A stretch of DNA of 64,000 bases. Source: Xanthostigma xanthostigma (lineage: Eukaryota > Arthropoda > Insecta > Raphidioptera > Raphidiidae). Position 1 is the first letter of the stretch, and each line of letters opens with the position of its first letter. Shown here piece after piece: positions 1 to 64,000 of the stretch. Where the stretch lies: the NCBI GenBank assembly GCA_963575645.1, contig OY754467.1:51803108-51867107 (forward strand), given 5' to 3'. Both the position numbers and the translations under genes were made by a program. The notes beneath the pieces are model-generated. The model was given only the letters and a program-made list of their open reading frames with translations, was not told where the DNA came from and did not search any database.

Positions 1-189
1 TACTTCGCCTGCTGTTATCGCCGCAATAGTGTCATCCACATATAATTTCAAGAAATGAACATCAAACGGTAACACTGAGAGAATTTGACTAATGACGTAA
101 TTCATAACTAAATTAGCTATGACTGGACTCGCTGGATTGCCCATGCTGCTGCCTTCAACCTGCGCGTAAAACTTCCCTTGGTACACAAA
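1..189 (-). mobile_element. Inverted Penelope-like element fragment
   Basis: This segment is the reverse complement of 190-378, with one visible mismatch near position 15. It encodes, on the minus strand, the reverse transcriptase stretch containing the SSMGNPASP and YVDD motifs. It meets the plus-strand copy at 189/190 with no spacer. It runs off the left edge of the window, so its true length is unknown. Inverted, 5'-truncated neighbours are a known feature of Penelope-like insertions; a fold-back assembly artefact would look the same. Confidence 0.85.
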
Positions 190-1275
190 TTTGTGTACCA
201 AGGGAAGTTTTACGCGCAGGTTGAAGGCAGCAGCATGGGCAATCCAGCGAGTCCAGTCATAGCTAATTTAGTTATGAATTACGTCATTAGTCAAATTCTC
301 TCAGTGTTACCGTTTGATGTTCATTTCTTGAAATTATATGTGGATGACACTATTGCGGCGATACCAGCAGGCGAAGTAGATAATATATTAGATTCATTTA
401 ATAGTTTTGATAACAACATTCAGTTTACTATGGAGAAGGAGAAAGAAAATAGTTTGTCCTTCTTGGACGTTCTAGTGAAAAGATCAGATAGCAAATTAGT
501 TACAGATTGGTACGTAAAACCAATAAGTTCGGGTAGATTATTGAATTGGAAATCTAACCACCCGAGATCGCAAAAAATTGGTATGATTAAAGGCCTGCTA
601 AATAGAATGGCTAGGCTGAGTAGTAGTGAATTCCATGAAGCTAATTTTAAGAAGATCAGAAATATGTTGCTGAACAATAATTATGATTTATCTTTTGTTA
701 ATAATATTATAAATAGATTTAAAGGGAACTGGAAGGAGAATATAATTATTGTAGATGTCAATAGAACTAATAATATAAAATATTGCAGGTTTCCGTATAT
801 AGCAGAATTATCACATAGAGTAGATAGGTGTTTCATAGGAACTAATGTAAGATTAGCATTTTATAACATCTTAAGAGTAAATTCTGTGTATTCCAGGTTA
901 AAAGATCCAGTTAATAAACAGCAGCAATCAGGATTAGTTTATAAAATACCTTGTAGTTGTGGACTGTGTTATATAGGGCAAACTAAGCAGTATTTAGAAA
1001 ATAGAGTTAAACAACATATTTATGATTGTAAGAATATTAACATAATGAAAGAGAATAAGACAGCGTTAGCATCTCACTACTTTGAACAACATCATAATTT
1101 TATGTTTGACAATGTGACAATTTTAGATAAAGAAAAAAATTGGTGGAAACGTAATGTTAGTGAGATGATCTACATAAAAATTAATGACACTATGAATAAA
1201 AGGACGGACACCAATAATCTAAGTATTTTATATAATGACATTTTGTTAGACTATAAACGTAATAAGAGGAAATAA
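190..1275 (+). pseudogene. PLE reverse transcriptase/GIY-YIG, N-terminally truncated
   Basis: The frame is open and appears identical to the C-terminal ~360 residues of the 838-residue protein at 2014-4530. It retains the SSMGNPASP motif, the YVDD catalytic box, the thumb region and the whole GIY-YIG domain (GLVY...YIGQT). It lacks the N-terminal part and the palm motif with the first catalytic Asp (LDVVSLFTNV), so it cannot encode a working polymerase. The open frame runs a few codons upstream into the inverted arm, which is an accident of the palindromic junction and not a real start. Confidence 0.9.
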
Positions 1276-1296
1276 TTTAAAAATTAGTTTATTAAG

Positions 1297-1488
1297 AATA
1301 ACAAATAGAGAATGGTTGCTTCTTGCCGCAGCGGGTTTGTCGGTGGATGTGCATTTCGGGGGCTATGCTCTCATCTTCAGCAATACACTAAACTTAGTGT
1401 ATTGCTGAAGATGGGAGCGTGGCTCTCGGGGTGTGCATCCGCTGGTAGGTTTGTTGTGGTGAGAGGTAGCTATTCTCTATTTGTTATT
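1297..1488 (+). repeat. Large imperfect hairpin in PLE 3' UTR (copy 1)
   Basis: Inverted arms start with AATAACAAATAGAGAAT and close on the palindrome CAATACACTAAACTTAGTG around 1381-1399. Inner arms include GGATGTGCA and TGCATCC; the whole folds to ~190 nt with mismatches. It sits just after the stop codon. It may be a structured RNA domain of the retroelement or a small foldback element trapped in it; a diverged relative lies at 16487-16605. Confidence 0.8.
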
Positions 1489-1904
1489 AGATTCAAACCA
1501 CAGTGCTCCGAATATTTTTGTTATTAAGAATGATTAATTTGAATATGACAGTATCAATGTTTGATTAATGTTGGGCTAGATGGCGCTAACAACTTAGGAC
1601 TAATGTTTGTATGTAATAAAGTAGAGTATAGAGAGCCGAAGGTTTGAAAGATGGGTTTACTGTTTACCATGAGACACAAATTCCACATGGTGTATTTTAT
1701 GTATTTTATTTCTATATTTATTTCTGGTATTAATTTTAACTAATTTATCAGTTTTGTTAATGTTGTGAAAAGATGTATGACTTGGACGACTGTGCATTAT
1801 GGGATGGTGATTATTTTAATTCGTATTATGGTAAATATTGAATTGTAATAATTATTGTGCCAATGTAGTGGTTAAGTGAGTACATATGTAATTTTTTCAG
1901 ATGC

Positions 1905-1932
1905 CTGAGGAAGGTCTAATAAAGACCGAAAC
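1905..1932 (+). ncRNA. Hammerhead-like motif, PLE family 1 (copy 1)
   Basis: Reads CTGAGGA, A, GGTCT, loop AATAA, AGACC, GAAAC. The core boxes match the hammerhead consensus CUGANGA and GAAA and the stem II equivalent is a perfect 5 bp. One extra unpaired A stands between CUGANGA and the stem, which classical hammerheads lack, so cleavage is uncertain. Hammerhead motifs are known in PLE pseudo-LTRs. Confidence 0.6.
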
Positions 1933-2013
1933 GTTGCAGAAATAATAAAGTGATTATTATTTACCATCTTATCTAGTCCACATTCCTGATATTATTAATA
2001 TATATTTATAATT

Positions 2014-4530
2014 ATGGATGATAATAACAACAACATGTATATACCGAGGGGTTTTTTCCAAGAGATGAAAAATGCATATGGAGATGAATTAGTAAGATTT
2101 ATGAAGGAGTGGTCGAATACCCGGATTAAGTTGGCATCTATTATTAACAGAAGAATTTTCTTGTTAAGATGTAGAACTTACAAGGTGGTTCCAAAGCACA
2201 TTACTAATAATATGAAATGTGTTTTCTCATTAATCATGGATGACCATCCTTTCAAAAGAATGTCAGACAACTTATTTACAAGGTTTCAAAATTCGATATT
2301 AAATATGGAAATAAAAGTGACAGTGTGGAAATTAGAAAAACTGAGTAAATGGACCATGGAAATGGAGGAGAGGGTAAAAAGTGTAGTCTCGGAGCAAGTA
2401 TTTCGAAAGTTCGTACATATGAACAACATAAGGTATTATAACATCTTTAAGAAGATCAAGGACAATAATATGAAGAAGTTTGACACATTAATTAATCAGA
2501 AAGTTAATCGGTTAACGTTATCAAACGATAGAAAGCACATTTACAATTACACAGATGTGAGATTACCATCGGAAGTGGAAATGATATTGAACTTGGAACC
2601 GAAGTTTGGTATTGAAATTAAAGATAAGTTTAAGGTAATTCCTACGATCATCAAGGATTTAGAGTTTGGAATAGAAGCGGTGAAACTGGATAATTGTAGT
2701 ATTGTGGAAAAAGATATTATTAAGAATAATATTAGATCTAGAACTATTAATGTAATTTCGAATTTCTATAATAAAGGTGATAATCTGAGTCAAAAGGTTT
2801 TCATCGATAACTTACATATTACTAGGAAGTTCCTTAAGGAAAGACCGGAAATAATAGTTGCACGAGCTGACAAGGGGAACACAACGGTGGTCATGTTGAA
2901 AGAAGAATATGATAGAGAGATGCAAAAAATGATTGATGACAGCTCGACGTATAAGTTACTGAAAAAAGACCCGACAAGTAAATGGCAAAAGGATGCTAAT
3001 AGTCTAGTGGATAGGTTGGTAGCAGATGGAATCGTGGAAGAACATCAAGAAAAGCAGCTAAAGGCGAATAACACCGTGGCGCCTAGGATATATGGATTGA
3101 GAAAAACACATAAACAAAATTGTAACTTGCGTCCGGTAGTCAGTTGTGTTAATTCCCCGAGCTACAATTTAGCAAGATTACTACATGAAATACTTTCTCC
3201 AGTAATAGAAACTTTCCGATATAATGTAAAAAATTCTTTTGACTTCGTGGAATTTAGTAAAACAGTTACCCTACCAGAAGATTATGTATTAATTTCATTA
3301 GACGTGGTGTCGCTGTTCACAAATGTAAAACGAGATTTGGTACTGAGAGTAATAGAAGAAACCTGGGATAATTTTGAACATCTGATGAAGATTCCAAAAG
3401 AAGTTTTAATAGAACTTATCATATTCTGTTATGACTCAAGTTATTTTGTGTACCAAGGGAAGTTTTACGCGCAGGTTGAAGGCAGCAGCATGGGCAATCC
3501 AGCGAGTCCAGTCATAGCTAATTTAGTTATGAATTACGTCATTAGTCAAATTCTCTCAGTGTTACCGTTTGATGTTCATTTCTTGAAATTATATGTGGAT
3601 GACACTATTGCGGCGATACCAGCAGGCGAAGTAGATAATATATTAGATTCATTTAATAGTTTTGATAACAACATTCAGTTTACTATGGAGAAGGAGAAAG
3701 AAAATAGTTTGTCCTTCTTGGACGTTCTAGTGAAAAGATCAGATAGCAAATTAGTTACAGATTGGTACGTAAAACCAATAAGTTCGGGTAGATTATTGAA
3801 TTGGAAATCTAACCACCCGAGATCGCAAAAAATTGGTATGATTAAAGGCCTGCTAAATAGAATGGCTAGGCTGAGTAGTAGTGAATTCCATGAAGCTAAT
3901 TTTAAGAAGATCAGAAATATGTTGCTGAACAATAATTATGATTTATCTTTTGTTAATAATATTATAAATAGATTTAAAGGGAACTGGAAGGAGAATATAA
4001 TTATTGTAGATGTCAATAGAACTAATAATATAAAATATTGCAGGTTTCCGTATATAGCAGAATTATCACATAGAGTAGATAGGTGTTTCATAGGAACTAA
4101 TGTAAGATTAGCATTTTATAACATCTTAAGAGTAAATTCTGTGTATTCCAGGTTAAAAGATCCAGTTAATAAACAGCAGCAATCAGGATTAGTTTATAAA
4201 ATACCTTGTAGTTGTGGACTGTGTTATATAGGGCAAACTAAGCAGTATTTAGAAAATAGAGTTAAACAACATATTTATGATTGTAAGAATATTAACATAA
4301 TGAAAGAGAATAAGACAGCGTTAGCATCTCACTACTTTGAACAACATCATAATTTTATGTTTGACAATGTGACAATTTTAGATAAAGAAAAAAATTGGTG
4401 GAAACGTAATGTTAGTGAGATGATCTACATAAAAATTAATGACACTATGAATAAAAGGACGGACACCAATAATCTAAGTATTTTATATAATGACATTTTG
4501 TTAGACTATAAACGTAATAAGAGGAAATAA
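2014..4530 (+). CDS. Penelope-like reverse transcriptase with GIY-YIG endonuclease
   Basis: The 838-residue protein is complete. It should copy its own RNA and nick target DNA to prime insertion. Residues 1-280 are a basic N-terminal extension. The RT core follows: ARADKGNTT (~283-291), PRIYGLRKTHK (~357-367), LRPVVS (~372-377), LISLDVVSLFTNV with the first catalytic Asp (D430), GSSMGNPASPVIANL (~490-504) and YVDD (527-530). The C terminus is a GIY-YIG nuclease: GLVY at 725-728, a cysteine cluster (C732, C734, C737), YIG at 738-740 and Arg749 in the following helix. Order and length fit EN-containing Penelope elements. Met1 at 2014 is the first ATG after the end of the upstream copy. The frame shows no internal stop. 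It is alone in its unit; the expected promoter is in the upstream pseudo-LTR. The family is certain; present activity is inferred from intactness. Confidence 0.95.
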   Translation: MDDNNNNMYIPRGFFQEMKNAYGDELVRFMKEWSNTRIKLASIINRRIFLLRCRTYKVVPKHITNNMKCVFSLIMDDHPFKRMSDNLFTRFQNSILNMEIKVTVWKLEKLSKWTMEMEERVKSVVSEQVFRKFVHMNNIRYYNIFKKIKDNNMKKFDTLINQKVNRLTLSNDRKHIYNYTDVRLPSEVEMILNLEPKFGIEIKDKFKVIPTIIKDLEFGIEAVKLDNCSIVEKDIIKNNIRSRTINVISNFYNKGDNLSQKVFIDNLHITRKFLKERPEIIVARADKGNTTVVMLKEEYDREMQKMIDDSSTYKLLKKDPTSKWQKDANSLVDRLVADGIVEEHQEKQLKANNTVAPRIYGLRKTHKQNCNLRPVVSCVNSPSYNLARLLHEILSPVIETFRYNVKNSFDFVEFSKTVTLPEDYVLISLDVVSLFTNVKRDLVLRVIEETWDNFEHLMKIPKEVLIELIIFCYDSSYFVYQGKFYAQVEGSSMGNPASPVIANLVMNYVISQILSVLPFDVHFLKLYVDDTIAAIPAGEVDNILDSFNSFDNNIQFTMEKEKENSLSFLDVLVKRSDSKLVTDWYVKPISSGRLLNWKSNHPRSQKIGMIKGLLNRMARLSSSEFHEANFKKIRNMLLNNNYDLSFVNNIINRFKGNWKENIIIVDVNRTNNIKYCRFPYIAELSHRVDRCFIGTNVRLAFYNILRVNSVYSRLKDPVNKQQQSGLVYKIPCSCGLCYIGQTKQYLENRVKQHIYDCKNINIMKENKTALASHYFEQHHNFMFDNVTILDKEKNWWKRNVSEMIYIKINDTMNKRTDTNNLSILYNDILLDYKRNKRK

Positions 4531-4551
4531 TTTAAAAATTAGTTTATTAAG

Positions 4552-4744
4552 AATAACAAATAGAGAATGGTTGCTTCTTGCCGCAGCGGGTTTGTCGGTG
4601 GATGTGCATTTCGGGGGCTATGCTCTCATCTTCAGCAATACACTAAATTTTAGTGTATTGCTGAAGATGGGAGCGTGGCTCTCGGGGTGTGCATCCGCTG
4701 GTAGGTTTGTTGTGGTGAGAGGTAGCTATTCTCTATTTGTTATT
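4552..4744 (+). repeat. Large imperfect hairpin in PLE 3' UTR (copy 2)
   Basis: Same structure as 1297-1488, one base longer in the loop (CACTAAATTTTAGTG). The two copies differ only there, so the fold is preserved. Confidence 0.8.
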
Positions 4745-5160
4745 AGATTCAAACCACAGTGCTCCGAATATTTTTGTTATTAAGAATGATTAATTTGAAT
4801 ATGACAGTATCAATGTTTGATTAATGTTGGGCTAGATGGCGCTAACAACTTAGGACTAATGTTTGTATGTAATAAAGTAGAGTATAGAGAGCCGAAGGTT
4901 TGAAAGATGGGTTTACTGTTTACCATGAGACACAAATTCCACATGGTGTATTTTATGTATTTTATTTCTATATTTATTTCTGGTATTAATTTTAACTAAT
5001 TTATCAGTTTTGTTAATGTTGTGAAAAGATGTATGACTTGGACGACTGTGCATTATGGGATGGTGATTATTTTAATTCGTATTATGGTAAATATTGAATT
5101 GTAATAATTATTGTGCCAATGTAGTGGTTAAATGAGTACATATGTAATTTTTTCAGATGC

Positions 5161-5188
5161 CTGAGGAAGGTCTAATAAAGACCGAAAC
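5161..5188 (+). ncRNA. Hammerhead-like motif, PLE family 1 (copy 2)
   Basis: Identical to 1905-1932: CTGAGGA, A, GGTCT/AGACC stem, GAAAC. It lies about 70 bp before the end of the complete PLE unit, so every tandem unit carries one. Confidence 0.6.
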
Positions 5189-5261
5189 GTTGCAGAAATA
5201 ATAAAGTGATTATTATTTACCATCTTATCTAGTCCACATTCCTGATATTATTAATATATAA

Positions 5262-5400
5262 TATTAATTAATTTTATATTTTTAGATCAGTTCTGATGAA
5301 GATCCAAATCCGGATCGAAACGTTAATGTTTTAATTATATTTTTTTGTTAATATATTTGTTTGAAAAATTGGTCGATAATTTCATTTATCTAATAATATA
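5262..5400 (+). mobile_element. Tail of a second PLE family, with hammerhead-like motif
   Basis: A short 3' end abutting the family 1 PLE. It contains AGATCAGTT and then, at 5293-5321, CTGATGA, A, GATCC, loop, GGATC, GAAAC, followed by an AT-rich tail. The same sequence recurs reversed at 35455-35590 and as a diverged pair at 30504-30790. No coding part remains, so it is heavily 5'-truncated or a non-autonomous derivative. Confidence 0.6.
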
Positions 5401-6277
5401 ATCATTCTAATAATTGCTTTTTATTAATATTTTTTAACATTAAAAACATGCGGCTTCCAACTTACTACTTAGTACAAAATAGATAATATGGCCCGCAATA
5501 TCATATGAGTTTGACATGCCTGGTTTAAAGGTTCTCTATAGTTATATTCGACTCTACATTACTTATACAGAAAAAAACACATACATACATTACACAACAC
5601 AAACACATGCACATTTACACGTTAAACATGAAACACAGCCATGTTGAATCTTTCCCCTCGACTAGTGAGGGATCTTTTATAATTTTTTTTTTTGTATATA
5701 CTAGCAATTTCAATAAAATGAAATTTATAAAATAAAAGAAATAAAATTTATTAGCCAAAAATTCATTAGCTATACAGAATACCTATATTTAGAAAACTGA
5801 ATTTTCAAATTATAGAAAAAAATTGTTTTCAAAAATATCAAAATATTTCAATATAATTTTAAAAAACCTACAATTAAACTCTAAAGAGCAGATTAACCAA
5901 AAATTTTTAATTTAATTTTTATACGATTCGATATAAATCTGAACAAACCGTACCTATATTAAAGAATAAAATTGCTGCATGCATTGTTCGCTGACAGAAA
6001 ATCCTGCAATGGAAAATGGAACGGGAAATTGAAGTTTTTCCTTTGTGTTGCGTTAATAACTTGCGTTTAATCATTTTTGTCTACAGTGTTGTAATATTTC
6101 ATCGCAGTTTTCATATTTACTTCATCGATGGCACATCTGTCAACAAGACTTGAAAAATGAATCAACTTCTTTAAAGACGCTTTGCTTGAGTAAAGGGTTA
6201 TGTAATTATAATAACGGACTATGCAGACAACGAAACTGGTGAATTTTAAACTAAAATATGATGTTAAAATTTTTATT
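5401..6277. other. Unassigned AT-rich interval
   Basis: No gene, RNA or clear repeat border seen. Contains a short CA/ACA-rich stretch near 5580-5625 and oligo-A/T runs. Confidence 0.5.
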
Positions 6278-6510
6278 AAAGTAAAACTTCTTTCGGCACG
6301 CTTGACTTGGGAAGTAAGCTGGTAATTGCCTGACGAAAGCGTTTACGGAAGTGCATCATCGGACGAGGCGAACGGTGCGTGATCGTTCGAGGCGAACGGT
6401 AGTTGAGAGGGAGATATAAGTTAGTGAAAATAGTAAGAGAGAGAGAGTTACGTTTCATAAGTTTGGAGGGAGATATAAGTAAGTTAGCGAGTGCGGCAAA
6501 AAATTATTCA
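6278..6510 (+). repeat. GAAG-family repeat, truncated copy
   Basis: Starts at AAAGTAAAACTTCTT and shares the body CACGCTTGACTTGGG, GTAAGCTGGT, CGAGGCGAACGG and GAGAGGGAGATATAAG with 21949, 45995 and 59446. An internal duplication repeats the CGAGGCGAACGGT block. The right half is missing or diverged beyond ~6450. Confidence 0.65.
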
Positions 6511-6524
6511 AGGTCAAAGGTTAA

Positions 6525-6870
6525 AAGTATCAGGTTTGTGCACTTTTCTCGTAAACGGTAAATTTTGTCTAAAAATAGGTCAGACAAAAGTTGTAGATCA
6601 TGCAATTGTCTACAAGAATTGTTCTTATACTTTTTGTTCTACGAATCACCATTCTTTTGTAATTTCATGCATATTAATATTTAACGGTATTTTTGATAAA
6701 TTCGTTCAGTACGTACATAGACATTTTGGTCTATATCTCAAAAATAGTGATTCGTAGAAAAAAAATATAAGAACAGTTTTTGTAGACAATTGCATGATCT
6801 ATAACTTTTGTATGACCTATTTTTGGATAACATTTTCCGTTTACGAGAAAAGTGCAAAAAACCCGACTTG
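6525..6870. mobile_element. Foldback element (MITE-like)
   Basis: Inverted arms of ~130 bp, 6525-6660 and 6745-6870. Both carry GCACTTTTCTCGTAAACGG, a TTGTAGATCATGCAATTGTC block and ACGAATCAC. The short centre has no coding signal. The arm blocks resemble those of 12175-12790, so the two belong to one superfamily. Confidence 0.7.
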
Positions 6871-7051
6871 ACAAATATGTACAATAAACTAAAAATTAGA
6901 AACTTCATATAATGAATAATTTTAGTAACATTTGAAATATTATGTCATTTTTATAACTCAACAGATCTTAAATAATTCCGGCTCACAAACAGTTAAACAT
7001 AAAGCGACTGTTCTAATGAAAAAATCATCAAGTTCATTGACTTGAATATAG

Positions 7052-7629
7052 AGGCGCCACTGGGAAGTTTAATGCTAAGCATCGCTCCCTTTTGAATTTG
7101 CATTCTGAACCCTTTTCAGTACAAAAACAGTCAGTGGAAGTAAAAAAATCGATCAGTTTGTCTTGTTATATTTTGTGTTAGTTGAATAGCGAGACTTTAA
7201 GGTCTACCCTTAAAAAACATAACGCACATATTCGATTCCATTAAAAAATTATATCATTTGACTATAAATATCGACGTTTCCCATCATTTGGTGCAATTTT
7301 TTACGCCAATAAATTTCTGTTCAAACGATTAAGTCTGTAGAAATTAATTGAGATTTTTTAAGCTTATCCTTAGCTTCCGCCATTTTTTAATACTGTGGTA
7401 AAGGTTCATTTTCAACTCTCTAAGCTGTATTCGCTTGATAATCAGTGATTTTCACAACAAATTAATGAGTTTTCAATGATAAATTTACTCTCAAAAAACG
7501 AAATAGTCAAAATGTCACTATTTGAAATAGTGACTTCTGATTCACTTCCGGAATAGTGAATTCAAGTAAAATTCACTGTCAGAATAGTGATGCCGCTATT
7601 TTTATTCGTGTCGTTTGTGGCGCCTCCAT
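7052..7629. mobile_element. Possible TIR element with GAGGCGCCAC ends
   Basis: GAGGCGCCAC near 7053 and GTGGCGCCTC near 7620 form a perfect 10-bp inverted pair about 580 bp apart. Between them, 7500-7600 is full of CACTATT/AATAGTG motifs in both orientations, like the element at 8127-9290. No convincing target duplication. Confidence 0.3.
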
Positions 7630-7682
7630 ACAAATTACTATAGATACTTTTTATCATTCATGTAGAATGTAGATCGTTCTAT

Positions 7683-8014
7683 TAGACGGAGAGCTGGCTA
7701 CGGAGAAAATGGGTGACTCGGTGGAGAGCTGAAAATTTGCAGAATAATAGGAGATAGTATAAGTAAGTAGGGAAAAAATTTCCAGAAGGCTAGGCGGAAG
7801 ATAAAGAGCCGCCAGAAGGCGCTAATGTTGCGAAAAATCAGTGCACTTCTGGCAATTTCTATACTTATTCTGTAATTCAAAACTAGATTATATATTATAG
7901 TATATATTATATACTATAATATATAATCAAGTTTTGAATTACTATCTCCTATTATTCTGCAAATTTTCAGCTCTGCACCGAGTCACCCATTTTCTCCGTA
8001 GCCAGCTCTTAGCC
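7683..8014. mobile_element. Foldback element F, copy 1
   Basis: Arms begin near GAGCTGGCTACGGAG and end at CTCCGTAGCCAGCTC. The left arm is long (CTTCTGGCAATTTCTATAC, GCTAATGTTGCG); the right arm lacks that inner part, so the copy is asymmetrically deleted around an AT-rich centre (~7890-7925). The 60-codon minus-strand frame here recurs in copy 2 (39835-40546) and is an arm sequence rather than a gene. Confidence 0.8.
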
Positions 8015-8126
8015 CATATAGCAAGTTCCTAGTAAGCCGATAAACAAACAAGTATAATTTATCAGGTAAGTCAGTTAGATTATTTTAATTATATTTTCAT
8101 AGATCTGTATTTTGTATTCAATTTTT

Positions 8127-9290
8127 AATCGAGTTGTAAAAATATAAAAGTTAATTTGGATTTTCAAATTTTTTTTTTCATTCGTTATTTTCACTAGTAA
8201 TTATACTAGTGAAAATAACGAATGAAAAAAAAATTTTAAAAATCTATTTAATGGTCACTTATATACCTAATTAGTGAATTTTTATATTCACTAATGCATA
8301 TTGTGAGTAAGTCACTAATTCTACGTGGTACGATTATAGCATTGCCAAATAGTGAATATACACTTGTAATTTGTGAAAAATCACTGATTTATGTTTAAAG
8401 AGAACAAAGTTCGTCAGGAACGGGTAAAATTGTCTTGTTGGCATCTCTGTTAGTTAAGTATCTCTATGTGTGTGGTGTAAGTCTCGAGAGTACAGCTTTT
8501 ACACATTCTGTGGCTTGCCATACTTGGATACAGGATACAGGGAGCTTCGCCCCCCATACAAACACACGCTCACACAAACACACAATACAGTGGCCTGCGG
8601 GAAATTCAGCGCAATCAAGATAACTTCAATAGACACGTGTAACACACTCGAATGGTTAGTTCGGGATTGTTCGGTGTCCAGATTGATTGATAAACAAAAG
8701 ATTAATAACAAAAGATATCAGTTCTCTAGACAGCTAGATTCAACAGAAATTAATTAATGTTCGGTTTACATGTTCTTCTTAGCAAATGGATTCTAATTGA
8801 TTGATAAAGATGAATTTTTCTTTTATTTTCATTAACAAACAAGAGAAATAGTGCATGGTTTGATTTTTATACAAGGTTATAATAATACTAATGCAATTTT
8901 GTATGTGATTTCTATCTAAATTGAATCTGGTCGATAAACGCAGAAAAAAGTATTTTACTCTCTAAACATAAATCGGTGATTTTTCACTAATACAAGTGAA
9001 TATTCACTATTTGTCAATGCTAGAATCGTACTACTCACAATATGAATTAGTGAATATAAAAATTCACTAATTATATAAGTGAATATAAAAATTCACTAAT
9101 TATTATATAAGTAAATATAAAAATTCACTAATTATATAAGTGAATATAAAAATTCACTATTTTAATAAATGACCATTAAATGTCAAAAAAACAATTTTTT
9201 AATTACAGATTTTTTAAATCTTTATTCAGTCGTTACTTCCACTAGTACTTATAATTAACTTTTATATTTTTACTGATCAATTAAAAATAT
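8127..9290. mobile_element. ~1.16-kb inverted-repeat element
   Basis: The left arm (8127-8410) and right arm (~8950-9290) match in reverse complement: TAAAAATATAAAAGTTAATT, AATGGTCA, AGTGAATTTTTATATTCAC, GTACGATT.TAGCATTG, AGTGAATAT, CACTTGTA and AAAAATCAC. The left arm also carries a private palindrome at ~8180-8230 (CATTCGTTATTTTCACTAGT and its complement). The centre (8411-8950) has two overlapping open frames of 62 and 95 codons with no recognised domain. Confidence 0.7.
9050..9162 (+). repeat. 29-bp tandem repeat, four units
   Basis: Unit GTGAATATAAAAATTCACTA plus an AATTATATAA linker starts at 9050, 9079, 9111 and 9140 (spacings 29, 32, 29). Each unit is itself a small palindrome. The opposite arm of the same element has only one unit, near 8275, so the array expanded after the arms formed. 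Confidence 0.85.
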
Positions 9291-9759
9291 ACAACAATAA
9301 TTATTTTAGTGTTAAAATAACCATTTCTTTTTTAAAGACCGCGCACACTATACCAGCATGGGCCAGCAAAAACCAGCAAAAAACCGACATTTCTAGTGCA
9401 GGTTTCAAGTAGTGAGTGTTGCAACATGGGCGTATGTAATTTTTTATTTTGACGAAGTTTTGTGAGGAGGAAGAAGAAGCCAGGAAAAAAAGTTCTGAGT
9501 TTAGCCTATTAATGAAAACGACACATCACTAGCACGCTAGATCGGCTAAACAAAAATTGAAAGCAACCAACTGACGGTCTTTGCTGGCTTTTGGCCTAAA
9601 TTTCTCGATGTTTCATAACATCCTAGGAAGTTTGGCACCATTTTTGGGAAAGTCTGTTTAAAATGGTGCCAAACTTCTTAGGAGGCTATGAAACCTCTAG
9701 GTCCTATATGTACGGCCAATAACTAATTACAGAAATCAAATTTAGTTTTCAGTGAGTAG
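9291..9759. other. Interval with one short inverted repeat
   Basis: Arms at about 9609-9645 and 9660-9692 share CCTAGGAAGTTTGGCACCAT. A weaker relative of one arm occurs at 55275-55310. GCGCACACTA near 9344 resembles a MITE end but has no clear partner. No gene seen. Confidence 0.5.
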
Positions 9760-10323
9760 TAGTGATGTGTCGCTCTTGAGCCAGTCGTTCATAATGAACG
9801 ACTCCTTTCTCGGAACGGAGCGAGTCGCTCTTTTTTTGTGAATGACTCACTCCGAGCGCCATTGCTCTGTGCTGAGCTGTTCTGTACTCTTGCATTCGCA
9901 CATTTACAGAGCGCACAGAGACACTAGTGAACTTTGCACGTACGGAGTTATCTTTGCTGAGTCGTTTAATGTTGAATGACACACTGTTTACAGTGACTTA
10001 AACCACTCACATTGACGTCGTTGACAAAGATATAATACTGTAACAATAAACATTATTATTATTAAGCTTTTATTATACTTTATAGTTTATCCGAAATGCG
10101 AATAATATCACATGAAAATGAGTTCAGAGCTAAGTGTGTGTATTGTGCTGTGCAATGCTAAGTGACTCCTGAGCATGCATATGACAGTTCACACCTCTGC
10201 AGTCTTCACTCTTGTGTAGTGCGTACTGTTTAGTGTCACTCCTTTGAACGACTCCCTCTGAGCGACTCTTTTTAGTGAGCGGAGCGCACGAAGCCAGCTC
10301 CTAATAAAGAGTAATGTGGACAT
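9760..10323. mobile_element. Non-autonomous hAT-like element H, copy 1
   Basis: Begins TAGTGATGTGTC, fitting the hAT end rule, and carries GAACGACTC and GAGCGACTC blocks. It is a reverse-oriented relative of 62827-63414 and 41301-41721. An 8-bp GTGAGTAG stands at both borders (9752-9759 and 10324-10331), but on the right it overlaps where the terminal repeat should be, so the duplication may be chance. The 77-codon minus-strand frame recurs in copy 3 and has no transposase features. Confidence 0.7.
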
Positions 10324-11349
10324 GTGAGTAGCAATAAATGAAATAAATTATTGGAAATCATTAATTTAAGTGCGAACTATTTGATGACATTATTATAATA
10401 AGCGTGAAAATTCCTGTGGTTTGCACTTGAATAAATTCTGAACCAAACTTGTATGTTGATGTGTTTTAGACCACATAGGAGAGTAGAAATTAAAATTTAT
10501 AACACTTTGGTATATTCTATATAGTTAATAGAAATTTAGTGCTTTGATGTGAATTTCTGTTTAAGCCAATTATGTGTCTCCAGAAGTTTGTATATGAACA
10601 CATAAATAACATGTACAATGTATTATAATTACTATGTATTTTATAATTAGAGTCTTTATAGAAAATCATTGCATTTTCAAAACTATTTCGACTTTTAATA
10701 AATCCCCAACAATCTCTGTTAGCATAAAGCAATGAAATATAAAAAAAACAATATTTTTTTCTGATTGTTACAAATTAGAAGGTCTCACAAAAACAGTTTT
10801 CGTTCAATGGCACCAAAAAGTATTTTGAACTATATCTGCAATATACTTATGTATTTTTATGAAAAATATATTATGTTACATAATGTCAATTGACTTCACC
10901 AATATATATATAGTATAACATATCTGACACAAACAGACAATTATTTCAACAAATTTTAAGGAATATTTCCTCGAAACTACACCGGTTTTTTTTTTTTTAT
11001 TTTTACGTTATCTACAAGAGTCGAACTTTCAAATGATCAGTTATTTAAAACTCCGTCCGGAGTCAATAAACCGTGGTTAATTTTAATAAATATCTGCATT
11101 TCCGATGAGCAACCTAGGTCAGATCTTAAATAATTTTAACTCACAAGCAGTTAAACATAAAGGGAGAAACAGCCAAGAAGGACACTTTGCCCGCTACCAC
11201 ATCGCCTTTGATAATGTCTATCGCAGTAAGTAATGTAGATGAAACGTCAGTACGAATGTACCAAAACAATTATTGAATGTACGAGATATTCATAACATAT
11301 TGTAGCGGATCTTCCTGTATATAGAGTACCAGCATAATTTACATATCTT
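10324..11349. other. Unassigned AT-rich interval
   Basis: No gene recognised. CAGATCTTAAATAATT...CAGTTAAACATAAAG at 11118-11163 repeats 6961-7003, so a small repeat of unknown type is present at both sites. Confidence 0.5.
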
Positions 11350-11392
11350 ACTACCAAACAAACAAACTCTTCAGCTTTATATATTAGTGTAG
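11350..11392 (+). repeat. Non-LTR tail remnant
   Basis: ACAAACAAACTCTTCAGCTT followed by TATATATTAGT is the 3' end shared with the repeats at 14878 and 18733. The body is absent, so this is a strongly 5'-truncated insertion. Confidence 0.55.
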
Positions 11393-12174
11393 ATAATATA
11401 TTAACTTCAGAAGTGAAGTTTGCACTGTCAAAAATTTTTGTAAATGAAGTGAAAACCAATAGTTCTATAGGAGGTAGTACGTTCAAAAACTACCATTTAT
11501 ACCGCGTAATCGTCGTAATACAACCCATTACGATACTAGATTTAGAAAATTACAACAGTCTTCATTCTGACAAAAAACCTCTGTGAAGCACTATATACGC
11601 CTAAGCAAACAACTTTTAGTCGTCTGGTATATTTTATCCTAGACACTCTTGAATAAAAAGAGTTGGAAAAGATTTTTTTTTTGTTTTCACCCGTCGACTA
11701 GCGTTGACATATTCTCTTCTCAGTCTTCCCCTTTTTAGCTCCTGAATTATTTATTAGTGTATTGTGTGTCCGTTTCTTTCTATTGTTAGTTCAATGGCGC
11801 AATATGCATAACAAAGATACTTACGCAGACTTAAAATTGGTCCCGTTACAGTTTGTGTCTCGTAAATGTCGCATAATAAATTTTTTTAAATATTTTATAC
11901 ATACGCTTTTTAAAAATATAAAGTTCTGAAGTTTGTCTTGGAGTCAAATTTAAAGGCAGTCGCAATGCTCCGGTACACAAAAATAAGAAAAACTGTTATT
12001 GAGATTAATTTGCTGAATGGATGAAACGCAATTAAAATTTATATTCGTATTCAAGAACTCGAGTGTTATAGTCCAGGGGCGGTGACAATAAAGCCTCAGT
12101 GATATGCCTTTTTTGATGCCAATAATATAATACAGGGAATATAGGGACATTTCAGAGTAGAAAAAATAGGGGAA
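11393..12174. other. Unassigned interval
   Basis: No gene, RNA or repeat border seen; open frames are short and without recognised domains. Confidence 0.45.
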
Positions 12175-12790
12175 AGCTGGATAAACCTTCCTTTTGTGGT
12201 TCTAAACAATATACCAAAAGTCCCCACCGATACATGTTCCGCTAAAAATGTTACGCGTGATGAAAGATCACAAAAAACGTTTTTTCGCGAAAATCTCGTT
12301 AACGGTGACTTTTATGCAAAAATAGTGATTATCTAATTTGTAGCTTAGAAAATTGCCTACAAAAAATATACTTTCATTTTCTTTCGTAAGACTAACGGTT
12401 TTCGATAAATTTGATATAAAACGTTGTAACGTTTATGTTTCTTATGTCAGATTCGTTTTTGCGGTTATACGAATGAATACAATGTATCAGACATACATCA
12501 TGCGGATGCGTAAACTGGAATGGTTCACTAAGCGATTGAATGAATGCGAGGTGGGAAAACGAGTACGTCGTACGTAATTGATAATTTTAGTCTTACGGAA
12601 AAAAGTAATACTATATTTTTGTGGGCAATTTTCTAAGCTACAAATTTGATAACTACAATTTTTTCTATAAAAGTCACCGTTAACAAGATTTTCACGAAAA
12701 ACCATTTTTTGTGACCTTTGATCCGCGTAACATGTATTGGTGGGGACTTTTAGAGCCACGAAAAGAAGATTCATACCAAAAGCTAGCTTT
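12175..12790. mobile_element. Foldback element with ~220-bp arms
   Basis: Left arm ~12175-12400, right arm ~12570-12790. Shared blocks include AAAGTCCCCACC, ATACATGTT, AACGGTGACTTTTAT, TTTGTAGCTTAGAAAATTGC and CGTAAGACTAA. The spacer is ~170 bp. Overlapping open frames of 74 and 95 codons are arm or spacer sequence. Related in layout to 6525-6870. Confidence 0.8.
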
Positions 12791-13254
12791 CCACTAATTT
12801 TTCCGAAGTTTCACTTATTTTTTGTCTTTATTCCCTGGACAAAACATGAAAGGTTGGCGAAAATATCTCTGCGCTTCTTCTTGCCAGCCGCCTTTGAAAA
12901 TATTATCAACAATTTTATGTCTTGGGAAAAATAATAAAATAAATAAAACAATAATAATAATTTTGATATTTTACATATAGAACAGAAAGGTTTAAAATTA
13001 AATCTATTGGAAGCTTTGGAAATTCACAAACGCAAAAATTCATCCAATCTATTAAATAATTAAATGATCAAAAAGACATCTCCACATCACCTTTACTAAA
13101 CCTAAAGTTTAATTTTTAATGAATATAGTGTTCTTCCTTTGTTCTTTTTCTATGAGTTGGGATTTCCCACCCCACCATCCTCCACCTTAGTTGTATAAAA
13201 TCTACCTAATTTAGACCTATATAGATTATTTTTGTAAACTGTAATACTGTATAT
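12791..13254. other. Possible decayed PLE body upstream of a tail motif
   Basis: AT-rich, no coding remnant recognised. It precedes the tail motif at 13255 and may be its eroded 3' UTR; that is inference only. Confidence 0.3.
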
Positions 13255-13281
13255 CTGATGAAGCTGCTGTGACAGCGAAAC
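13255..13281 (+). ncRNA. Hammerhead-like motif, PLE family 3
   Basis: CTGATGA, A, GCTG, loop CTGTGA, CAGC, GAAAC, followed by a T/A-rich tail. Same layout as the PLE motifs at 1905 and 5293 but with a different stem sequence that still pairs. Probably the tail of another, otherwise unrecognised PLE. Confidence 0.5.
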
Positions 13282-13770
13282 ATGTCATATTTTTTTATAA
13301 TTAAAGTGAAAATTTTTTTTAACTTGTTTTATTTATTTTATTTTATAATGGATTTTCATCAAGTAAAGGCAGAAACTATTAGATCTTGGGAAAAAAGGAT
13401 CATTTTACTACTGCTATATAGATCTGAAAAGCATCTATTTTATAAAGAGTCGTGCAAAAAAAATTATTGTATGTTATTGGTTTATAGTTGAATGAAATTC
13501 TCCGAAGCACAAGTTAATCTCGAGTAAGCCAAATCATTTTCTATCTTGAAACCACTAGTTGACTTTAATCGATTTGCAAACTTTAAAGCCATAAATTACA
13601 CATACAGAGTTTGTACGTCAGTAACATTGATATATTCCAAAAGTTTGGAACAAGGTTAGCGTGCTAACAAATGGAAGCGGAAGTTTAGTGTGCATACTAA
13701 AAATATCGTGCCGCGATACATTGAAACATTTAAGACTAACTTAGACCTAAGAACTTCAGTCAAAGATCTT

Positions 13771-14250
13771 GTTGCGTTGGGACGATAATGTGTTCCATAG
13801 AATGTTCCAGACCACGACAACAACAACAATGGAAAGCAGGTAAAAACCCGACCTTCTTAGAATTGCCTGGAGTAGGCAATCCATGTAAAGAAAGGTTGAG
13901 ATGCTTTTAGAACATTCGACAGACGGGGGGGTACGAAGCTATAAAATGCGAGCGGAGTAGTTGGCAAGTCAGTCAGTACAGCGCGTTAACAGCAAGTGGC
14001 AAACGTACAGCGGATTACAGATAACTGTGTGACATAAATCGTTCAGTGTCGGTACAGCAAGACCGAGGTAGCTGCTAAGAGATAGAAGATAAATGAGCTG
14101 TGCAAACCATTGAGTGCAATTATATAAATCTGGTTTTAACATAAATAACTTTCTGTAAATAATCGTGTGAATATAGTTAATAGATAAGTGCGAATAAGTG
14201 TACTAGATAAACTTCAGTGTGTTGTAAATATTTTGTGTACATAATTAGGA
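13771..14250 (+). promoter_or_regulatory. Promoter-leader module A (heat-shock-like)
   Basis: GAATGTTC (13800-13807) and GAACATTC (13910-13917) are paired heat-shock-element half sites. TATAAAA at 13940-13946 follows the second by 22 nt, and TCAGT initiators lie at 13966-13974, about 30 nt after the TATA box. The upstream and core part is homologous to module B (54120-54425), and the leader after ~14100 to module C (42340-42440). No ORF follows: the ATG near 14300 closes after four codons. It could be the 5' end of a mobile element that carries a stress promoter. Heat-shock control is inference. Confidence 0.5.
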
Positions 14251-14877
14251 AATAAATGACGCACGCACACAAACACCCACACTAATTTATTTTCAAAAAT
14301 GGTAAAAAAATAGTGCATAAACCTTGAAAGACAAAAAATTGCTACATATTTTTATTATTAATTTCGTACCAATTACAATAACCTCCCAATACCTTACTTT
14401 TATCGAAATCGATTAGGCAGTACTTAAAATTCCAAAGTTCTCATGTTTATTTTATGAACTTTTTAAAATTATTTAGGATCTTACACCCTATATTTTTTTA
14501 TTTCTAGTTTTTTTTTTAGTCCGTATGTTCGGTTTAAAAGCAGTGCAAGCAGTATAATAAATTATATTACAAAAATATTTTATTCTTAAACTTGGAAGTG
14601 GTTTATAGTAAGGCCATTAAAATAATAATAAACTGTTCATATAAATCGTTTACGGCTCCAAATCACGACAGATATAAATACATTGATCGACGCTAATAAA
14701 TATTTATTATGCGCTCGCTAAAGCTCTCCATACCTGCGCTGCGCAACTCAGATAAGCAAAAATGTCTATCAAAACACCATTATTGCCGGTATTTATCTAC
14801 ACTTTCATGTACACACATACCGTGTGGCACATAATATTGTCCACGGTGAAGAGCCACGAACTACCAGCATCATCTGA
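14251..14877. other. Unassigned AT-rich interval
   Basis: Starts with CA-rich sequence (ACGCACACAAACACC near 14262). No gene or repeat recognised. Confidence 0.45.
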
Positions 14878-15240
14878 TACTAGCTGTCCCGCCCGGTTAC
14901 ACCCGGGTGTAAAAGAATGAATGGTGGAAGTGACATGAGTACGCACAATCCTTTTAGTTTACCGAGATGAATGTTGTGTCCAAATTTCATGATGATCGGT
15001 GTAACCGTTCAAAAGTTTTTGTCGGACGGACAAATTTTGAATTACGTTTTACAACATTTTTCATTGATGCTCCGCTCTTCTTGGTCGTAGCGTGATGTTA
15101 TATAGCCTATAGCCTTCCTTGGTAAATGGGCTATCCAACAAAAAAAAATTTTTTCAATTACAACCAGTAGTTCTTGAGATTAGCGCGTTCAACTAAACAA
15201 ACAAACAAACTCTTCAGCTTTATATATATATTAGTATAGA
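14878..15240 (+). mobile_element. Non-LTR 3'-end repeat (LINE tail or SINE)
   Basis: Runs from CTAGCTGTCCCGCCCGGTTA to CTTCAGCTTTATATATATAT. Related copies: 18733-19075, 22806-22932 and, reversed, 40620-40958. All share CCGAGATGAATGTTGTGTCC, CGTTCAAAAGTTTTTG and GGGCTATCCAACAAAAAAAA. No RT coding. The form resembles insect RTE-type tails; assignment by resemblance only. Confidence 0.7.
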
Positions 15241-15455
15241 ATCTGCTTTCAAAGTAGAGATACAGCATACCAGAAATTGATCATTATACTTTTTAAGGAA
15301 ACAACTCATTTAGGCATCTAATAAAATTCAAAACCCCAAACGTTGGGCTCAAGCGCGTGAGCAAATAAACACGCTAGGATTTTTCCTCGATTTATTTCAA
15401 TTTTGTTTACGATCTCAATCAAGCAAGATCCATATCAGGAATCAGCATCCCAGAG

Positions 15456-15790
15456 CAGGGGTAGGCAACCTTTTGAGACGTAAGAGTCAAAAGTTAGAAT
15501 TTACAAAATTTCCCAGTTTTTAAAGAGCCACTAAACATTTTCGTTTCAGTATTATACTATTTGATTATATAGGTATATCCGAGGACGACACGTCGCGACA
15601 GGGGCGGTGCGGGTGAGACGCGAGTGGAAATGACTGAGAGATAGACATGGTACTCAATCATGGATCAATTCGACGATTTTTAAGGGTTTATATAATAAAA
15701 TAATTATTTTTTGCGCATGAAACCGAAAAGCCGCGACTTTACCTCAAAAGAGTCGCATGCGGCTCGCGAGCCGCAGGTTTCCGACCCCTC
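15456..15790. mobile_element. Non-autonomous hAT element
   Basis: Left end CAGGGGTAGGCAACC, right end GGTTTCCGACCCCTC, with AAGAGCCAC inside the left end and AAGAGTCGCATGCGGCTCGC before the right. Flanks TCCCAGAG (15448-15455) and TCCTAGAG (15791-15798) match at 7 of 8 bases, as expected for an 8-bp hAT duplication. Length 335 bp, no coding. Confidence 0.8.
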
Positions 15791-16297
15791 TCCTAGAGCA
15801 TCTGCGACTGCTGTAGTAACTAATTAATTTCAGCTCAGGCATGACAAAGATTATAAATGCGTATTGGTCAACCCCTTCTTTCTTAAAAAATATTTTGACA
15901 ACACTGCCAACGGAATATAATATAATAGTACACAAAGAACTCAATCTCTCTACGTTTCATAGCCCATTGCTCTGCGTATATTTTTCGCATTTTGTATTAT
16001 ATTTTTGTCGAAAAGTAACGTGCTTAAGGGTACTATTATAAGATTTAAATGGTACTACATTGTGCGTTTTCTTCGCTTTTATGATTACGATTTTTTTCTT
16101 GTGCGTTCATGTGTGATGGGAGACTTAGTAAGCTAAAAATAAACCTTCAAAAATATAACGACTTTTACAAGGTGTGTGCTTACAGTGTTTTTGTCTATAT
16201 TATTTAAGGTAGTACGAGCACCAAGGCAACTTTAAATAAAAGGCTTGATTTTTCTTTATATTTCGGTAGATGGATGATATGTTATCATTGATTTCTC
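15791..16297. other. Unassigned interval
   Basis: Two overlapping 66-codon frames on opposite strands around 15744-16041 show no domain. Nothing else seen. Confidence 0.45.
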
Positions 16298-16487
16298 TAA
16301 AACTAGAGGGTGGAAATTTAAAAAAAAACTATTTAAATTAAAGTTAAAACCTTAATAAATTATTGAAAATAAAAAACACCCGTTTTCTTTTTAATGAGTC
16401 AGGCACAACGGGTTTTTTTATTTTCAATAATTTATTAAGGTTTTAACTTTAATTTAAATAGTTTTTAATTTCCACCGACTAGTTTTA
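16298..16487. repeat. Foldback repeat
   Basis: Arms of ~75 bp (TTAAAGTTAAAACCTTAATA, AATTATTGAAAATAAAAAA) surround a CACCCGTT...AACGGG centre. It abuts the PLE-hairpin relic at 16487 directly, so the two may be one composite. Confidence 0.8.
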
Positions 16488-16605
16488 CCACAACATTTTT
16501 ATTAGCGGATGTACATTTCGGGAGCTATGCTCTCATCTTCAGCAAACACTAAACTCCGCTAATAAAACTGTTGTGGTAAGAAGTAACTATTCTATATTTT
16601 TTATT
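16487..16605 (+). repeat. Relic related to the PLE 3' UTR hairpin
   Basis: GCTATGCTCTCATCTTCAGC and the sequences around it match 1360-1390 closely, and CTGTTGTGGTAAGAAGTAAC matches the right arm near 1455-1475. The relic has its own inverted ends (ACCACAACA...TGTTGTGGT). Flanking PLE sequence is absent, so the hairpin may be able to move or persist on its own. Confidence 0.65.
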
Positions 16606-17339
16606 AAAAGAATTAATAAATATTTTTTAACTTGGCGAAAAGTTGCCGCAATTTGAAATACGACCTGCCAGATTTTTTTTTGAGTAACGTGTTAAGTCAC
16701 CAATATCCTTTCGTATATTAAGAACAAGACAACACGTGATACAGTATGACTGCAGAGGGTATCTTCCACTGCATACTGTACAGTGTACAGCTGACAGGTA
16801 CGTGATTTCGTCCTTCATTGAAGATATCTATGGAGTCCCACAAACCACGCACGTCGTATACGGTTATTACAGTTATCTGCTTTTGTGTTCAACCGCAAAA
16901 AAAAACCTACGAACAAAATTACATGGAAACAAACTGCTGACTGTAGAATCGCGTTCACAGAAAGTAAAAACTTGCTGTAATAACGGTTCCATAAAAAAAT
17001 CAGTAATATTAAATGTGTGACTTATTTGTGGTTATTTTACTTTGCAGAGTTATTTTTCTTATGGGTACTCTGTTGATATATAAAAGAAGAACGTGCGACT
17101 GATTTTTTGTGGAGACAGATGGATAATAATGTAAGAAATAAATGAAATGGAGAAGAATATCTCTGTTTTTATTAGGGATTGTCCATAAACATGTTCGGTC
17201 TTCCAGCTGCCCATATTGAAAAACTACGAACTCGCAACTCAACAAAACTAAAGAAGGAATAACAACTTGACAATAGCGTACTAGACAGTACTTAAAGCAG
17301 GAAAGCGACAAGTGACAAAGGCAACGAGCGATCACGGCC
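16606..17339. other. Unassigned interval
   Basis: Longest frames are 94 codons (+, 16736) and 110 codons (-, 17009-17341), without recognisable domains, signal peptide or start context. Short palindrome ACTGTACAGTGTACAGC near 16776. Confidence 0.4.
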
Positions 17340-17560
17340 AATCACCGACGAGCGCACGTTCCGTGTAGGTAGCTGGGAGGTGGTGGGAGTATCAACGGCT
17401 CTATAAAATGTGCCTTTGCGACGCTGTTTGTGACTAACTTCCAAACCTTTTAGATCCGTGGCGCGTATTATATTTTGTCGTCAGGGTTGTGCATTGCGAC
17501 CAGTGCCGTAAGACAGTTGCAGACGTGAGTATGATTTAAAACTTGAACGGACGTGAAAGG
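17340..17560 (+). promoter_or_regulatory. Weak promoter-like stretch D
   Basis: Relatively GC-rich. GGCTCTATAAAATGTGC gives a TATA box at ~17402, and GACGTGAGTATG near 17521 is a plausible splice donor. No TCAGT initiator at the right spacing, and homology to modules A-C was not convincing. Confidence 0.25.
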
Positions 17561-17639
17561 AATAGGTACTCTTTTCGTAAGTTCAAACGACTGTGAACAA
17601 AACTATTTCTCAAGTTTGCATCTCTAGACATAGTATTTA

Positions 17640-18300
17640 AATCGGGTAGTATTTAAACGAGTGACTGTAAATTACAATTTTGGGTGACAAAAATAATCAA
17701 TTTGGGTTACTGTATTACTAAGTGAGCGACTGACTGCGCGTGACGAAAAATCAACAGAACAGCAACTTACAAACATCCATTTGAGTTACTTAAAATACAA
17801 AATGGGAAACTTCATAATATTTGAGCGACCTAATATTTGTTTGAGTGTCAACGTTACGTCCTGCATTTTTTTCAAAATTTGGCAAATGATTTATTTATTC
17901 TGAGCGGCATTTTGTTAATAGTTAATTGTTTGAATAGAACTGCGTTTTCTAAAAAATGTATATTTAATTGACTGTCAATTAAATATACATTTTTTAGAAA
18001 ACCCAGTTCTATTCGAACAATTAACTATTTAATTCGCATACCCCTTTATCGTTCACCCCGGAATTATTTTTTTAAAAACTCCACCTTTGTCCCATCGCGT
18101 TTCACTGCGAGACAATTCGCATACCCCTTTATCAAAAAAAGCGGTGGTTTTCAATCTTCATGAAAATGTGAGTTTTAAGTAGTAGTCTCAAAGTGAAAAA
18201 AAAATAAAAAGTAAAAACAAAAGAAGACATCTGCTTCAAAATTACCGAAGACATTCTAGTCGCTCACTTAGTAACTTAGTCACCCATCTATTATTTTAAT
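17640..18300. mobile_element. Possible foldback element with central palindrome
   Basis: A near-perfect palindrome at 17914-18032 is centred at 17973 (AATTGAC T GTCAATT; arms contain ATATACATTTTTTAGAAAAC). Outer blocks ACTAAGTGAGCGACT (~17717) and AGTCGCTCACTTAGTAACTT (~18257) form a wider inverted pair. AATTCGCATACCCCTTTATC occurs twice, at 18031 and 18114. Confidence 0.5.
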
Positions 18301-18732
18301 ATCTCAAGTTATTAAAACAGTATCTCATCATCAGTCACCATTTTTTTTTTTATTCGACCATTTTATAATTCCCCATTTTACTCTAGCTGTAAGCGAGATA
18401 TGTCTAGTTAAGTGAAAGTAGTTCCGTGATGCGATTTGCCATCACACGACCTCGAAACCAGAACAGATTTTGTTGGGTGCATGTTTTCTTGGATGCCACG
18501 ATAGTAGGTATAGCATATACCTACATTCACTTCGCACGAAGATTGAAAAATGAAATGTGATATGATATGATGTTTTTTTATGAAGGTACATATTTATGGA
18601 AACTTTTTATAGCTACGATGAGATTTTCTCTCCTCGTCGTCTGATATCGCTTTGTGTTTAAGGATGAGCAATGAGTATCAACAGTCATTCGCTTGACAAT
18701 GTTACTTTCGCAGGTATGAGGACAAAAATATA
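18301..18732. other. Unassigned interval
   Basis: Short palindrome GTAGGTATAGCATATACCTAC near 18505. No gene seen. Confidence 0.45.
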
Positions 18733-19075
18733 TTAGACTAGCGGTCCCGCCCGGTTTCACCCGGGTGCAAAAGAAACGAATTGGGGGAGGGACATGAAAA
18801 CTCACATTCATCTTAGTTTACCGAGATGAATGTTGTGTCCAAATTTCATGATGATCGGAGTTACCGTTCAAAAGTTTTTATCGGACGGACAAATTTTGAG
18901 TTACATTTTGCAACAATTTTCATTGATGCTTCGCTCCTATTGGTCGTAGCGTGATATTATATAGCCTTCCTCGATAAATGGGCTATCCAACAAAAAAAAA
19001 TTTTTCAATTCAAACCAGTAGTTCTTGAGATTGGCGCGTTCAACCAAACAAACAAACTCTTCAGCTTTATATATT
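18733..19075 (+). mobile_element. Non-LTR 3'-end repeat, copy 2
   Basis: Starts CTAGCGGTCCCGCCCGG and ends CTTCAGCTTTATATATTATT; most of its length aligns with 14878-15240. The ACGACGTTTCGCACATATAC just after its tail (~19086-19105) reads on the minus strand as GCGAAACGTCGT, the 3' part of a PLE-type tail motif. Confidence 0.7.
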
Positions 19076-21948
19076 ATTTATTTATTTTACGACGTTTCGC
19101 ACATATACAGAATGACCGGTAATTGCTAGTATTCCTCTCGGGAGAAGAAACTATGAATAATTTGGAATGATTTAACCTCTATAATTAGAGGTCGGAAATG
19201 CGCTATTTTTTATGATAATGACACTTCTGTGAAAAATTTTTATTTTATTTTTTTAATTTATTGTAAGTTTTAACAAACAACATAAAATTTAACAGTAAAT
19301 TTCGTGGGTTTTAGCTTTAGGAAGGTTGGCCAATTAGTAAGCTATCAGATCATGGAAAAATTCAGGCCAAAAAGTGAGTATATTTTTAACTTCCAATAAT
19401 CTTAGTTTGTGTACAAAATCCACTGGGTACCTACCTTTAGTCATACTGACTGCCACAGTCATAACACCAGAAATTAAGACAGGGTTTTACCTTCCCCGGT
19501 GTAAGCTGATTGTTATGACTGTACAACCCTACATAGTTTTAGATATTTTATAAAGTTTTACTTCGCAGTTTAAAAGGTCTATGTTTATAAATATTTTAAT
19601 TTTCTCTTTTCCAGTAATTTAGGGATTAACGTAGTCTTAATTAAAATATTCTGTTCAGACGTTCCTTCCATAAGTTTAGTCGTTTGCACGGAAAAGTTTT
19701 TAATAGCTGGCAGTTTTGCGAAATTTATTAATAAGCTTATTTCTTTTTCGTTCGCACTCAAACCGAATAACTTGAACTATTATGTTTGCTGTTTTCATTA
19801 AAAATATAAACAAAAATTTAATTTAAATAGCGTTTTGCTTATGATAAAAAGGAAATCGCAAAAGGTAACGATTCAAACGTCTTTTGTCTTCTATCTGCCC
19901 CTTTGCAAAAAAAAAATAATTTAAACACTTTTAAAATATTAACAGCTTAAGGATATTGTCGACGAATCCAAAATTGGATAATGTCTTAAAGCCTGCTATC
20001 ATTCAAGTGCATATTGTTAAGAAGGTGGTATAGTTTTTAAACTATTTCTACATTTAAATGTAAACAACAACAATAATATTCTTAACCACAACAATTTTAT
20101 TATGTCATTTCTTGAAAGTTACGCCTTCATCTGCAACAAAAACTGAATTGATTTATATGAATTTTTTATCGTATTCTCAACCACAATCATCGCATCAAAT
20201 ATCTTCATCATTGCCAGCTACATCCGAATTCTCCGAATACACTCCATCATCATCATCAAACATCATAATCAAGATCATCTTACAACTACAGAATACATCA
20301 CCATTCAAGTGTTTTACAACGTAACCAAATAATATAACGCATATAACCACGCTGATGCGCGTTTACTAAATAAAAAAAAACATTCAGATCCTGATGTTCA
20401 AGTTTAAAAATTAACAGGGCATTATAAATTTGATATATCTATTGTTGACTGGGTGGTAGCTGAAAAAAATGTAAACAGAATATAAGTGAAAACATTTTTT
20501 ATGATTAATATTTTATTTCTCGTTAATTTTGATATTATATTTTAAACTCTATTAGTATCATATAATTTTATTTTATAAAAATGTAATAAAAGTTCAACAT
20601 TTCATAATATCCAATCTGTTTTGAAGTCAATATCCATTAAAATTATAACTAATGAAATGGACATTGTTTATTTTAATTTCTCTCTTCTATAGTAAAACAG
20701 TGAGTTTTTGATTTTTTTTTATAAAAAAATACTTTTTAATTAGTTAAAATATACATTATATTAGAGCTCCAAGTTGAATCAGAATTGAAAAGACTTACAC
20801 GCCTTGTTAAATTTTCTACGTTGCATGAATCACACTTAACAGTTTTCAGATTTTTTGGAAGGGGCATACATTTTCATGTCTATTACTGCAGTCTACTTTC
20901 TTTATAAATTGGCAAATTATAGACGCTCGACAACAGAGTTTCTCTAGATTTTGTAACAAACATATAAATGTTGCAGGCGACCAAAACTTTAGTAATAAGT
21001 GTGTGCTGTAAGATTATAACACATCCCTATAAAGACCATTATTAAACACGGTAATGGAGTACGAAAATGTCTGCTGTAGAAAGAGCAAGAAGATCTCGCT
21101 ATTCTTTCCTCAAAAGCAGACTTCCTATGTACCGACTGCACACCTGACATATTGTTATAAATTTGTTGCAGAAGTTTTTTATGATTATAAGTTTCTTCAA
21201 AATGATGTTTATTTTCTTCATAAACATTTCTGCAGCAATTGTAGACAATTTTCAATATATGAATTTGTACTATGCGAAAATATAGTTTATTATACAATTA
21301 TTAAAAAAAAAATGTTTCTATTGATAATAGTTTTTTAAAAGACTACAAGTGACCAAGAAAATATAGACAACAAATATTCATTATCCAGGTAATAATAATT
21401 AATAATTTCTAGCTCAAATAATTCATCTTCCCGATTAAAAAAATATCTTAAGAATTTGCAATACGAGAAAAAGTATAATTTCTCACAAATAAAATGTCAG
21501 TGCTCTTTTACAATTTTCTTCTACTCAACATACTTCGAAAATTACCAGACATTTCAAAACCAACTTTACCTTTGAAGCGAAAAGTATTTTTATTGAAGAA
21601 GCAATATTTATTTGAAAGTTTTTTTTGAGAACAAAAGATCCATATGATATTCGTCACAGGAAAGCATAATAAGACTGTTTTACAAAGAAACTTGCTCGCT
21701 AATTAAAACGAACGAGTTTGAATATTGATTACGTAAGAGGCAGATTGAAGTGTCTTAAAAACTCATCAAGACGGCTTGTTAAAATAAAAGAACGGGAAAA
21801 ATAAAACAAACTTTGTTGCCATCAGTCCAATAAAATTGTACGAAATAATATACCAGTTATTCTAAACATCTTTTATTTTTTAAAATTTAATCTAAGTTTT
21901 AGAATATAAGAAATTCTAATCTAATAACTAGTAAAAATATTCATTTTC
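19076..21948. other. Long unassigned AT-rich interval
   Basis: Nothing of known type. Features seen: inverted ACAGTCATAACA / TGTTATGACTGT at ~19456-19522; a TCATCA microsatellite at ~20247; overlapping 94- and 102-codon frames on opposite strands at 20989-21338 with no domain. Splice-like TTTTCCAG near 19610 without a coding partner. Confidence 0.45.
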
Positions 21949-22374
21949 AAAGTAAAACTTCTTTACGCACGTTTGACTTGGGGAGTAAGCTGGTGAATGC
22001 CTGACGAGAGAGTTACGGAAGTGCGATCGGGCGAGGCGAACGGAAATTGAGAGGGAGATATAAGTTAGTGAAGATAGAAAGAGAATGACAAATACTTCAC
22101 TGGCTAGTGGCGCCATCAGGTGGCCGAAAATATAACCAGTTCTAACAATAGAATGACACATACTTTACTTGCAAGTGGCGCTATCGGGTGACAGAAAAAG
22201 GTTTAGTAAACCTACTTTAAATAATATTTCACAAAGATTTACGCTTAAAATCCAACGAGAGCTAAGTAATTGCAAAGTATTACTTTTGTTTTCATTATCT
22301 TTATGTTTATATTTCTTTCTTCTTACATTAGACTGTTCATTTCGTTCTTGAACAATTTTATAAACGCTTAGCAA
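21949..22374 (+). repeat. GAAG-family repeat, copy 2
   Basis: Left end AAGTAAAACTTCTTTACGC and the standard body. After it come two imperfect ~65-bp units, GACAAATACTTCAC...GTGGCGCCATCAGG and GACACATACTTTAC...GTGGCGCTATCGGG. The right terminal block present in the 59446 copy is missing. Confidence 0.7.
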
Positions 22375-22805
22375 AACAATTTATAATTATTAAACAACTT
22401 ATTTCACTTAGCACGCCTTGCATAATTCTTTTACAATATTAACTGCTCCTGAGTTACAATAGATATCACCACATCAAGAACACGTGCGCGAAGTTTCGCA
22501 TTTTTTGCGTGAAAAGCACGTTTTGGTAATTTACCGAAAGGATATTACGAATGCTGAAGTTTTTCATATCGACTGAAAATCAGGTTACAGGTCTACACGT
22601 TGATATACAAGAAATATTTGCATAAATTTACATAACAAAATATTGACATAAATTTTGCTGGAATCTATTAAACTCAGAAACTTGAAAATTGCTGCATTTT
22701 GTATGCATCTCAGACGTTTATATCTTTACTAACAACTTAGTTCAATTTGCAAATAATAATTTGGAATATCCTTTATTTCAATTTTTTTTTTCATTTTATT
22801 TTCTA
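22375..22805. other. Unassigned interval
   Basis: No gene or repeat recognised. Confidence 0.45.
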
Positions 22806-22932
22806 CTAGCGGTCCCGCCCGGTTTCACCCGGGTGCAAAAGAACAAATGGGGGGGGAGGAACATGAATACGCACATTCTGATTTTTGGCAGTCAGTTAAG
22901 AATGTCATGTCAAATTTCAAATTATGTTTAAC
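22806..22932 (+). mobile_element. Non-LTR repeat, 3'-truncated copy
   Basis: CTAGCGGTCCCGCCCGGTTT and the G-rich AATGGGGGGGGAGGAACATG stretch match 18733, then similarity stops near 22870-22930. Confidence 0.55.
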
Positions 22933-23640
22933 TCCGAAAATATAAGCTTCTGCCTTTAAAATATACCACAAGAACCGCAACCGAAGCAAACGATGTTCGT
23001 TGTTTTTCGCTTCCATTAAAATCGTATATTAATTAAATTGATATATATACGCTCTTTTGCAACGAATCTGGGACGTAGCAAAATCAACGATACGGATTGC
23101 GCGAGCTCGAAAAAAAGACTGAAAAAAACACTCTCGGGCTCTCATTTAATTCACGGATCGACTGCCAATAAATAATGATTAGGGGTGTGTGTTTAAAAAA
23201 AATAGCCATAAATTCGATATATAGAGTACAAATAGTATCCAATGCAGGGCAGATTAAGTGAGAAATAAGGAATAACAAAGCCAGACAAGTGCTAGTAGAA
23301 CCTGCGCCCTGAGGGTTCCGTAGCGTTATTTCATAACAATTAAATTTGTTATGTAATATTTCATGTAGGTATATAGAATCAGAAATTTATGATTTTTGGA
23401 TTTTTTTCTTTCTTTGTGCTATGCAACCTTTTTTCTCTTTCTATAGGTTAACGGGAAACATTAAAAGTTTTGATAAGTGAGTCAGCATAAAAAAAAAGAC
23501 GGGTTGCACTCCGGGAGTGCCGGCAGAAGTGAAAACTTGAATATTACCTCTACTCTCCATCTTAGTCACGTGTCCTGGCGCGAGTTTAACATTTTTTACC
23601 CATTACAAAAAAAGTGTACAACGCCGCTAAAAAAGTTTTC
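22933..23640. other. Unassigned interval
   Basis: Holds short motifs that look repeat-derived (CCTGCGCCCTGAGGGTTCCG near 23300; CACTCCGGGAGTGCCGG near 23509, a small hairpin), but no element could be delimited. Confidence 0.4.
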
Positions 23641-23652
23641 ACTTCAAAAATG

Positions 23653-23722
23653 ATCAAGTCACTTGCAATTCTAAAAAACAAAAAAAATCAAGTGATTTGC
23701 AATTCTAAAAGCAAAAACGATA
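23653..23722 (+). repeat. 35-bp direct duplication
   Basis: ATCAAGT.A.TTGCAATTCTAAAA occurs at 23653 and 23688. It lies just downstream of the tRNA-like sequence on that sequence's strand, so it may be the body of a small SINE. Confidence 0.6.
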
Positions 23723-23724
23723 AT

Positions 23725-23796
23725 TGCATCAGCCGGGAATCGAACACGGCGCGCCCGCGTAGCAGACGAGCATTCCTACCACTGTTGAAGAGTTGT
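23725..23796 (-). pseudogene. tRNA-Gly-like sequence (pseudogene or SINE head)
   Basis: On the minus strand the A-box region CAGTGGTAGGAATGCTCG and the B-box end GTTCGATTCCCGGCTGATGC match tRNA-Gly. The anticodon loop reads CTGCTAC, GCT where Gly GCC would be. The 5' acceptor strand does not pair with GATGC at the 3' end, and there is an extra G in GTAGGAATGC. It is therefore not a working tRNA gene as seen. Confidence 0.6.
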
Positions 23797-24432
23797 TGCT
23801 TACACTGCATTACTAAGAGCTGTTATTGTGTACGTTAGTAGCACGTTGTTGGGGTTTAAAAATATTATTTTTTTGTGATGTAACTACAAATTTACGGTTT
23901 TCGAATTTTTCCCTTTACTTGTGCGATACGTATAAATAATCGTAATTATTAAATGAAACAATTAATTTAAATTTTAATTAATATCAATGGTTTTAGGTAA
24001 GCTTTATATTGAACAGCTTATAAAATCACGCCACCACTGAAAGTTATTTTTTAAACAACGTTGTTAAAAATAGGGAAACTGCGAATAAAAAACTAAAATA
24101 TAATATTATGCATGAATAAACTATATCTCTATACGAATATATAAAAATTATAATCTGCTGTTTTATAAAAAAATCTACGTTATGCAATTTTTTACTCAAA
24201 TGATAAATATTCATATCTAATATCATTTTGTAAAAAATGTTGACGTTTGGAAGAGCAGTTTGATTTAAAATGCGACGCTGCAGATTTTTTTTTTTTTTGA
24301 AAAATGAACTTTCAGCTTGCACTTTTATAAAACACTGAATAATAAAAAGTAACTGGTGAATTTTTAGATTCAAATTCCAAAGTAGCATAAATTTAATAAG
24401 TGAAGAAATTATAATAATTATAATTGTGTATA
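23797..24432. other. Unassigned AT-rich interval
   Basis: The 152-codon minus-strand frame 24044-24502 covers this region but its first ~25 codons lie in the non-LTR tail at 24433, and the rest is low-complexity I/L/F/K-rich sequence. It is not taken as a gene. Confidence 0.45.
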
Positions 24433-24852
24433 CATAAATTTTAAATCTATGTATATAAAATTCCCGTGTCACAATTTTGGCCGCGCTAATCTCCGAAACC
24501 ACTGAACCAATTTTAACGAAATTTTGTAAATGTGTCTTGCTTGGTGCAACTTACGCTATAGGATAGTTTTTATTAAATATCTCGAACAAAATTACTCAAA
24601 AAAAACTGTTTTAGTAGCATGTAACGATATCTGCTAGATTTTACTCAAAGCTATTAGTTTAGAAGCAAAAAAAATATTCTAATACTAAGTAGCGACATCT
24701 GTTAGAATTCGCTCAAAGCGATTAGTTCAGAAGCAAATCTGGTAGAATTTGCTCAACGCTATTAGTTCAGACGCCGGGCCGCAAACGAAATACATTTTTG
24801 CAGAATTATATCTATCGCACCCGGGCGAAGCCGGGACGGACCGCTAGTATTA
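24433..24852 (-). mobile_element. Non-LTR (RTE-like) 3' tail
   Basis: On the minus strand it opens ACTAGCGGTCCGTCCCGGCT and ends in GGTTTCGGAGATTAGCGCGG and a ...ATATACATAG tail. Internally, a short GTAGC.ACATCTG...AGCGATTAGTTCAGAAGCAA block repeats two to three times (24610-24770). Related ends at 32770 and 45625. Confidence 0.65.
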
Positions 24853-25810
24853 ATATAAAATAACTTCCGCATAACTGTCCACGAGCCGACACACCTCTTT
24901 TTTAGACGCGAGTAGCGCAAGCTAAAACGCCTATATGTACTCGCTTTTTCTGTGAATCTGTATGTCACGCTTTTTTGTGTCACGTGTACAGCTCAAACGC
25001 CTTAACCGATTTTAAAAAACTTTTTTTTGTCCGGTTCGTCTCCGAGTAACTTAGATCCTAACCAAACCTGATTTTTGAGTTTTGACCCCAGAGGGGATCA
25101 ATAAAGAAAAAACGAAGTTTTTCGCTAATAACTCACTCAATTTAAATCAGATCGGTTCGAAACCAATCTTAAACGAAAGAGGAGAAAATTTTATATAAAT
25201 TTCGTACAACAGAATTTGCCCAAACAGTTTTTTTTAATAAGAAATTAAATTTAAAAAATAAGTGATCGTGACCAGTTGTTGGTCACAATATCAAAACGTA
25301 ACCTCATTTAAGGTTGTTTGGAAGCCTCAAGTCAAATAAATTACTTTTTTTTCTTTTTTTTCCTCAAATAATTACCCAAATCATGCTATAATAATTCATA
25401 GAAATTCACATAAAAATTTATTTGATTTAATTAAATGCGAATGATAATTAAATAATTATAGTAATGTAATTAATAAAATATTAATTGATTAGTACTCAGC
25501 TGTCACTAGTCACTGTCACTACAACAACAGAGATAGAGGACACATGTCAGTATTATAAAATTAATAAAACCAAAAGTACGTGGTAAATTATTCTGAAATT
25601 TTTGCAGTGTGTATTTCAGACATCGTTCTATCCATTAAAAAGTTTTTTTTGTGGGGTCAAGTTTGTCAATTTTTTACAAACCCTCAATTTCCGGAGTTAT
25701 TGAACAAGGACACTCATAACGGCTCGTGTATTTTTGCATAACTTTAATTAATTATATCTCTTGAACGATGTGGTAAAAAAATATGATTCTTTTTCTGTTG
25801 GTGTCTTTAA
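24853..25810. other. Interval with repeat-like fragments
   Basis: GTCACGTGTACAGCTCAAACGC (24979 on) and TTTTGTCCGGTTCGTCTCC read like another non-LTR 3' UTR but have no partner here. Hairpin GTGACCAGTTGTTGGTCAC at ~25267. No gene. Confidence 0.4.
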
Positions 25811-26502
25811 GGAGGCTGATCCGTTACAGTCCCATTCAAAAGTAAGTTGAATTCTAAATGGGAACTTTTCCATAATAAATTTTTACAAAAGGTTATAAGT
25901 CGATGATACCAATAATATTATTGCCATGAAAGCATAAATAAATTTTTTTTTAATATGACGTATTAATTATTTCTAACTTTAAAATTTTCTGTACAAAGTT
26001 AGGTTAAAAAAAATAAGTGCATGTAAATATCTGTATTTTACATATTTTTTTACAGTAAATAATTAAAAAAAGAAATTAGAAGTAATAAAAATTTAAATTA
26101 AATCATTAAAAAGTTGAAAATTCAGTTAAAATTGTTAAAACTGTCAAAAATAAAAGTCCATAATCGAAAAGTGCTAAGGTTTAATAATTTTTTATATTGA
26201 TTAAAAGTCTCCTAATTAAATTGGAAAAAATATTAAAATATGCGTAAGACATCGATGCTTTACATAGTTAGTTTTCGGAACTGCTGACATTATTTGGTTA
26301 TTTGCAAAAAATTAAAATGTACCGTTTGTATGCTAGGTTGTATTTTCCATAAGACTTCATGTAAAAGTTTTTTTTAATTCTTAACTTTATAAATCTCCTA
26401 ATGATTTTGGATTTTTTACAGAAAATTTTGTCATAAAAATATCTATTAAAAAAACTTTATTTCAGATTTTTTTCATTATCTTCGTAAAACGGCTCAACCT
26501 CC
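25811..26502. mobile_element. TTAA-flanked non-autonomous element T, copy 1
   Basis: Terminal repeats GGAGGCTGATCCGTT and AACGGCTCAACCTCC with TTAA exactly at both outer borders (25807-25810, 26503-26506). 692 bp, very AT-rich, no ORF. A ~700-bp homologue lies at 44148-44844. TTAA is the piggyBac target, but the ends do not start with the usual piggyBac CCC, so superfamily is open. Confidence 0.75.
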
Positions 26503-27354
26503 TTAATTATAATCTTTTGAATAAATATAAAAAAAATGTAGGGTCAAGTTTAAGTCATTTGGCTACCAAACTACCTTAATATCTATGTTGCGATGGAGTC
26601 AGGAAAGATTTTAAAGTCACCATATTTGTTCAGTACAATAAACAAAAGTTAGCTAAACTTTTTAAAAAGGTAGGCTCCCGAGACAAAGCACTTTGTAATT
26701 TATTCAAAAGCCGCATCGTGTCCAGATGATAAAGTTTACGAAAGGCCAAAATACCCATTCGTAGATATAAATAAATACAACACCCGAAGGTACGGTTCTT
26801 AACAACAAGAAGAGGAGGAGGAGCAGCGAAGGATTGGTCCGATGAAGGAGAAGCTATTGAAGTTCAGTGAAGTACTGGTGACATTATGAGACGTGCTTGT
26901 TTAATGAGCCACACAAATACGTCGTCCCCCAGCTAAACTAAATCTTCAAAAGCTCAAGTGAAAGCTCTTACTATATATGCATCTGAGCATTGACTGGTAC
27001 TGCAAAATGCGCCGTTCAATTCAAACAAGACTTTTGTTTTTCCTATACCCGTCACTCACGCCACACACCATATCCGAGACCCGATACTTCCACCATCACA
27101 AATATACAGTCAACTAGAAACAAAACTATTTTATAGATCACAATTCAATTTCAAACGCTGGATTATTACAATAATATTTGATTAAAATACATTGTTCAAA
27201 ATTTGTGAACATTTAAAATATATTCACATAGCTCCCACAACGATTTTATATCCTTTATTAAGGTTTTTGTACGTTAGATTACAAAAAAACTTTAAAAAAA
27301 CATTTATTCAACATGAATGGTTTTCTATTTTCGCTACTTAACAAGCATGTATAT
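26503..27354. other. Unassigned interval
   Basis: Less AT-rich part around 26770-27110, with a GAAGAGGAGGAGGAG run near 26809. No ORF or repeat partner recognised. Confidence 0.4.
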
Positions 27355-27977
27355 GTTACGGTCAATGTCCGGAATCCGGTCAATGTCGACAACGCCCGAG
27401 CCACATTGGGCAATGTCCGAAATCAGACAAGGTTCAAAAAATAGATTTTTTATAAACATGAAACGCTGACATTTGATTGTATCTTGATCATCATAAGTTA
27501 TATAAGTACTGCTTTTCTATATTATTAAAATAAATAAGATGCGTGAAAATAAATTATACGTAGTTTTGATTTTTATTTTTATTGCTGGAATAAATGTGAG
27601 TTCTGAAATTTAATTCATTAAGATATATTGCTTATTGCTTATATCATATATAAAAAATATAATTATTTTTATTAGTAACGCCTTTTTGTATTTTTTTATT
27701 CATTAAAATAAATAAAATGTATGTAAATAAATTATACGTGGTTTCAATCATCAATAATTGTAATAGAAACTTGAAAAATATATTCTTCAATAGTTGATAC
27801 CAGTGATAAAAATTCCATAAAGGGTTAATGATAACTTATCATGATAAAGATACAATCAGATGTCAGCGTTTCATGTTTATAAAAAATCTATTTTGTGAAC
27901 CTTGTCCGATTTCGGACTTTGCCCGATGTGGCTCGGGCATTGTCGACATTGCCCGGATTCCGGACATTGACCGTAAC
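27355..27977. mobile_element. Long-TIR element with GTTACGGTCAATGTCC ends
   Basis: Inverted arms of ~145 bp (27355-27500, 27833-27977) match closely, GC-richer outer part (GACAACGCCCGAGCCACAT), AT-rich inner part. Flanks are TATAT/ATATA, so the target is probably TA. Inside, two ~60-bp segments (27517 and 27695: ATTAAAATAAATAA, ATAAATTATACGT) are direct repeats. The 83-codon frame at 27828 is arm sequence. Confidence 0.85.
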
Positions 27978-28149
27978 ATATATAATATGTATAATAATAT
28001 ATCATATATATATTTGCCTCCCTTTTTAGAAAAAAACCTCACAATTTCTCCACTAAATTATATAATATTTTACAGATAATTGCTTGCTCTACTGACATCG
28101 ACAACTAAAAAATTTGTTATTGCTTTTGTTTTTGTAAATTAATTAAAAT

Positions 28150-28442
28150 ACAGCAACGCTGAACAACGTCTGCCATCTGACGGCTTTAATTTTGAAACAA
28201 CGTCAACACTTCGATCTGTCATCTGACCTTCATATTGTAATACAACAGACACAATACTGCATACTGCCATCTGACGCCTTTAATTTTGAAACAGCGAGCA
28301 ACGCTGAACAACGTCACAGCAATGCTGCATGATTCCATCTGACGGCTTAGCTCAACGCTTTTGCTACTTGCGCCTCTATATGACAAATTTAGTAAAATAT
28401 TTCTTCGATCTGTCATCTGAGCTTCATATTGTAATACAACAA
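28150..28442 (+). repeat. Shuffled direct-repeat cluster
   Basis: CAACGCTGAACAACGTC (28153, 28300), CCATCTGACGGC/GCC (28172, 28267, 28334), TTTAATTTTGAAACA (28184, 28279) and CTTCGATCTGTCATCTGA (28208, 28403) recur in changed order. Two imperfect units with internal loss explain it. Not a gene. Confidence 0.7.
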
Positions 28443-28804
28443 AAAGAAGAACGTTATAAGCAGTGTGCAAAATTAGAAACGAATTGAATACCTGCAATCA
28501 TATTTAAAAAATAATTTTGTAAAGTGATAATTATTATACTTATTTAGTGCGAATAATTCGCACAGGTCACACTAGTAATATTTCATTGAGTTAGAAACTG
28601 TAGACTTGGACATTCTACATCGTATATGTGAGTCAATGGAATGCGTAAGGCATCCAGTGAAACATAATCGAGCGAAATCCCCTCTGTTTGCACAGGAACG
28701 CTACACGTAACTATGTATATTTTAACAGTACGGCAGATGGTTAAAAAGTAAGGTAGGAACGTCATGTTACGGCAATTTGATAATACATAATACATTGACC
28801 AGGT
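28443..28804. other. Unassigned interval
   Basis: No gene or repeat recognised. Confidence 0.4.
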
Positions 28805-28954
28805 CAGTGGTTCTCAACTGTTTTATATTGCTCAATTGTAAGAATTAAGGCAAGAGCGACATGAAACTAGATTCCAATTAATCAGTTTATGATATTAAGA
28901 CGTTCTTATTTTGCATTTATAGATAAAATCTTCAATAACCATAAAGATCACTTA

Positions 28955-29543
28955 TGGCCATATTCACCGAACGTAAGTAGTTATTTATTCGGTTCATTTG
29001 TTCTTCAGGTAACTATTCCTCCGAATAAATAGCAATCATTCAATTCACCAAACATAATTATGTTTACCGCAGTTATAAATCTATTATGTCTTACTTCGAG
29101 AGCATAACTATTTATTCGCCTGATAAAATAATATTGGCCGCCACATAGATCATAATACCTAATCTATAAACGTGGAGTATTATATCTACAGTTTGCTCTT
29201 GTAAATTTATTTATGTGCTGTTTATTAACTTTTTGTAAAGTGTATAGTTGTAAAGCATTAAAGTTAGTGGAAGATTTTTGTGCAATTGGGTTAGGCTAAA
29301 ATGTTATTATTTTGTGAAACTTTTTTTGACGTTTACACTAACGCCATCATCGGTCGGATCTTTAGGTGAACGTAAAAATATTCAACAAAAATAGCAAGGA
29401 GTATAGTGCAGTGTATATTAATTTTTTAATTAGCTTTTCTACCTAATATTTTGCTTGTTGAATTGAAAGTAAATTTTATTCTAACGAATAAATTTGTTCC
29501 AAGATTAGTAACTTCTATCTTTAATAGTGATCGGTGAACATGG
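28955..29543. mobile_element. TIR element N, copy 1
   Basis: Ends TGGCCATATTCACCGAAC and TGATCGGTGAACATGG are imperfect inverted repeats. The body (TTTATTCGGTTCATTTGTTC, CATAGATCATAATACCTAAT) is shared in reverse with 37072-38016. No transposase. TTTAATGCTTTACAAC (minus strand) in this copy is the uninterrupted site of an insertion present in copy 2. Confidence 0.7.
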
Positions 29544-29708
29544 ATATTAGTAGTTTATTTTTAAATTAATTGGTTTTATGGTACAGATTAATAGAGTGGC
29601 AAATGAACAGGTTTTTCCAATAATATGTTTTTGGTTTTGAAGAATCTCGAAAAAAAACCCACAAGGCCACAAGGTAAAATTTTGTAGAGTGAATTTTGAT
29701 CTAAATTA

Positions 29709-30184
29709 CAGTGTAACCTCTTTATAACGTATCTCAAGAGACCAAGCATTTTTTTTCGTTGTATGGAGGGAAAAAAAAATTACCAAATTTTACCTAATTA
29801 ATTTATTCCAAACACATACAGTCTGTAAACTTTGCCTGACGTTTTTTGCTATGCCAATATTTGTTTTGTATTTTATTAAATATCTTATGCATAGCTGGGG
29901 ATGTGGTGGAATCATCTTTATTAAGAAATAGGAATTTTTCGATAAGTTTGGCGGCATCAAGTGCTTGTTGAATAGTTGGTGATGATTCAAAATCGTCCTC
30001 TTTACGTCTGAATATTTGCTGACATCTAAATATGAACATATTTCTTCGTAATAGAGAATGGCTGTTGCGCTATATAGAGGGTATTATTGTATAGGTTTTA
30101 AGGTAAACCAACCAAATTGTAAAAATTTCTACGTTATAGGGAGTTTTTCGTTATAACGAAGGACGTTATAAAGACGTTATACTG
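29709..30184. mobile_element. pogo/Tigger-type element, internally deleted
   Basis: Terminal repeats CAGTGTAACCTCTTTATAACG-like and CGTTATAAAGACGTTATACTG-like, flanked by TA on both sides (29707-29708, 30185-30186). A pair of CGTTATA motifs stands inside each end. These are hallmarks of pogo/Tigger Tc1-mariner elements. 476 bp, keeping only a C-terminal coding remnant. Confidence 0.85.
29803..30039 (-). pseudogene. Tigger transposase C-terminal remnant
   Basis: The 78-codon frame encodes a helical, charged segment with SSPTIQQALDAAKLIEKFL near residues 19-37, the type of helix found after the DDE core in pogo/Tigger/jerky transposases. The CENP-B DNA-binding region and all catalytic motifs are absent. 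It lies wholly inside the terminal repeats and reads from right to left. It makes no functional enzyme. Identification rests on pattern resemblance plus the terminal repeats. Confidence 0.5.
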
Positions 30185-30503
30185 TAGTACCATTCCCGGC
30201 TAATGGAGTTGGAATGGTAAAAGCATTTGGTCGATTCTCGTAGTGAAAGGCAGTGTTGCAAATATACAGTTGTACGTTAGTGATGTGTATTCACACTATT
30301 GCGTTTCTTTCGTTCAATGTTTCGTGCCCAGAAAATTTTGATTTTATTTGTATTGTAAATTCTTGTTATCTTAAAAATTGTTACAATGTAAATTGCAAGT
30401 TTTACATTTTTGAACAAAAATCAAAAGTTAACGTTAAAGATTGATTTATTAAACAATTGTCAAATTAATGACCAAGATAAAGACTTAAAAGTTTAAAATT
30501 GTA

Positions 30504-30790
30504 AACTGGTGGTATCAATGATATGTTGATTTTTTCAATAAATAAAATAAAATATGTAAAAATTAATACATTAACTTTTCGGTCCGGATTTGGATCTTCT
30601 TCAGAACTGATCTAAAAAATATAAAAATTAATTGATAATTAGTTTCTAATTTGTTTTTGAAAAAATTAAAAACTTGAAGCGAATTTTTTCAAAAATCAAT
30701 ATGAAACTAATTAATTATTAATTAATTTTTATATTTTTTAGATCAGTTCTGAAGAAGGTCCAAATCCGGACGGTAACAAAAAAATATAGT
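30504..30790. mobile_element. Head-to-head pair of PLE family 2 tails
   Basis: Minus-strand copy on the left with tail motif at 30576-30604 (CTGAAGA, A, GATCC...GGACC, GAAAA). Plus-strand copy on the right at 30749-30776 (CTGAAGA, A, GGTCC...GGAC, decayed GAAA). Both start near GAAACTAATTA and are separated by ~60 bp, so tails point outward. Same family as 5262 and 35455; older, since stems carry mismatches. Confidence 0.65.
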
Positions 30791-30873
30791 TTAAAAATCC
30801 GTAAAATACAACATCCCAAAAATCTTCACGGATCACCCAAAAATCTCCGCGGACCACCAGTTGAGAAACTATG

Positions 30874-31564
30874 TCTTAGAGTATATAACATACATCTACA
30901 ATAAAAACTATACTATAAAAATAAAATGTTAGTAATAAGTTTGTTGAAATGCATTAAAAGTACACTAAAAATTTAGGTACATATAATTATAAATTATACA
31001 TTACGTAATACATAATACACTATGATAGCTCATTAGTCATAACGCACTCTTTTATAATTACCTACCTTATTATTATTAAAGATTTTTTTCTTTAATACAT
31101 TTCAATAAAAGCTTATCTTTAGGAAGTTTTCGTACTAAAAATTACAAATTTTTAACTGAAAAAGAATATTTTAAACCATATTTTCGCTATTAACGTTGCC
31201 AACATTGCAGTTTAACGTAAAATTTACAATTCCTGAGCCGAGTGCAGGAGTATGTTTATGTTTTTGGATGCGCCTGTAGGATTTTACGAGCAAACGGGAG
31301 ACGCACCAGAAATGGGAACTCACGAACGTGTGTTTGTGGTACTGCTTATAGAATTTAATTGCATCCCTCAGCTATATTACTGTAGAAGAATGAACGAATG
31401 ATAGAACGCTCATACGTGATTTTTTTTCTATTAAAAACAATTTATCAACGTAGTTCTGTAAAATAATTAAGCAAAAGAGTGAAATTAAATTAGAGTTCTC
31501 AGCTCGGAGAGTCTAAAATAAATAGCAAATAAACGACAAAGTTTTTTGTTTGGAAAACAAGATT
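30874..31564. other. Unassigned interval
   Basis: AT-rich; slightly GC-richer at 31230-31330. No gene or repeat recognised. Confidence 0.4.
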
Positions 31565-31830
31565 TTATTAATTAATAAAAAAGAACTAAAAAGTTAAAAA
31601 CAATTTTATTTTGATTAGAAATAATCTGTTTTATACTTACTTATCACAGTCTCAATTTTCAAATAAAAGCGTGTTACACCTTCTTTTTTTCTCTCTTGCT
31701 ATTAAAATGTAACACGCTTTTATTTGACAATTAGGACTGTGATAAATACGTACAAAACGGGTTATTTATAATCGAAATAAAATTATTTTTAACTTTTTAG
31801 TTCTTTTTTGTTACCTAATAAAAACTTGTT
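31565..31830. repeat. Foldback repeat, ~125-bp arms
   Basis: Arms share AAAGAACTAAAAAGTTAAAA, ATCACAGTC and CAAATAAAAGCGTGTTACA; the centre is a short T/C-rich stretch (31680-31705). MITE-like, no target duplication seen. Confidence 0.8.
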
Positions 31831-32769
31831 TAAGCCCTGGATAATTACTGGACAGAAAAAGGCCATTTTGTTAAAAAAAATATCTTCGTTTAAAATTTGA
31901 GGTTAATTCCTGAAATATTTTTAGAAAGAGAGAGAGAAAGAGAACAAAGGAGAAAGAGAAGGAGGACACAGCTGTCAACCATGCTAATATAAATACAGTG
32001 TAAAGTAAACATTTATAATATAGATTAAAGTTCGTTACACAAATTCATTTCTACGAATTAGTTGGGTAAAGTAAGTATTAGTAAATAATAATGTTACACA
32101 TTGGCGATTTTTTGTAAGGCTCATATTTTTTTATAACAAAATATCACAGTCGAAATATATACAAAAACATACACTTTTATTTTACTCAAAACAATAATAA
32201 AAACACAACATTTTTTATACAATTTTGATGGTTTATCTTACACTGATTTCTCCAAAAGCACATAACTCTTATAATCATTTATCATCTTTTGAGAGATAGA
32301 CAACCGTACAATTTTTAAAATATTGAGAGATAGACAACCGTACAATTTTTAAAATATTTAAATAAACCTAGCAATTATACTTTTCTAAATAAGCTTTAAA
32401 GTAAATTACTCAAACGTGTATAAAACGCATCCTATTCAATTATTTCTCAATGAAAGTGAACCGTTTTTTTTATAACTAGTTCAATTCAAACATTTTTGTC
32501 CGTTTCTTTTCGAAAGCTACAGAGTAAATGTCTTTTGTATAAAATATGAATTTGGAGAGTGAAAAATGTTATGTAATAAAGTAGATGTTCAGAAAAGCCC
32601 CGTTGCGTCAGATGTATGATGTAGAACAGTCATATGTTCATTTTACTTGAAGCATAAAATAAGCAAGGACTGTACTAGGCAGTATTCTATACAAGTTACT
32701 GGAAAAGAGGATTGGAATTCATCAAAATGGGACTAGATTAATAATATTTTTAAATGACCCGCGTGTTTA
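31831..32769. other. Interval with a 35-bp tandem duplication
   Basis: GAGAGATAGACAACCGTACA plus ATTTTTAAAATATT occurs twice in tandem at ~32290-32360. A purine-rich AGAGAGAGAGAAAGAG run lies near 31925. Otherwise nothing recognised. Confidence 0.5.
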
Positions 32770-32853
32770 TTTCTATAAACTGATCGCAAACAAAATAAAT
32801 TTTGCAAAATTATATCTATCGCACCCGGTTGAAACCGGGAAGGACCGCTAGGA
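32770..32853 (-). mobile_element. Short non-LTR end fragment
   Basis: ATTATATCTATCGCACCCGG...GGACCGCTAG matches the right end of 24433-24852, including TTTTGCA before it. 5'-truncated. Confidence 0.55.
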
Positions 32854-32990
32854 AAAACATAAGACTGTGTCGCAATCTTCAGTGATCACATATTGCGAAA
32901 ATTTAACCAGTAAACGGAAAAACCACAACTCACTCTAAAAGTCAAACTATTTAACAAAAAATGTCAATAAACAACGCAATATAAATCGTA

Positions 32991-33189
32991 GGGGAGAACG
33001 GGGCCAATTGTAACACCGGTCAATTGTAACAGTGACTATTTTAGTGATATCTACCAACAAATAGAGAAAATGATTCTACTGCATTGATGTACATTAAGAC
33101 ACCAGCGACTGAACTCATTTTGTTGGTAGATGTCGCTAAAATAGTCACTGTTACAATTGACCCGTATTACAATTGACCCCGTCCTCCCC
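32991..33189. mobile_element. 199-bp TA-flanked MITE
   Basis: Perfect-looking ends GGGGAGAACGGGGCCAATTG and its reverse (with small indels) and inner CAATTGTAACAGTGACTATT arms; TA stands directly outside each end. Arms ~80 bp, short unique centre. Tc1/mariner-type by target only. Confidence 0.85.
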
Positions 33190-33794
33190 TAGGCTTCAAT
33201 ATTGTTCAACGTATCACATTAACTTCGGTCTATTTTGCGCAAACTTTTCATGAAAATCTTACAGTCCATCTTAATTCTTTCTTTAGACGTTTTTTTCATT
33301 ACACCTACGATGCATTCTATTCTACGAAAATCGGCTTTCTTACGGGATTAAGATTTATCCGAGACAAGTTTTTGTATTTGGAAGTATACCCTGTACAGAA
33401 TAATGTTCACTGCACATGATAGCGGACTACACAGACGCGATGTCAGGGCAAAGGAATCTGGATTCCATTATTACATACACTGGCTTCCTTCTGTGCCGCT
33501 GAACCAACTCATTTTTATTTCCAATTTTCCGAGTCCTTGGAAATAAGTGGCTCTCAGCACGACTCAACAACCACCGGTAGCTTATGTCATAGTCCAGTGA
33601 CGTGCCTGAAATTAATACATTCGCTCCCAGGTGAAAATATAAAAAAATTACTAATTTTTTCTATGATTAATAACAACCGGAAAATGGATGGCAAATGATG
33701 AAATTTCCACCTTGTTTCCGTCGTGTTTCATTCTTTTATTCATACTCATCAAGGGTAACTGATATTCCAGATTCGATTCCGTCTTCATTTTTAA
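33190..33794. other. Unassigned interval
   Basis: No gene, RNA or repeat recognised. Confidence 0.4.
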
Positions 33795-34635
33795 CTTCCC
33801 GCTTTAAAAAAAAAAAGATCTCGACGTTTTGAGGTCCTAGGAAGCTATTGAAACTATTTTGGCGATGATGTCCGTAGGGCTGTATGTATGTGTGTGTATG
33901 TGTGTATGTATGTATGTAAACCTTTTATATCTTTTGAACGGAGTGTCCGACTGAAACGCGGTTTGCGGCATCTGACGTGATCTTGGTGAACTTAGACTTC
34001 CTGAAAATTTGAAACGATTCGGCCCAAAAAATTTTGAGAAATCTTAAAAAACCCAGTTTCAAAAATTTTTAAAAATTTGTTTTTGTAAAAAATTTTCTAA
34101 ACTACTAAACCGATTAATTCCAAAAACTAATCAGCTTTTCTCCTTAACAAACTGCGTCGATTTCCGCAAACCGCATCAAAATCGGTTCATTTGTTCACGA
34201 GATACCGTGAACGAAAAAATCGTAAAAAAGTGTTTTTTTAAAATGACTCTTAAAATTGTTATCAGATTGATTTTTCTGTAATAAATTACTTTCTTAGGCT
34301 AAAAAAACTGCGTCGATCGCCGCAAACCATATCAAAATTGGTTCATTTGTTCGTGAGATAACGTGAACGAAAAATTAGGAAAAAAGTAATTTTTTAAAAT
34401 TACTCGTAAAATTCTTATCAAATCGATTTTTTTGTAATAATTTACTTTCTTAGGTTAAAAAAACTGCGTCGATTGCAGCAAACCGCATCAAAATCGGCTC
34501 ATTTGTTCATGAGATATCGTGAACGAAAATTTCGTAACAAAGTGTTTTTTTTTTTGAGATCGAAGAGCTAAAAAATAAACTTCTTGCTATATTTTATATA
34601 TTTTTGAGCGTTTTGAACTCGAAAATAGCGGGAAG
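33795..34635. mobile_element. 841-bp element with CTTCCCGCT ends
   Basis: CTTCCCGCT and AGCGGGAAG are perfect 9-bp inverted ends, flanked by TTAA (left) and TTAC (right). Inside: a GTATGTATGTGTGTGTATG microsatellite (~33880-33920) and the 156-bp tandem repeat. No coding. Could be TTAA-targeting; the flank mismatch leaves this open. Confidence 0.6.
34151..34555 (+). repeat. 156-bp tandem repeat, 2.6 units
   Basis: Units begin ACTGCGTCGAT at 34151, 34307 and 34463. Conserved blocks: CAAACCGCATCAAAATCGG, TTCATTTGTTC.TGAGATA, CGTGAACGAAAA and TAATTTACTTTCTTAGG. Confidence 0.85.
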
Positions 34636-34757
34636 TTACAGGGATGGCCTGCAGGGTCAAACTTCTTTTCAAATTTTTTTCATTGTAAAACGTTTTCAGT
34701 CAGTAAAGATTGACTCTATTCAATAAATAGAGTAACTGTGATCCATTGAAGTTAATG

Positions 34758-34967
34758 ATGAGTATTTGGAAAGAATTCCGTGGCATAAGGATCGAAAATG
34801 AAGCAATACTGAGACTTTTTTAAACTTGCATTTAATACTAACGTCTCGATACTCTGAAGATGATACAAAACGTATCGAAACGTTAGTATTAAATGCAAGT
34901 TTAAAACAGTCTCAGTATTGCTTCATTTTCGATCCTTATGTCACGGAATTCTTTCCAAATACTCATC
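34758..34967. mobile_element. Head-to-head PLE family 4 tails
   Basis: Left arm 34758-34840 (minus) and right arm 34880-34967 (plus) share CGTTAGTATTAAATGCAAGT, CAGTATTGCTTCATTTTCGA and GGAATTCTTTCCAAATACTC. The tail motif at 34854-34881 (CTGAAGA, T, GATAC, AAAAC, GTATC, GAAAC) belongs to the right copy; the left copy begins just after its GAAA. Tails point outward and the junction is only a few bases. Confidence 0.7.
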
Positions 34968-35454
34968 GTTTTCAGTCAGCTTGCAGTTTAACCACTTTTT
35001 GACATCCCTCCCCCTACGTAATAAAAAATAAGACTTGGATGAACCTCCTCTTACGTAAGATCAGTATCTACCAACTTGACTACACTCATTGAACTCAATA
35101 TTTTGACTTGCTGGCTTGTCACCTAGACCCCTGCATTTTGGATAATTTCTGTAACACCTGAAGACGAGTTGCACTGTCAACTACTAGGATCTAAGACACA
35201 ACATTCAATATTATAAGAAAGGATGTCGTCTCATGTCGACATTGCGCTTATCCAAGACTCGATAGCTTCGAGCCGTATTTTGCCGTTGCCATGTACAACT
35301 CTCCTTTCTTTTTCATAGTGTTCCGACAACTTCGATGTTGAATTGTAATTTGTATTGACTGTGTTGATATCAACAAGTGATTTAGAGTGGTTTTCCCTAA
35401 ACGTCGTAATTGCAACGAAAGTATATTGCCTTATTTTGCTACAAATCTATACTT
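34968..35454. other. Unassigned interval
   Basis: No gene or repeat recognised. Confidence 0.4.
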
Positions 35455-35590
35455 CAATAAATAAAATTATCAACCAATTTTTCAGACAAATATATTAACA
35501 GAAAAATATAAATAATACAATAACGTTTCGATCCGGATTTGGATCTTCTTCAGACTGATCTAAAAATATAAAAAGTAATTAATAATTAGT
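35455..35590 (-). mobile_element. PLE family 2 tail
   Basis: Minus-strand copy of the 5262-5400 tail: CTGAAGA, A, GATCC, loop AAATCC, GGATC, GAAAC at 35525-35553, then TTAATATATTTGTCTGAAAA. The stem pairs perfectly. Confidence 0.65.
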
Positions 35591-35651
35591 TTCTATTTAT
35601 TTAAGAAACCATCTTCATATTTATCTGGAATTAATAAGAAAAAATTCGCAG

Positions 35652-35818
35652 GTTTGTGGACAATAATTATATTTATAATTGTACGACGTTTCGTTTCATA
35701 ATTATTGTTTTAAATAATTTTCAATTTGTACTTGAAAAAGTCTAAATTTATAGACGAAACGTCGTACAATTATAAATATAACTATTGTCCACAAACCTGC
35801 GAATTTTTTCTTATTAAC
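35652..35818. mobile_element. Head-to-head PLE family 5 tails
   Basis: Two near-identical ~50-bp arms (GAAACGTCGTACAATTATAA, ATTGTCCACAAACCTGCGAA) point outward from a ~60-bp centre. The right copy has a decayed core at 35732-35760 (TTGAAAA, A, GTCTA, AATTTA, TAGAC, GAAAC) with a perfect stem. The left copy starts at GAAAC, without the stem. Confidence 0.65.
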
Positions 35819-35820
35819 TA

Positions 35821-36368
35821 CTAGCGGCCCTGTACGTGCTTCGCTACGTATAAAGTGAAATAATAAAACAATTTAATTGGAACATCTATCTATCTATCTA
35901 TCTATTTTATTAATTGCTAGCTATTTTAAAATATACATGGGCGTATATGTGTGTATGTCGAAAAAAAATAGCGTCTAGTATTCGTGGATAACTGGTCTTT
36001 AAAACACTTGCTCTATTTCTAGCACTCCGGCTGCGCCGTCGTGCCGAGCAGTTTTAAACGATATTCAGTTTTTTTACATCCTCGATCTAGATATATGGCT
36101 GTTAAGTTCGTTGCGCCATCTATTGAATATTCACTCAATCCAGTCAACAGGTTCGCCATCTTATATGGTTGTATTATGACTGTCAAGGAATAGACAAATA
36201 ATTTGCAATAAAATAATATTGCGACTATAAATTGAAATGTAAGCTATCCTATCTTTCAAGTTGGGTCGAATTGCACACGGTGTGCAAATCAAATTTAAAA
36301 TCGGTTCAGTAGTTTAGGAGTTCATCGCGGACAAACATGTGACACGTAATTTTTATATATTAAGATTA
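35821..36368 (+). mobile_element. Non-LTR 3' end, second family
   Basis: CTAGCGGCCCTGTACGTGCT at the left and, at the right, AAAATCGGTTCAGTAGTTTA, GCGGACAAACATGTGACACG and TTTTTATATATTAAGAT: the layout of insect non-LTR tails. Contains a CTAT microsatellite (35886-35907). No RT coding. Confidence 0.6.
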
Positions 36369-36378
36369 TCGATGGACA

Positions 36379-36600
36379 CGATATCTAATATATATTTATC
36401 TGGAATTATTGAGGGAAACCATGGAAAACCGCAACAAGATGGTCGGTACAGGAATTACCGTTCCTCAGCGAGAGGCAGTAGGAAAAAGTCCTAGTAACAT
36501 CTGCCCCCGCCGGGATTCGAACCCGGTACCTCCCGAATGCGAGTCTAGTGCTCTCACCGCTACGCCACCCCGCTCATTCCCAGTAATATTTATATGTGAT
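36379..36600 (-). mobile_element. tRNA-derived SINE
   Basis: The minus strand opens with a tRNA-like head (36502-36575): A box TGGCGTAGCGG, B box GGTTCGAATCC, and a CGGGCGGGGGCA-like end. A non-tRNA body follows (CTGCCTCTCGCTGAGGAACG, ACCATCTTGTTGCGGTTTTC) and an AT-rich tail. The acceptor stem is poor and the body continues past the tRNA end, so it is a SINE, not a tRNA gene. Confidence 0.75.
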
Positions 36601-37071
36601 GGGATCCAGGTTAGTACTACATTAGAGATGAATTTATTCCAGCTCTAGTCATAACATTATAAGTAACTAAATTCTATTTCGGTAGCTAGTACTTTTGTTG
36701 TTCAGCATACACACAATTACAATTCGACATCAAATTGACAACAATAACACACGTGCAGAGTATTCTCAGTTCCTCATACAAGCACTGGATCATTGAAAAT
36801 GGCCGCAGGGCACACCTATACAAGTCTCTGATTAAAATTAAATTGAAATACAACTACACAAGCTCTTACAAAGACGTTTACAGTACCGTAAAGGAATAGA
36901 CTTGAAATAAAACAAAAGATATGTGACGAAAGCAATTCTTTTGTTTTTAAGCTAAACAAAACAACTGAATATCGTGTACCGTATACAATGAATGTGCAGC
37001 CGTTCGCGTTGATGTGAAAATAAAATATCAGGATATATTATATTACTAACCATGATTACTATAACTTACTA
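36601..37071. other. Unassigned interval
   Basis: No gene or repeat recognised. Confidence 0.4.
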
Positions 37072-38016
37072 ATGGCCATATTCATCAAACACTATGTTAA
37101 AGATAGAATTTATTAATCTTCGAACAAATTTATTCGTTAGATTAAAATTTATTTCCAATTCACCAAGCATATTATCACGTAAAATAGTTAGTTGATGAAT
37201 AAAACAACTAATTTCATAAAATAATAATGTTTTATCCTAACCGAATTGCACACAAAACTTCCACCAACATTAAGAGTATTCGTTCCAGCAAACACTCCCT
37301 GCACCCTTCATCTCAAATCTTTTCCCCTCGCCTAAAAACGGTTCGCGCTCTCCCGACGCTATTTTTAAAGCTAGAGGGTTCTAGTAAACGCCAAATGAAA
37401 GATAAAGAATCAGACTACAGATCCTTCAGGCGAATTTTTTGAAAAAAAATCCTGAAAAAACTTACAACCTTTTGAAAAAAATAATAAGTTACGTAATATT
37501 TCACACGTAGGCGAAACTGTTTTTCAAAAAATTCGCCTGAAGGATCTGTAGTCTGATTCTTTGTCTTTCATTTGGCGTTTACCAGAACCCTCTAGCTTTA
37601 AAAATAGCGTCGAGAGAGCGCGAACCGTTTTTAGGCGAGGGGAAAAGATTTGAGATGAAGGGTGCAGGGGGTGTTTGCAGGGACGAATACTCTTAATGCT
37701 TTACAACTATACACTTCACGAAAGGTTAATAAACATAATTCACAAGAACAAACTGTAGATATAATACTCCACGCTTATAGGTTAGGTATTATGATCTATG
37801 TGGCGGTCATTATTATTTTATCAGCGAACAAAAATTAATACCTTAGCAGTAAGATAGAAATAAAGCACATACCGCTAGTTTAGCGGTATGTGCAATAGAA
37901 TAGATTTATACCTGTAGTAAACATAATTAAGCTTGTTGAATTTAAATATCGTTATTTATTCGGAGGAAAAGAACAAATGAACCGAATAAATAACTACTTA
38001 AGTTCGGTGAATATAA
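37072..38016. mobile_element. TIR element N, copy 2 (with insert)
   Basis: Reverse-oriented relative of 28955-29543, ends ATGGCCATATTCATC and GTTCGGTGAATAT. It is interrupted at 37274-37692 by a MITE. It also has a perfect 13-bp-arm hairpin, GCACATACCGCTA GTT and its complement (37866-37894), which copy 1 lacks. Confidence 0.75.
37274..37692. mobile_element. 419-bp TTAA-flanked MITE with 172-bp arms
   Basis: Arms 37274-37445 and 37521-37692 begin GAGTATTCGT and are nearly identical (CCTCGCCTAAAAACGGTTCG, AGAATCAGACTACAGATCC). TTAA at 37270-37273 and 37693-37696 is the target duplication; the undisturbed site in element N copy 1 has a single TTAA at the matching place. The 71-codon frame at 37227 is arm sequence. 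Confidence 0.9.
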
Positions 38017-39059
38017 AAAGATATGCGCACGCGCAGGTTGTACTCTACTGTTTTGTCTCTGGGTGACGTCAGCATCCAGAGACAAAAGACGACCGTTGGA
38101 ATATACAATCCATACAATTTATTAAGCCGCAGAAGCTAGAAACTTAAAATTTGTGCAATAGGTTTCTTTCATCTTGTTTTTATAAATTCCCTTCTCACTC
38201 CCTGATTTACGAAAAAAAAGTCCGGAAACGTAGTTGCTTATTTTTAATGAAGAGTTCATGCTTTGAATTCTTGAGATATGAACGTTTGTCAAAAAAATCC
38301 CACAGCTTTTTTTGACCACCTTAGGGTTGGATTTCGAAAAATCCCTTTTCATTGAGAGCCCAGGTCATAGACCTAGGCTCTCAATGAGTAAAAATCCACT
38401 GATAAATTCTGATTTAATCACAGCTGCAATATGCAATCTTAGTTTTGGAAAGGTTTAATTTAAATCTGATTGAACTTTCGTATTTAACCCTGTCTGTAAA
38501 TATTTCATATGTTAACTAATCAAAGGCGCGCATTGGTGCAAGTGGCTTAATAGCTTTTGAATTATTCTGATTGAAATTTCACATTCAATACAAATACATA
38601 TTGCTTTCCGACAATACTGGATAACTTCCTATTCCGCAGTACAACTAGAAGATCAATGGCAATGGCTCCGGGACATACCTCTACTAGTCTTTTTTTTTGT
38701 GAGCACTGTTTCCGAGTTTAATGAGGTTGAAATAAAGTCACTTTCTGTATTCCCATATTCTCTTTCTCCGTCATCCACGTACAATTCCAATACCTAATCT
38801 ATTTCCGATCTCTCTCTTACTCTCTCCGGACAAAATATGGACGTGCACCTGTTTGAAAATAACGATCGAATTGAGGTTATAACTTGCTATACGAACAAAA
38901 AAATCTGTTCTTGATTTAAATTATTACCGCTGTTCAAGTTCAGCTATTGCAAATTAATGAACTCTAAAATTAGTGAATGATAAATGTAACATTTTCGCTC
39001 TGTAAATAAATGAAGATGTTTTTTATCATATTTTACACGGATTTTATGTGAATATAACA
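38017..39059. other. Interval with two short hairpins
   Basis: TTTTGTCTCTGG / CCAGAGACAAAA at 38051-38087 and ATTGAGAGCCCAGGTC / GACCTAGGCTCTCAAT at ~38351-38386. A 76-codon minus-strand frame ends at the second hairpin; no domain. Nothing else seen. Confidence 0.5.
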
Positions 39060-39490
39060 CGGAGCAAAACGTGTCCGTTGTCTGACTCTGAGCAGATTGA
39101 CGCCTTGTTGGTTTGTGGGCGTTTGTTCATGTCACCCACGTGACAAGATACTGTTTCCTGATTGGTTCTTGCTCAGAGCAAGCAGAAGATCTAGCAAGAA
39201 AAGTGGCCCCTGTTCTAATTTTAAAATCTATATTGTGAGCTAGCAGGCGAGCCCGCAGTGACGTCATTTCCAGCCTCGGCCCCAGCCAGCCGGCCAGCAG
39301 ACGTCCATGCAGTGTTTTGAAAAGTGCGTAAAACATGACAAAACTATCAAATCATCAAACCCGGTTATGATCACGTTTTCTGTTCGCCATTACTGTTCCC
39401 GACTTTGTGACCGACGCCGACGTCTAAAATGTTCATTGAAGCGACGCAGTGAAGTTTGGCAGGTATTACATTTCACTCAACGGCAAGTAT
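39060..39490. other. GC- and CpG-richer island, possible 5' end
   Basis: Stands out from its AT-rich surroundings: CGTGACAAGATACTG, GTGACGTCATTTCC (CRE-like TGACGTCA), CCAGCCAGCCGGCCAGCAGAC and GACCGACGCCGACGTC. A 61-codon plus frame (39307) has no recognised domain and is followed by splice-donor-like GAGGTAGGTAC near 39492. It might be the first exon of a gene lying outside, or a GC-rich element. Confidence 0.3.
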
Positions 39491-39834
39491 GAGGTAGGTA
39501 CAAGTATATAAGCACAAGTTGCATTATAATATGTACAGTATCGCGACAAGGCTGATCTGTGGAGCTTGTTATATCCGAACAAGCCACCTTCGGTGTTGGC
39601 AATGCGAAGGCTGATTTCCCCCGGGGGTGCCCGATGTTGCAACGCTCCAAGTTAGTTCGTCATAACGCCGTAGAAAAACACGCCGACAGAAGAAATGTCT
39701 TCTGATGATAGTATTATAATACATTTTTTTGTCGAAAACGGTTGTTTATGTCAGAAATGTTAGAGAGTCAGGAAACATTTCGTTCCAAGAATATATCCAG
39801 CTGTGTTTTTAAATAATTTTAGTCCAATGATATG
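39491..39834. other. Unassigned interval
   Basis: Inverted trace GGCTGATCTGTGGAGC...; CCGGGGGTGCCC near 39623. No element delimited. Confidence 0.35.
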
Positions 39835-40546
39835 TAGACGGAGAGCTGGCTACGGAGAAAATAGGTGACTCGGTGCAGAGCTGAAAATTTGCAGAATAAT
39901 AGGAGATAGTACAAGTAAGTAGGGAAAAAATTGCCAGAAGGCTAGGCGGAAGATAAAGAGTCGCCAGAAGGCGCTAATGTTGCGAAAAATCAGTGCACTT
40001 CTGGCAATTTCTATACTTATTCTGTAATTCAAAACTAGATTATATATTATATATATTATACATTATATAGTTATAAGGGCATACTGAAAATTCAAACATG
40101 ATATAATAATTACATTCGACAAATATTCAAAATTATTAATGACATTTTGATAAAAATAAAATTAATCGTCATATATTTTCATTAATAAAATTACGTTGTC
40201 ATAACAACGTAATTTTATTAATTTATTTAATTTTATTTCTATCAAAATGTCATTAATTATTTTGAATATTTGTCGAATGTAATTATTATATCATGTTTGA
40301 ATTTTCAGTATTCCCTTATAATGTATAGTATATATAATATATAATCTAGTTTTGAATTACAGAATAAGTATAGAAATTGCCAGAAGTGCACTGATTTTCG
40401 CAACATTAGCGCCTTCTGGCGGCTCTTTATCTTCCGCCTAGCCTTCTGGCAATTTTTTCCTTACTTACTTGTACTATCTCCTATTATTCTGCAAATTTTC
40501 AGCTCTGCACCGAGTCACCCATTTTCTCCGTAGCCAGCTCTTAGCC
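39835..40546. mobile_element. Foldback element F, copy 2
   Basis: A ~710-bp near-perfect palindrome. Arms of ~230 bp match copy 1 (7683) along GAGCTGGCTACGGAG, AAAATTTGCAGAATAATAGG, AGAAGGCTAGGCGGAAGATA and CTTCTGGCAATTTCTATAC. Here both arms are complete; the centre is replaced by a second palindromic insert (40071-40321). Confidence 0.85.
40071..40321. mobile_element. Palindromic MITE nested in element F
   Basis: TTATAAGGG...CCCTTATAA ends, with arms containing ACTGAAAATTCAAACATGA and ATTACATTCGACAAATATTC; centre AACGTTGTT-like. Element F copy 1 has only AT-rich sequence at this place, so this is a later insertion. Confidence 0.8.
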
Positions 40547-40619
40547 AATGGTGATTCATCATTACATCATAAAAAAACATCCGACGAAAAGAGTTCAGTA
40601 TTTTTAAACTTACATCTTT

Positions 40620-40958
40620 ACTAATATATAAAGCTGAAGAGTTTGTTTGTTTGTTTGTTTGGTTGAACGCGCTAATCTCAGGAACTGCTGGTTCGAATAG
40701 AATTTTTTTTGTTGAATAGCCCATTTATCGAGGAAGGCTATAGTCTATATAATATCACGTTACGACCATTAGGAGCGGAGCATCAATGACAAATATTGCA
40801 AAATATAACTCAAAAATTGTCCGTCCGACAAAAACTTTTGAACGGTAACTCCGATTATCATGAAATTTAGACACAACATTCATCTCGGTAAACTAAGATG
40901 AATGTGCGTCCCTCCCTAGTTCTTTTGCACCCGGGTGAAACCGGGCGGGACCGCTATT
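40620..40958 (-). mobile_element. Non-LTR 3'-end repeat, copy on minus strand
   Basis: Reverse of the 14878/18733 family: starts (minus) CGGTCCCGCCCGGTTTCACC, ends GAGTTTGTTTG complement with AGCTTTATATATTAGTAAAG. Nearly full length relative to the other copies. Confidence 0.7.
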
Positions 40959-41300
40959 ATCTATATACGTAAAAATGAGAAATGGTTTCCGGGTTGGTAT
41001 CTCCCAGTAAACAAAACTGATTTGAAAATTGCTTTTATTTTTTGGTTGTGAATATTCTGCAGTGACATGATTTCCTTCTGGCATTGCTTTTCTTTAGTTT
41101 ATTTTTTATGAGATATGATATTTGTTCAGGCATACGTATCTGAAACTCATGCTGCTTTGCAGATGCAATACTAACATAAATATATTTTAAAGTTCTCTGT
41201 AATGATTTTAAAAGTACTACAAAATTTCTACTTCATTTAAAAATATATAGGTATCTAAGTTAATTTTTATTTGGATGCGACTCAAAATATTTATGTCGAA
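40959..41300. other. Unassigned interval
   Basis: No gene or repeat recognised. Confidence 0.4.
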
Positions 41301-41721
41301 TAGTGATGTGTCCACACGACTCTTTATTGGGAGCTAGCTCCGTGCGCTCCGCTCACTAAAAAGGGTCGCTCAGAGTCGTTCAAAGAAGCGACACTAGACA
41401 GTACGCACTACACAAGAGTGCAGACTGCAGAGGTGTGAACTGTCATCATGCATGCTCAGGAGTCACGTAGCATTGCACAGCACAATACACACGCTCAGCT
41501 CTGAGCTCATTTTCATATGATTCTGATCTTATATTATTCGCATTTCGGATGAACTATATAAAGTATAATTATACTATATAAAGTATAATAAAAGCTGAAC
41601 AATAATAATGTTTATTGTTACAATATTATATCTTTGTAAACAACGTCAATGTGAATGGTTTAAGTCACTGTAAACAGTGTGTCATTCAACATTAAACGAC
41701 TCAGCAAAGATAACTCCGTAC
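41301..41721. mobile_element. hAT-like element H, copy 2 (right end missing)
   Basis: TAGTGATGTGTCCACACGAC to AACTCCGTAC aligns with 62827 onward; the last ~150 bp including the right terminal repeat are absent. Contains a local duplication of CTATATAAAGTATAAT near 41553-41590. Confidence 0.7.
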
Positions 41722-42029
41722 AGCTTATCCAATACGAACGTTTCTGGCTTAGAACTTAATTCCTGGCGCATCTAGTCGTTACAATCTCAGTTTTGCTTTA
41801 AGGAAAATCAAATATGAATTAAAACTAATGTCAAGTGATTCAATAAAAAAGTCTACTGCCAAGAAAATTATAGTTTTGGCAACACTGATCGTGACAGCAC
41901 TACTTAAGTTAGCAGATCTGTCAGTGTATATATTGTTATCGCTAGTACGGAAAGCTGCAGGACCCGGCCTTTGTTATCAGCGAGCCAACAGGCCACATTA
42001 AAGCAGAACTAAATGATGAGCAGCATATA
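41722..42029. other. Unassigned interval
   Basis: No gene or repeat recognised. Confidence 0.4.
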
Positions 42030-42440
42030 AGGCAATACCAACAAAATAGACAGTGTATATACTGTTACACGCTCCTCGTTGCGACCACAAAGCATTTCGT
42101 GAGACAACAATCGGCTCGTCATTCTAACAATGACAAACAGATTGTTGTTGGGCAACAACAATCTACTTGCTGTTCAAACAATATGCGTAGGTAAAAAGGG
42201 CGTTGTTGCCAAGTTCCAGACAACAATGAATGCAAGAAAAGAAAGAACGATCCAGCGCATATATACAAACCACGGAATAGCTCAGTAGAGGGGTAGTCAT
42301 ACAGTGTGTTTTATCAAGTTAACAATCGACAAACATTGCGTGAAATAAATAGTTTAACATAAATAATCTCTTGTATATAGTTAATAAATAAGTTTGCTAA
42401 ATAAATTTTGGTGTGTTCCTGTGGTGTAAATATTTCGTGT
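42030..42440 (+). promoter_or_regulatory. Promoter-leader module C
   Basis: TATATA near 42260 and a TCAGT initiator at 42282-42286. The leader TTTAACATAAATAATCTC..., TATAGTTAATAAATAAGT, GTGTAAATATTTCGTGTG is homologous to module A at ~14135-14245. The upstream part differs: it has repeated CAACAATC/GATTGTTGTTG motifs (42108-42165) and no clear heat-shock sites. No ORF follows. Confidence 0.4.
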
Positions 42441-42845
42441 GACTTTGTATTCTTCATTACTTATTATTTTATTTTATCAGTTAGTATTGTTGTTTTGTTT
42501 CTGTTACGATATAAAGAAGTACTTTTCGTTTGTTTGTTTATTTGTTTTGTTAACGTTTTACTATTGTAAATACATATTTTCTACCACGAACATGAACAGT
42601 TTTGTTACAATATTATAGCTGTTATCAAACTTGACGAAACTACTTACACGTACCTACTTTTCTCTATCTACAAATTTCGTAGAATCTTTAAAACTAAATT
42701 TACAGTTTTATGCCTGCGAAAGTACGTGCTTTGCCGGCATAAAACTGTTAAGTTTGAACTAAAATTATCCTTGTTTTTGTAGGTGCAAGAATTTCAGGCA
42801 AAACCGTTATCTTTCTTGATTCAGTATAAAAAGTAACGGAGTTAC
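42441..42845. other. Unassigned interval
   Basis: Inverted trace ACAGTTTTATGCC / GGCATAAAACTGT at 42701-42750 forms a small hairpin. No gene. Confidence 0.45.
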
Positions 42846-43452
42846 AATTCGCCATGGGAACTGATGCTAGTGCTCCCTAGTGGCAGAAAATAAAAGCTGT
42901 ACTATATGCTTTAAAAGTAAACGTCAGATAATTTATTTAGGTATAATGGAAAATAAATTCGAAATAAATAAATAAATAAATTCTAAAAGACATCTAATAG
43001 AAGGAGAACAGATGTTTAAAGCGAATCACATTATAAGTCAGGAAGTAAGTACATTTTTGGAACTGATTTTTCTTCATTGGTTAGTTCTTTTCTTTTTTGT
43101 TTATATACCTACATCAATTTATTTTTTCTTATTTTTTCATTTTTTCTATTAAATAAAAAAGTTTTTTTCCATATTCCATAATGATGAAAATTTGTTAACT
43201 GTCATTATGAAATCCTTTTTAACCTAAGTAAATCCTAAATTTCTATTTTTTTTTTATTTATTTGTAGCAATGATATAAATGCATTAGAAATCGTAACATG
43301 CACAGATCTCAGACAAGAATAAATTCCATTTCTTTAGTTCACTCATTACAATAGACTAACTGTCAGATGAAATATATAAATGTGACTAAAGCATATACAG
43401 CTTTAATTTTTTGCCACCAGAGAGCACTAGAATCAGTTCCCATGGCGAATTT
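42846..43452. mobile_element. ~607-bp TIR element with TTCGCCATGGGAACTGAT ends
   Basis: ~70-bp terminal inverted repeats: TCGCCATGGGAACTGAT, CTAGTGCTC and AGCTGTA.TATGCTTTA at 42848-42915, mirrored at 43386-43450. The interior is AT-rich without coding. Confidence 0.75.
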
Positions 43453-44147
43453 TCATCGCAAATACGATTTTTGCCCATTTTGAATAAAATTTTCTTTTTC
43501 ACGAAATTCATTGAAAAATAACGTTATCTGGCTTTGTCATATTATTAGGGTGAATTTTGTTATCATTTTCGGGAACAGAATAGAGTAGATCGTCTGTTAG
43601 TCAGTAACGAATAGCGTCCGCCAAATAACAGACCAGCCATAAAATTTATCGTCCAACGATAGTACAGTATCGTAACGGCAACGGTTGTGGCACTGTGGTA
43701 ACGATAACCGCTCTTATGAAATATATTTGGGGTAAATGAGCCCATTGCTGACAGATCACTTTGTTTAAATCACGCTGTTACCTTACGAAAATGTTTAAAT
43801 GCTATTTTTTGTAATCTTTATTGCAATTGATTAAACTCTAAATAGTTTTTTTCTCTTTAGATATTTTTGCTAAATAATAAATATTAATTAAACAAAAATG
43901 CAATAAATACGCGGGAAATATAAAATATCGAAATGCAGTATTATTGATTCGACCGTAATGTGATGTCAAAAACACGTAAACATATGGTTTCCATAGAATT
44001 ATTGCCTCTTTTTCGATACAAATTTATTTAAACAAAATTGTTGACATATTATATGACGTCACAGATCCCCCGTGCAAAAATGGCGCGTTTAAATAATCCA
44101 AATAGCTTGCCCAAAAAGAATATTTATTTTTTAATTCAATAAGAATG
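43453..44147. other. Unassigned interval
   Basis: No gene recognised; short frames only. Confidence 0.4.
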
Positions 44148-44844
44148 TTTTATGTTGATGCATTACAGTCCCAATCAAAAGTAAGTCGAATTCTAAATGA
44201 GAACTTTTCCATAATAAATTTTTACAAAAGGTTATAAGTCGATGATACCAATAAATTATTGTTATAAAGGAATAAATAAATATTTTTTTTAATATTAAAT
44301 AACTATTTCAGTATTTTACTTGAAATAACTTTTGAATTTTTTGTACAAAGTTAGATTAGAAAAAATAAATTTATATAAATATCTGTATTTTACATATTTT
44401 TTGCAGTAAAGTAGTTACAAAAAGAAATTAGAAGTAATAAAAATTAAAATGAAATCATTAAAAAGTTGAAAATTCAGTTAAAATTGTTAAAATTATCAAG
44501 CTAAAGTCCATAATCGAAAAGTGGTAAGGTTTAATAATTTTTTTTTATTGATTAAAAGTCTCCTAATTAAATTGGAAAAATTATTAAAATATGCGTAAGA
44601 CATCGATGCTTTACATAGTTTTCGGAACTGCTGACATTATTTGGTTATTTGCACAAAATTAAAATGTACCGTTTGCATGCTAGAATAACATATTTTCCAC
44701 ATGTAAAAGTTTTTTTTTAATTTTTAACTTTATAATTCTCCTAATAATTTTGGATTTTTTACAGAAAATTTTGCCATAAAAAATCTATTAAAAAAACTTT
44801 ATTTCAGATTTTTTTCATTATCTTCGTAAAACGGCTCAACCTAC
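44148..44844. mobile_element. TTAA-flanked element T, copy 2
   Basis: Homologous along its length to 25811-26502 (CAAAAGTAAGTCGAATTC, GAACTTTTCCATAATAAATT, ATGCGTAAGACATCGATGCT). The right end CGGCTCAACCT.C is followed by TTAA (44845-44848); the left terminal bases have decayed. Confidence 0.75.
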
Positions 44845-44848
44845 TTAA

Positions 44849-45451
44849 TGAATGATTTCATGTATTTGATAACTTTTAATATGAAAATAATTCATTTTAA
44901 ATATTTTCAAAAAATTGTGCATATACCGTATTGTTGTTGACCTCAACATTAAGTTCTCCATATTAAATTTTTAACATCCTCAGAAGCTGAGTTAATAATA
45001 CCTCATCAAAAACAAATCTGAAAAAAGGACCAAAAAACAAGTGTAACATTAGTAAAGCTTATTTATGATCCTTAACCAAACCTTCCTTCATCGTGACATT
45101 TAACAAAATGTCCAGAACATGATTTGGAGCAACTTCATCCTGTTAATTTTGATGTTACAGTCGACAACTTCATTCTATTAATTTTGATTTTACAGTGGGC
45201 GTATAACTTCAAAATTATATTAAAAGCAAAGAGGTTCGGGATTAGCACTTTTAAGCGGCGCGGTGTCGGTAACTGTACCACTTGCCTTATTACACATTAC
45301 GTCACAGAGCTTTTGCCCCGGTTGAATATTGGCAGTTATTCTGTGACGTGGCGGCTCGTTATCTCGCTAAATAATAACGTCATGTAGGTATTATATAATT
45401 CTGTATACGTAACTGTCTGTTGCTGTGTTGAAGTTTTCACGTTCGACGTTA
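44849..45451. other. Interval upstream of a possible exon
   Basis: Internal duplication of CAACTTCAT.CT.TTAATTTTGAT at 45129 and 45165. GC-richer stretch around 45250-45370 with inverted CGTCACAGAG / CTCTGTGACG-like traces. An 87-codon frame has no domain. Confidence 0.4.
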
Positions 45452-45591
45452 ATGAATAAAGTTACGAGACGTGTTTTATGTCCTAAATTACTGAAAAAAA
45501 TAAAGGAAGATTGTCGAAGTGAATACTTCTTTAAAAACGGGGATAAATTCGTTTCGTTGTGTAACTTTTGTCACGAAGTTGTACTATTTAC
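45452..45591 (+). pseudogene. Possible BED-type zinc-finger exon fragment
   Basis: The ATG at 45452 opens a 47-codon frame rich in basic residues, MNKVTRR...KKIKEDC, then YFFKNGDKFVSLCNFCHEVV with a CxxC pair (residues ~38-41). Such FxxxGDKxxCxxC starts are seen in BED/CGGBP1-like and hAT transposase N termini. The frame ends at a stop exactly inside AC|GTAAGT, a consensus 5' splice site, so it may be a first exon. The second half of the finger (H...H) is not in frame here. A non-LTR fragment follows at 45625. No domain search was possible; confidence is low. Confidence 0.3.
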
Positions 45592-45624
45592 GTAAGTCGA
45601 CAAAAAAACGGTGGCAGTCTGCAA

Positions 45625-45657
45625 ACTCGAGCGAAGCCGGGCCGGACCACTAGTAGT
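45625..45657 (-). repeat. Non-LTR end fragment
   Basis: CTCGAGCGAAGCCGGGCCGG ACCACTAGTAG, read on the minus strand, matches the opening of 24433-24852. Only ~35 bp remain. Confidence 0.45.
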
Positions 45658-45994
45658 AATATAATAACACGGGGTTAACTGTTTTTATCTTAATATTAAA
45701 CGCAGGTATTGAGAAATAGAGTCCATAATTTGCACAATGAAGATGACAGGATTCTTAAGGAAGCGGGCATAAAATAAAGAAGTGAAAAAACCTTGTTGTG
45801 ACCTTCTCAAATACGAAAACAATAATAATATTAATTTTTAAAACCCACAGATGTTAATATGTTTTCAGATGCCAGTACAGACAAATCTCCTCACCTGCTT
45901 TTAATACAGTCTTTGTCATTAATAATTTATAGATATTAACGGAAAAAAATGACGGAAAGTCATTATAGTAAATGTGAAAGTTTTTTTAATTTTT
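45658..45994. other. Unassigned interval
   Basis: No gene or repeat recognised. Confidence 0.4.
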
Positions 45995-46405
45995 GAAGTA
46001 AAACTTCTTTACGCACGCTTGACTTGGGGAGCAAGCTGGTGAATGCGTGACGAGAGCGTTACGAGAAGTGTGATCGGAAGCGTTACGAAAAATGTGATCG
46101 GGCGAGGCAGTTATTTTATATCTAAGACACAGTGCAGGCCTATTGTCTGTATCACACTGTAGGAGCAAGAGAGAGCAGTACGCGCGCACAGTTTCTTTCT
46201 CTCTTCCTCTCATAGCCAGTGCATGAAATATATATTATATATATATATATATATATCAGTCAGTTTGCTAGCGTTACGCGAACGGTGATTTCTTACATGT
46301 ATATATTACACATATACCTATAAACATACATACATACATATAGATGGAGCTAAAGAAGTTTTACTTCAGTCGTGTGGTGTAAAGCACACTCGTTTTTTTT
46401 TTATT
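45995..46405 (+). mobile_element. GAAG-family repeat with perfect 15-bp TIRs
   Basis: GAAGTAAAACTTCTT (45995-46009) and AAGAAGTTTTACTTC (46353-46367) are exact inverted repeats. The conserved GTCGTGTGGTGTAAAGCACACTCG hairpin and oligo-T lie just outside the right one, as in the 59446 copy, so the unit extends past the TIR. An (AT)n microsatellite sits at ~46229-46257. The body between 46110 and 46350 is unrelated to other copies. Confidence 0.7.
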
Positions 46406-48744
46406 TTACGTTCACGTCCGTAAAAACCCTTTCATCTTGATAATTAAAAGCAAAAACACTATTTTTAGAGAAAAAAACTAAAAATTTAAAAGAACGTTAA
46501 TCTCTTTGTATAAAATAAAACATAGATACATTTCTGTCATAAAAAGTATATTACGCTTTTAAAAACCTATAAATAAGAAAGTTCAACTGTAGACAGTAAA
46601 CTCCTGATAAAATATCTGTACAAATGCCATTTCTCAACATTTTTACGACCGTGACACAAAAAAATCTAAGCGTTTCTTGTGCAGTACAGTAAATTAGAAA
46701 ATAAAAATAAACTAAAAGCTTACAATGCGACATCAGTTAAATTATTATATCAATTATTGTGGTACTCCAGTAAGTTAGAGGCCAGTGCAAGTTATTGTAA
46801 GTAAGTGATAAGATTGCAAGTATAATAGAAGTATACAGGGTGTAAGATAGTATTTGGTACATTAAAGAACATGAGAGGTACAGGGGAGCTAGTATATATT
46901 ATTAATTTACTACATAATAGATTAGGAAAAAAGCAACTGGAGACACGTTCTCTCACCACCAGCACCTCGACTTCCACCGCATGTTCGTTTTTAAAAAGTG
47001 TTATTTAAATAAATGAATTGTACAATTGGAAAATTCGTTTACAGAAAAGTGAAAGTTAAAAGAAAATGTGCGGTGATAATTTAGATCTTTTATTCAAAAT
47101 GGGACGCTTCAGGTTTACGTCGGTATGGGTCGGTATTCAATAATCTGTCTTTTATTAATTATTGCAATTTATGTCTAGGGATACACCTACATTTAAAAAA
47201 ATTAAAACAAAGGTTTATTCTCACTTGAAATTGATTTCTTTCCATTTTACGGTTAATATGTTAATAGGATTACCGCACAGCTGTCGCTTATTTTTAAAAT
47301 AAATTTTAATTAACAGACATTTAAATATTTATAAATTGAAATATTAAAAAATCAGGAATATTGTGAATATTGTTGAGTACTATATTTTGATTTAAGGATG
47401 TATATAACATTTTTGAATTCAAAGACTTTTGCCTAAATTTAAAATATGTTATAGAATTAGACCTCCTGCATCGATTAAAACCAAAAAATAGATACCTTAC
47501 CGACCTTTTTTATGAAAAAATTCATTTTAAAATCACCATTCACTCAATGTTATTTCTACCGGAAATGCTAAAAATTTTGAGAAGATTAAAACATTTATCA
47601 TTTTATTTCAAAGATTTATGATTCAAAAACTTATTATCAGTTTCTTTGTACAATTTGCGATTTTTCAAGCCCAAAAAAACGTGGGGTTACCGGAAATTCC
47701 ACGGAAATATTTTATTTTGAAAGTGATGAAATCAATTCTCCGAATCTTAATCTTAATTAATGGCGGATGTAATGAGACAATGAGGCAACGTCGCGTTCCT
47801 GCATGTCGATAATAAAAATCGCATTTATGAAATGTCATATCACGTGAACCAATTGTCAATTATTCTGGACCTGTCATTTTTGAGACCTATGTGCATTTAG
47901 AACACAAAATGCGTTTATATGTCGGATAAACGCTGTAATGTAACAAAAGTATGTAAAAGATTTGAGATATTTATTTTTGATTGGAAAACTAAAATGTTCG
48001 TACAGATTATCTGCAATTAATTTGAAAAAACTTTGCTTTAACAAAAATCTGCCAAAAGTAAACTTTAATTACTGACTTTATGTATCAGTTTATTACTTTG
48101 CGTAATGATAATTGATTTCTTAATCACCACTTTGATTGCTTGATAATAATTCATAATAAATAAATACTTTCTTTGAATTTTGATTTGACATTTTTATTTA
48201 TTATTATTTTTATAGTATCCATAGCTTCAAATTTTTGAGGTCAGAAATTCTATCTCCACGTTATGTTTCAGAGTGTCAGAAGACCACGTGGACAGCCATG
48301 TTGCCTGATTGTTTTTGACTAAAGTCACAGTAGTCAAATTAAATGTTAAATATTTGTTCATAATATTTAATTATAGGAAAATTTTTAGAAAATCTACCAT
48401 AAAAAATGATTAAAATTAACACAAAGTCTTCGCAAATAAAAATTTTTATATATTTATGATTTTGAAAATTTAATTAGATGTACTACACAATTTGACCTTA
48501 TACACATCCTTAAGTGCATCAATGATTTGGTTGTGATTTTTTTAATAGATGGCTATGATACCTAACCTATTTTACAATAAGTGCATATCCATTTTTTTCA
48601 TGATTATAATGATGTGACGTTGATTACAATAAAGCATTTTACTTACTACTTGAAGAACTGAAGAATAAGAACTCACCTGTAACAAAAAAAATAACTTTTA
48701 CTTTTTTGGATATATAGTTTCATATTAATTTATATTCTAACATA
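46406..48744. other. Long unassigned AT-rich interval
   Basis: No gene, RNA or repeat of known type. Open frames stay at or below 64 codons and lack domains. CACCAGCACCTCGACTTCCACC near 46960 is locally C-rich. Confidence 0.4.
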
Positions 48745-49190
48745 ATCAAATAGCTTTGCCTGCAGCACATTCACAAAATGGAGATATTTTAGTTTTTATA
48801 TATATTTTATATATATAATATATATATATTTTATAATACGGAATTGAAAATTTGTTTAAAAATATACTTAAATGTAAGTAGTTCAGAAGAGTGCACGCAA
48901 ATCGCAATGCCATGATTTGAATATATACCAAAGTAAAATAAACAAAATAATAAACCGTTATGAAAAGTGTACCATTACTATATAAAAAAACAGCGTTATA
49001 GCATATATCTTTTTTGTGCATGCGACGGTTTTCCCTGAAAACAGTAGGGGTCTTCATATTTGCGTATCAACGATCCTTCCAAAATTTGGTTTCAATCCGT
49101 TTGACCTGAATCGTGCTCACAAACAGACGGACAGAGTATTTCCAAAAATATGTTTTTAGATTCGGTGAACTCAAAACTAAATACTATTGT
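48745..49190 (-). repeat. Dispersed repeat X, copy 1
   Basis: Minus-strand sequence with AACATATTTTTGGAAATACT, CTGTTTGTGAGCACGATTCA, GGTCAAACGGATTGAAACCA, AAAACCGTCGCATGC and ACTTTTCATAACGGTTTAT is shared with 50430-50706 and in part with 61206-61515. An (AT)n microsatellite lies at 48800-48838. Style of a non-LTR 3' UTR; unclassified. Confidence 0.6.
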
Positions 49191-49503
49191 AAAATTTTGA
49201 AAAGTAAATTTTGACCTAAACTGGTACGGGTACCTTTCTATATACTTGTAGGTTGGAATGGCAATATACTTAAATGCATTTAGATTCAAAATTTCACATA
49301 GAAATGCCCTTATAAACATCCGTGTTACTTCTGAGACGCTTTGTATAATCATTATAGCTTGCTTAAAACGGGATTATGTGCAATCTACTGTTTTGTCTAT
49401 ATTCTACTTGATTGTAGACAATACACATACTGTATATTATGTACCATAGATATAATATATATTTAATAGATTGCGGATACACTAGCGCCTCCTGTCCCTT
49501 TTA
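49191..49503. other. Unassigned interval
   Basis: Short frames on both strands; no gene or repeat recognised. Confidence 0.4.
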
Positions 49504-49966
49504 GAAGCCATTTTGAATGTGGAAAATGCCGTAAAAGCGCGCGAGATTCAAAAATATTAATTATTCTATAATATGATTTTATTGAGAAAAACAACAAAAC
49601 TCACAGTAAACAGTTATATTTCGCTCCAAAACCTATTTTTATACTGAAACGTTTCAAAAATTACAAAATTGAGCATAAATATAATGTAAAAGCTTAGAAC
49701 ACTATACATTGTCAATTTGGCATCAATGCTTGTCAACCTTGATACCAAATTGACAATGTAAAATGTTCTAAGCTTTTATATTATATTTATGCTCAGTTTT
49801 GCAATTTTTGAAACGTTCCAATATACAAATAGCTTTTGGAGCGAAATATCACTGTTTACTGCGAGTTTTATTGTTTTTCCCATTAACATCATATTATATT
49901 TAGAATATTTAATCTTTCTGAATCTCATGCGCTTTTTACGTCGTATTCCACATTCAAAATGGCTTC
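49504..49966. mobile_element. 463-bp TA-flanked foldback MITE
   Basis: Arms of ~230 bp from GAAGCCATTTTGAATGTGGA to its complement, including GAAACGTTTCAAAAATT-like, TTGTCAATTTGG and AAGCTTAGAACA blocks. Almost no spacer (GATGCTTGTC near 49727). TA directly flanks both ends (49502-49503, 49967-49968). Confidence 0.85.
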
Positions 49967-50429
49967 TAATTGGAACCATTCCGCACAATGCTCAAGGATA
50001 GGCATCCGCTATCTATTAATATATATGTATCTATGATAGGTACTCTATTTTTCTTTCTAAATCCTGGCCACCGTATATTACAGCTAGAAGTGGCTGTGCA
50101 AGAGGAAGTAATATATTAAGTGTGAAATCACTGCACCAACAGAGAGTTCGTGTCTGACCGACACTTCCAATAACGCCAAGTTGCTACCTCGACTGTGTAC
50201 CAGTTTATTGCCTGATTCAGAGTACCGGCACTCACGTCGGGTATTCTGAAATACTAAATAGTTTTATGTCCAATCAAAAATTAATTAAAACTTCGAAACA
50301 CTTAAACTTTAATGCATCTTATGAACTTGGGGATTGAAATTTTTAAGTTTATACATAGTAGGCTCTTTAATCTTTTAACTTTCCAACATCACAAGTGGAG
50401 AATTGCACTAATTAAAGTCAAAATTTAGT
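49967..50429. other. Unassigned interval
   Basis: No gene or repeat recognised. Confidence 0.4.
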
Positions 50430-50706
50430 ATTAAAAATTTTACAATATCCTCCGAATTAAAAAAACATATTTTTGGAAAAAAAACTGTTAATCTGTTTGT
50501 CTGTGAACACGGTACAGGTCAAACGGATGACCGGATTGAAACCAAATTTTAAGAGCATGTTTGACATGCAAACATGAAGAGTCCTGTCGTTTTTAGAGAA
50601 AATCGGCGCATGCGTAGAAGAGATATATGCTATAGCGTTGTTCTTATACGATCTGATATACTTTTCATAACGGTTTATGATTTATCTTATTATTGCGCAA
50701 TAAAGA
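50430..50706 (+). repeat. Dispersed repeat X, copy 2
   Basis: Plus-strand counterpart of 48745-49190 (ACATATTTTTGGAAAAAAAA, GGTCAAACGGATG, GATATATGCTATAGCGTTGT, CATAACGGTTTATGATTTAT). Directly followed by the foldback at 50707. Confidence 0.6.
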
Positions 50707-51188
50707 AAAGGACCCTGTACAAACCTTATGGGATTTGGTTCTTGATTAAATTGACCGAAAATGGTTTTATTATATAGTTTAAAGGTCACTAAGAAATAGT
50801 GTCTATGGGTGCATAGCTATAGCGAGATTTTAGATATAGGGATATCCATTGACTTCACAAACATGTTCTATGTTCGACTTTTGTGCTTTTTTTTAGAAAT
50901 AGAAAAATAGTTGAAAACTAGGTAATGTTGGAATATTTTACCCTGTATGGAATAATAATGTCATATTCGAATTCAGCGCACTCAAAAACATATTTCTAGG
51001 GCTTAAGATTTTTTAAGATTGTGAATTCAATGGATATACCTATATCTAAAATCTTGCTCAACATATGTAGCTAAAAATGTATACACTCATAGGCACCTTT
51101 TCTTAGTGACCTTTAAACTATAAAATAAAATCATTTTTGATCAATTTAACCGAGATCCAAATTCCATAAGGTTTGTGCCGGGTCCTTT
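50707..51188. mobile_element. ~480-bp foldback element
   Basis: Arms 50707-50860 and 51025-51188 share AAAGGACCC, CAAACCTTATGG, AGTTTAAAGGTCACTAAGAA and AGATTTTAGATATAGG.ATAT. Centre ~165 bp with no coding. Confidence 0.75.
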
Positions 51189-51676
51189 ATGAAATAAATC
51201 ATAACTTTTCCAATCTTACATAGGCAAGTTCTATGTTTGATCACTAGCCAGAGCTCAACGGACCGGCTATGAAACTTTTTTCGCGATGAAAATCTTAACA
51301 GATGATAGCATGACATTTGCTTTATGTTCTGTTCTAATGAAACATCGTGTCTCTAACGTAAAGAACATATTATAAAGAAATTCTCTCCAAATATTGCAAC
51401 TGTATTTTTGCAGTACCCCTTATAAAATAGCTTCTTTATATAGATGTATTCAGGCTTCTAAAGTTTAACCAAAGCCAAGCTCGTGTCCAGCGGTCTTTAG
51501 TTAGGTAGCTTTGTTTATTTTTTAAATGACGTGATAATATGTAGATCATGCAAACGAATAGCAAATATCATATTTAATCGTAATGATTATTATTAGCCAT
51601 TGTAATAATAATACAGTAAATAAAATCTTTCTCAAATCTCATGATTTATTAGTTTTAAATATCATAATATTAAATA
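51189..51676. other. Unassigned interval
   Basis: AAACGAATAGCAAATATCAT at ~51552 recurs reversed at ~52740, outside the inverted tail pair. No gene. Confidence 0.45.
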
Positions 51677-51800
51677 CTAGCTGTTAGTCGCGTCACTGCA
51701 CGGGTTAACAGAAATGTTATTTTCTTTATTATATAGTGTATCAATACTTTTGAAGTTGGAAGGATCTCGTCGCCTAATTGGCTGGAATTTTTTTTTTATT
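51677..51800 (+). mobile_element. Non-LTR tail, third family (left of inverted pair)
   Basis: CTAGCTGTTAGTCGCGTCAC, TTTTGAAGTTGGAAGGATCT and CCTAATTGGCTGGAATTTTT are repeated in reverse at 52601-52735. No coding. Confidence 0.6.
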
Positions 51801-51894
51801 ATAGAGAAAAACAAAATTAAAATACAAAAAAAATAACAAAAATAAAAAATTGTGCTTCAATCTGGAATTTTTGTACTATGTATAGATTAGTGAC

Positions 51895-52193
51895 TAGTGT
51901 TCGACTGAAGCTTCGGCTTCGGCCACCTTCGGCTTGGGCCAAAATGGACCGAAGTTTTGGCCGCAGCCGAAGGTTTCTAACAAGCGCCGAAATTGAACGA
52001 ACTGTTACGAATGAGCGAGAGCGCGATGGACGTAGCGACTTCAAGAGATGATTAAAATTACCTTTTTATATTATATAGTCAATGTAAACCTTAAATTTAA
52101 AAGTCAATTATATTATTAATTGTAGCTTGTAGCAGTTGTAGCCAATTTAAACTGAATATCTTAAGCCAGAAAACGACCTTCGGTCGGACACTA
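51895..52193. mobile_element. 299-bp hAT-like MITE
   Basis: TAGTGTTCGACTGAAG and CTTCGGTCGGACACTA ends, then CTTCGG/CCGAAG-rich sequence (51915-51995). Flanks TTAGTGAC and TTAGATAC agree at 6 of 8 positions, possibly a decayed 8-bp target duplication. Ends fit the hAT rule. Confidence 0.6.
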
Positions 52194-52600
52194 TTAGATA
52201 CAGATATCTACCTAAAATCATCTACAGTAACACAGTTAAAAAAGAAACTTAAAATTTTGCAAAGGAGAGCAGATTGTCATTTTCTAATTTTAGTTGGATT
52301 TTAAAATTCGTAGTCGTTCTAAAATTAGAACAGTTTCTCTGAATGGGAAAATGGTTCGTTATAACTGTAAAGAATAGCATATAAGGAATAAAATTATGAG
52401 AAAATACTTGTACCAAACATCCTCACGCATTAAAAGATTAAACTAATTAAATGATACCATCTGACTACATAAATAACGTTGGCTCCCTCCTTCACTGGCA
52501 CATACTCTGATAAATATATTGTACTCACTCACTTGTACGTTTCTAAATACATTGATTTTACCTTGTTCTTGATCAATATTAAAAACTTGTTAATTTAGCT
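52194..52600. other. Unassigned interval
   Basis: No gene or repeat recognised. Confidence 0.4.
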
Positions 52601-52735
52601 ACCAAAAATTCCAGCCAATTGGGCAACGAGACCATTCCAACTTCAAAAATATTGACACTTGACATAATATAAAATAGAAAATAAAATTTCTGTTAAGGCA
52701 TGCGGCGAGGCGGGTAACGGCTAGTATGGAATATT
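52601..52735 (-). mobile_element. Non-LTR tail, third family (right of inverted pair)
   Basis: Reverse of 51677-51800: AATTCCAGCCAATTGGGC, CCAACTTCAAAAATATT and AACGGCTAGTATG. The two copies differ by scattered substitutions, so this is an old inverted pair or two separate insertions. Confidence 0.6.
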
Positions 52736-54119
52736 ATGATATTTGCTATTCGTTTCCATGATTATCAATACAGGCTGATTTTTAAGTTGATTCTTCTGTT
52801 TTAACAGCGTGTAAAAATCAAACAGACGAACAAATATTTTATCAAAACTCAAAAATAAGAAAGAAACAGTCGTTCAAAGTTTGATTAGTTTTTTAAATTA
52901 ATTTAATTAAATAATTTCAAAGCCAGGTTCACACGCGAATCGGAAATGTATCCCAAAATAATTCGCGGAAGGTCTCTATGGCTACTACAAGCATGTACTG
53001 AAGCATGGCATCATATTGTGTCCAACAAAACGGGAACAACTTCGAACAATACTTGATAATGACATAACATATTTCCATAGTGACATAATATAACGGCAGG
53101 ACGGGCTCAAAATTTGATAAAATTTAATAAAACATTGAAAGCCCGTTTCTCTCATATTTTTGTTTTGATAAAAAATTTAGTTTGTGTATTTGATTTCTCT
53201 ACGCTGTTAAAAAAAAGAATCAACCTAAAAATCATCCTGTATAATATGTTATCACGTTCTGTAAAAAATAATTCAAAAAGAATGCTTATCAACGAATAAA
53301 CTATCAGATTTGAAAAACAAAAAAACTTTTTTTTTATTTTCAACAAAAATCCCAAACTATAAAGTTTAGAAATATACTAAACTTAGTAAAGATTAAATAA
53401 TTATTGGTAAATTGCAAAAAGTCATAATTTTGTCAATAATACTTGACTTCGCACGGCTACTGCACCGAAAATATTAAGTTTAGAGAAAAAATATATAAGA
53501 TATATTTTGTGGAAAAATTTAATTCTATTTTATCTTCATCTAACAAAATTTGCCTATGAAGCACCCGAAGGGAGAAATTTCATAGACATTGCCAATATGG
53601 CGGCCTCAACAGTTTTTTTCATTGCAGTCACGGTATCGAACCTTACAAATTTCTCAAGTTAAAAAAATTCCGCACTTATTCCATTTAAACCCCCTATTTT
53701 CCACTGATCTACATATAACTACGATTTTTACTAATTATATAATCATTGATTGCAATGAGCAAGCACGCAATGCTAGTGAACCCAAGAGTGATGACAAGCG
53801 TGCAGGCAAAACGGTGGGACAATTTCTTCTTTATTTATCTTTACATAAAAACGAGAACGCCAGCACAAATTAAGATATGTGTACTTTAATTCGCTGACAA
53901 AGAAAAAAAAATTTGAAACGTGTGTTTATACATATGGTACTTTTTAACATATATATTTAGTAGAAGAGGTAAGTATACATAATATAACATTAAATTATTG
54001 TGGGTTATTTCCCTTTCAGAAATAAATGTAGCTAAATATCATTATTATTAATTACAGCAAGAATAATTTGTTATGTTTATTTGAAATGACATATCAACTA
54101 CTGTTGTACTAAAACTATA
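52736..54119. other. Unassigned interval
   Basis: A 94-codon plus frame (53589-53873) has no domain. ACTTCGCACGGCTACTGCAC near 53445 resembles a non-LTR tail start without its body. Nothing else recognised. Confidence 0.4.
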
Positions 54120-54425
54120 GGGGCGTTGCGTGCTCCCTGTTGGGACGACTATGTTTTCTGTGGAATAATCGCGCAACATCAACAATGGAAAACAGGTAGC
54201 CAAAAAAAACGAACTTTTTGGTATTGCCTGGAGAAGCCAATGTAGGTAAAGAGAGGTTCTCGGCCTTTCTAGAAAATTCGGCAGGCGGGGATCGAAGCTA
54301 TAAAATGCAAGCGGGTCGCTGGCATGTGGTCAGTTGTTCGTGAAGCGTTCATGTGTTGATACAGTGCCAGTGCGTTGTGACATAAATCATTAAGTGCAGT
54401 TATATAAATCTGGTATTTGGAATTT
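54120..54425 (+). promoter_or_regulatory. Promoter-leader module B (heat-shock-like)
   Basis: TTC TA GAA AA TTC at 54267-54279 is a textbook three-unit heat-shock element. TATAAAA follows at 54299-54305, 19 nt later, and a TCAGT initiator at 54330-54334, 31 nt after the TATA start. Module A (13771) matches across GTTGGGACGA, CAACAATGGAAA.CAGGTA, ATTGCCTGGAG and CGAAGCTATAAAATGC. The leader GTGACATAAATC, ATATAAATCTGGT also matches. No ORF follows. Function is inferred from motif spacing and conservation. Confidence 0.55.
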
Positions 54426-55313
54426 TATAGTATCGCAACAAACATTTACATTTTAATTAGTCATAATATTCTTTACTTCTAATGGGTTATAATAAAGAAA
54501 TATTCAAACACCTTCTTCATTGTTAAAAACTTTCATATTTCATCTTAATTTAATTTACTTACGCAGGCGCAATTAAAAAGCTTGAAAAGGAGGCACATTA
54601 ATAATTTGAAAACTTTATATATTTCTGTTATAATGTTATTTTTTTACGAATAACAGATTTAAAAAAAAAACGAAACAAGTAGATTCCAATTACGCAAACC
54701 TCTGTTGACGTAAATTCAAATACAAAACTTATTTGTCGTCTCAACAGGCAAGTAGAGACAGAAGAAGAAGTGAGTTAGTTGGTAGATATTCCGTTGTTAG
54801 CGCGACAGACGCTTGGCCTGTCACGGTACGTTATGCAGAATACAACAACAAAACAATATTAGACGGAAATTCAATTCCCGACACAAATCTACTTTGTAAT
54901 GGGATCCAAATCGAAAACACTGCGTGAGTTTCATTTTCCCGCTCCTTTCTTCAGCTGTTCCGGACTCCGGTTCCGGTTGTATATTATAACACATATCCAA
55001 TTTAAAGTTTTCTGTCCTTCTGTGATATCACCAGTTTTGGACTTGTATTATATTGTAAGATCGTATAAATCAGGTCAACGCGTCAAAAACAAGAAACTAT
55101 AGTACTTTTTATCAGACCTGGAGACAGATAACTTTGAACTGTGTACAGTAATTTTGTCTAATATCTTATTATAGCTAATACAGATTAATAACTCGCCTTA
55201 TTAGTGTATTTGCCACAAGGCACTTACACTATTGGCGTCGGTCGGATGGTGGGACCTAGGGATCGGACCATAGCCTCCTAAACACTTTGGCACTATTTTT
55301 GGAAATGTTCATA
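54426..55313. other. Unassigned interval
   Basis: Frames of 64 and 67 codons near 54733-55102 overlap and lack domains. CTCCTAAACACTTTGGCACT (~55275) is a weak relative of the inverted repeat at 9622. Confidence 0.4.
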
Positions 55314-55881
55314 CAGTATGTAAACACGTAAGGTGCACATAGGGAAATTAACATTGGGAAAAAAATGACTGGATCAGAGTGAGCCTTGAAATCTTGTTTT
55401 TTTTTTAATTTGACAGATAATATTCTTTTGCAAAATGAATGTGTATACTACCGAAGAAAATATTCAAATGATTACAACATAATCGGACATTTTTTATTAA
55501 TGGGACATTAAATTCCCAAAAATACTTAAATATGGTGAGAAATCAAATATCTCCGCTTATTCGGGTTGAACCTAAAGACATTGGGTCACTGATTTACCAA
55601 CGCGCATACGTCATACCTGTCAGACAATTTTTGAATGAAATGTTTCCAAACAGATGGAGTTGTTTTTTTGTTTTATTTTTGTACAAAAAAATTAAAATAA
55701 TGATTTATAAGAGCTTTTTATTAAAAGCCAAGTAAAATAAAAATAAAATAAAATAGAAATCCTCAAGATTACCACGATAATTCAATAGAAATAACAATTA
55801 ATGCAGTCATGGCTAACTCTGATCCAAGTATTTTTTCCCAATGTTAATTTCCCTATGTGCACCTTACGCGTTTACATACTG
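55314..55881. mobile_element. Tc1/mariner-type element, internally deleted
   Basis: ~70-bp terminal repeats: CAGTATGTAAACACGTAAGG, TGCACATAGGGAAATTAACA and GATCAGAG blocks, mirrored at the right. TA flanks both ends (55312-55313, 55882-55883). CAGT ends and TA target fit Tc1/mariner/IS630. 568 bp. Confidence 0.8.
55604..55660 (+). pseudogene. Transposase remnant inside the TA-flanked element
   Basis: AYVIPVRQFLNEMFPNRWS matches the style of the VRQFLNxxFPxRWIGRxGP stretch that precedes the last catalytic block in many insect Tc1/mariner-like transposases. The next expected PPRSPDLxPLDFFLW block is absent; low-complexity sequence follows. It is a ~19-codon fossil in a 67-codon frame, between the element's terminal repeats. 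Identified by eye from the family pattern. Confidence 0.5.
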
Positions 55882-57025
55882 TACATATTTGTTAGCACGA
55901 TTATACTCTCGACAGACTAAATCGATTTAAACGAAATTTGTTGGAATCCACCACCGCACGAAGCCTATTTAAAATGGGCCTAATCGGGCTATTTTAAGGG
56001 TGGGTTTTAGGGGTTGAAAAATTTTTTAGGCCCAAAAATAAATAAAAAATTCTCAGAATCGTTTCAAATTTGAAATTTAACCCTTAAGTAATTATTAAAA
56101 TGTGCTGCTAAAATTTAAAAAAAAATCGGCCCGACAGGACCGGACTTACAAATTTTATGAAAATACAAGTTTACACTAATATATAGATTTACATACTGAA
56201 GTGTGATAATAATTTGGTATAGATGTTGAATTGATATGTAGTACTATTGAAATTAAGTAAAAAAATGTTGTTTTAAGGGGTAATTTTTTTTATTTTTATA
56301 TTCCAAAAATCAAATAGTAATGTCATTTCGTTCATAGGGCGGTGGAGGAGCACTTGAAATGTAAAATTTGTTAGAGAAATTCGACATCCTAAATCTTTTA
56401 ATTCCGTAACACTGAAGGGAAATTGGTTCATAAAAATGTATTTATTGTTATCTCTGTCCACAATAAAATTCAATAATTCTTTTGAACTGAACAAACCGAA
56501 AGAAGTAGCTCATATATAAAGTTTAGTAGCTTTTCTAACAAAGATATTTATTTGCAACAAAGTGCTTCACCTGCTAGACACGTACTGTTTGCTTTTTCTC
56601 TGCTATTTATTGCAATCTAAATCCGCATCTGTGAAGCGGAAACCGATTAAAAAAAGAATATAATGTACGCAATATATCTATACGTAAAACAAAGGTTTTG
56701 TTGAGGGAAAAAAGATAGAAAGTTTGTGTCCAGCAAGCCGTAAAAATATACTGGTTTTTCTTTGAAAAATATTGTTATGACCTGCTTGCTGTGATACATA
56801 CTAAAAAGGACTTCAACAGGCGCGCATAGCGCAATTGTCTGTCTGTCTGTTTATCTGGGTATCAGTCGATCTGTTAGTGCGATTGCATTACAAACGACTG
56901 CAATAGATTAGTTTCCTGAAAACGAATTTTCTGACGCTATAAATAATTGAATTGTACTTTTTAAATATATACAACGTAAACTGTATTTAATAAATGATAC
57001 ATTACACTAATTTTTAGAAGAGCGA
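55882..57025. other. Unassigned interval
   Basis: GCCTATTTAAAATGGGCC (~55971) is a small palindrome; GTCTGTCTGTCTGTTTATCTG at ~56839 recalls non-LTR UTRs. No gene or delimited element. Confidence 0.4.
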
Positions 57026-57562
57026 GGCCTCTTGTTAACGACAACGGAAAACAGTCCGATTTTTATGACAGGCAACGGGCCGACGCGCAGTGTTCAATAG
57101 GTTAGTGTGGGTGTTTGTTAACGCGACGGGCATGTAACTGTTGCAACAAAACTCAACGGATACCCACACCTCACCCTTCGGCGCGCCTGCGGTCGGTCCG
57201 ATGCAGTGAACTACGTTATTTCATATAAGTTTGTTGACGACGACAGATGTGCGCGCACGTTTTTACCTATACCTAGCTACCTACCTCGTGCTGCTCATTG
57301 TGAATAGGGAGTTTAAAATTGATATTGATATGGATTTATTAATTAGCCTTGTTCATAATAGACCAGTGTTGGGACAAGACTTTAGAAAATTAAAAAAATA
57401 AACAAGCAAGACATAACGTACTTGCACTTTTTCGCCTTTCAAGTATAGAACTGATATCGATAACAACGGACGCGCTCACGTATATTAGCGGATCGTGGAC
57501 AAAGATAACCGTTTTGCGTCGGCCCGTTACCCGTTGACTAAAACGCTCGTTAACAAGAGCCC
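57026..57562. mobile_element. Possible TIR element, CTCTTGTTAACGA ends
   Basis: GGCCTCTTGTTAACGA on the left and TCGTTAACAAGAGCCC on the right, with a second inverted pair CAACGGGCCGACGC (57073) / GCGTCGGCCCGTT (57517) just inside. GC-richer than the surroundings. 537 bp. No target duplication seen and the 64-codon minus frame has no domain. Confidence 0.5.
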
Positions 57563-58140
57563 TAACTCTACCATTTCTCAGCATGTTTGACTAACAAAGC
57601 GCAGTCAGAGTTTAGGATTACCCGTATAGCGTAAGGGTCGTCTATAACACAATCGATTTCACCCAGTTGGTTTTGCATTCCACGTTTTCTCTCGCGGCAC
57701 GCGCATCGAGACGTTGAGAGTTATGAAACAACTGCTTTGTGAATATAAATTAGGTCGGTGAGACTTTAAAAGGAGCTATCTTCGTGTTGTTGTGAGTTCA
57801 ATGACGAGAAAACTATAAAAAACGTACAACTTGTTCCAACCAAGCTGCGATTATCTCGATTATCTCCGAAACTAGACAAGATACAGAGATGCGCCTGTGC
57901 TCATTGGATTCAGCGTGTCAAAATCTACCGGGTAACATTAATTTCGACCTGTTCTGGGAGACTTCGATTTTGAAAATTTTTACAGGGGGGGCCGACGATT
58001 ATTTTTTCATTTTAAAAATGCATACCTACGTACACTGTATAATGATAGCTACATATAGGTGCGCCTCAGCAAATATGTTTGCTAAAATTTGATAGAGCAG
58101 CATCCATCTAGTTTCTACAAATCGATGTTAATACACCTAA
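57563..58140. other. Unassigned interval
   Basis: No gene or repeat recognised. Confidence 0.4.
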
Positions 58141-58445
58141 CTCGAACTATTTATTTCTCATGTAGATTGTTGAATAAAACAATTCCAAAAATTAGATTTT
58201 TTTTATAAAAATTGAGCACTTTCGGGATTATCTCCCATCATCAGAATCTAAAATTTTTATTTAACTTCTATAATATAAAGGTAAATCATAAAATATAATT
58301 TTATAGTTTATACTTACAATTTGTAAGAATAAATTATAAAATTATATTTTATATTTTAGATTCTGATGATGGGAGATAATCCTGAAAGCGCTCAATTTTT
58401 ATAAAAAGAAAAAATCTAATTTTTGGAATTGTTTTATTCATTCAT
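58141..58445. mobile_element. Head-to-head pair of PLE family 6 tails
   Basis: Minus-strand motif at 58219-58244 (CTGATGA, T, GGGA, GATAA, TCCC, GAAAG). Plus-strand motif at 58363-58389, identical except one stem mismatch. Both tails (GCTCAATTTTTATAAAA, AAATCTAATTTTTGGAATTG) point outward; ~115 bp of mostly AT sequence, itself partly palindromic, separates the two motifs. Confidence 0.65.
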
Positions 58446-59445
58446 TGTTTTATACATTCCCATGTATTTATTTATTTTACATTTTTAGGGAGACCTCAGC
58501 ATAATTAAAGCACCCACCCTGAATCGTTATATGTTACCACTTGTACATCCAAAACGACTGGACCGATTTTGTTTGTTTTTTTTTAATTCATATTTCGAAA
58601 ATACACTTTGTTGTATTACACCGGAGTCCGATTTGTTTGTAAACAATTTACGTCAAAATAAAGATTTGTCACTAAGCATAAAAAGTTAGAGCACTTTGTT
58701 ATCAATTATTGTTATTTTTAACATTTTTTATTGTTTTTCTTTTCTTTTCAAATGGTAAGTATTTTACCAATAGTAAGGGACAGTTAAAATTTGTGATTTC
58801 ATCTTACGATATTAATAATTAATCTGACTATATCATTTTTAAATTACCAATATTCCAGATATTGCTCATTATTACAAAATCAATAATTTTAATAAATTAA
58901 ACTATATTATACAAATTTAAAACGCTATGAAAAAATAACTGTTAACTTCTCAAGTAATTAAAAAAAAAATTACTGATTGATAAAAATATCTGATATTTTT
59001 AGAGACTAATAAAATAACTTAGTTACAAGTCAATCAATTTGACGTTTTCTGTTATATTTTTAAAACTCATTATAATTACAAAAGGTGTGCGCCCATAGCT
59101 ATAGGTGTTCTTGCGTACACATGCCGTTGTATATATTATGGATAACTTACAAAATAAACACCATTTATAGCTGGAAATCGAGCAGCCGATGCAAGTGACA
59201 AAAGTAAGATAGTGTTAATCCAGCAATTGGTGTTCTCGACAAACGCAGCCATAATAGTTGTAAGTCGAAGCTCTGACCGTACAAAAAATGTATAGGCCTA
59301 AACTAGTAAAATTTCATAATTGAATTCAACATCGGCGGAAGGCTATTCATTTTTTTTTTAATTATTGTTTTTTGACACAATCTTAAATATGACAACACTA
59401 CTTGATGTGTATAAACACAGTTACTGTCATATTCAAACGGTTTTC
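58446..59445. other. Unassigned AT-rich interval
   Basis: CCAAAACGACTGGACCGATT at ~58549 is typical of non-LTR 3' UTRs but isolated. No gene. Confidence 0.4.
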
Positions 59446-60003
59446 GAAGTAAAACTTCTTTACGCACGCTTGACTTGGGAAGTAAGCTGGTGAATGCGTG
59501 ACGAGAGATTTACAGAAAGTGTGATCGGGCGAGGCGAACGGAAGTTGAGAGAGAGATATAAGTTAGTGAAGATAGAAAGAGGATGACAAATACTTCTCTG
59601 ATTAGTGGCGCCATCAGATGGCCGAAAATATAAGCAGTACTAAGAATAGAATGACACATACTTTACGCTATCGGATGACAGAAAAAAGTTTTTTAATTTG
59701 CAGAGCCAAATAATATTTCATAAAGCTTAAAATCCAACGAGAGCTAAGTAATTGCAATGTATTACTTTTGTTTTCAATATCTTTATGTTTATATTTCTTT
59801 CTTCTTACATTAGACTGTTCATTTCATTATTGGACAATTTTATAAACTAATATTTTATTTAATACATTAAATATTCTACGTTTAAAGTGAATAAAATTGT
59901 AAATTCATTTTAAAGTTCATATTTTGTGAATTTTCGGGTGAATAATAACAAATTATGGCAGGAAGAAGTTTTGCTTCAGTCGTGTGGTCTATAGCACACT
60001 CGT
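59446..60003 (+). mobile_element. GAAG-family repeat, longest copy
   Basis: Left TIR GAAGTAAAACTTCTT (59446-59460), right AAGAAGTTTTGCTTC (59963-59977, one mismatch), then the conserved GTCGTGTGG...CACACTCG hairpin and oligo-T. The body matches 21949-22374, including the two GTGGCGC units, and ends with TTACATTAGACTGTTCATTT. No coding. Superfamily unknown. Confidence 0.7.
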
Positions 60004-60051
60004 TTTTTTAATACCCTAACGAGTCTTATAGACTCATAGGGTATTAAAAAA
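60004..60051. repeat. Perfect hairpin
   Basis: TTTTTTAATACCCTA and TAGGGTATTAAAAAA (15-bp arms) enclose a second stem GAGTC TTATA GACTC. It follows directly on the GAAG-family end. Terminator-like in shape only. Confidence 0.8.
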
Positions 60052-61205
60052 TCCAAACTAAATTAACTTCAGGCTTTATCCGTAACATATAAAGATGTAT
60101 AGGTGCGTTTCGCAGTTTCACCTAATCCCTCCAGCCCAACGATATCATCCCTGTTTAACTTTTAGAGGTTTCAACCAGGTCACCGGTGGGTTTGTGTAAC
60201 TTTTTATATGTTCTCTGGTGTTAGCCTTATGTACCCTCCTTCCTCTTTATACCCTCTGTGTACATAAACATTAAATCGTTGTTTATGAGAGGAAATAGAG
60301 AAAGCTTGTACTCATATAAACGACTTTTGATATAGGTAGCAAATTTGTTTGGGTCGTTAAAATTGAAACTTGAATTGGTACTACATTCATTATTTTGGAA
60401 TCTTTCATTTAAAATTTTAGTTAAGGGATCTTATAAAGATCTTTTTTCGTATCGCTAGTATTTGTAAATACTTTAGCATTGTAATTTTTTGAATATTTTT
60501 TCATCGTCACATATTTAACTTAATTACATAACTTGACTATTTTTACATTTTTATTTATAAAAATAATCTATAAATAAACAAAAATTAAGGGCTTACCTCT
60601 TATGTGCAAAAAGTAAAATTTGCAGGAAAGGCCAAAAAGTGGTTTAATTCAGCAATGGATGGTAAAAAATAGCAATTTCAGAGGTATATTACTAATTCAT
60701 AAAATATTTAACGTTAATTTCGGATTTATTTGCACATGGGAGAAATTATTTGATACAACTTTTCACATAAGAGTTACTTCCCCTTGTTGGTTACTGTAAA
60801 ATTAATTTGGAGGTATTACTAATGTATAGAGCTCCGTTTCCTGAATCTTTTCATCTAAAAAACGTAAAATCTGCTATCTATGCACATAAGAGCGATTACA
60901 GAACCAACGACGACATATTTTTTAACTTCAAAAAATCACTTATACCCGGCATATTGTGTAAGAAAACCAATTGGATGTATAATTTTGAACATCTGCACAT
61001 AATATGTTGCTATGTAAAGATTATTATTAAAGCAGTTAATGCACAGTGCAAACAATGACAAACAACGAATAGATTAGAATAACGCAGATGCTACCAGTAA
61101 ATAAGTAAGAAATATGTGGCATATACCTATGTAATTGTATAATTATTAGCTATACACATAAAACTATGCACCTCATTGCCTTACAGAAATAGAATAAAGC
61201 AAATT
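60052..61205. other. Unassigned interval
   Basis: 60100-60260 is C-richer (CTAATCCCTCCAGCCC, GTACCCTCCTTCCTC). An 83-codon plus frame at 60807 has no domain. Confidence 0.4.
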
Positions 61206-61515
61206 CACAGCTGGAAAAAGTTATCTTTTGCGCATGCGCCGATTTTCTCCAAAAACAATACTGCCGTAAAAAAGCAAAAGGCAATAATTGACCAACTTAT
61301 GAATTTGAGTAAATCAAGATTTACTAAAAATGTATTGACCGTCCAGAATTTTAGATTATGGAAACCAAAACATGGGGGAAACATTTTTAAAGACATTAAA
61401 ATTATTGCTGCAGCACTTACTGCTGTCGTTGGTTTCAGTAAGAACTCATTTTTCAACAAATGTCACTTACTGCCCTTTGCCTTTTTAGGGCAGAATAGGG
61501 CTCCTCGTATTTGCG
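61206..61515 (-). repeat. Dispersed repeat X, copy 3 (interrupted)
   Basis: Flanks TTGCGCATGCGCCGATTTTC and GGGCTCCTCGTATTTGCGTA match 49010-49060 of copy 1 once the insert at 61261-61493 is removed. The 117-codon plus frame here begins in repeat X and runs through the insert, so it is not a gene. Confidence 0.65.
61261..61493. mobile_element. 233-bp MITE inserted in repeat X
   Basis: Ends CTGCCGTAAAAAAGCAAAAG and CCTTTGCCTTTTTAGGGCAG are imperfect inverted repeats. AATA at 61257-61260 and 61494-61497 is the apparent target duplication, and related copies of repeat X show the site without it. No coding. Confidence 0.8.
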
Positions 61516-62017
61516 TATCTATTTATTAATTTTATTCTTACTACACTCTCTCAACTTAATATCAGTTATATTTGTCGCACTCAAATTCCCTTTATTACAG
61601 CCGCTAATATAAGATCAACCGCAATAGCTAAATAAAATATTCTCATCTGACTTCTGCACAGGTATTTAACATAAATCATTATAAATGAAATCAGTGAAAA
61701 CGCTTTTCAGTGACTGTAATCTCAAACGTTTCAAAGATGAACCATCAAAAAGATTAAGTAATTAGAAAAACCACTTTATAAAGATTTAATATGTAAATGA
61801 TATCGCTGAATACGAATATATAAAATTAAAGTAATTATTATAAATTAAGATGAATGCTTTCTGTGGTTGCAGGATATTCCCATGTGATGTACTGCCTTTT
61901 ACCGCGTTCTTCCTTTCTCTCGTCTTTTTTTTATATCCCACAGTCATGTGACTTCCTGTAGCACTTCAGCAATATTACTTCCGTACCGTATAAGGTATTT
62001 GTTAACGTTATAGACAT
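61516..62017. other. Unassigned interval
   Basis: No gene or repeat recognised. Confidence 0.4.
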
Positions 62018-62755
62018 GGGAAAAGTCGTTACTATGAGATCACAGTGACTGTTATTCCGGTTACACAAAAATCACAGTGAAAAATCATCGTGACTTTGTC
62101 ACGTTGATCACTCACAGCACAATAAATGTTTCCTAGTTTTTAGGATTTTTTAGTTGATTATCGTTACAGTTGTCACTCCGATCACGAATACACCATTTAG
62201 TAATAGGTTGTCATCTGATACGGCGTTACTTGTCTGTTATGATGTTTAGATGCAAAGATATAGTTAATTCAAAATAACCTTCACACTTGTACAGGCTTAG
62301 GACTGTCGCATTTGATAACATAACGTAAATATTCTTTTTTTCATGGGGAAACGGCAATCAATGCAAGGTTTTTTGCGATGCGTGAGCTGTTTTCTCTAAA
62401 CATTTAGTGGCATTATATTTTTTGTGCCAAATTTAAAATTTTACCTAAATGGTTAGAAAAAACCGTTTACAAGCCGCAGCTAGTGACTGCGGTGACATGG
62501 AACGACATACGTTACTTTGAAACATAGATCTATTGGAACTTGGAGCGAGCGTCGTGACTGCGGTGACATGAAACGACATACGTTACTTTGGAACGTAGAT
62601 CTATTGGAACTTGGAGCGAGCGTCGTGACTGCGATGACATGAAACGACATACGTTACTTTGGAACGTAGATATCTCTTGTCAGATCACAGTGATTATTTT
62701 AGACGGCTTGTCACAGTGATTTTTTCATCGTGAAGTTATTTTTTCCCCAACTCAA
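62018..62755. mobile_element. Possible element with ATCACAGTGA-rich ends
   Basis: GAGATCACAGTGACTG and AAATCACAGTGAAAAATCAT near the left, CAGATCACAGTGATTATT and GTCACAGTGATTTTTTCATC near the right, arranged roughly inverted. Ends are not sharp and no target duplication is clear. Confidence 0.35.
62483..62673 (+). repeat. 71-bp minisatellite, 2.7 units
   Basis: Units start GTGACTGCGGTGACATG at 62483, 62554 and 62625 and carry CGACATACGTTACTTTG and TTGGAACTTGGAGCGAGCGT. Units 2 and 3 are nearly identical. CpG-richer than its flanks. Confidence 0.9.
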
Positions 62756-62826
62756 TAACGTTATTCTCGGCATACGACTGGCGAGTTTCGAAAGATTGCA
62801 AGCGCTATCATTTAAAATAATTACAG

Positions 62827-63414
62827 TAGTGATGTGTCCACATGACTCTTTATTGGGAGCTGGCTCCGTACGCTCCGCTCACTAAAAAGAGTCGGTCAGA
62901 GCGAGTCGTTAGACAGTACGCACTACACAAGAGTGCAGACTGCAGAGGTGTGAACTGTCATCATGCTTGCTCTGAAGTCATGTAACATTGCACAAGCACA
63001 ATACACACACTCAGCTCTGAGCTCATTTTAATATGATTCTGATCTTATATTATTCGCATTACGGTTAAACTATAAAGTATAATAAAAGCTTTACAATAAT
63101 ACTGTTTATTGCTACAATATTCTGTCTTTGTCAACGACGTCAATGTGAATGGTTTAAGCCACTACAAGTTTAGTACTATTGCACTTACAGTGTGTCATTC
63201 AACATTAAATGACTCCGTACGTGCAAAATTCACTAGTGCCTCTGTGACCTGTGCTGTGTGCGCTCTGTAAATGTGCGAATGCAACAGTACAGAACAGCTC
63301 AGCACAGAGCAATGACGTTCGGAGTGAGTCATTCCCAAAAAAAGAGCGACTCGCTCCGCTCCGAGAAGGGAGTCGTTCATTATGAACGACTCGCTCAGGA
63401 GGGACACATCACTA
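62827..63414. mobile_element. hAT-like element H, copy 3 (both ends intact)
   Basis: TAGTGATGTGTCC and GGACACATCACTA are exact 13-bp terminal repeats, 588 bp apart, and fit the hAT end rule. Subterminal GAGTCG/CGACTC motifs abound. Flanks AATTACAG and ATGCGCAG agree at 5 of 8. No transposase; the 68-codon frame at 63258 mirrors that in copy 1. Confidence 0.8.
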
Positions 63415-63464
63415 ATGCGCAGATCAAGAGTAGTCCTTTGAAAAGAATGTCGAATGATAAGTAA

Positions 63465-63892
63465 AGCGCGGGCTTCACTAGGCTGCTTGTCAGCCGCTGC
63501 TAATCAGCGGCGGACAGTAGCACCAGCAAGCAGCGGCGGGCAGCCCGGTCACACTACGGCTGCTACTCGCTAGTCTACCGCGAGTAGTGGCTGCCAATCC
63601 GGTCACTACATTATCGAACATAAACCACGTGGCACGTGATGGTTTACTCGCCTATGATGCACTGCTTCGGTCAGACTGCGCTGTTCGCTGGTGGTAACGG
63701 GTCCGAGTGAGTCACGTGACCTGCTAGTCGCCGCTGCCTGGCTACCAAAATAGAACATGTTCAATTTCACCAGCCGCGATAAATACTCGCCGGCTGGCGG
63801 CGACAGCGGCGAATTTTAAGCTCACACCATGCTAATTGATGGCTGACAGTAGCGGTTTCCACAACTTGCGGCTGGCTAGTGTGACCCGCGCT
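63465..63892. mobile_element. GC-rich TAA-flanked MITE (Harbinger-like)
   Basis: AGCGCGGGCTTCACTAGGC and GGCTAGTGTGACCCGCGCT are imperfect inverted ends with TAA on both sides (63462-63464, 63893-63895), the 3-bp target type of PIF/Harbinger. The interior is GC-rich with many GCCGCTG/CAGCGGC motifs and CTACTCGC...GCGAGTAG hairpins, unlike the AT-rich surroundings. No coding. Confidence 0.65.
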
Positions 63893-64000
63893 TAAGCTAA
63901 AGTGGCGCCAACCTAAAAAAGTCAAGTTAATTGAATATTGAGATTGTTATTCTATAAATGAAAGATTATTATCAATCCCCATTTGTCTGCAATTAATGTC

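Follow-up and report, generated by a model that had tools for sequence, protein, structure and literature searches.

A small RNA fold that recurs along a 64,000-nucleotide stretch of Xanthostigma xanthostigma DNA (the window) is the already known hammerhead of Penelope-like elements (PLEs). Judged from its letters, the motif with its flanks is a complete minimal type I hammerhead, made up of CUGANGA, one extra A or U, a covarying stem II, GAAA, a palindromic stem III, and a stem I that spans the cut and likewise covaries. We consider it very likely that the sites are hammerheads of this type, belonging to a PLE or a short non-coding relative and predicted to cut. For at least one family, the ends of many copies fall at the predicted cut, which suggests possible cutting in vivo.

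The motif in the window and the genome

An earlier note on the window had listed 11 sites, and the motif is present at all of these positions (on the minus strand, the position that it gave is the low end of the site). With intact taken to mean CTGANGA followed by one extra base, a stem of 4 bp or more, and GAAA, the listing holds for eight sites (1905, 5161, 5293, 13255, 34854, 35553 minus, 58244 minus, and 58363), while one has a changed core and two have decayed. Site 35732 has TTGAAAA in place of CTGANGA and keeps the other parts, site 30604 (minus) has a stem mismatch, and site 30749 has lost GAAA. The CTGANGA box with C3-G8 is found at the 8 intact sites of 11, or at 10 of 11 when the two decayed sites that keep the box are included. 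The predicted hammerheads are as follows.

1902..1938, plus strand: minimal hammerhead, GGTCT family; 52.5 bits with a covariance model that this site helped build; cut predicted before 1936; extra A at 1912; stem I TGC/GCA; stem III ACGT; H17 is T
5158..5194, plus strand: minimal hammerhead, second copy of the tandem unit; cut predicted before 5192
5290..5327, plus strand: minimal hammerhead, GATCC family; cut predicted before 5325; stem I GTT/AAT; in the model training set
13251..13290, plus strand: minimal hammerhead, GCTG family; model 22.0 bits, E 0.0049; stem III ACATGT; H17 is C; cut predicted before 13287; stem I ATAT/ATAT
30565..30613, minus strand: decayed hammerhead, GATCC family; left arm of a head-to-head pair
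30740..30782, plus strand: decayed hammerhead, GATCC family, without GAAA; right arm, paired with 30565..30613; model E 0.034
34848..34890, plus strand: minimal hammerhead, GATAC family; extra T; cut predicted before 34885; stem I GATACT/AGTATT, 6 bp; preceded by an inverted 5′-truncated arm; in the model training set
35518..35557, minus strand: minimal hammerhead, GATCC family; stem I CAGT/ATTG; first base past the predicted cut is plus-strand 35521
35726..35769, plus strand: hammerhead, GTCTA family, core U3-A8; cut predicted before 35764; stem I TTGTAC/GTACAA, 6 bp; H17 is C; in the model training set
58209..58249, minus strand: minimal hammerhead, GGGA family; stem III AGTGCT (one G-U); H17 is C; stem I AGATT/AATTT; first base past the predicted cut is plus-strand 58213; model E only 1.1
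58358..58398, plus strand: minimal hammerhead, GGGA family, head-to-head partner of 58209..58249; stem III AGCGCT; cut predicted before 58394; model E only 1.8

The 7-mer CTGANGA alone occurs 33 times in the window against 15.5, an enrichment of only about twofold. When CTGANGA, stem, and GAAA were required together, all eight sites in the window had a single extra base, no site having zero or two. In 100 simulated sequences of 64 kb, the average number of sites was 0.05 for one extra base, 0.10 for none, and 0.08 for two. The fold motif has about 21,000 matches in the 623-Mb source genome: the forward pattern CTGANGAN{10,30}GAAACGT matched 21,110 times and the same pattern reversed 213 times. 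Among the first 100 genome matches listed, 77 combine exactly one extra base (A in 50, T in 26, and G in 1) with a stem of 3 bp or longer; two have zero extra bases, two have two, and 19 are stemless.

The single unpaired base between CTGANGA and the stem, which the earlier note had assigned to every family, is borne out in all six window families. It is A in GGTCT, GATCC, GCTG, and GTCTA and T in GATAC and GGGA, and all 17 families looked at have one unpaired base after A9. The available text of PMC10085705 gives a limit of 1–2 nt for insertions beside CUGANGA; the one-nucleotide insertion in 77 of the 100 listed matches lies within it.

Stem covariation and the catalytic core

The compensatory changes proposed in the earlier note were upheld. 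Across 15 family representatives, 93.3% of pair cells were standard, compared with 57.8% when partners were shuffled and 29–58% when they were slid, and the covariation score was 0.960, with shuffled partners giving 0.230 and slid partners no more than 0.230. Two of five covariation measures were barely above the shuffles, being reached by 19 and 47 of 500. Flank similarity was detectable in just 4 of 136 family pairs; on this ground we rejected the idea that all families are one recent family.

Stem I played no part in selecting the sequences. It nevertheless reaches 3 bp or more in 14 of the 16 family representatives, whereas 2,000 partner shuffles gave on average 2.98 such representatives and never more than 10. 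The short ones are GATCC-C (1 bp) and GTTTTA (2 bp). The same length is attained by 50 of the 76 structured single matches and by 13 of the 24 unstructured ones. Stem III consists of no more than a 4- or 6-nt self-complementary word, with the palindromic variants ACGT, ACATGT, and AGCGCT, and likewise AGTGCT with one G-U. The earlier note, which had noticed stem II alone, had left open a hammerhead variant or a related structure with another role; the first stands, and the second is unneeded because stem I and stem III are also present.

The 76 of 100 sampled genome matches with a stem II of at least 4 bp have T (59), C (15), or A (2) and never G at H17. All 76 therefore conform to the cleavage triplet NUH, in which H is not G; G occurs in 1 of the 24 unstructured matches. 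The first pair of stem II in the same 76 is G-C in 67 and G-T in 9. Positions 3 and 8 are pairable in all 15 family representatives. In the GTCTA family, core U3-A8 replaces C3-G8 in all 100 copies listed, of 2,099; this paired substitute looks new and would be a natural compensatory change within the catalytic core.

Model and database searches

Curated Rfam hammerhead models gave no match in the window at the gathering score and none up to E 10 in seven stretches. Weak Rfam miRNA matches in the window fall on inverted repeats. A covariance model built from the 15 families recovered seven window sites at E <1e-6, four of which were in its training set. The weak E value at 58209..58249 probably arises because the model has ACGT at stem III. 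An extra model match at 53885 was rejected since it reads without CTGANGA, and further weak matches lie at 11199 (E 1.2) and 37443 (E 6.9). A near-identical motif pattern was found in at least 120 stretches of viral contigs, with a 4-bp stem in 1 of 80 loci examined; these matches look like chance, and no relative of the window's 838-aa ORF was found in the viral contigs.

The host element

The window carries a PLE, and its motif matches the PLE hammerheads that the earlier note had offered as a parallel. The features of the element are as follows.

16..363, no strand assigned: perfect palindrome, 2 × 174 nt, centre 189/190; head-to-head junction of two copies of the window's element
1394..2004, plus strand: pseudo-LTR region copy 1, with hammerhead and tail; 99.84% identity to 4650–5260
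2014..4530, plus strand: 838-aa ORF, reverse transcriptase of a Penelope-like element (Pfam RVT_1, 3e-9)
4650..5260, plus strand: pseudo-LTR region copy 2; 3′ end 69 nt downstream of the predicted cut

The pseudo-LTR repeat was measured without gaps, and its upstream extent is possibly longer. Hammerheads 1905 and 5161 flank the reverse transcriptase ORF within the tandem unit, and the left arm of the palindrome extends beyond the window and has its own hammerhead. The C terminus of the ORF is GIY-YIG-like by eye only: Pfam, NCBIfam, and PDB sequence searches detected no endonuclease there, and the predicted structure of the C-terminal 126 aa had a pLDDT of 38.6. For families other than that of the window's PLE, we saw only short non-coding copies; the ORF was looked at for the 1905/5161 element alone. 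Neighbouring matches less than 1.5 kb apart are arranged head to head in 20 of 24 cases.

Copies end at the predicted cut

Among head-to-head insertions, cDNA ends are concentrated at the predicted cut, which looks new. The peak at +1, the first base past the cut, is strong in the GAAAA family, moderate in GATCC-C, and unclear in GATAC. In the GAAAA family, 31 of 40 symmetric junctions are one 24-nt product (28 exact, 3 with one substitution) in which both arms are able to start at +1. An identical GGCC 35 nt upstream of the cut, serving as a control, was used in 1 of 47 junctions (Fisher 2e-14 versus 31 of 40). Of the 40 symmetric junctions, one used a longer palindrome made with AACGTT just before the cut. 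Blunt joining of two arms that end at +3 yields the identical 24-mer. The script places 57 of 80 GAAAA arm ends at −1 rather than +1 because the base preceding GGCC matches by chance, so that the end is sure to about 1 base.

We fetched 20 of the 31 loci with their flanks. Direct repeats of 9–15 bp, all distinct, lie at or within a few nucleotides of the ends in 15 of the 20, as target-site duplications, and 19 have one long and one short arm. These 20 loci look like independent insertions. That the 31 palindromes are one duplicated element was rejected, as tail variants and direct repeats differ among those fetched.

Copies were also chosen by their tail: of 42, seven end at the cut, three of them without a palindrome. 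Two of these three (L172 and L205, which share one junction) may be secondary deletions of the palindrome. The sample derives from 45 rows listed, less three partial partner rows, and comprises 39 fetched copies plus L153 twice and L166; L153 and L166 are also among the 31 palindromes. The script scored six copies at −1 and two at +1, and excluding L192, whose GGCC comes from the other arm, leaves seven. For L179, L196, L200, and L204, which carry point changes, the start assigned by the script was +2 or +3; read by eye, these copies are longer. L206 represents an internal deletion. An initial GAAAA set (30 loci) was excluded from the 5′-end counts, its query having started 2 nt before the cut.

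The GATCC-C family, despite a stem I of 1 bp, has its biggest class of arm ends exactly at +1 (22 of 76), and both arms start there in 3 of 38 loci, joined via 9, 10, and 17 nt of filler. GATAC arm ends (n = 52) fall at +1 (8), −1 (7), −2 (6), and +3 (9). Asymmetric junctions have +1 ends in 8 of 100 (100 listed of 139) and in 3 of 35 minus copies. The window's own family has one symmetric junction, away from +1.

Proposed mechanism and alternatives

The sequences themselves show the hammerhead architecture, the covarying stems, the concentration of ends at the cut (in one family and, less strongly, in another), and, in the 20 fetched loci, two tail lengths with target-site duplications. We infer that the RNA is catalytic, acts as a dimer, and is cut before cDNA synthesis. 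The hammerhead (CUGANGA, a single unpaired A or U, stem II with GAAA after it, and a short stem I spanning the cut) would sit just upstream of the start of reverse transcription. Two copies must pair because stem III is merely a palindrome, and the active double hammerhead would form within a tandem transcript or between two RNAs. In the window's element, cutting after H17 would place the RNA 5′ end 78 nt upstream of where the ORF starts. The PLE protein would nick both target strands, and cDNA would start downstream of the cut, in the GAAAA family at distances of about 54–70 and 94–109 nt. With uncut RNA as template, the cDNA would extend past the hammerhead and reach the pseudo-LTR. With cut RNA, it would run off at the cut, and two short cDNAs would join head to head there.

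That PLE hammerheads cut in vivo on RNA that is later reverse transcribed, with the following signature and consequences, we hold to be evenly balanced between true and false. If they do, the signature would be short head-to-head insertions with both arms starting at the first base past the cut, and complementary stem I ends would help join the arms. The ribozyme would choose between long hammerhead-bearing copies and dead-end stubs, and the reduced stem III and extra core base may slow cutting to a rate at which the element survives. Copies that stop at the cut would amount to fossil evidence of cleavage, countable in any genome with such elements.

The pile-up could instead reflect microhomology joining only, with the fold still a PLE hammerhead, ends evenly spread, and GGCC, GACGTC, and GATCCGGATC favoured at joining. 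We regard this as unlikely. Overlaps of 1–8 nt occur in 75 of the 100 listed and 22 of the 35 asymmetric junctions; the GATCC-C family reuses the palindromes GACGTC, TTTCGAAA, and GATCCGGATC, each more than once; and microhomology joining contributes to the GAAAA junctions, since the GGCC at their cut is palindromic. Joining of this kind does not account for the near-total neglect of the identical upstream GGCC (1/47) and of the longer palindrome just before the cut (1/40). Nor did any palindrome join the two +1 arms in the three GATCC-C loci with filler, and the +1 end of L130 abuts flank unlike the element.

An RNA 5′ end at +1 could also be a transcription start, or a reverse transcriptase stop at the folded hammerhead, rather than a ribozyme cut, which we think improbable. 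Structured RNA is able to halt reverse transcriptase, a point in favour of a stop; such a stop would be expected at +5, ahead of stem I, rather than between H17 and +1. The bases that immediately follow the cut vary by family (GGCC, ATCT, AGTA) and the register to the hammerhead is constant, which argues against both a start and a stop, although promoter-like motifs are described for PLE pseudo-LTRs in the available text of PMC3846280. Finally, the hammerheads could be inherited passengers, their catalysis unused and their stems surviving through the youth of the copies. The two decayed sites of 11, the 19 stemless matches among the 100 listed, and the normal insertion of catalytic mutants in vitro (PMC11167929, available text) would fit. 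We find this improbable as well, given stems that covary across families with mostly dissimilar flanks, the absence of G at H17 in 76 matches, and ends that cluster at the cut in two families.

Comparison with known systems

Our preferred reading, a PLE hammerhead predicted to cut, has close parallels. Minimal type I PLE hammerheads were reportedly described by Cervera and de la Pena in 2014 and by Lunse, Weinberg and Breaker in 2017. As far as the accessible parts of PMC7761336 and PMC6155905 go, minimal PLE hammerheads share with ours the core, the missing stem III, the pseudo-LTR location, thousands of scattered copies, and possible action as dimers. Compared with the published examples, as described in citing papers, our 17 families may differ in the unpaired base after A9. 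The earlier note's statement that the classical core lacks this base needs qualifying: the base is confirmed, and it has a precedent in the plus-strand hammerhead of CChMVd, which also has one unpaired A after A9 (PMC3705267, in part). CChMVd is a viroid and, unlike the elements here, unconnected to retroelements. Natural hammerheads with core insertions or substitutions exist, some of them active (Perreault et al. 2011, PMC3088659); the portion of that paper available to us mentions neither a U3-A8 pair nor an insertion after A9.

The Poseidon element of Anolis carolinensis (PAc) likewise has a hammerhead at the pseudo-LTR/ORF junction, two internal reverse transcription start sites with a 30–40 bp tail between them, and extension of both target strands (PMC11167929, available text, as for the rest of this paragraph). 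Its hammerhead would also appear to have one extra base. The PLE protein cuts and extends both strands, uses two internal cDNA starts, and assists its own hammerhead. In vitro, catalytic mutants left insertion unchanged and no reads ended at the presumed cut, whereas here genomic copies do end there.

The R2 retrotransposon, with an HDV-like ribozyme, resembles the present case in self-cleavage, here predicted, at a retroelement 5′ junction (excerpts of PMC3774820), although the ribozyme class differs. In PLEs, reverse transcription starts a short distance downstream of the cut, and cut RNA would therefore be expected to yield short stubs only, a difference from R2.

The motif and its flanks as a predicted minimal hammerhead

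All 11 places where the earlier note had put CTGANGA, a stem and GAAA are present in the window; 8 are intact, the core is altered at 35732, and 30604(-) and 30749 are decayed. By itself, the CTGANGA box is merely twofold above chance in the window. The complete motif occurs with one extra base beside the box at 8 sites, compared with a mean of 0.05 in 100 simulations, and with zero or two extra bases at none. The genome, 623 Mb in 28 contigs, is eukaryotic to judge by size and content. Searching it with CTGANGAN{10,30}GAAACGT gave 21,110 matches, versus 213 for the reversed pattern, and 77 of the first 100 listed had a stem with one extra base.

Together with its flanks, fetched for all 100 listed matches, the motif makes up a full minimal hammerhead, predicted to act as a small self-cutting RNA. 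The order from 5' to 3' is stem I, C3 U4 G5 A6 N7 G8 A9, one extra base, stem II, G12 A13 A14 A15.1, a palindrome with U16.1 as its last base, H17, the predicted cut, and stem I again; the position numbers are those customary for hammerheads. H17, the base right before the cut, is T in 59, C in 15, A in 2 and G in 0 of the 76 listed matches whose stem II reaches 4 bp or more. Stem I, which played no part in choosing sequences, is at least 3 bp long in 14 of 16 family representatives (2,000 partner shuffles: mean 2.98, maximum 10).

The stems covary, as had been proposed from the window alone. Across 15 families, pairing is standard in 93.3% of cells, and the covariation score of 0.960 (0.230 when shuffled) is lost when partners are slid; stem II was a selection criterion for this set and stem I was not, and 85% of stem I cells pair. 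Of 500 shuffles, 19 and 47 reached the observed values of two further measures, the counts of doubly changed pairs and of pair types. Inheritance from one recent ancestor could also account for the pairing, but flanks are recognisably alike in only 4 of 136 family pairs, and the common fold is therefore not due to one recent family. Most families have ACGT as stem III, as the search pattern required; it reads ACATGT at 13255, AGCGCT at 58363 and AGTGCT at 58244. The feature that is conserved is self-complementarity, which pairing between two copies would call for. Viroid hammerheads fused in twos through stem III are described in PMC6466107.

All six window families have A or T as the extra base; in the same 76 matches it is A in 49, T in 26 and G in 1. 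The plus hammerhead of the viroid CChMVd similarly has an unpaired A after A9 (reported in PMC3705267), and alignments discussed in PMC10085705 tolerate insertions of one or two nucleotides next to CUGAnGA. Given these precedents, the extra base is a variant within hammerheads, the first of the two options raised earlier. From coordinates printed in PMC11167929, we infer that the hammerhead of the anole element (Poseidon PAc of Anolis carolinensis) has it too.

Covariance-model searches, suggested in the earlier note, divided: Rfam hammerhead models missed these motifs, and a model built from these families found seven window sites at E <1e-6, four of which belonged to its training set. This model gave E values of 0.0049 for 13255, 0.034 for 30749, and only 1.1 and 1.8 for the 58-kb pair.

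Core swap in the GTCTA family

The GTCTA family (35732) has 2,099 genome matches and 0 in the control. TTGAAAA is present in all 100 copies listed of these 2,099, though the pattern permitted CTGANGA too; C3 and G8 are thus both replaced, giving U3-A8. This swap may be a single event passed on to all copies. At 35732, the one copy whose flanks were examined, the hammerhead has a 6-bp stem I, a 5-bp stem II, ACGT as stem III, and C as H17. We know of no natural example of the swap. Passages on rare core variants in PMC3088659 do not mention U3-A8. In the anole hammerhead, a C3G/G8C double change partly restores activity (PMC11167929).

Insertion ends and the predicted cut

Neighbouring motifs lie head to head in 20 of 24 cases, an arrangement known for Penelope-like elements (PLEs). 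Palindromes at an inverted PLE junction were noted earlier and put down to self-priming (PMC3846280). Among symmetric junctions of the GAAAA family, 31 of 40 have one 24-nt product (28 exact, 3 with one substitution) in which both arms of the insertion could start at +1, the base directly following the predicted cut. This class alone does not fix the end to the base: owing to a chance match of the preceding base, our script shifts 57 of 80 arm ends upstream by one position, and two arms that end at +3 and are bluntly joined would give an indistinguishable product. As an internal control, an identical GGCC across stem I, 35 nt upstream, was used in only 1 of 47 junctions (Fisher 2e-14); a longer palindrome with AACGTT just before the cut was used in 1 of 40. 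At asymmetric junctions, ends are scattered across the hammerhead, and most of these junctions have small overlaps. An end at +1 is seen in only 8 of 100 (listed of 139) and 3 of 35 minus copies.

The 20 GAAAA loci that we fetched, of the 31, look like independent insertions. They include several tail subfamilies, with both arms best matching the same one in 19 of 20 (for L169, among these, one arm offers just 15 nt to compare). Fifteen of the 20 carry direct repeats, all different and 9-15 bp long, and 19 of 20 combine a short arm (54-70) with a long one (94-109). These lengths agree with the two RT start sites described for the anole element, in which both target strands are extended (PMC11167929). 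Scored by eye, 7 of 42 GAAAA copies picked by tail alone end at the predicted cut, 3 of them without a palindrome, and about 12 more ends are spread over the surrounding 46 nt. At locus L199 (G000:C3:6228200-6228354), two tail arms are joined by a run of 14 A, apparently filler that is untemplated or poly(A), and the right arm starts exactly at +1.

In the GATCC-C family, whose stem I is only 1 bp, +1 is the largest arm-end class (22 of 76; the following classes hold 12, 9 and 8). In 3 of 38 loci, filler of 9-17 nt separates two arms that both end at +1, so no palindrome aided joining there. For the GATAC family, +1 accounts for 8 of 52 arm ends and does not dominate; 4 of 36 fetched loci (L120, L130, L140, L147), a set that came from a query starting at +1, have an arm no more than 1 nt away from +1. 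The +1 arm of L130 abuts flank without match to the element. In L140 (C1:66.698 Mb) and L147 (C1:13.292 Mb), several short palindromic copies of the tail follow one another in chains, and their joints coincide with the predicted cut or lie 1 nt off it. The window's own family gave a single symmetric junction, which does not lie at +1.

Read most simply, these results mean that part of the transcripts would be cut by the hammerhead in the organism. cDNA on cut RNA would run off at the cut and, because RT starts downstream of it, would reach only about 55-110 nt and leave stubs. Long copies would require uncut RNA, in agreement with uncut RNA being the main substrate of the anole element in vitro (PMC11167929). 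If true, this split would explain tolerance of a ribozyme predicted to be slow and dimer-dependent.

Penelope-like element at the window start

The window probably begins within a PLE, to judge from an 838-aa ORF with RVT_1 and tandem pseudo-LTR regions that are 99.84% identical; searches of the ORF gave no confirmation of an endonuclease domain. A head-to-head junction lies at 189/190 with arms of 174 nt, and the left arm extends past the window and bears another hammerhead. The predicted cut before 1936 is 78 nt upstream of the ORF start, and a second copy ends at 5260, 69 nt downstream of its own predicted cut.

The autonomous element's pseudo-LTR region contains a long near-perfect hairpin at 4600-4698, and at about 1344-1442 in copy 1; Rfam miRNA-family matches on this hairpin were under their cut-offs. 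Shortly upstream of the GATAC-family site, a 156-nt unit is present in 2.6 tandem copies (34149-34551). In the GGTCT, GATCC, GGTTT and GGGA families, a pyrimidine-rich tract ending in AG, resembling a 3' splice site, stands 3-7 nt before C3, in sampled genome loci as well as in the window:

1892-1900, pyrimidine tract and AG
5148-5156, pyrimidine tract and AG
5276-5285, pyrimidine tract and AG
58353-58359, pyrimidine tract and AG

The hammerhead may stand at the very start of an exon.
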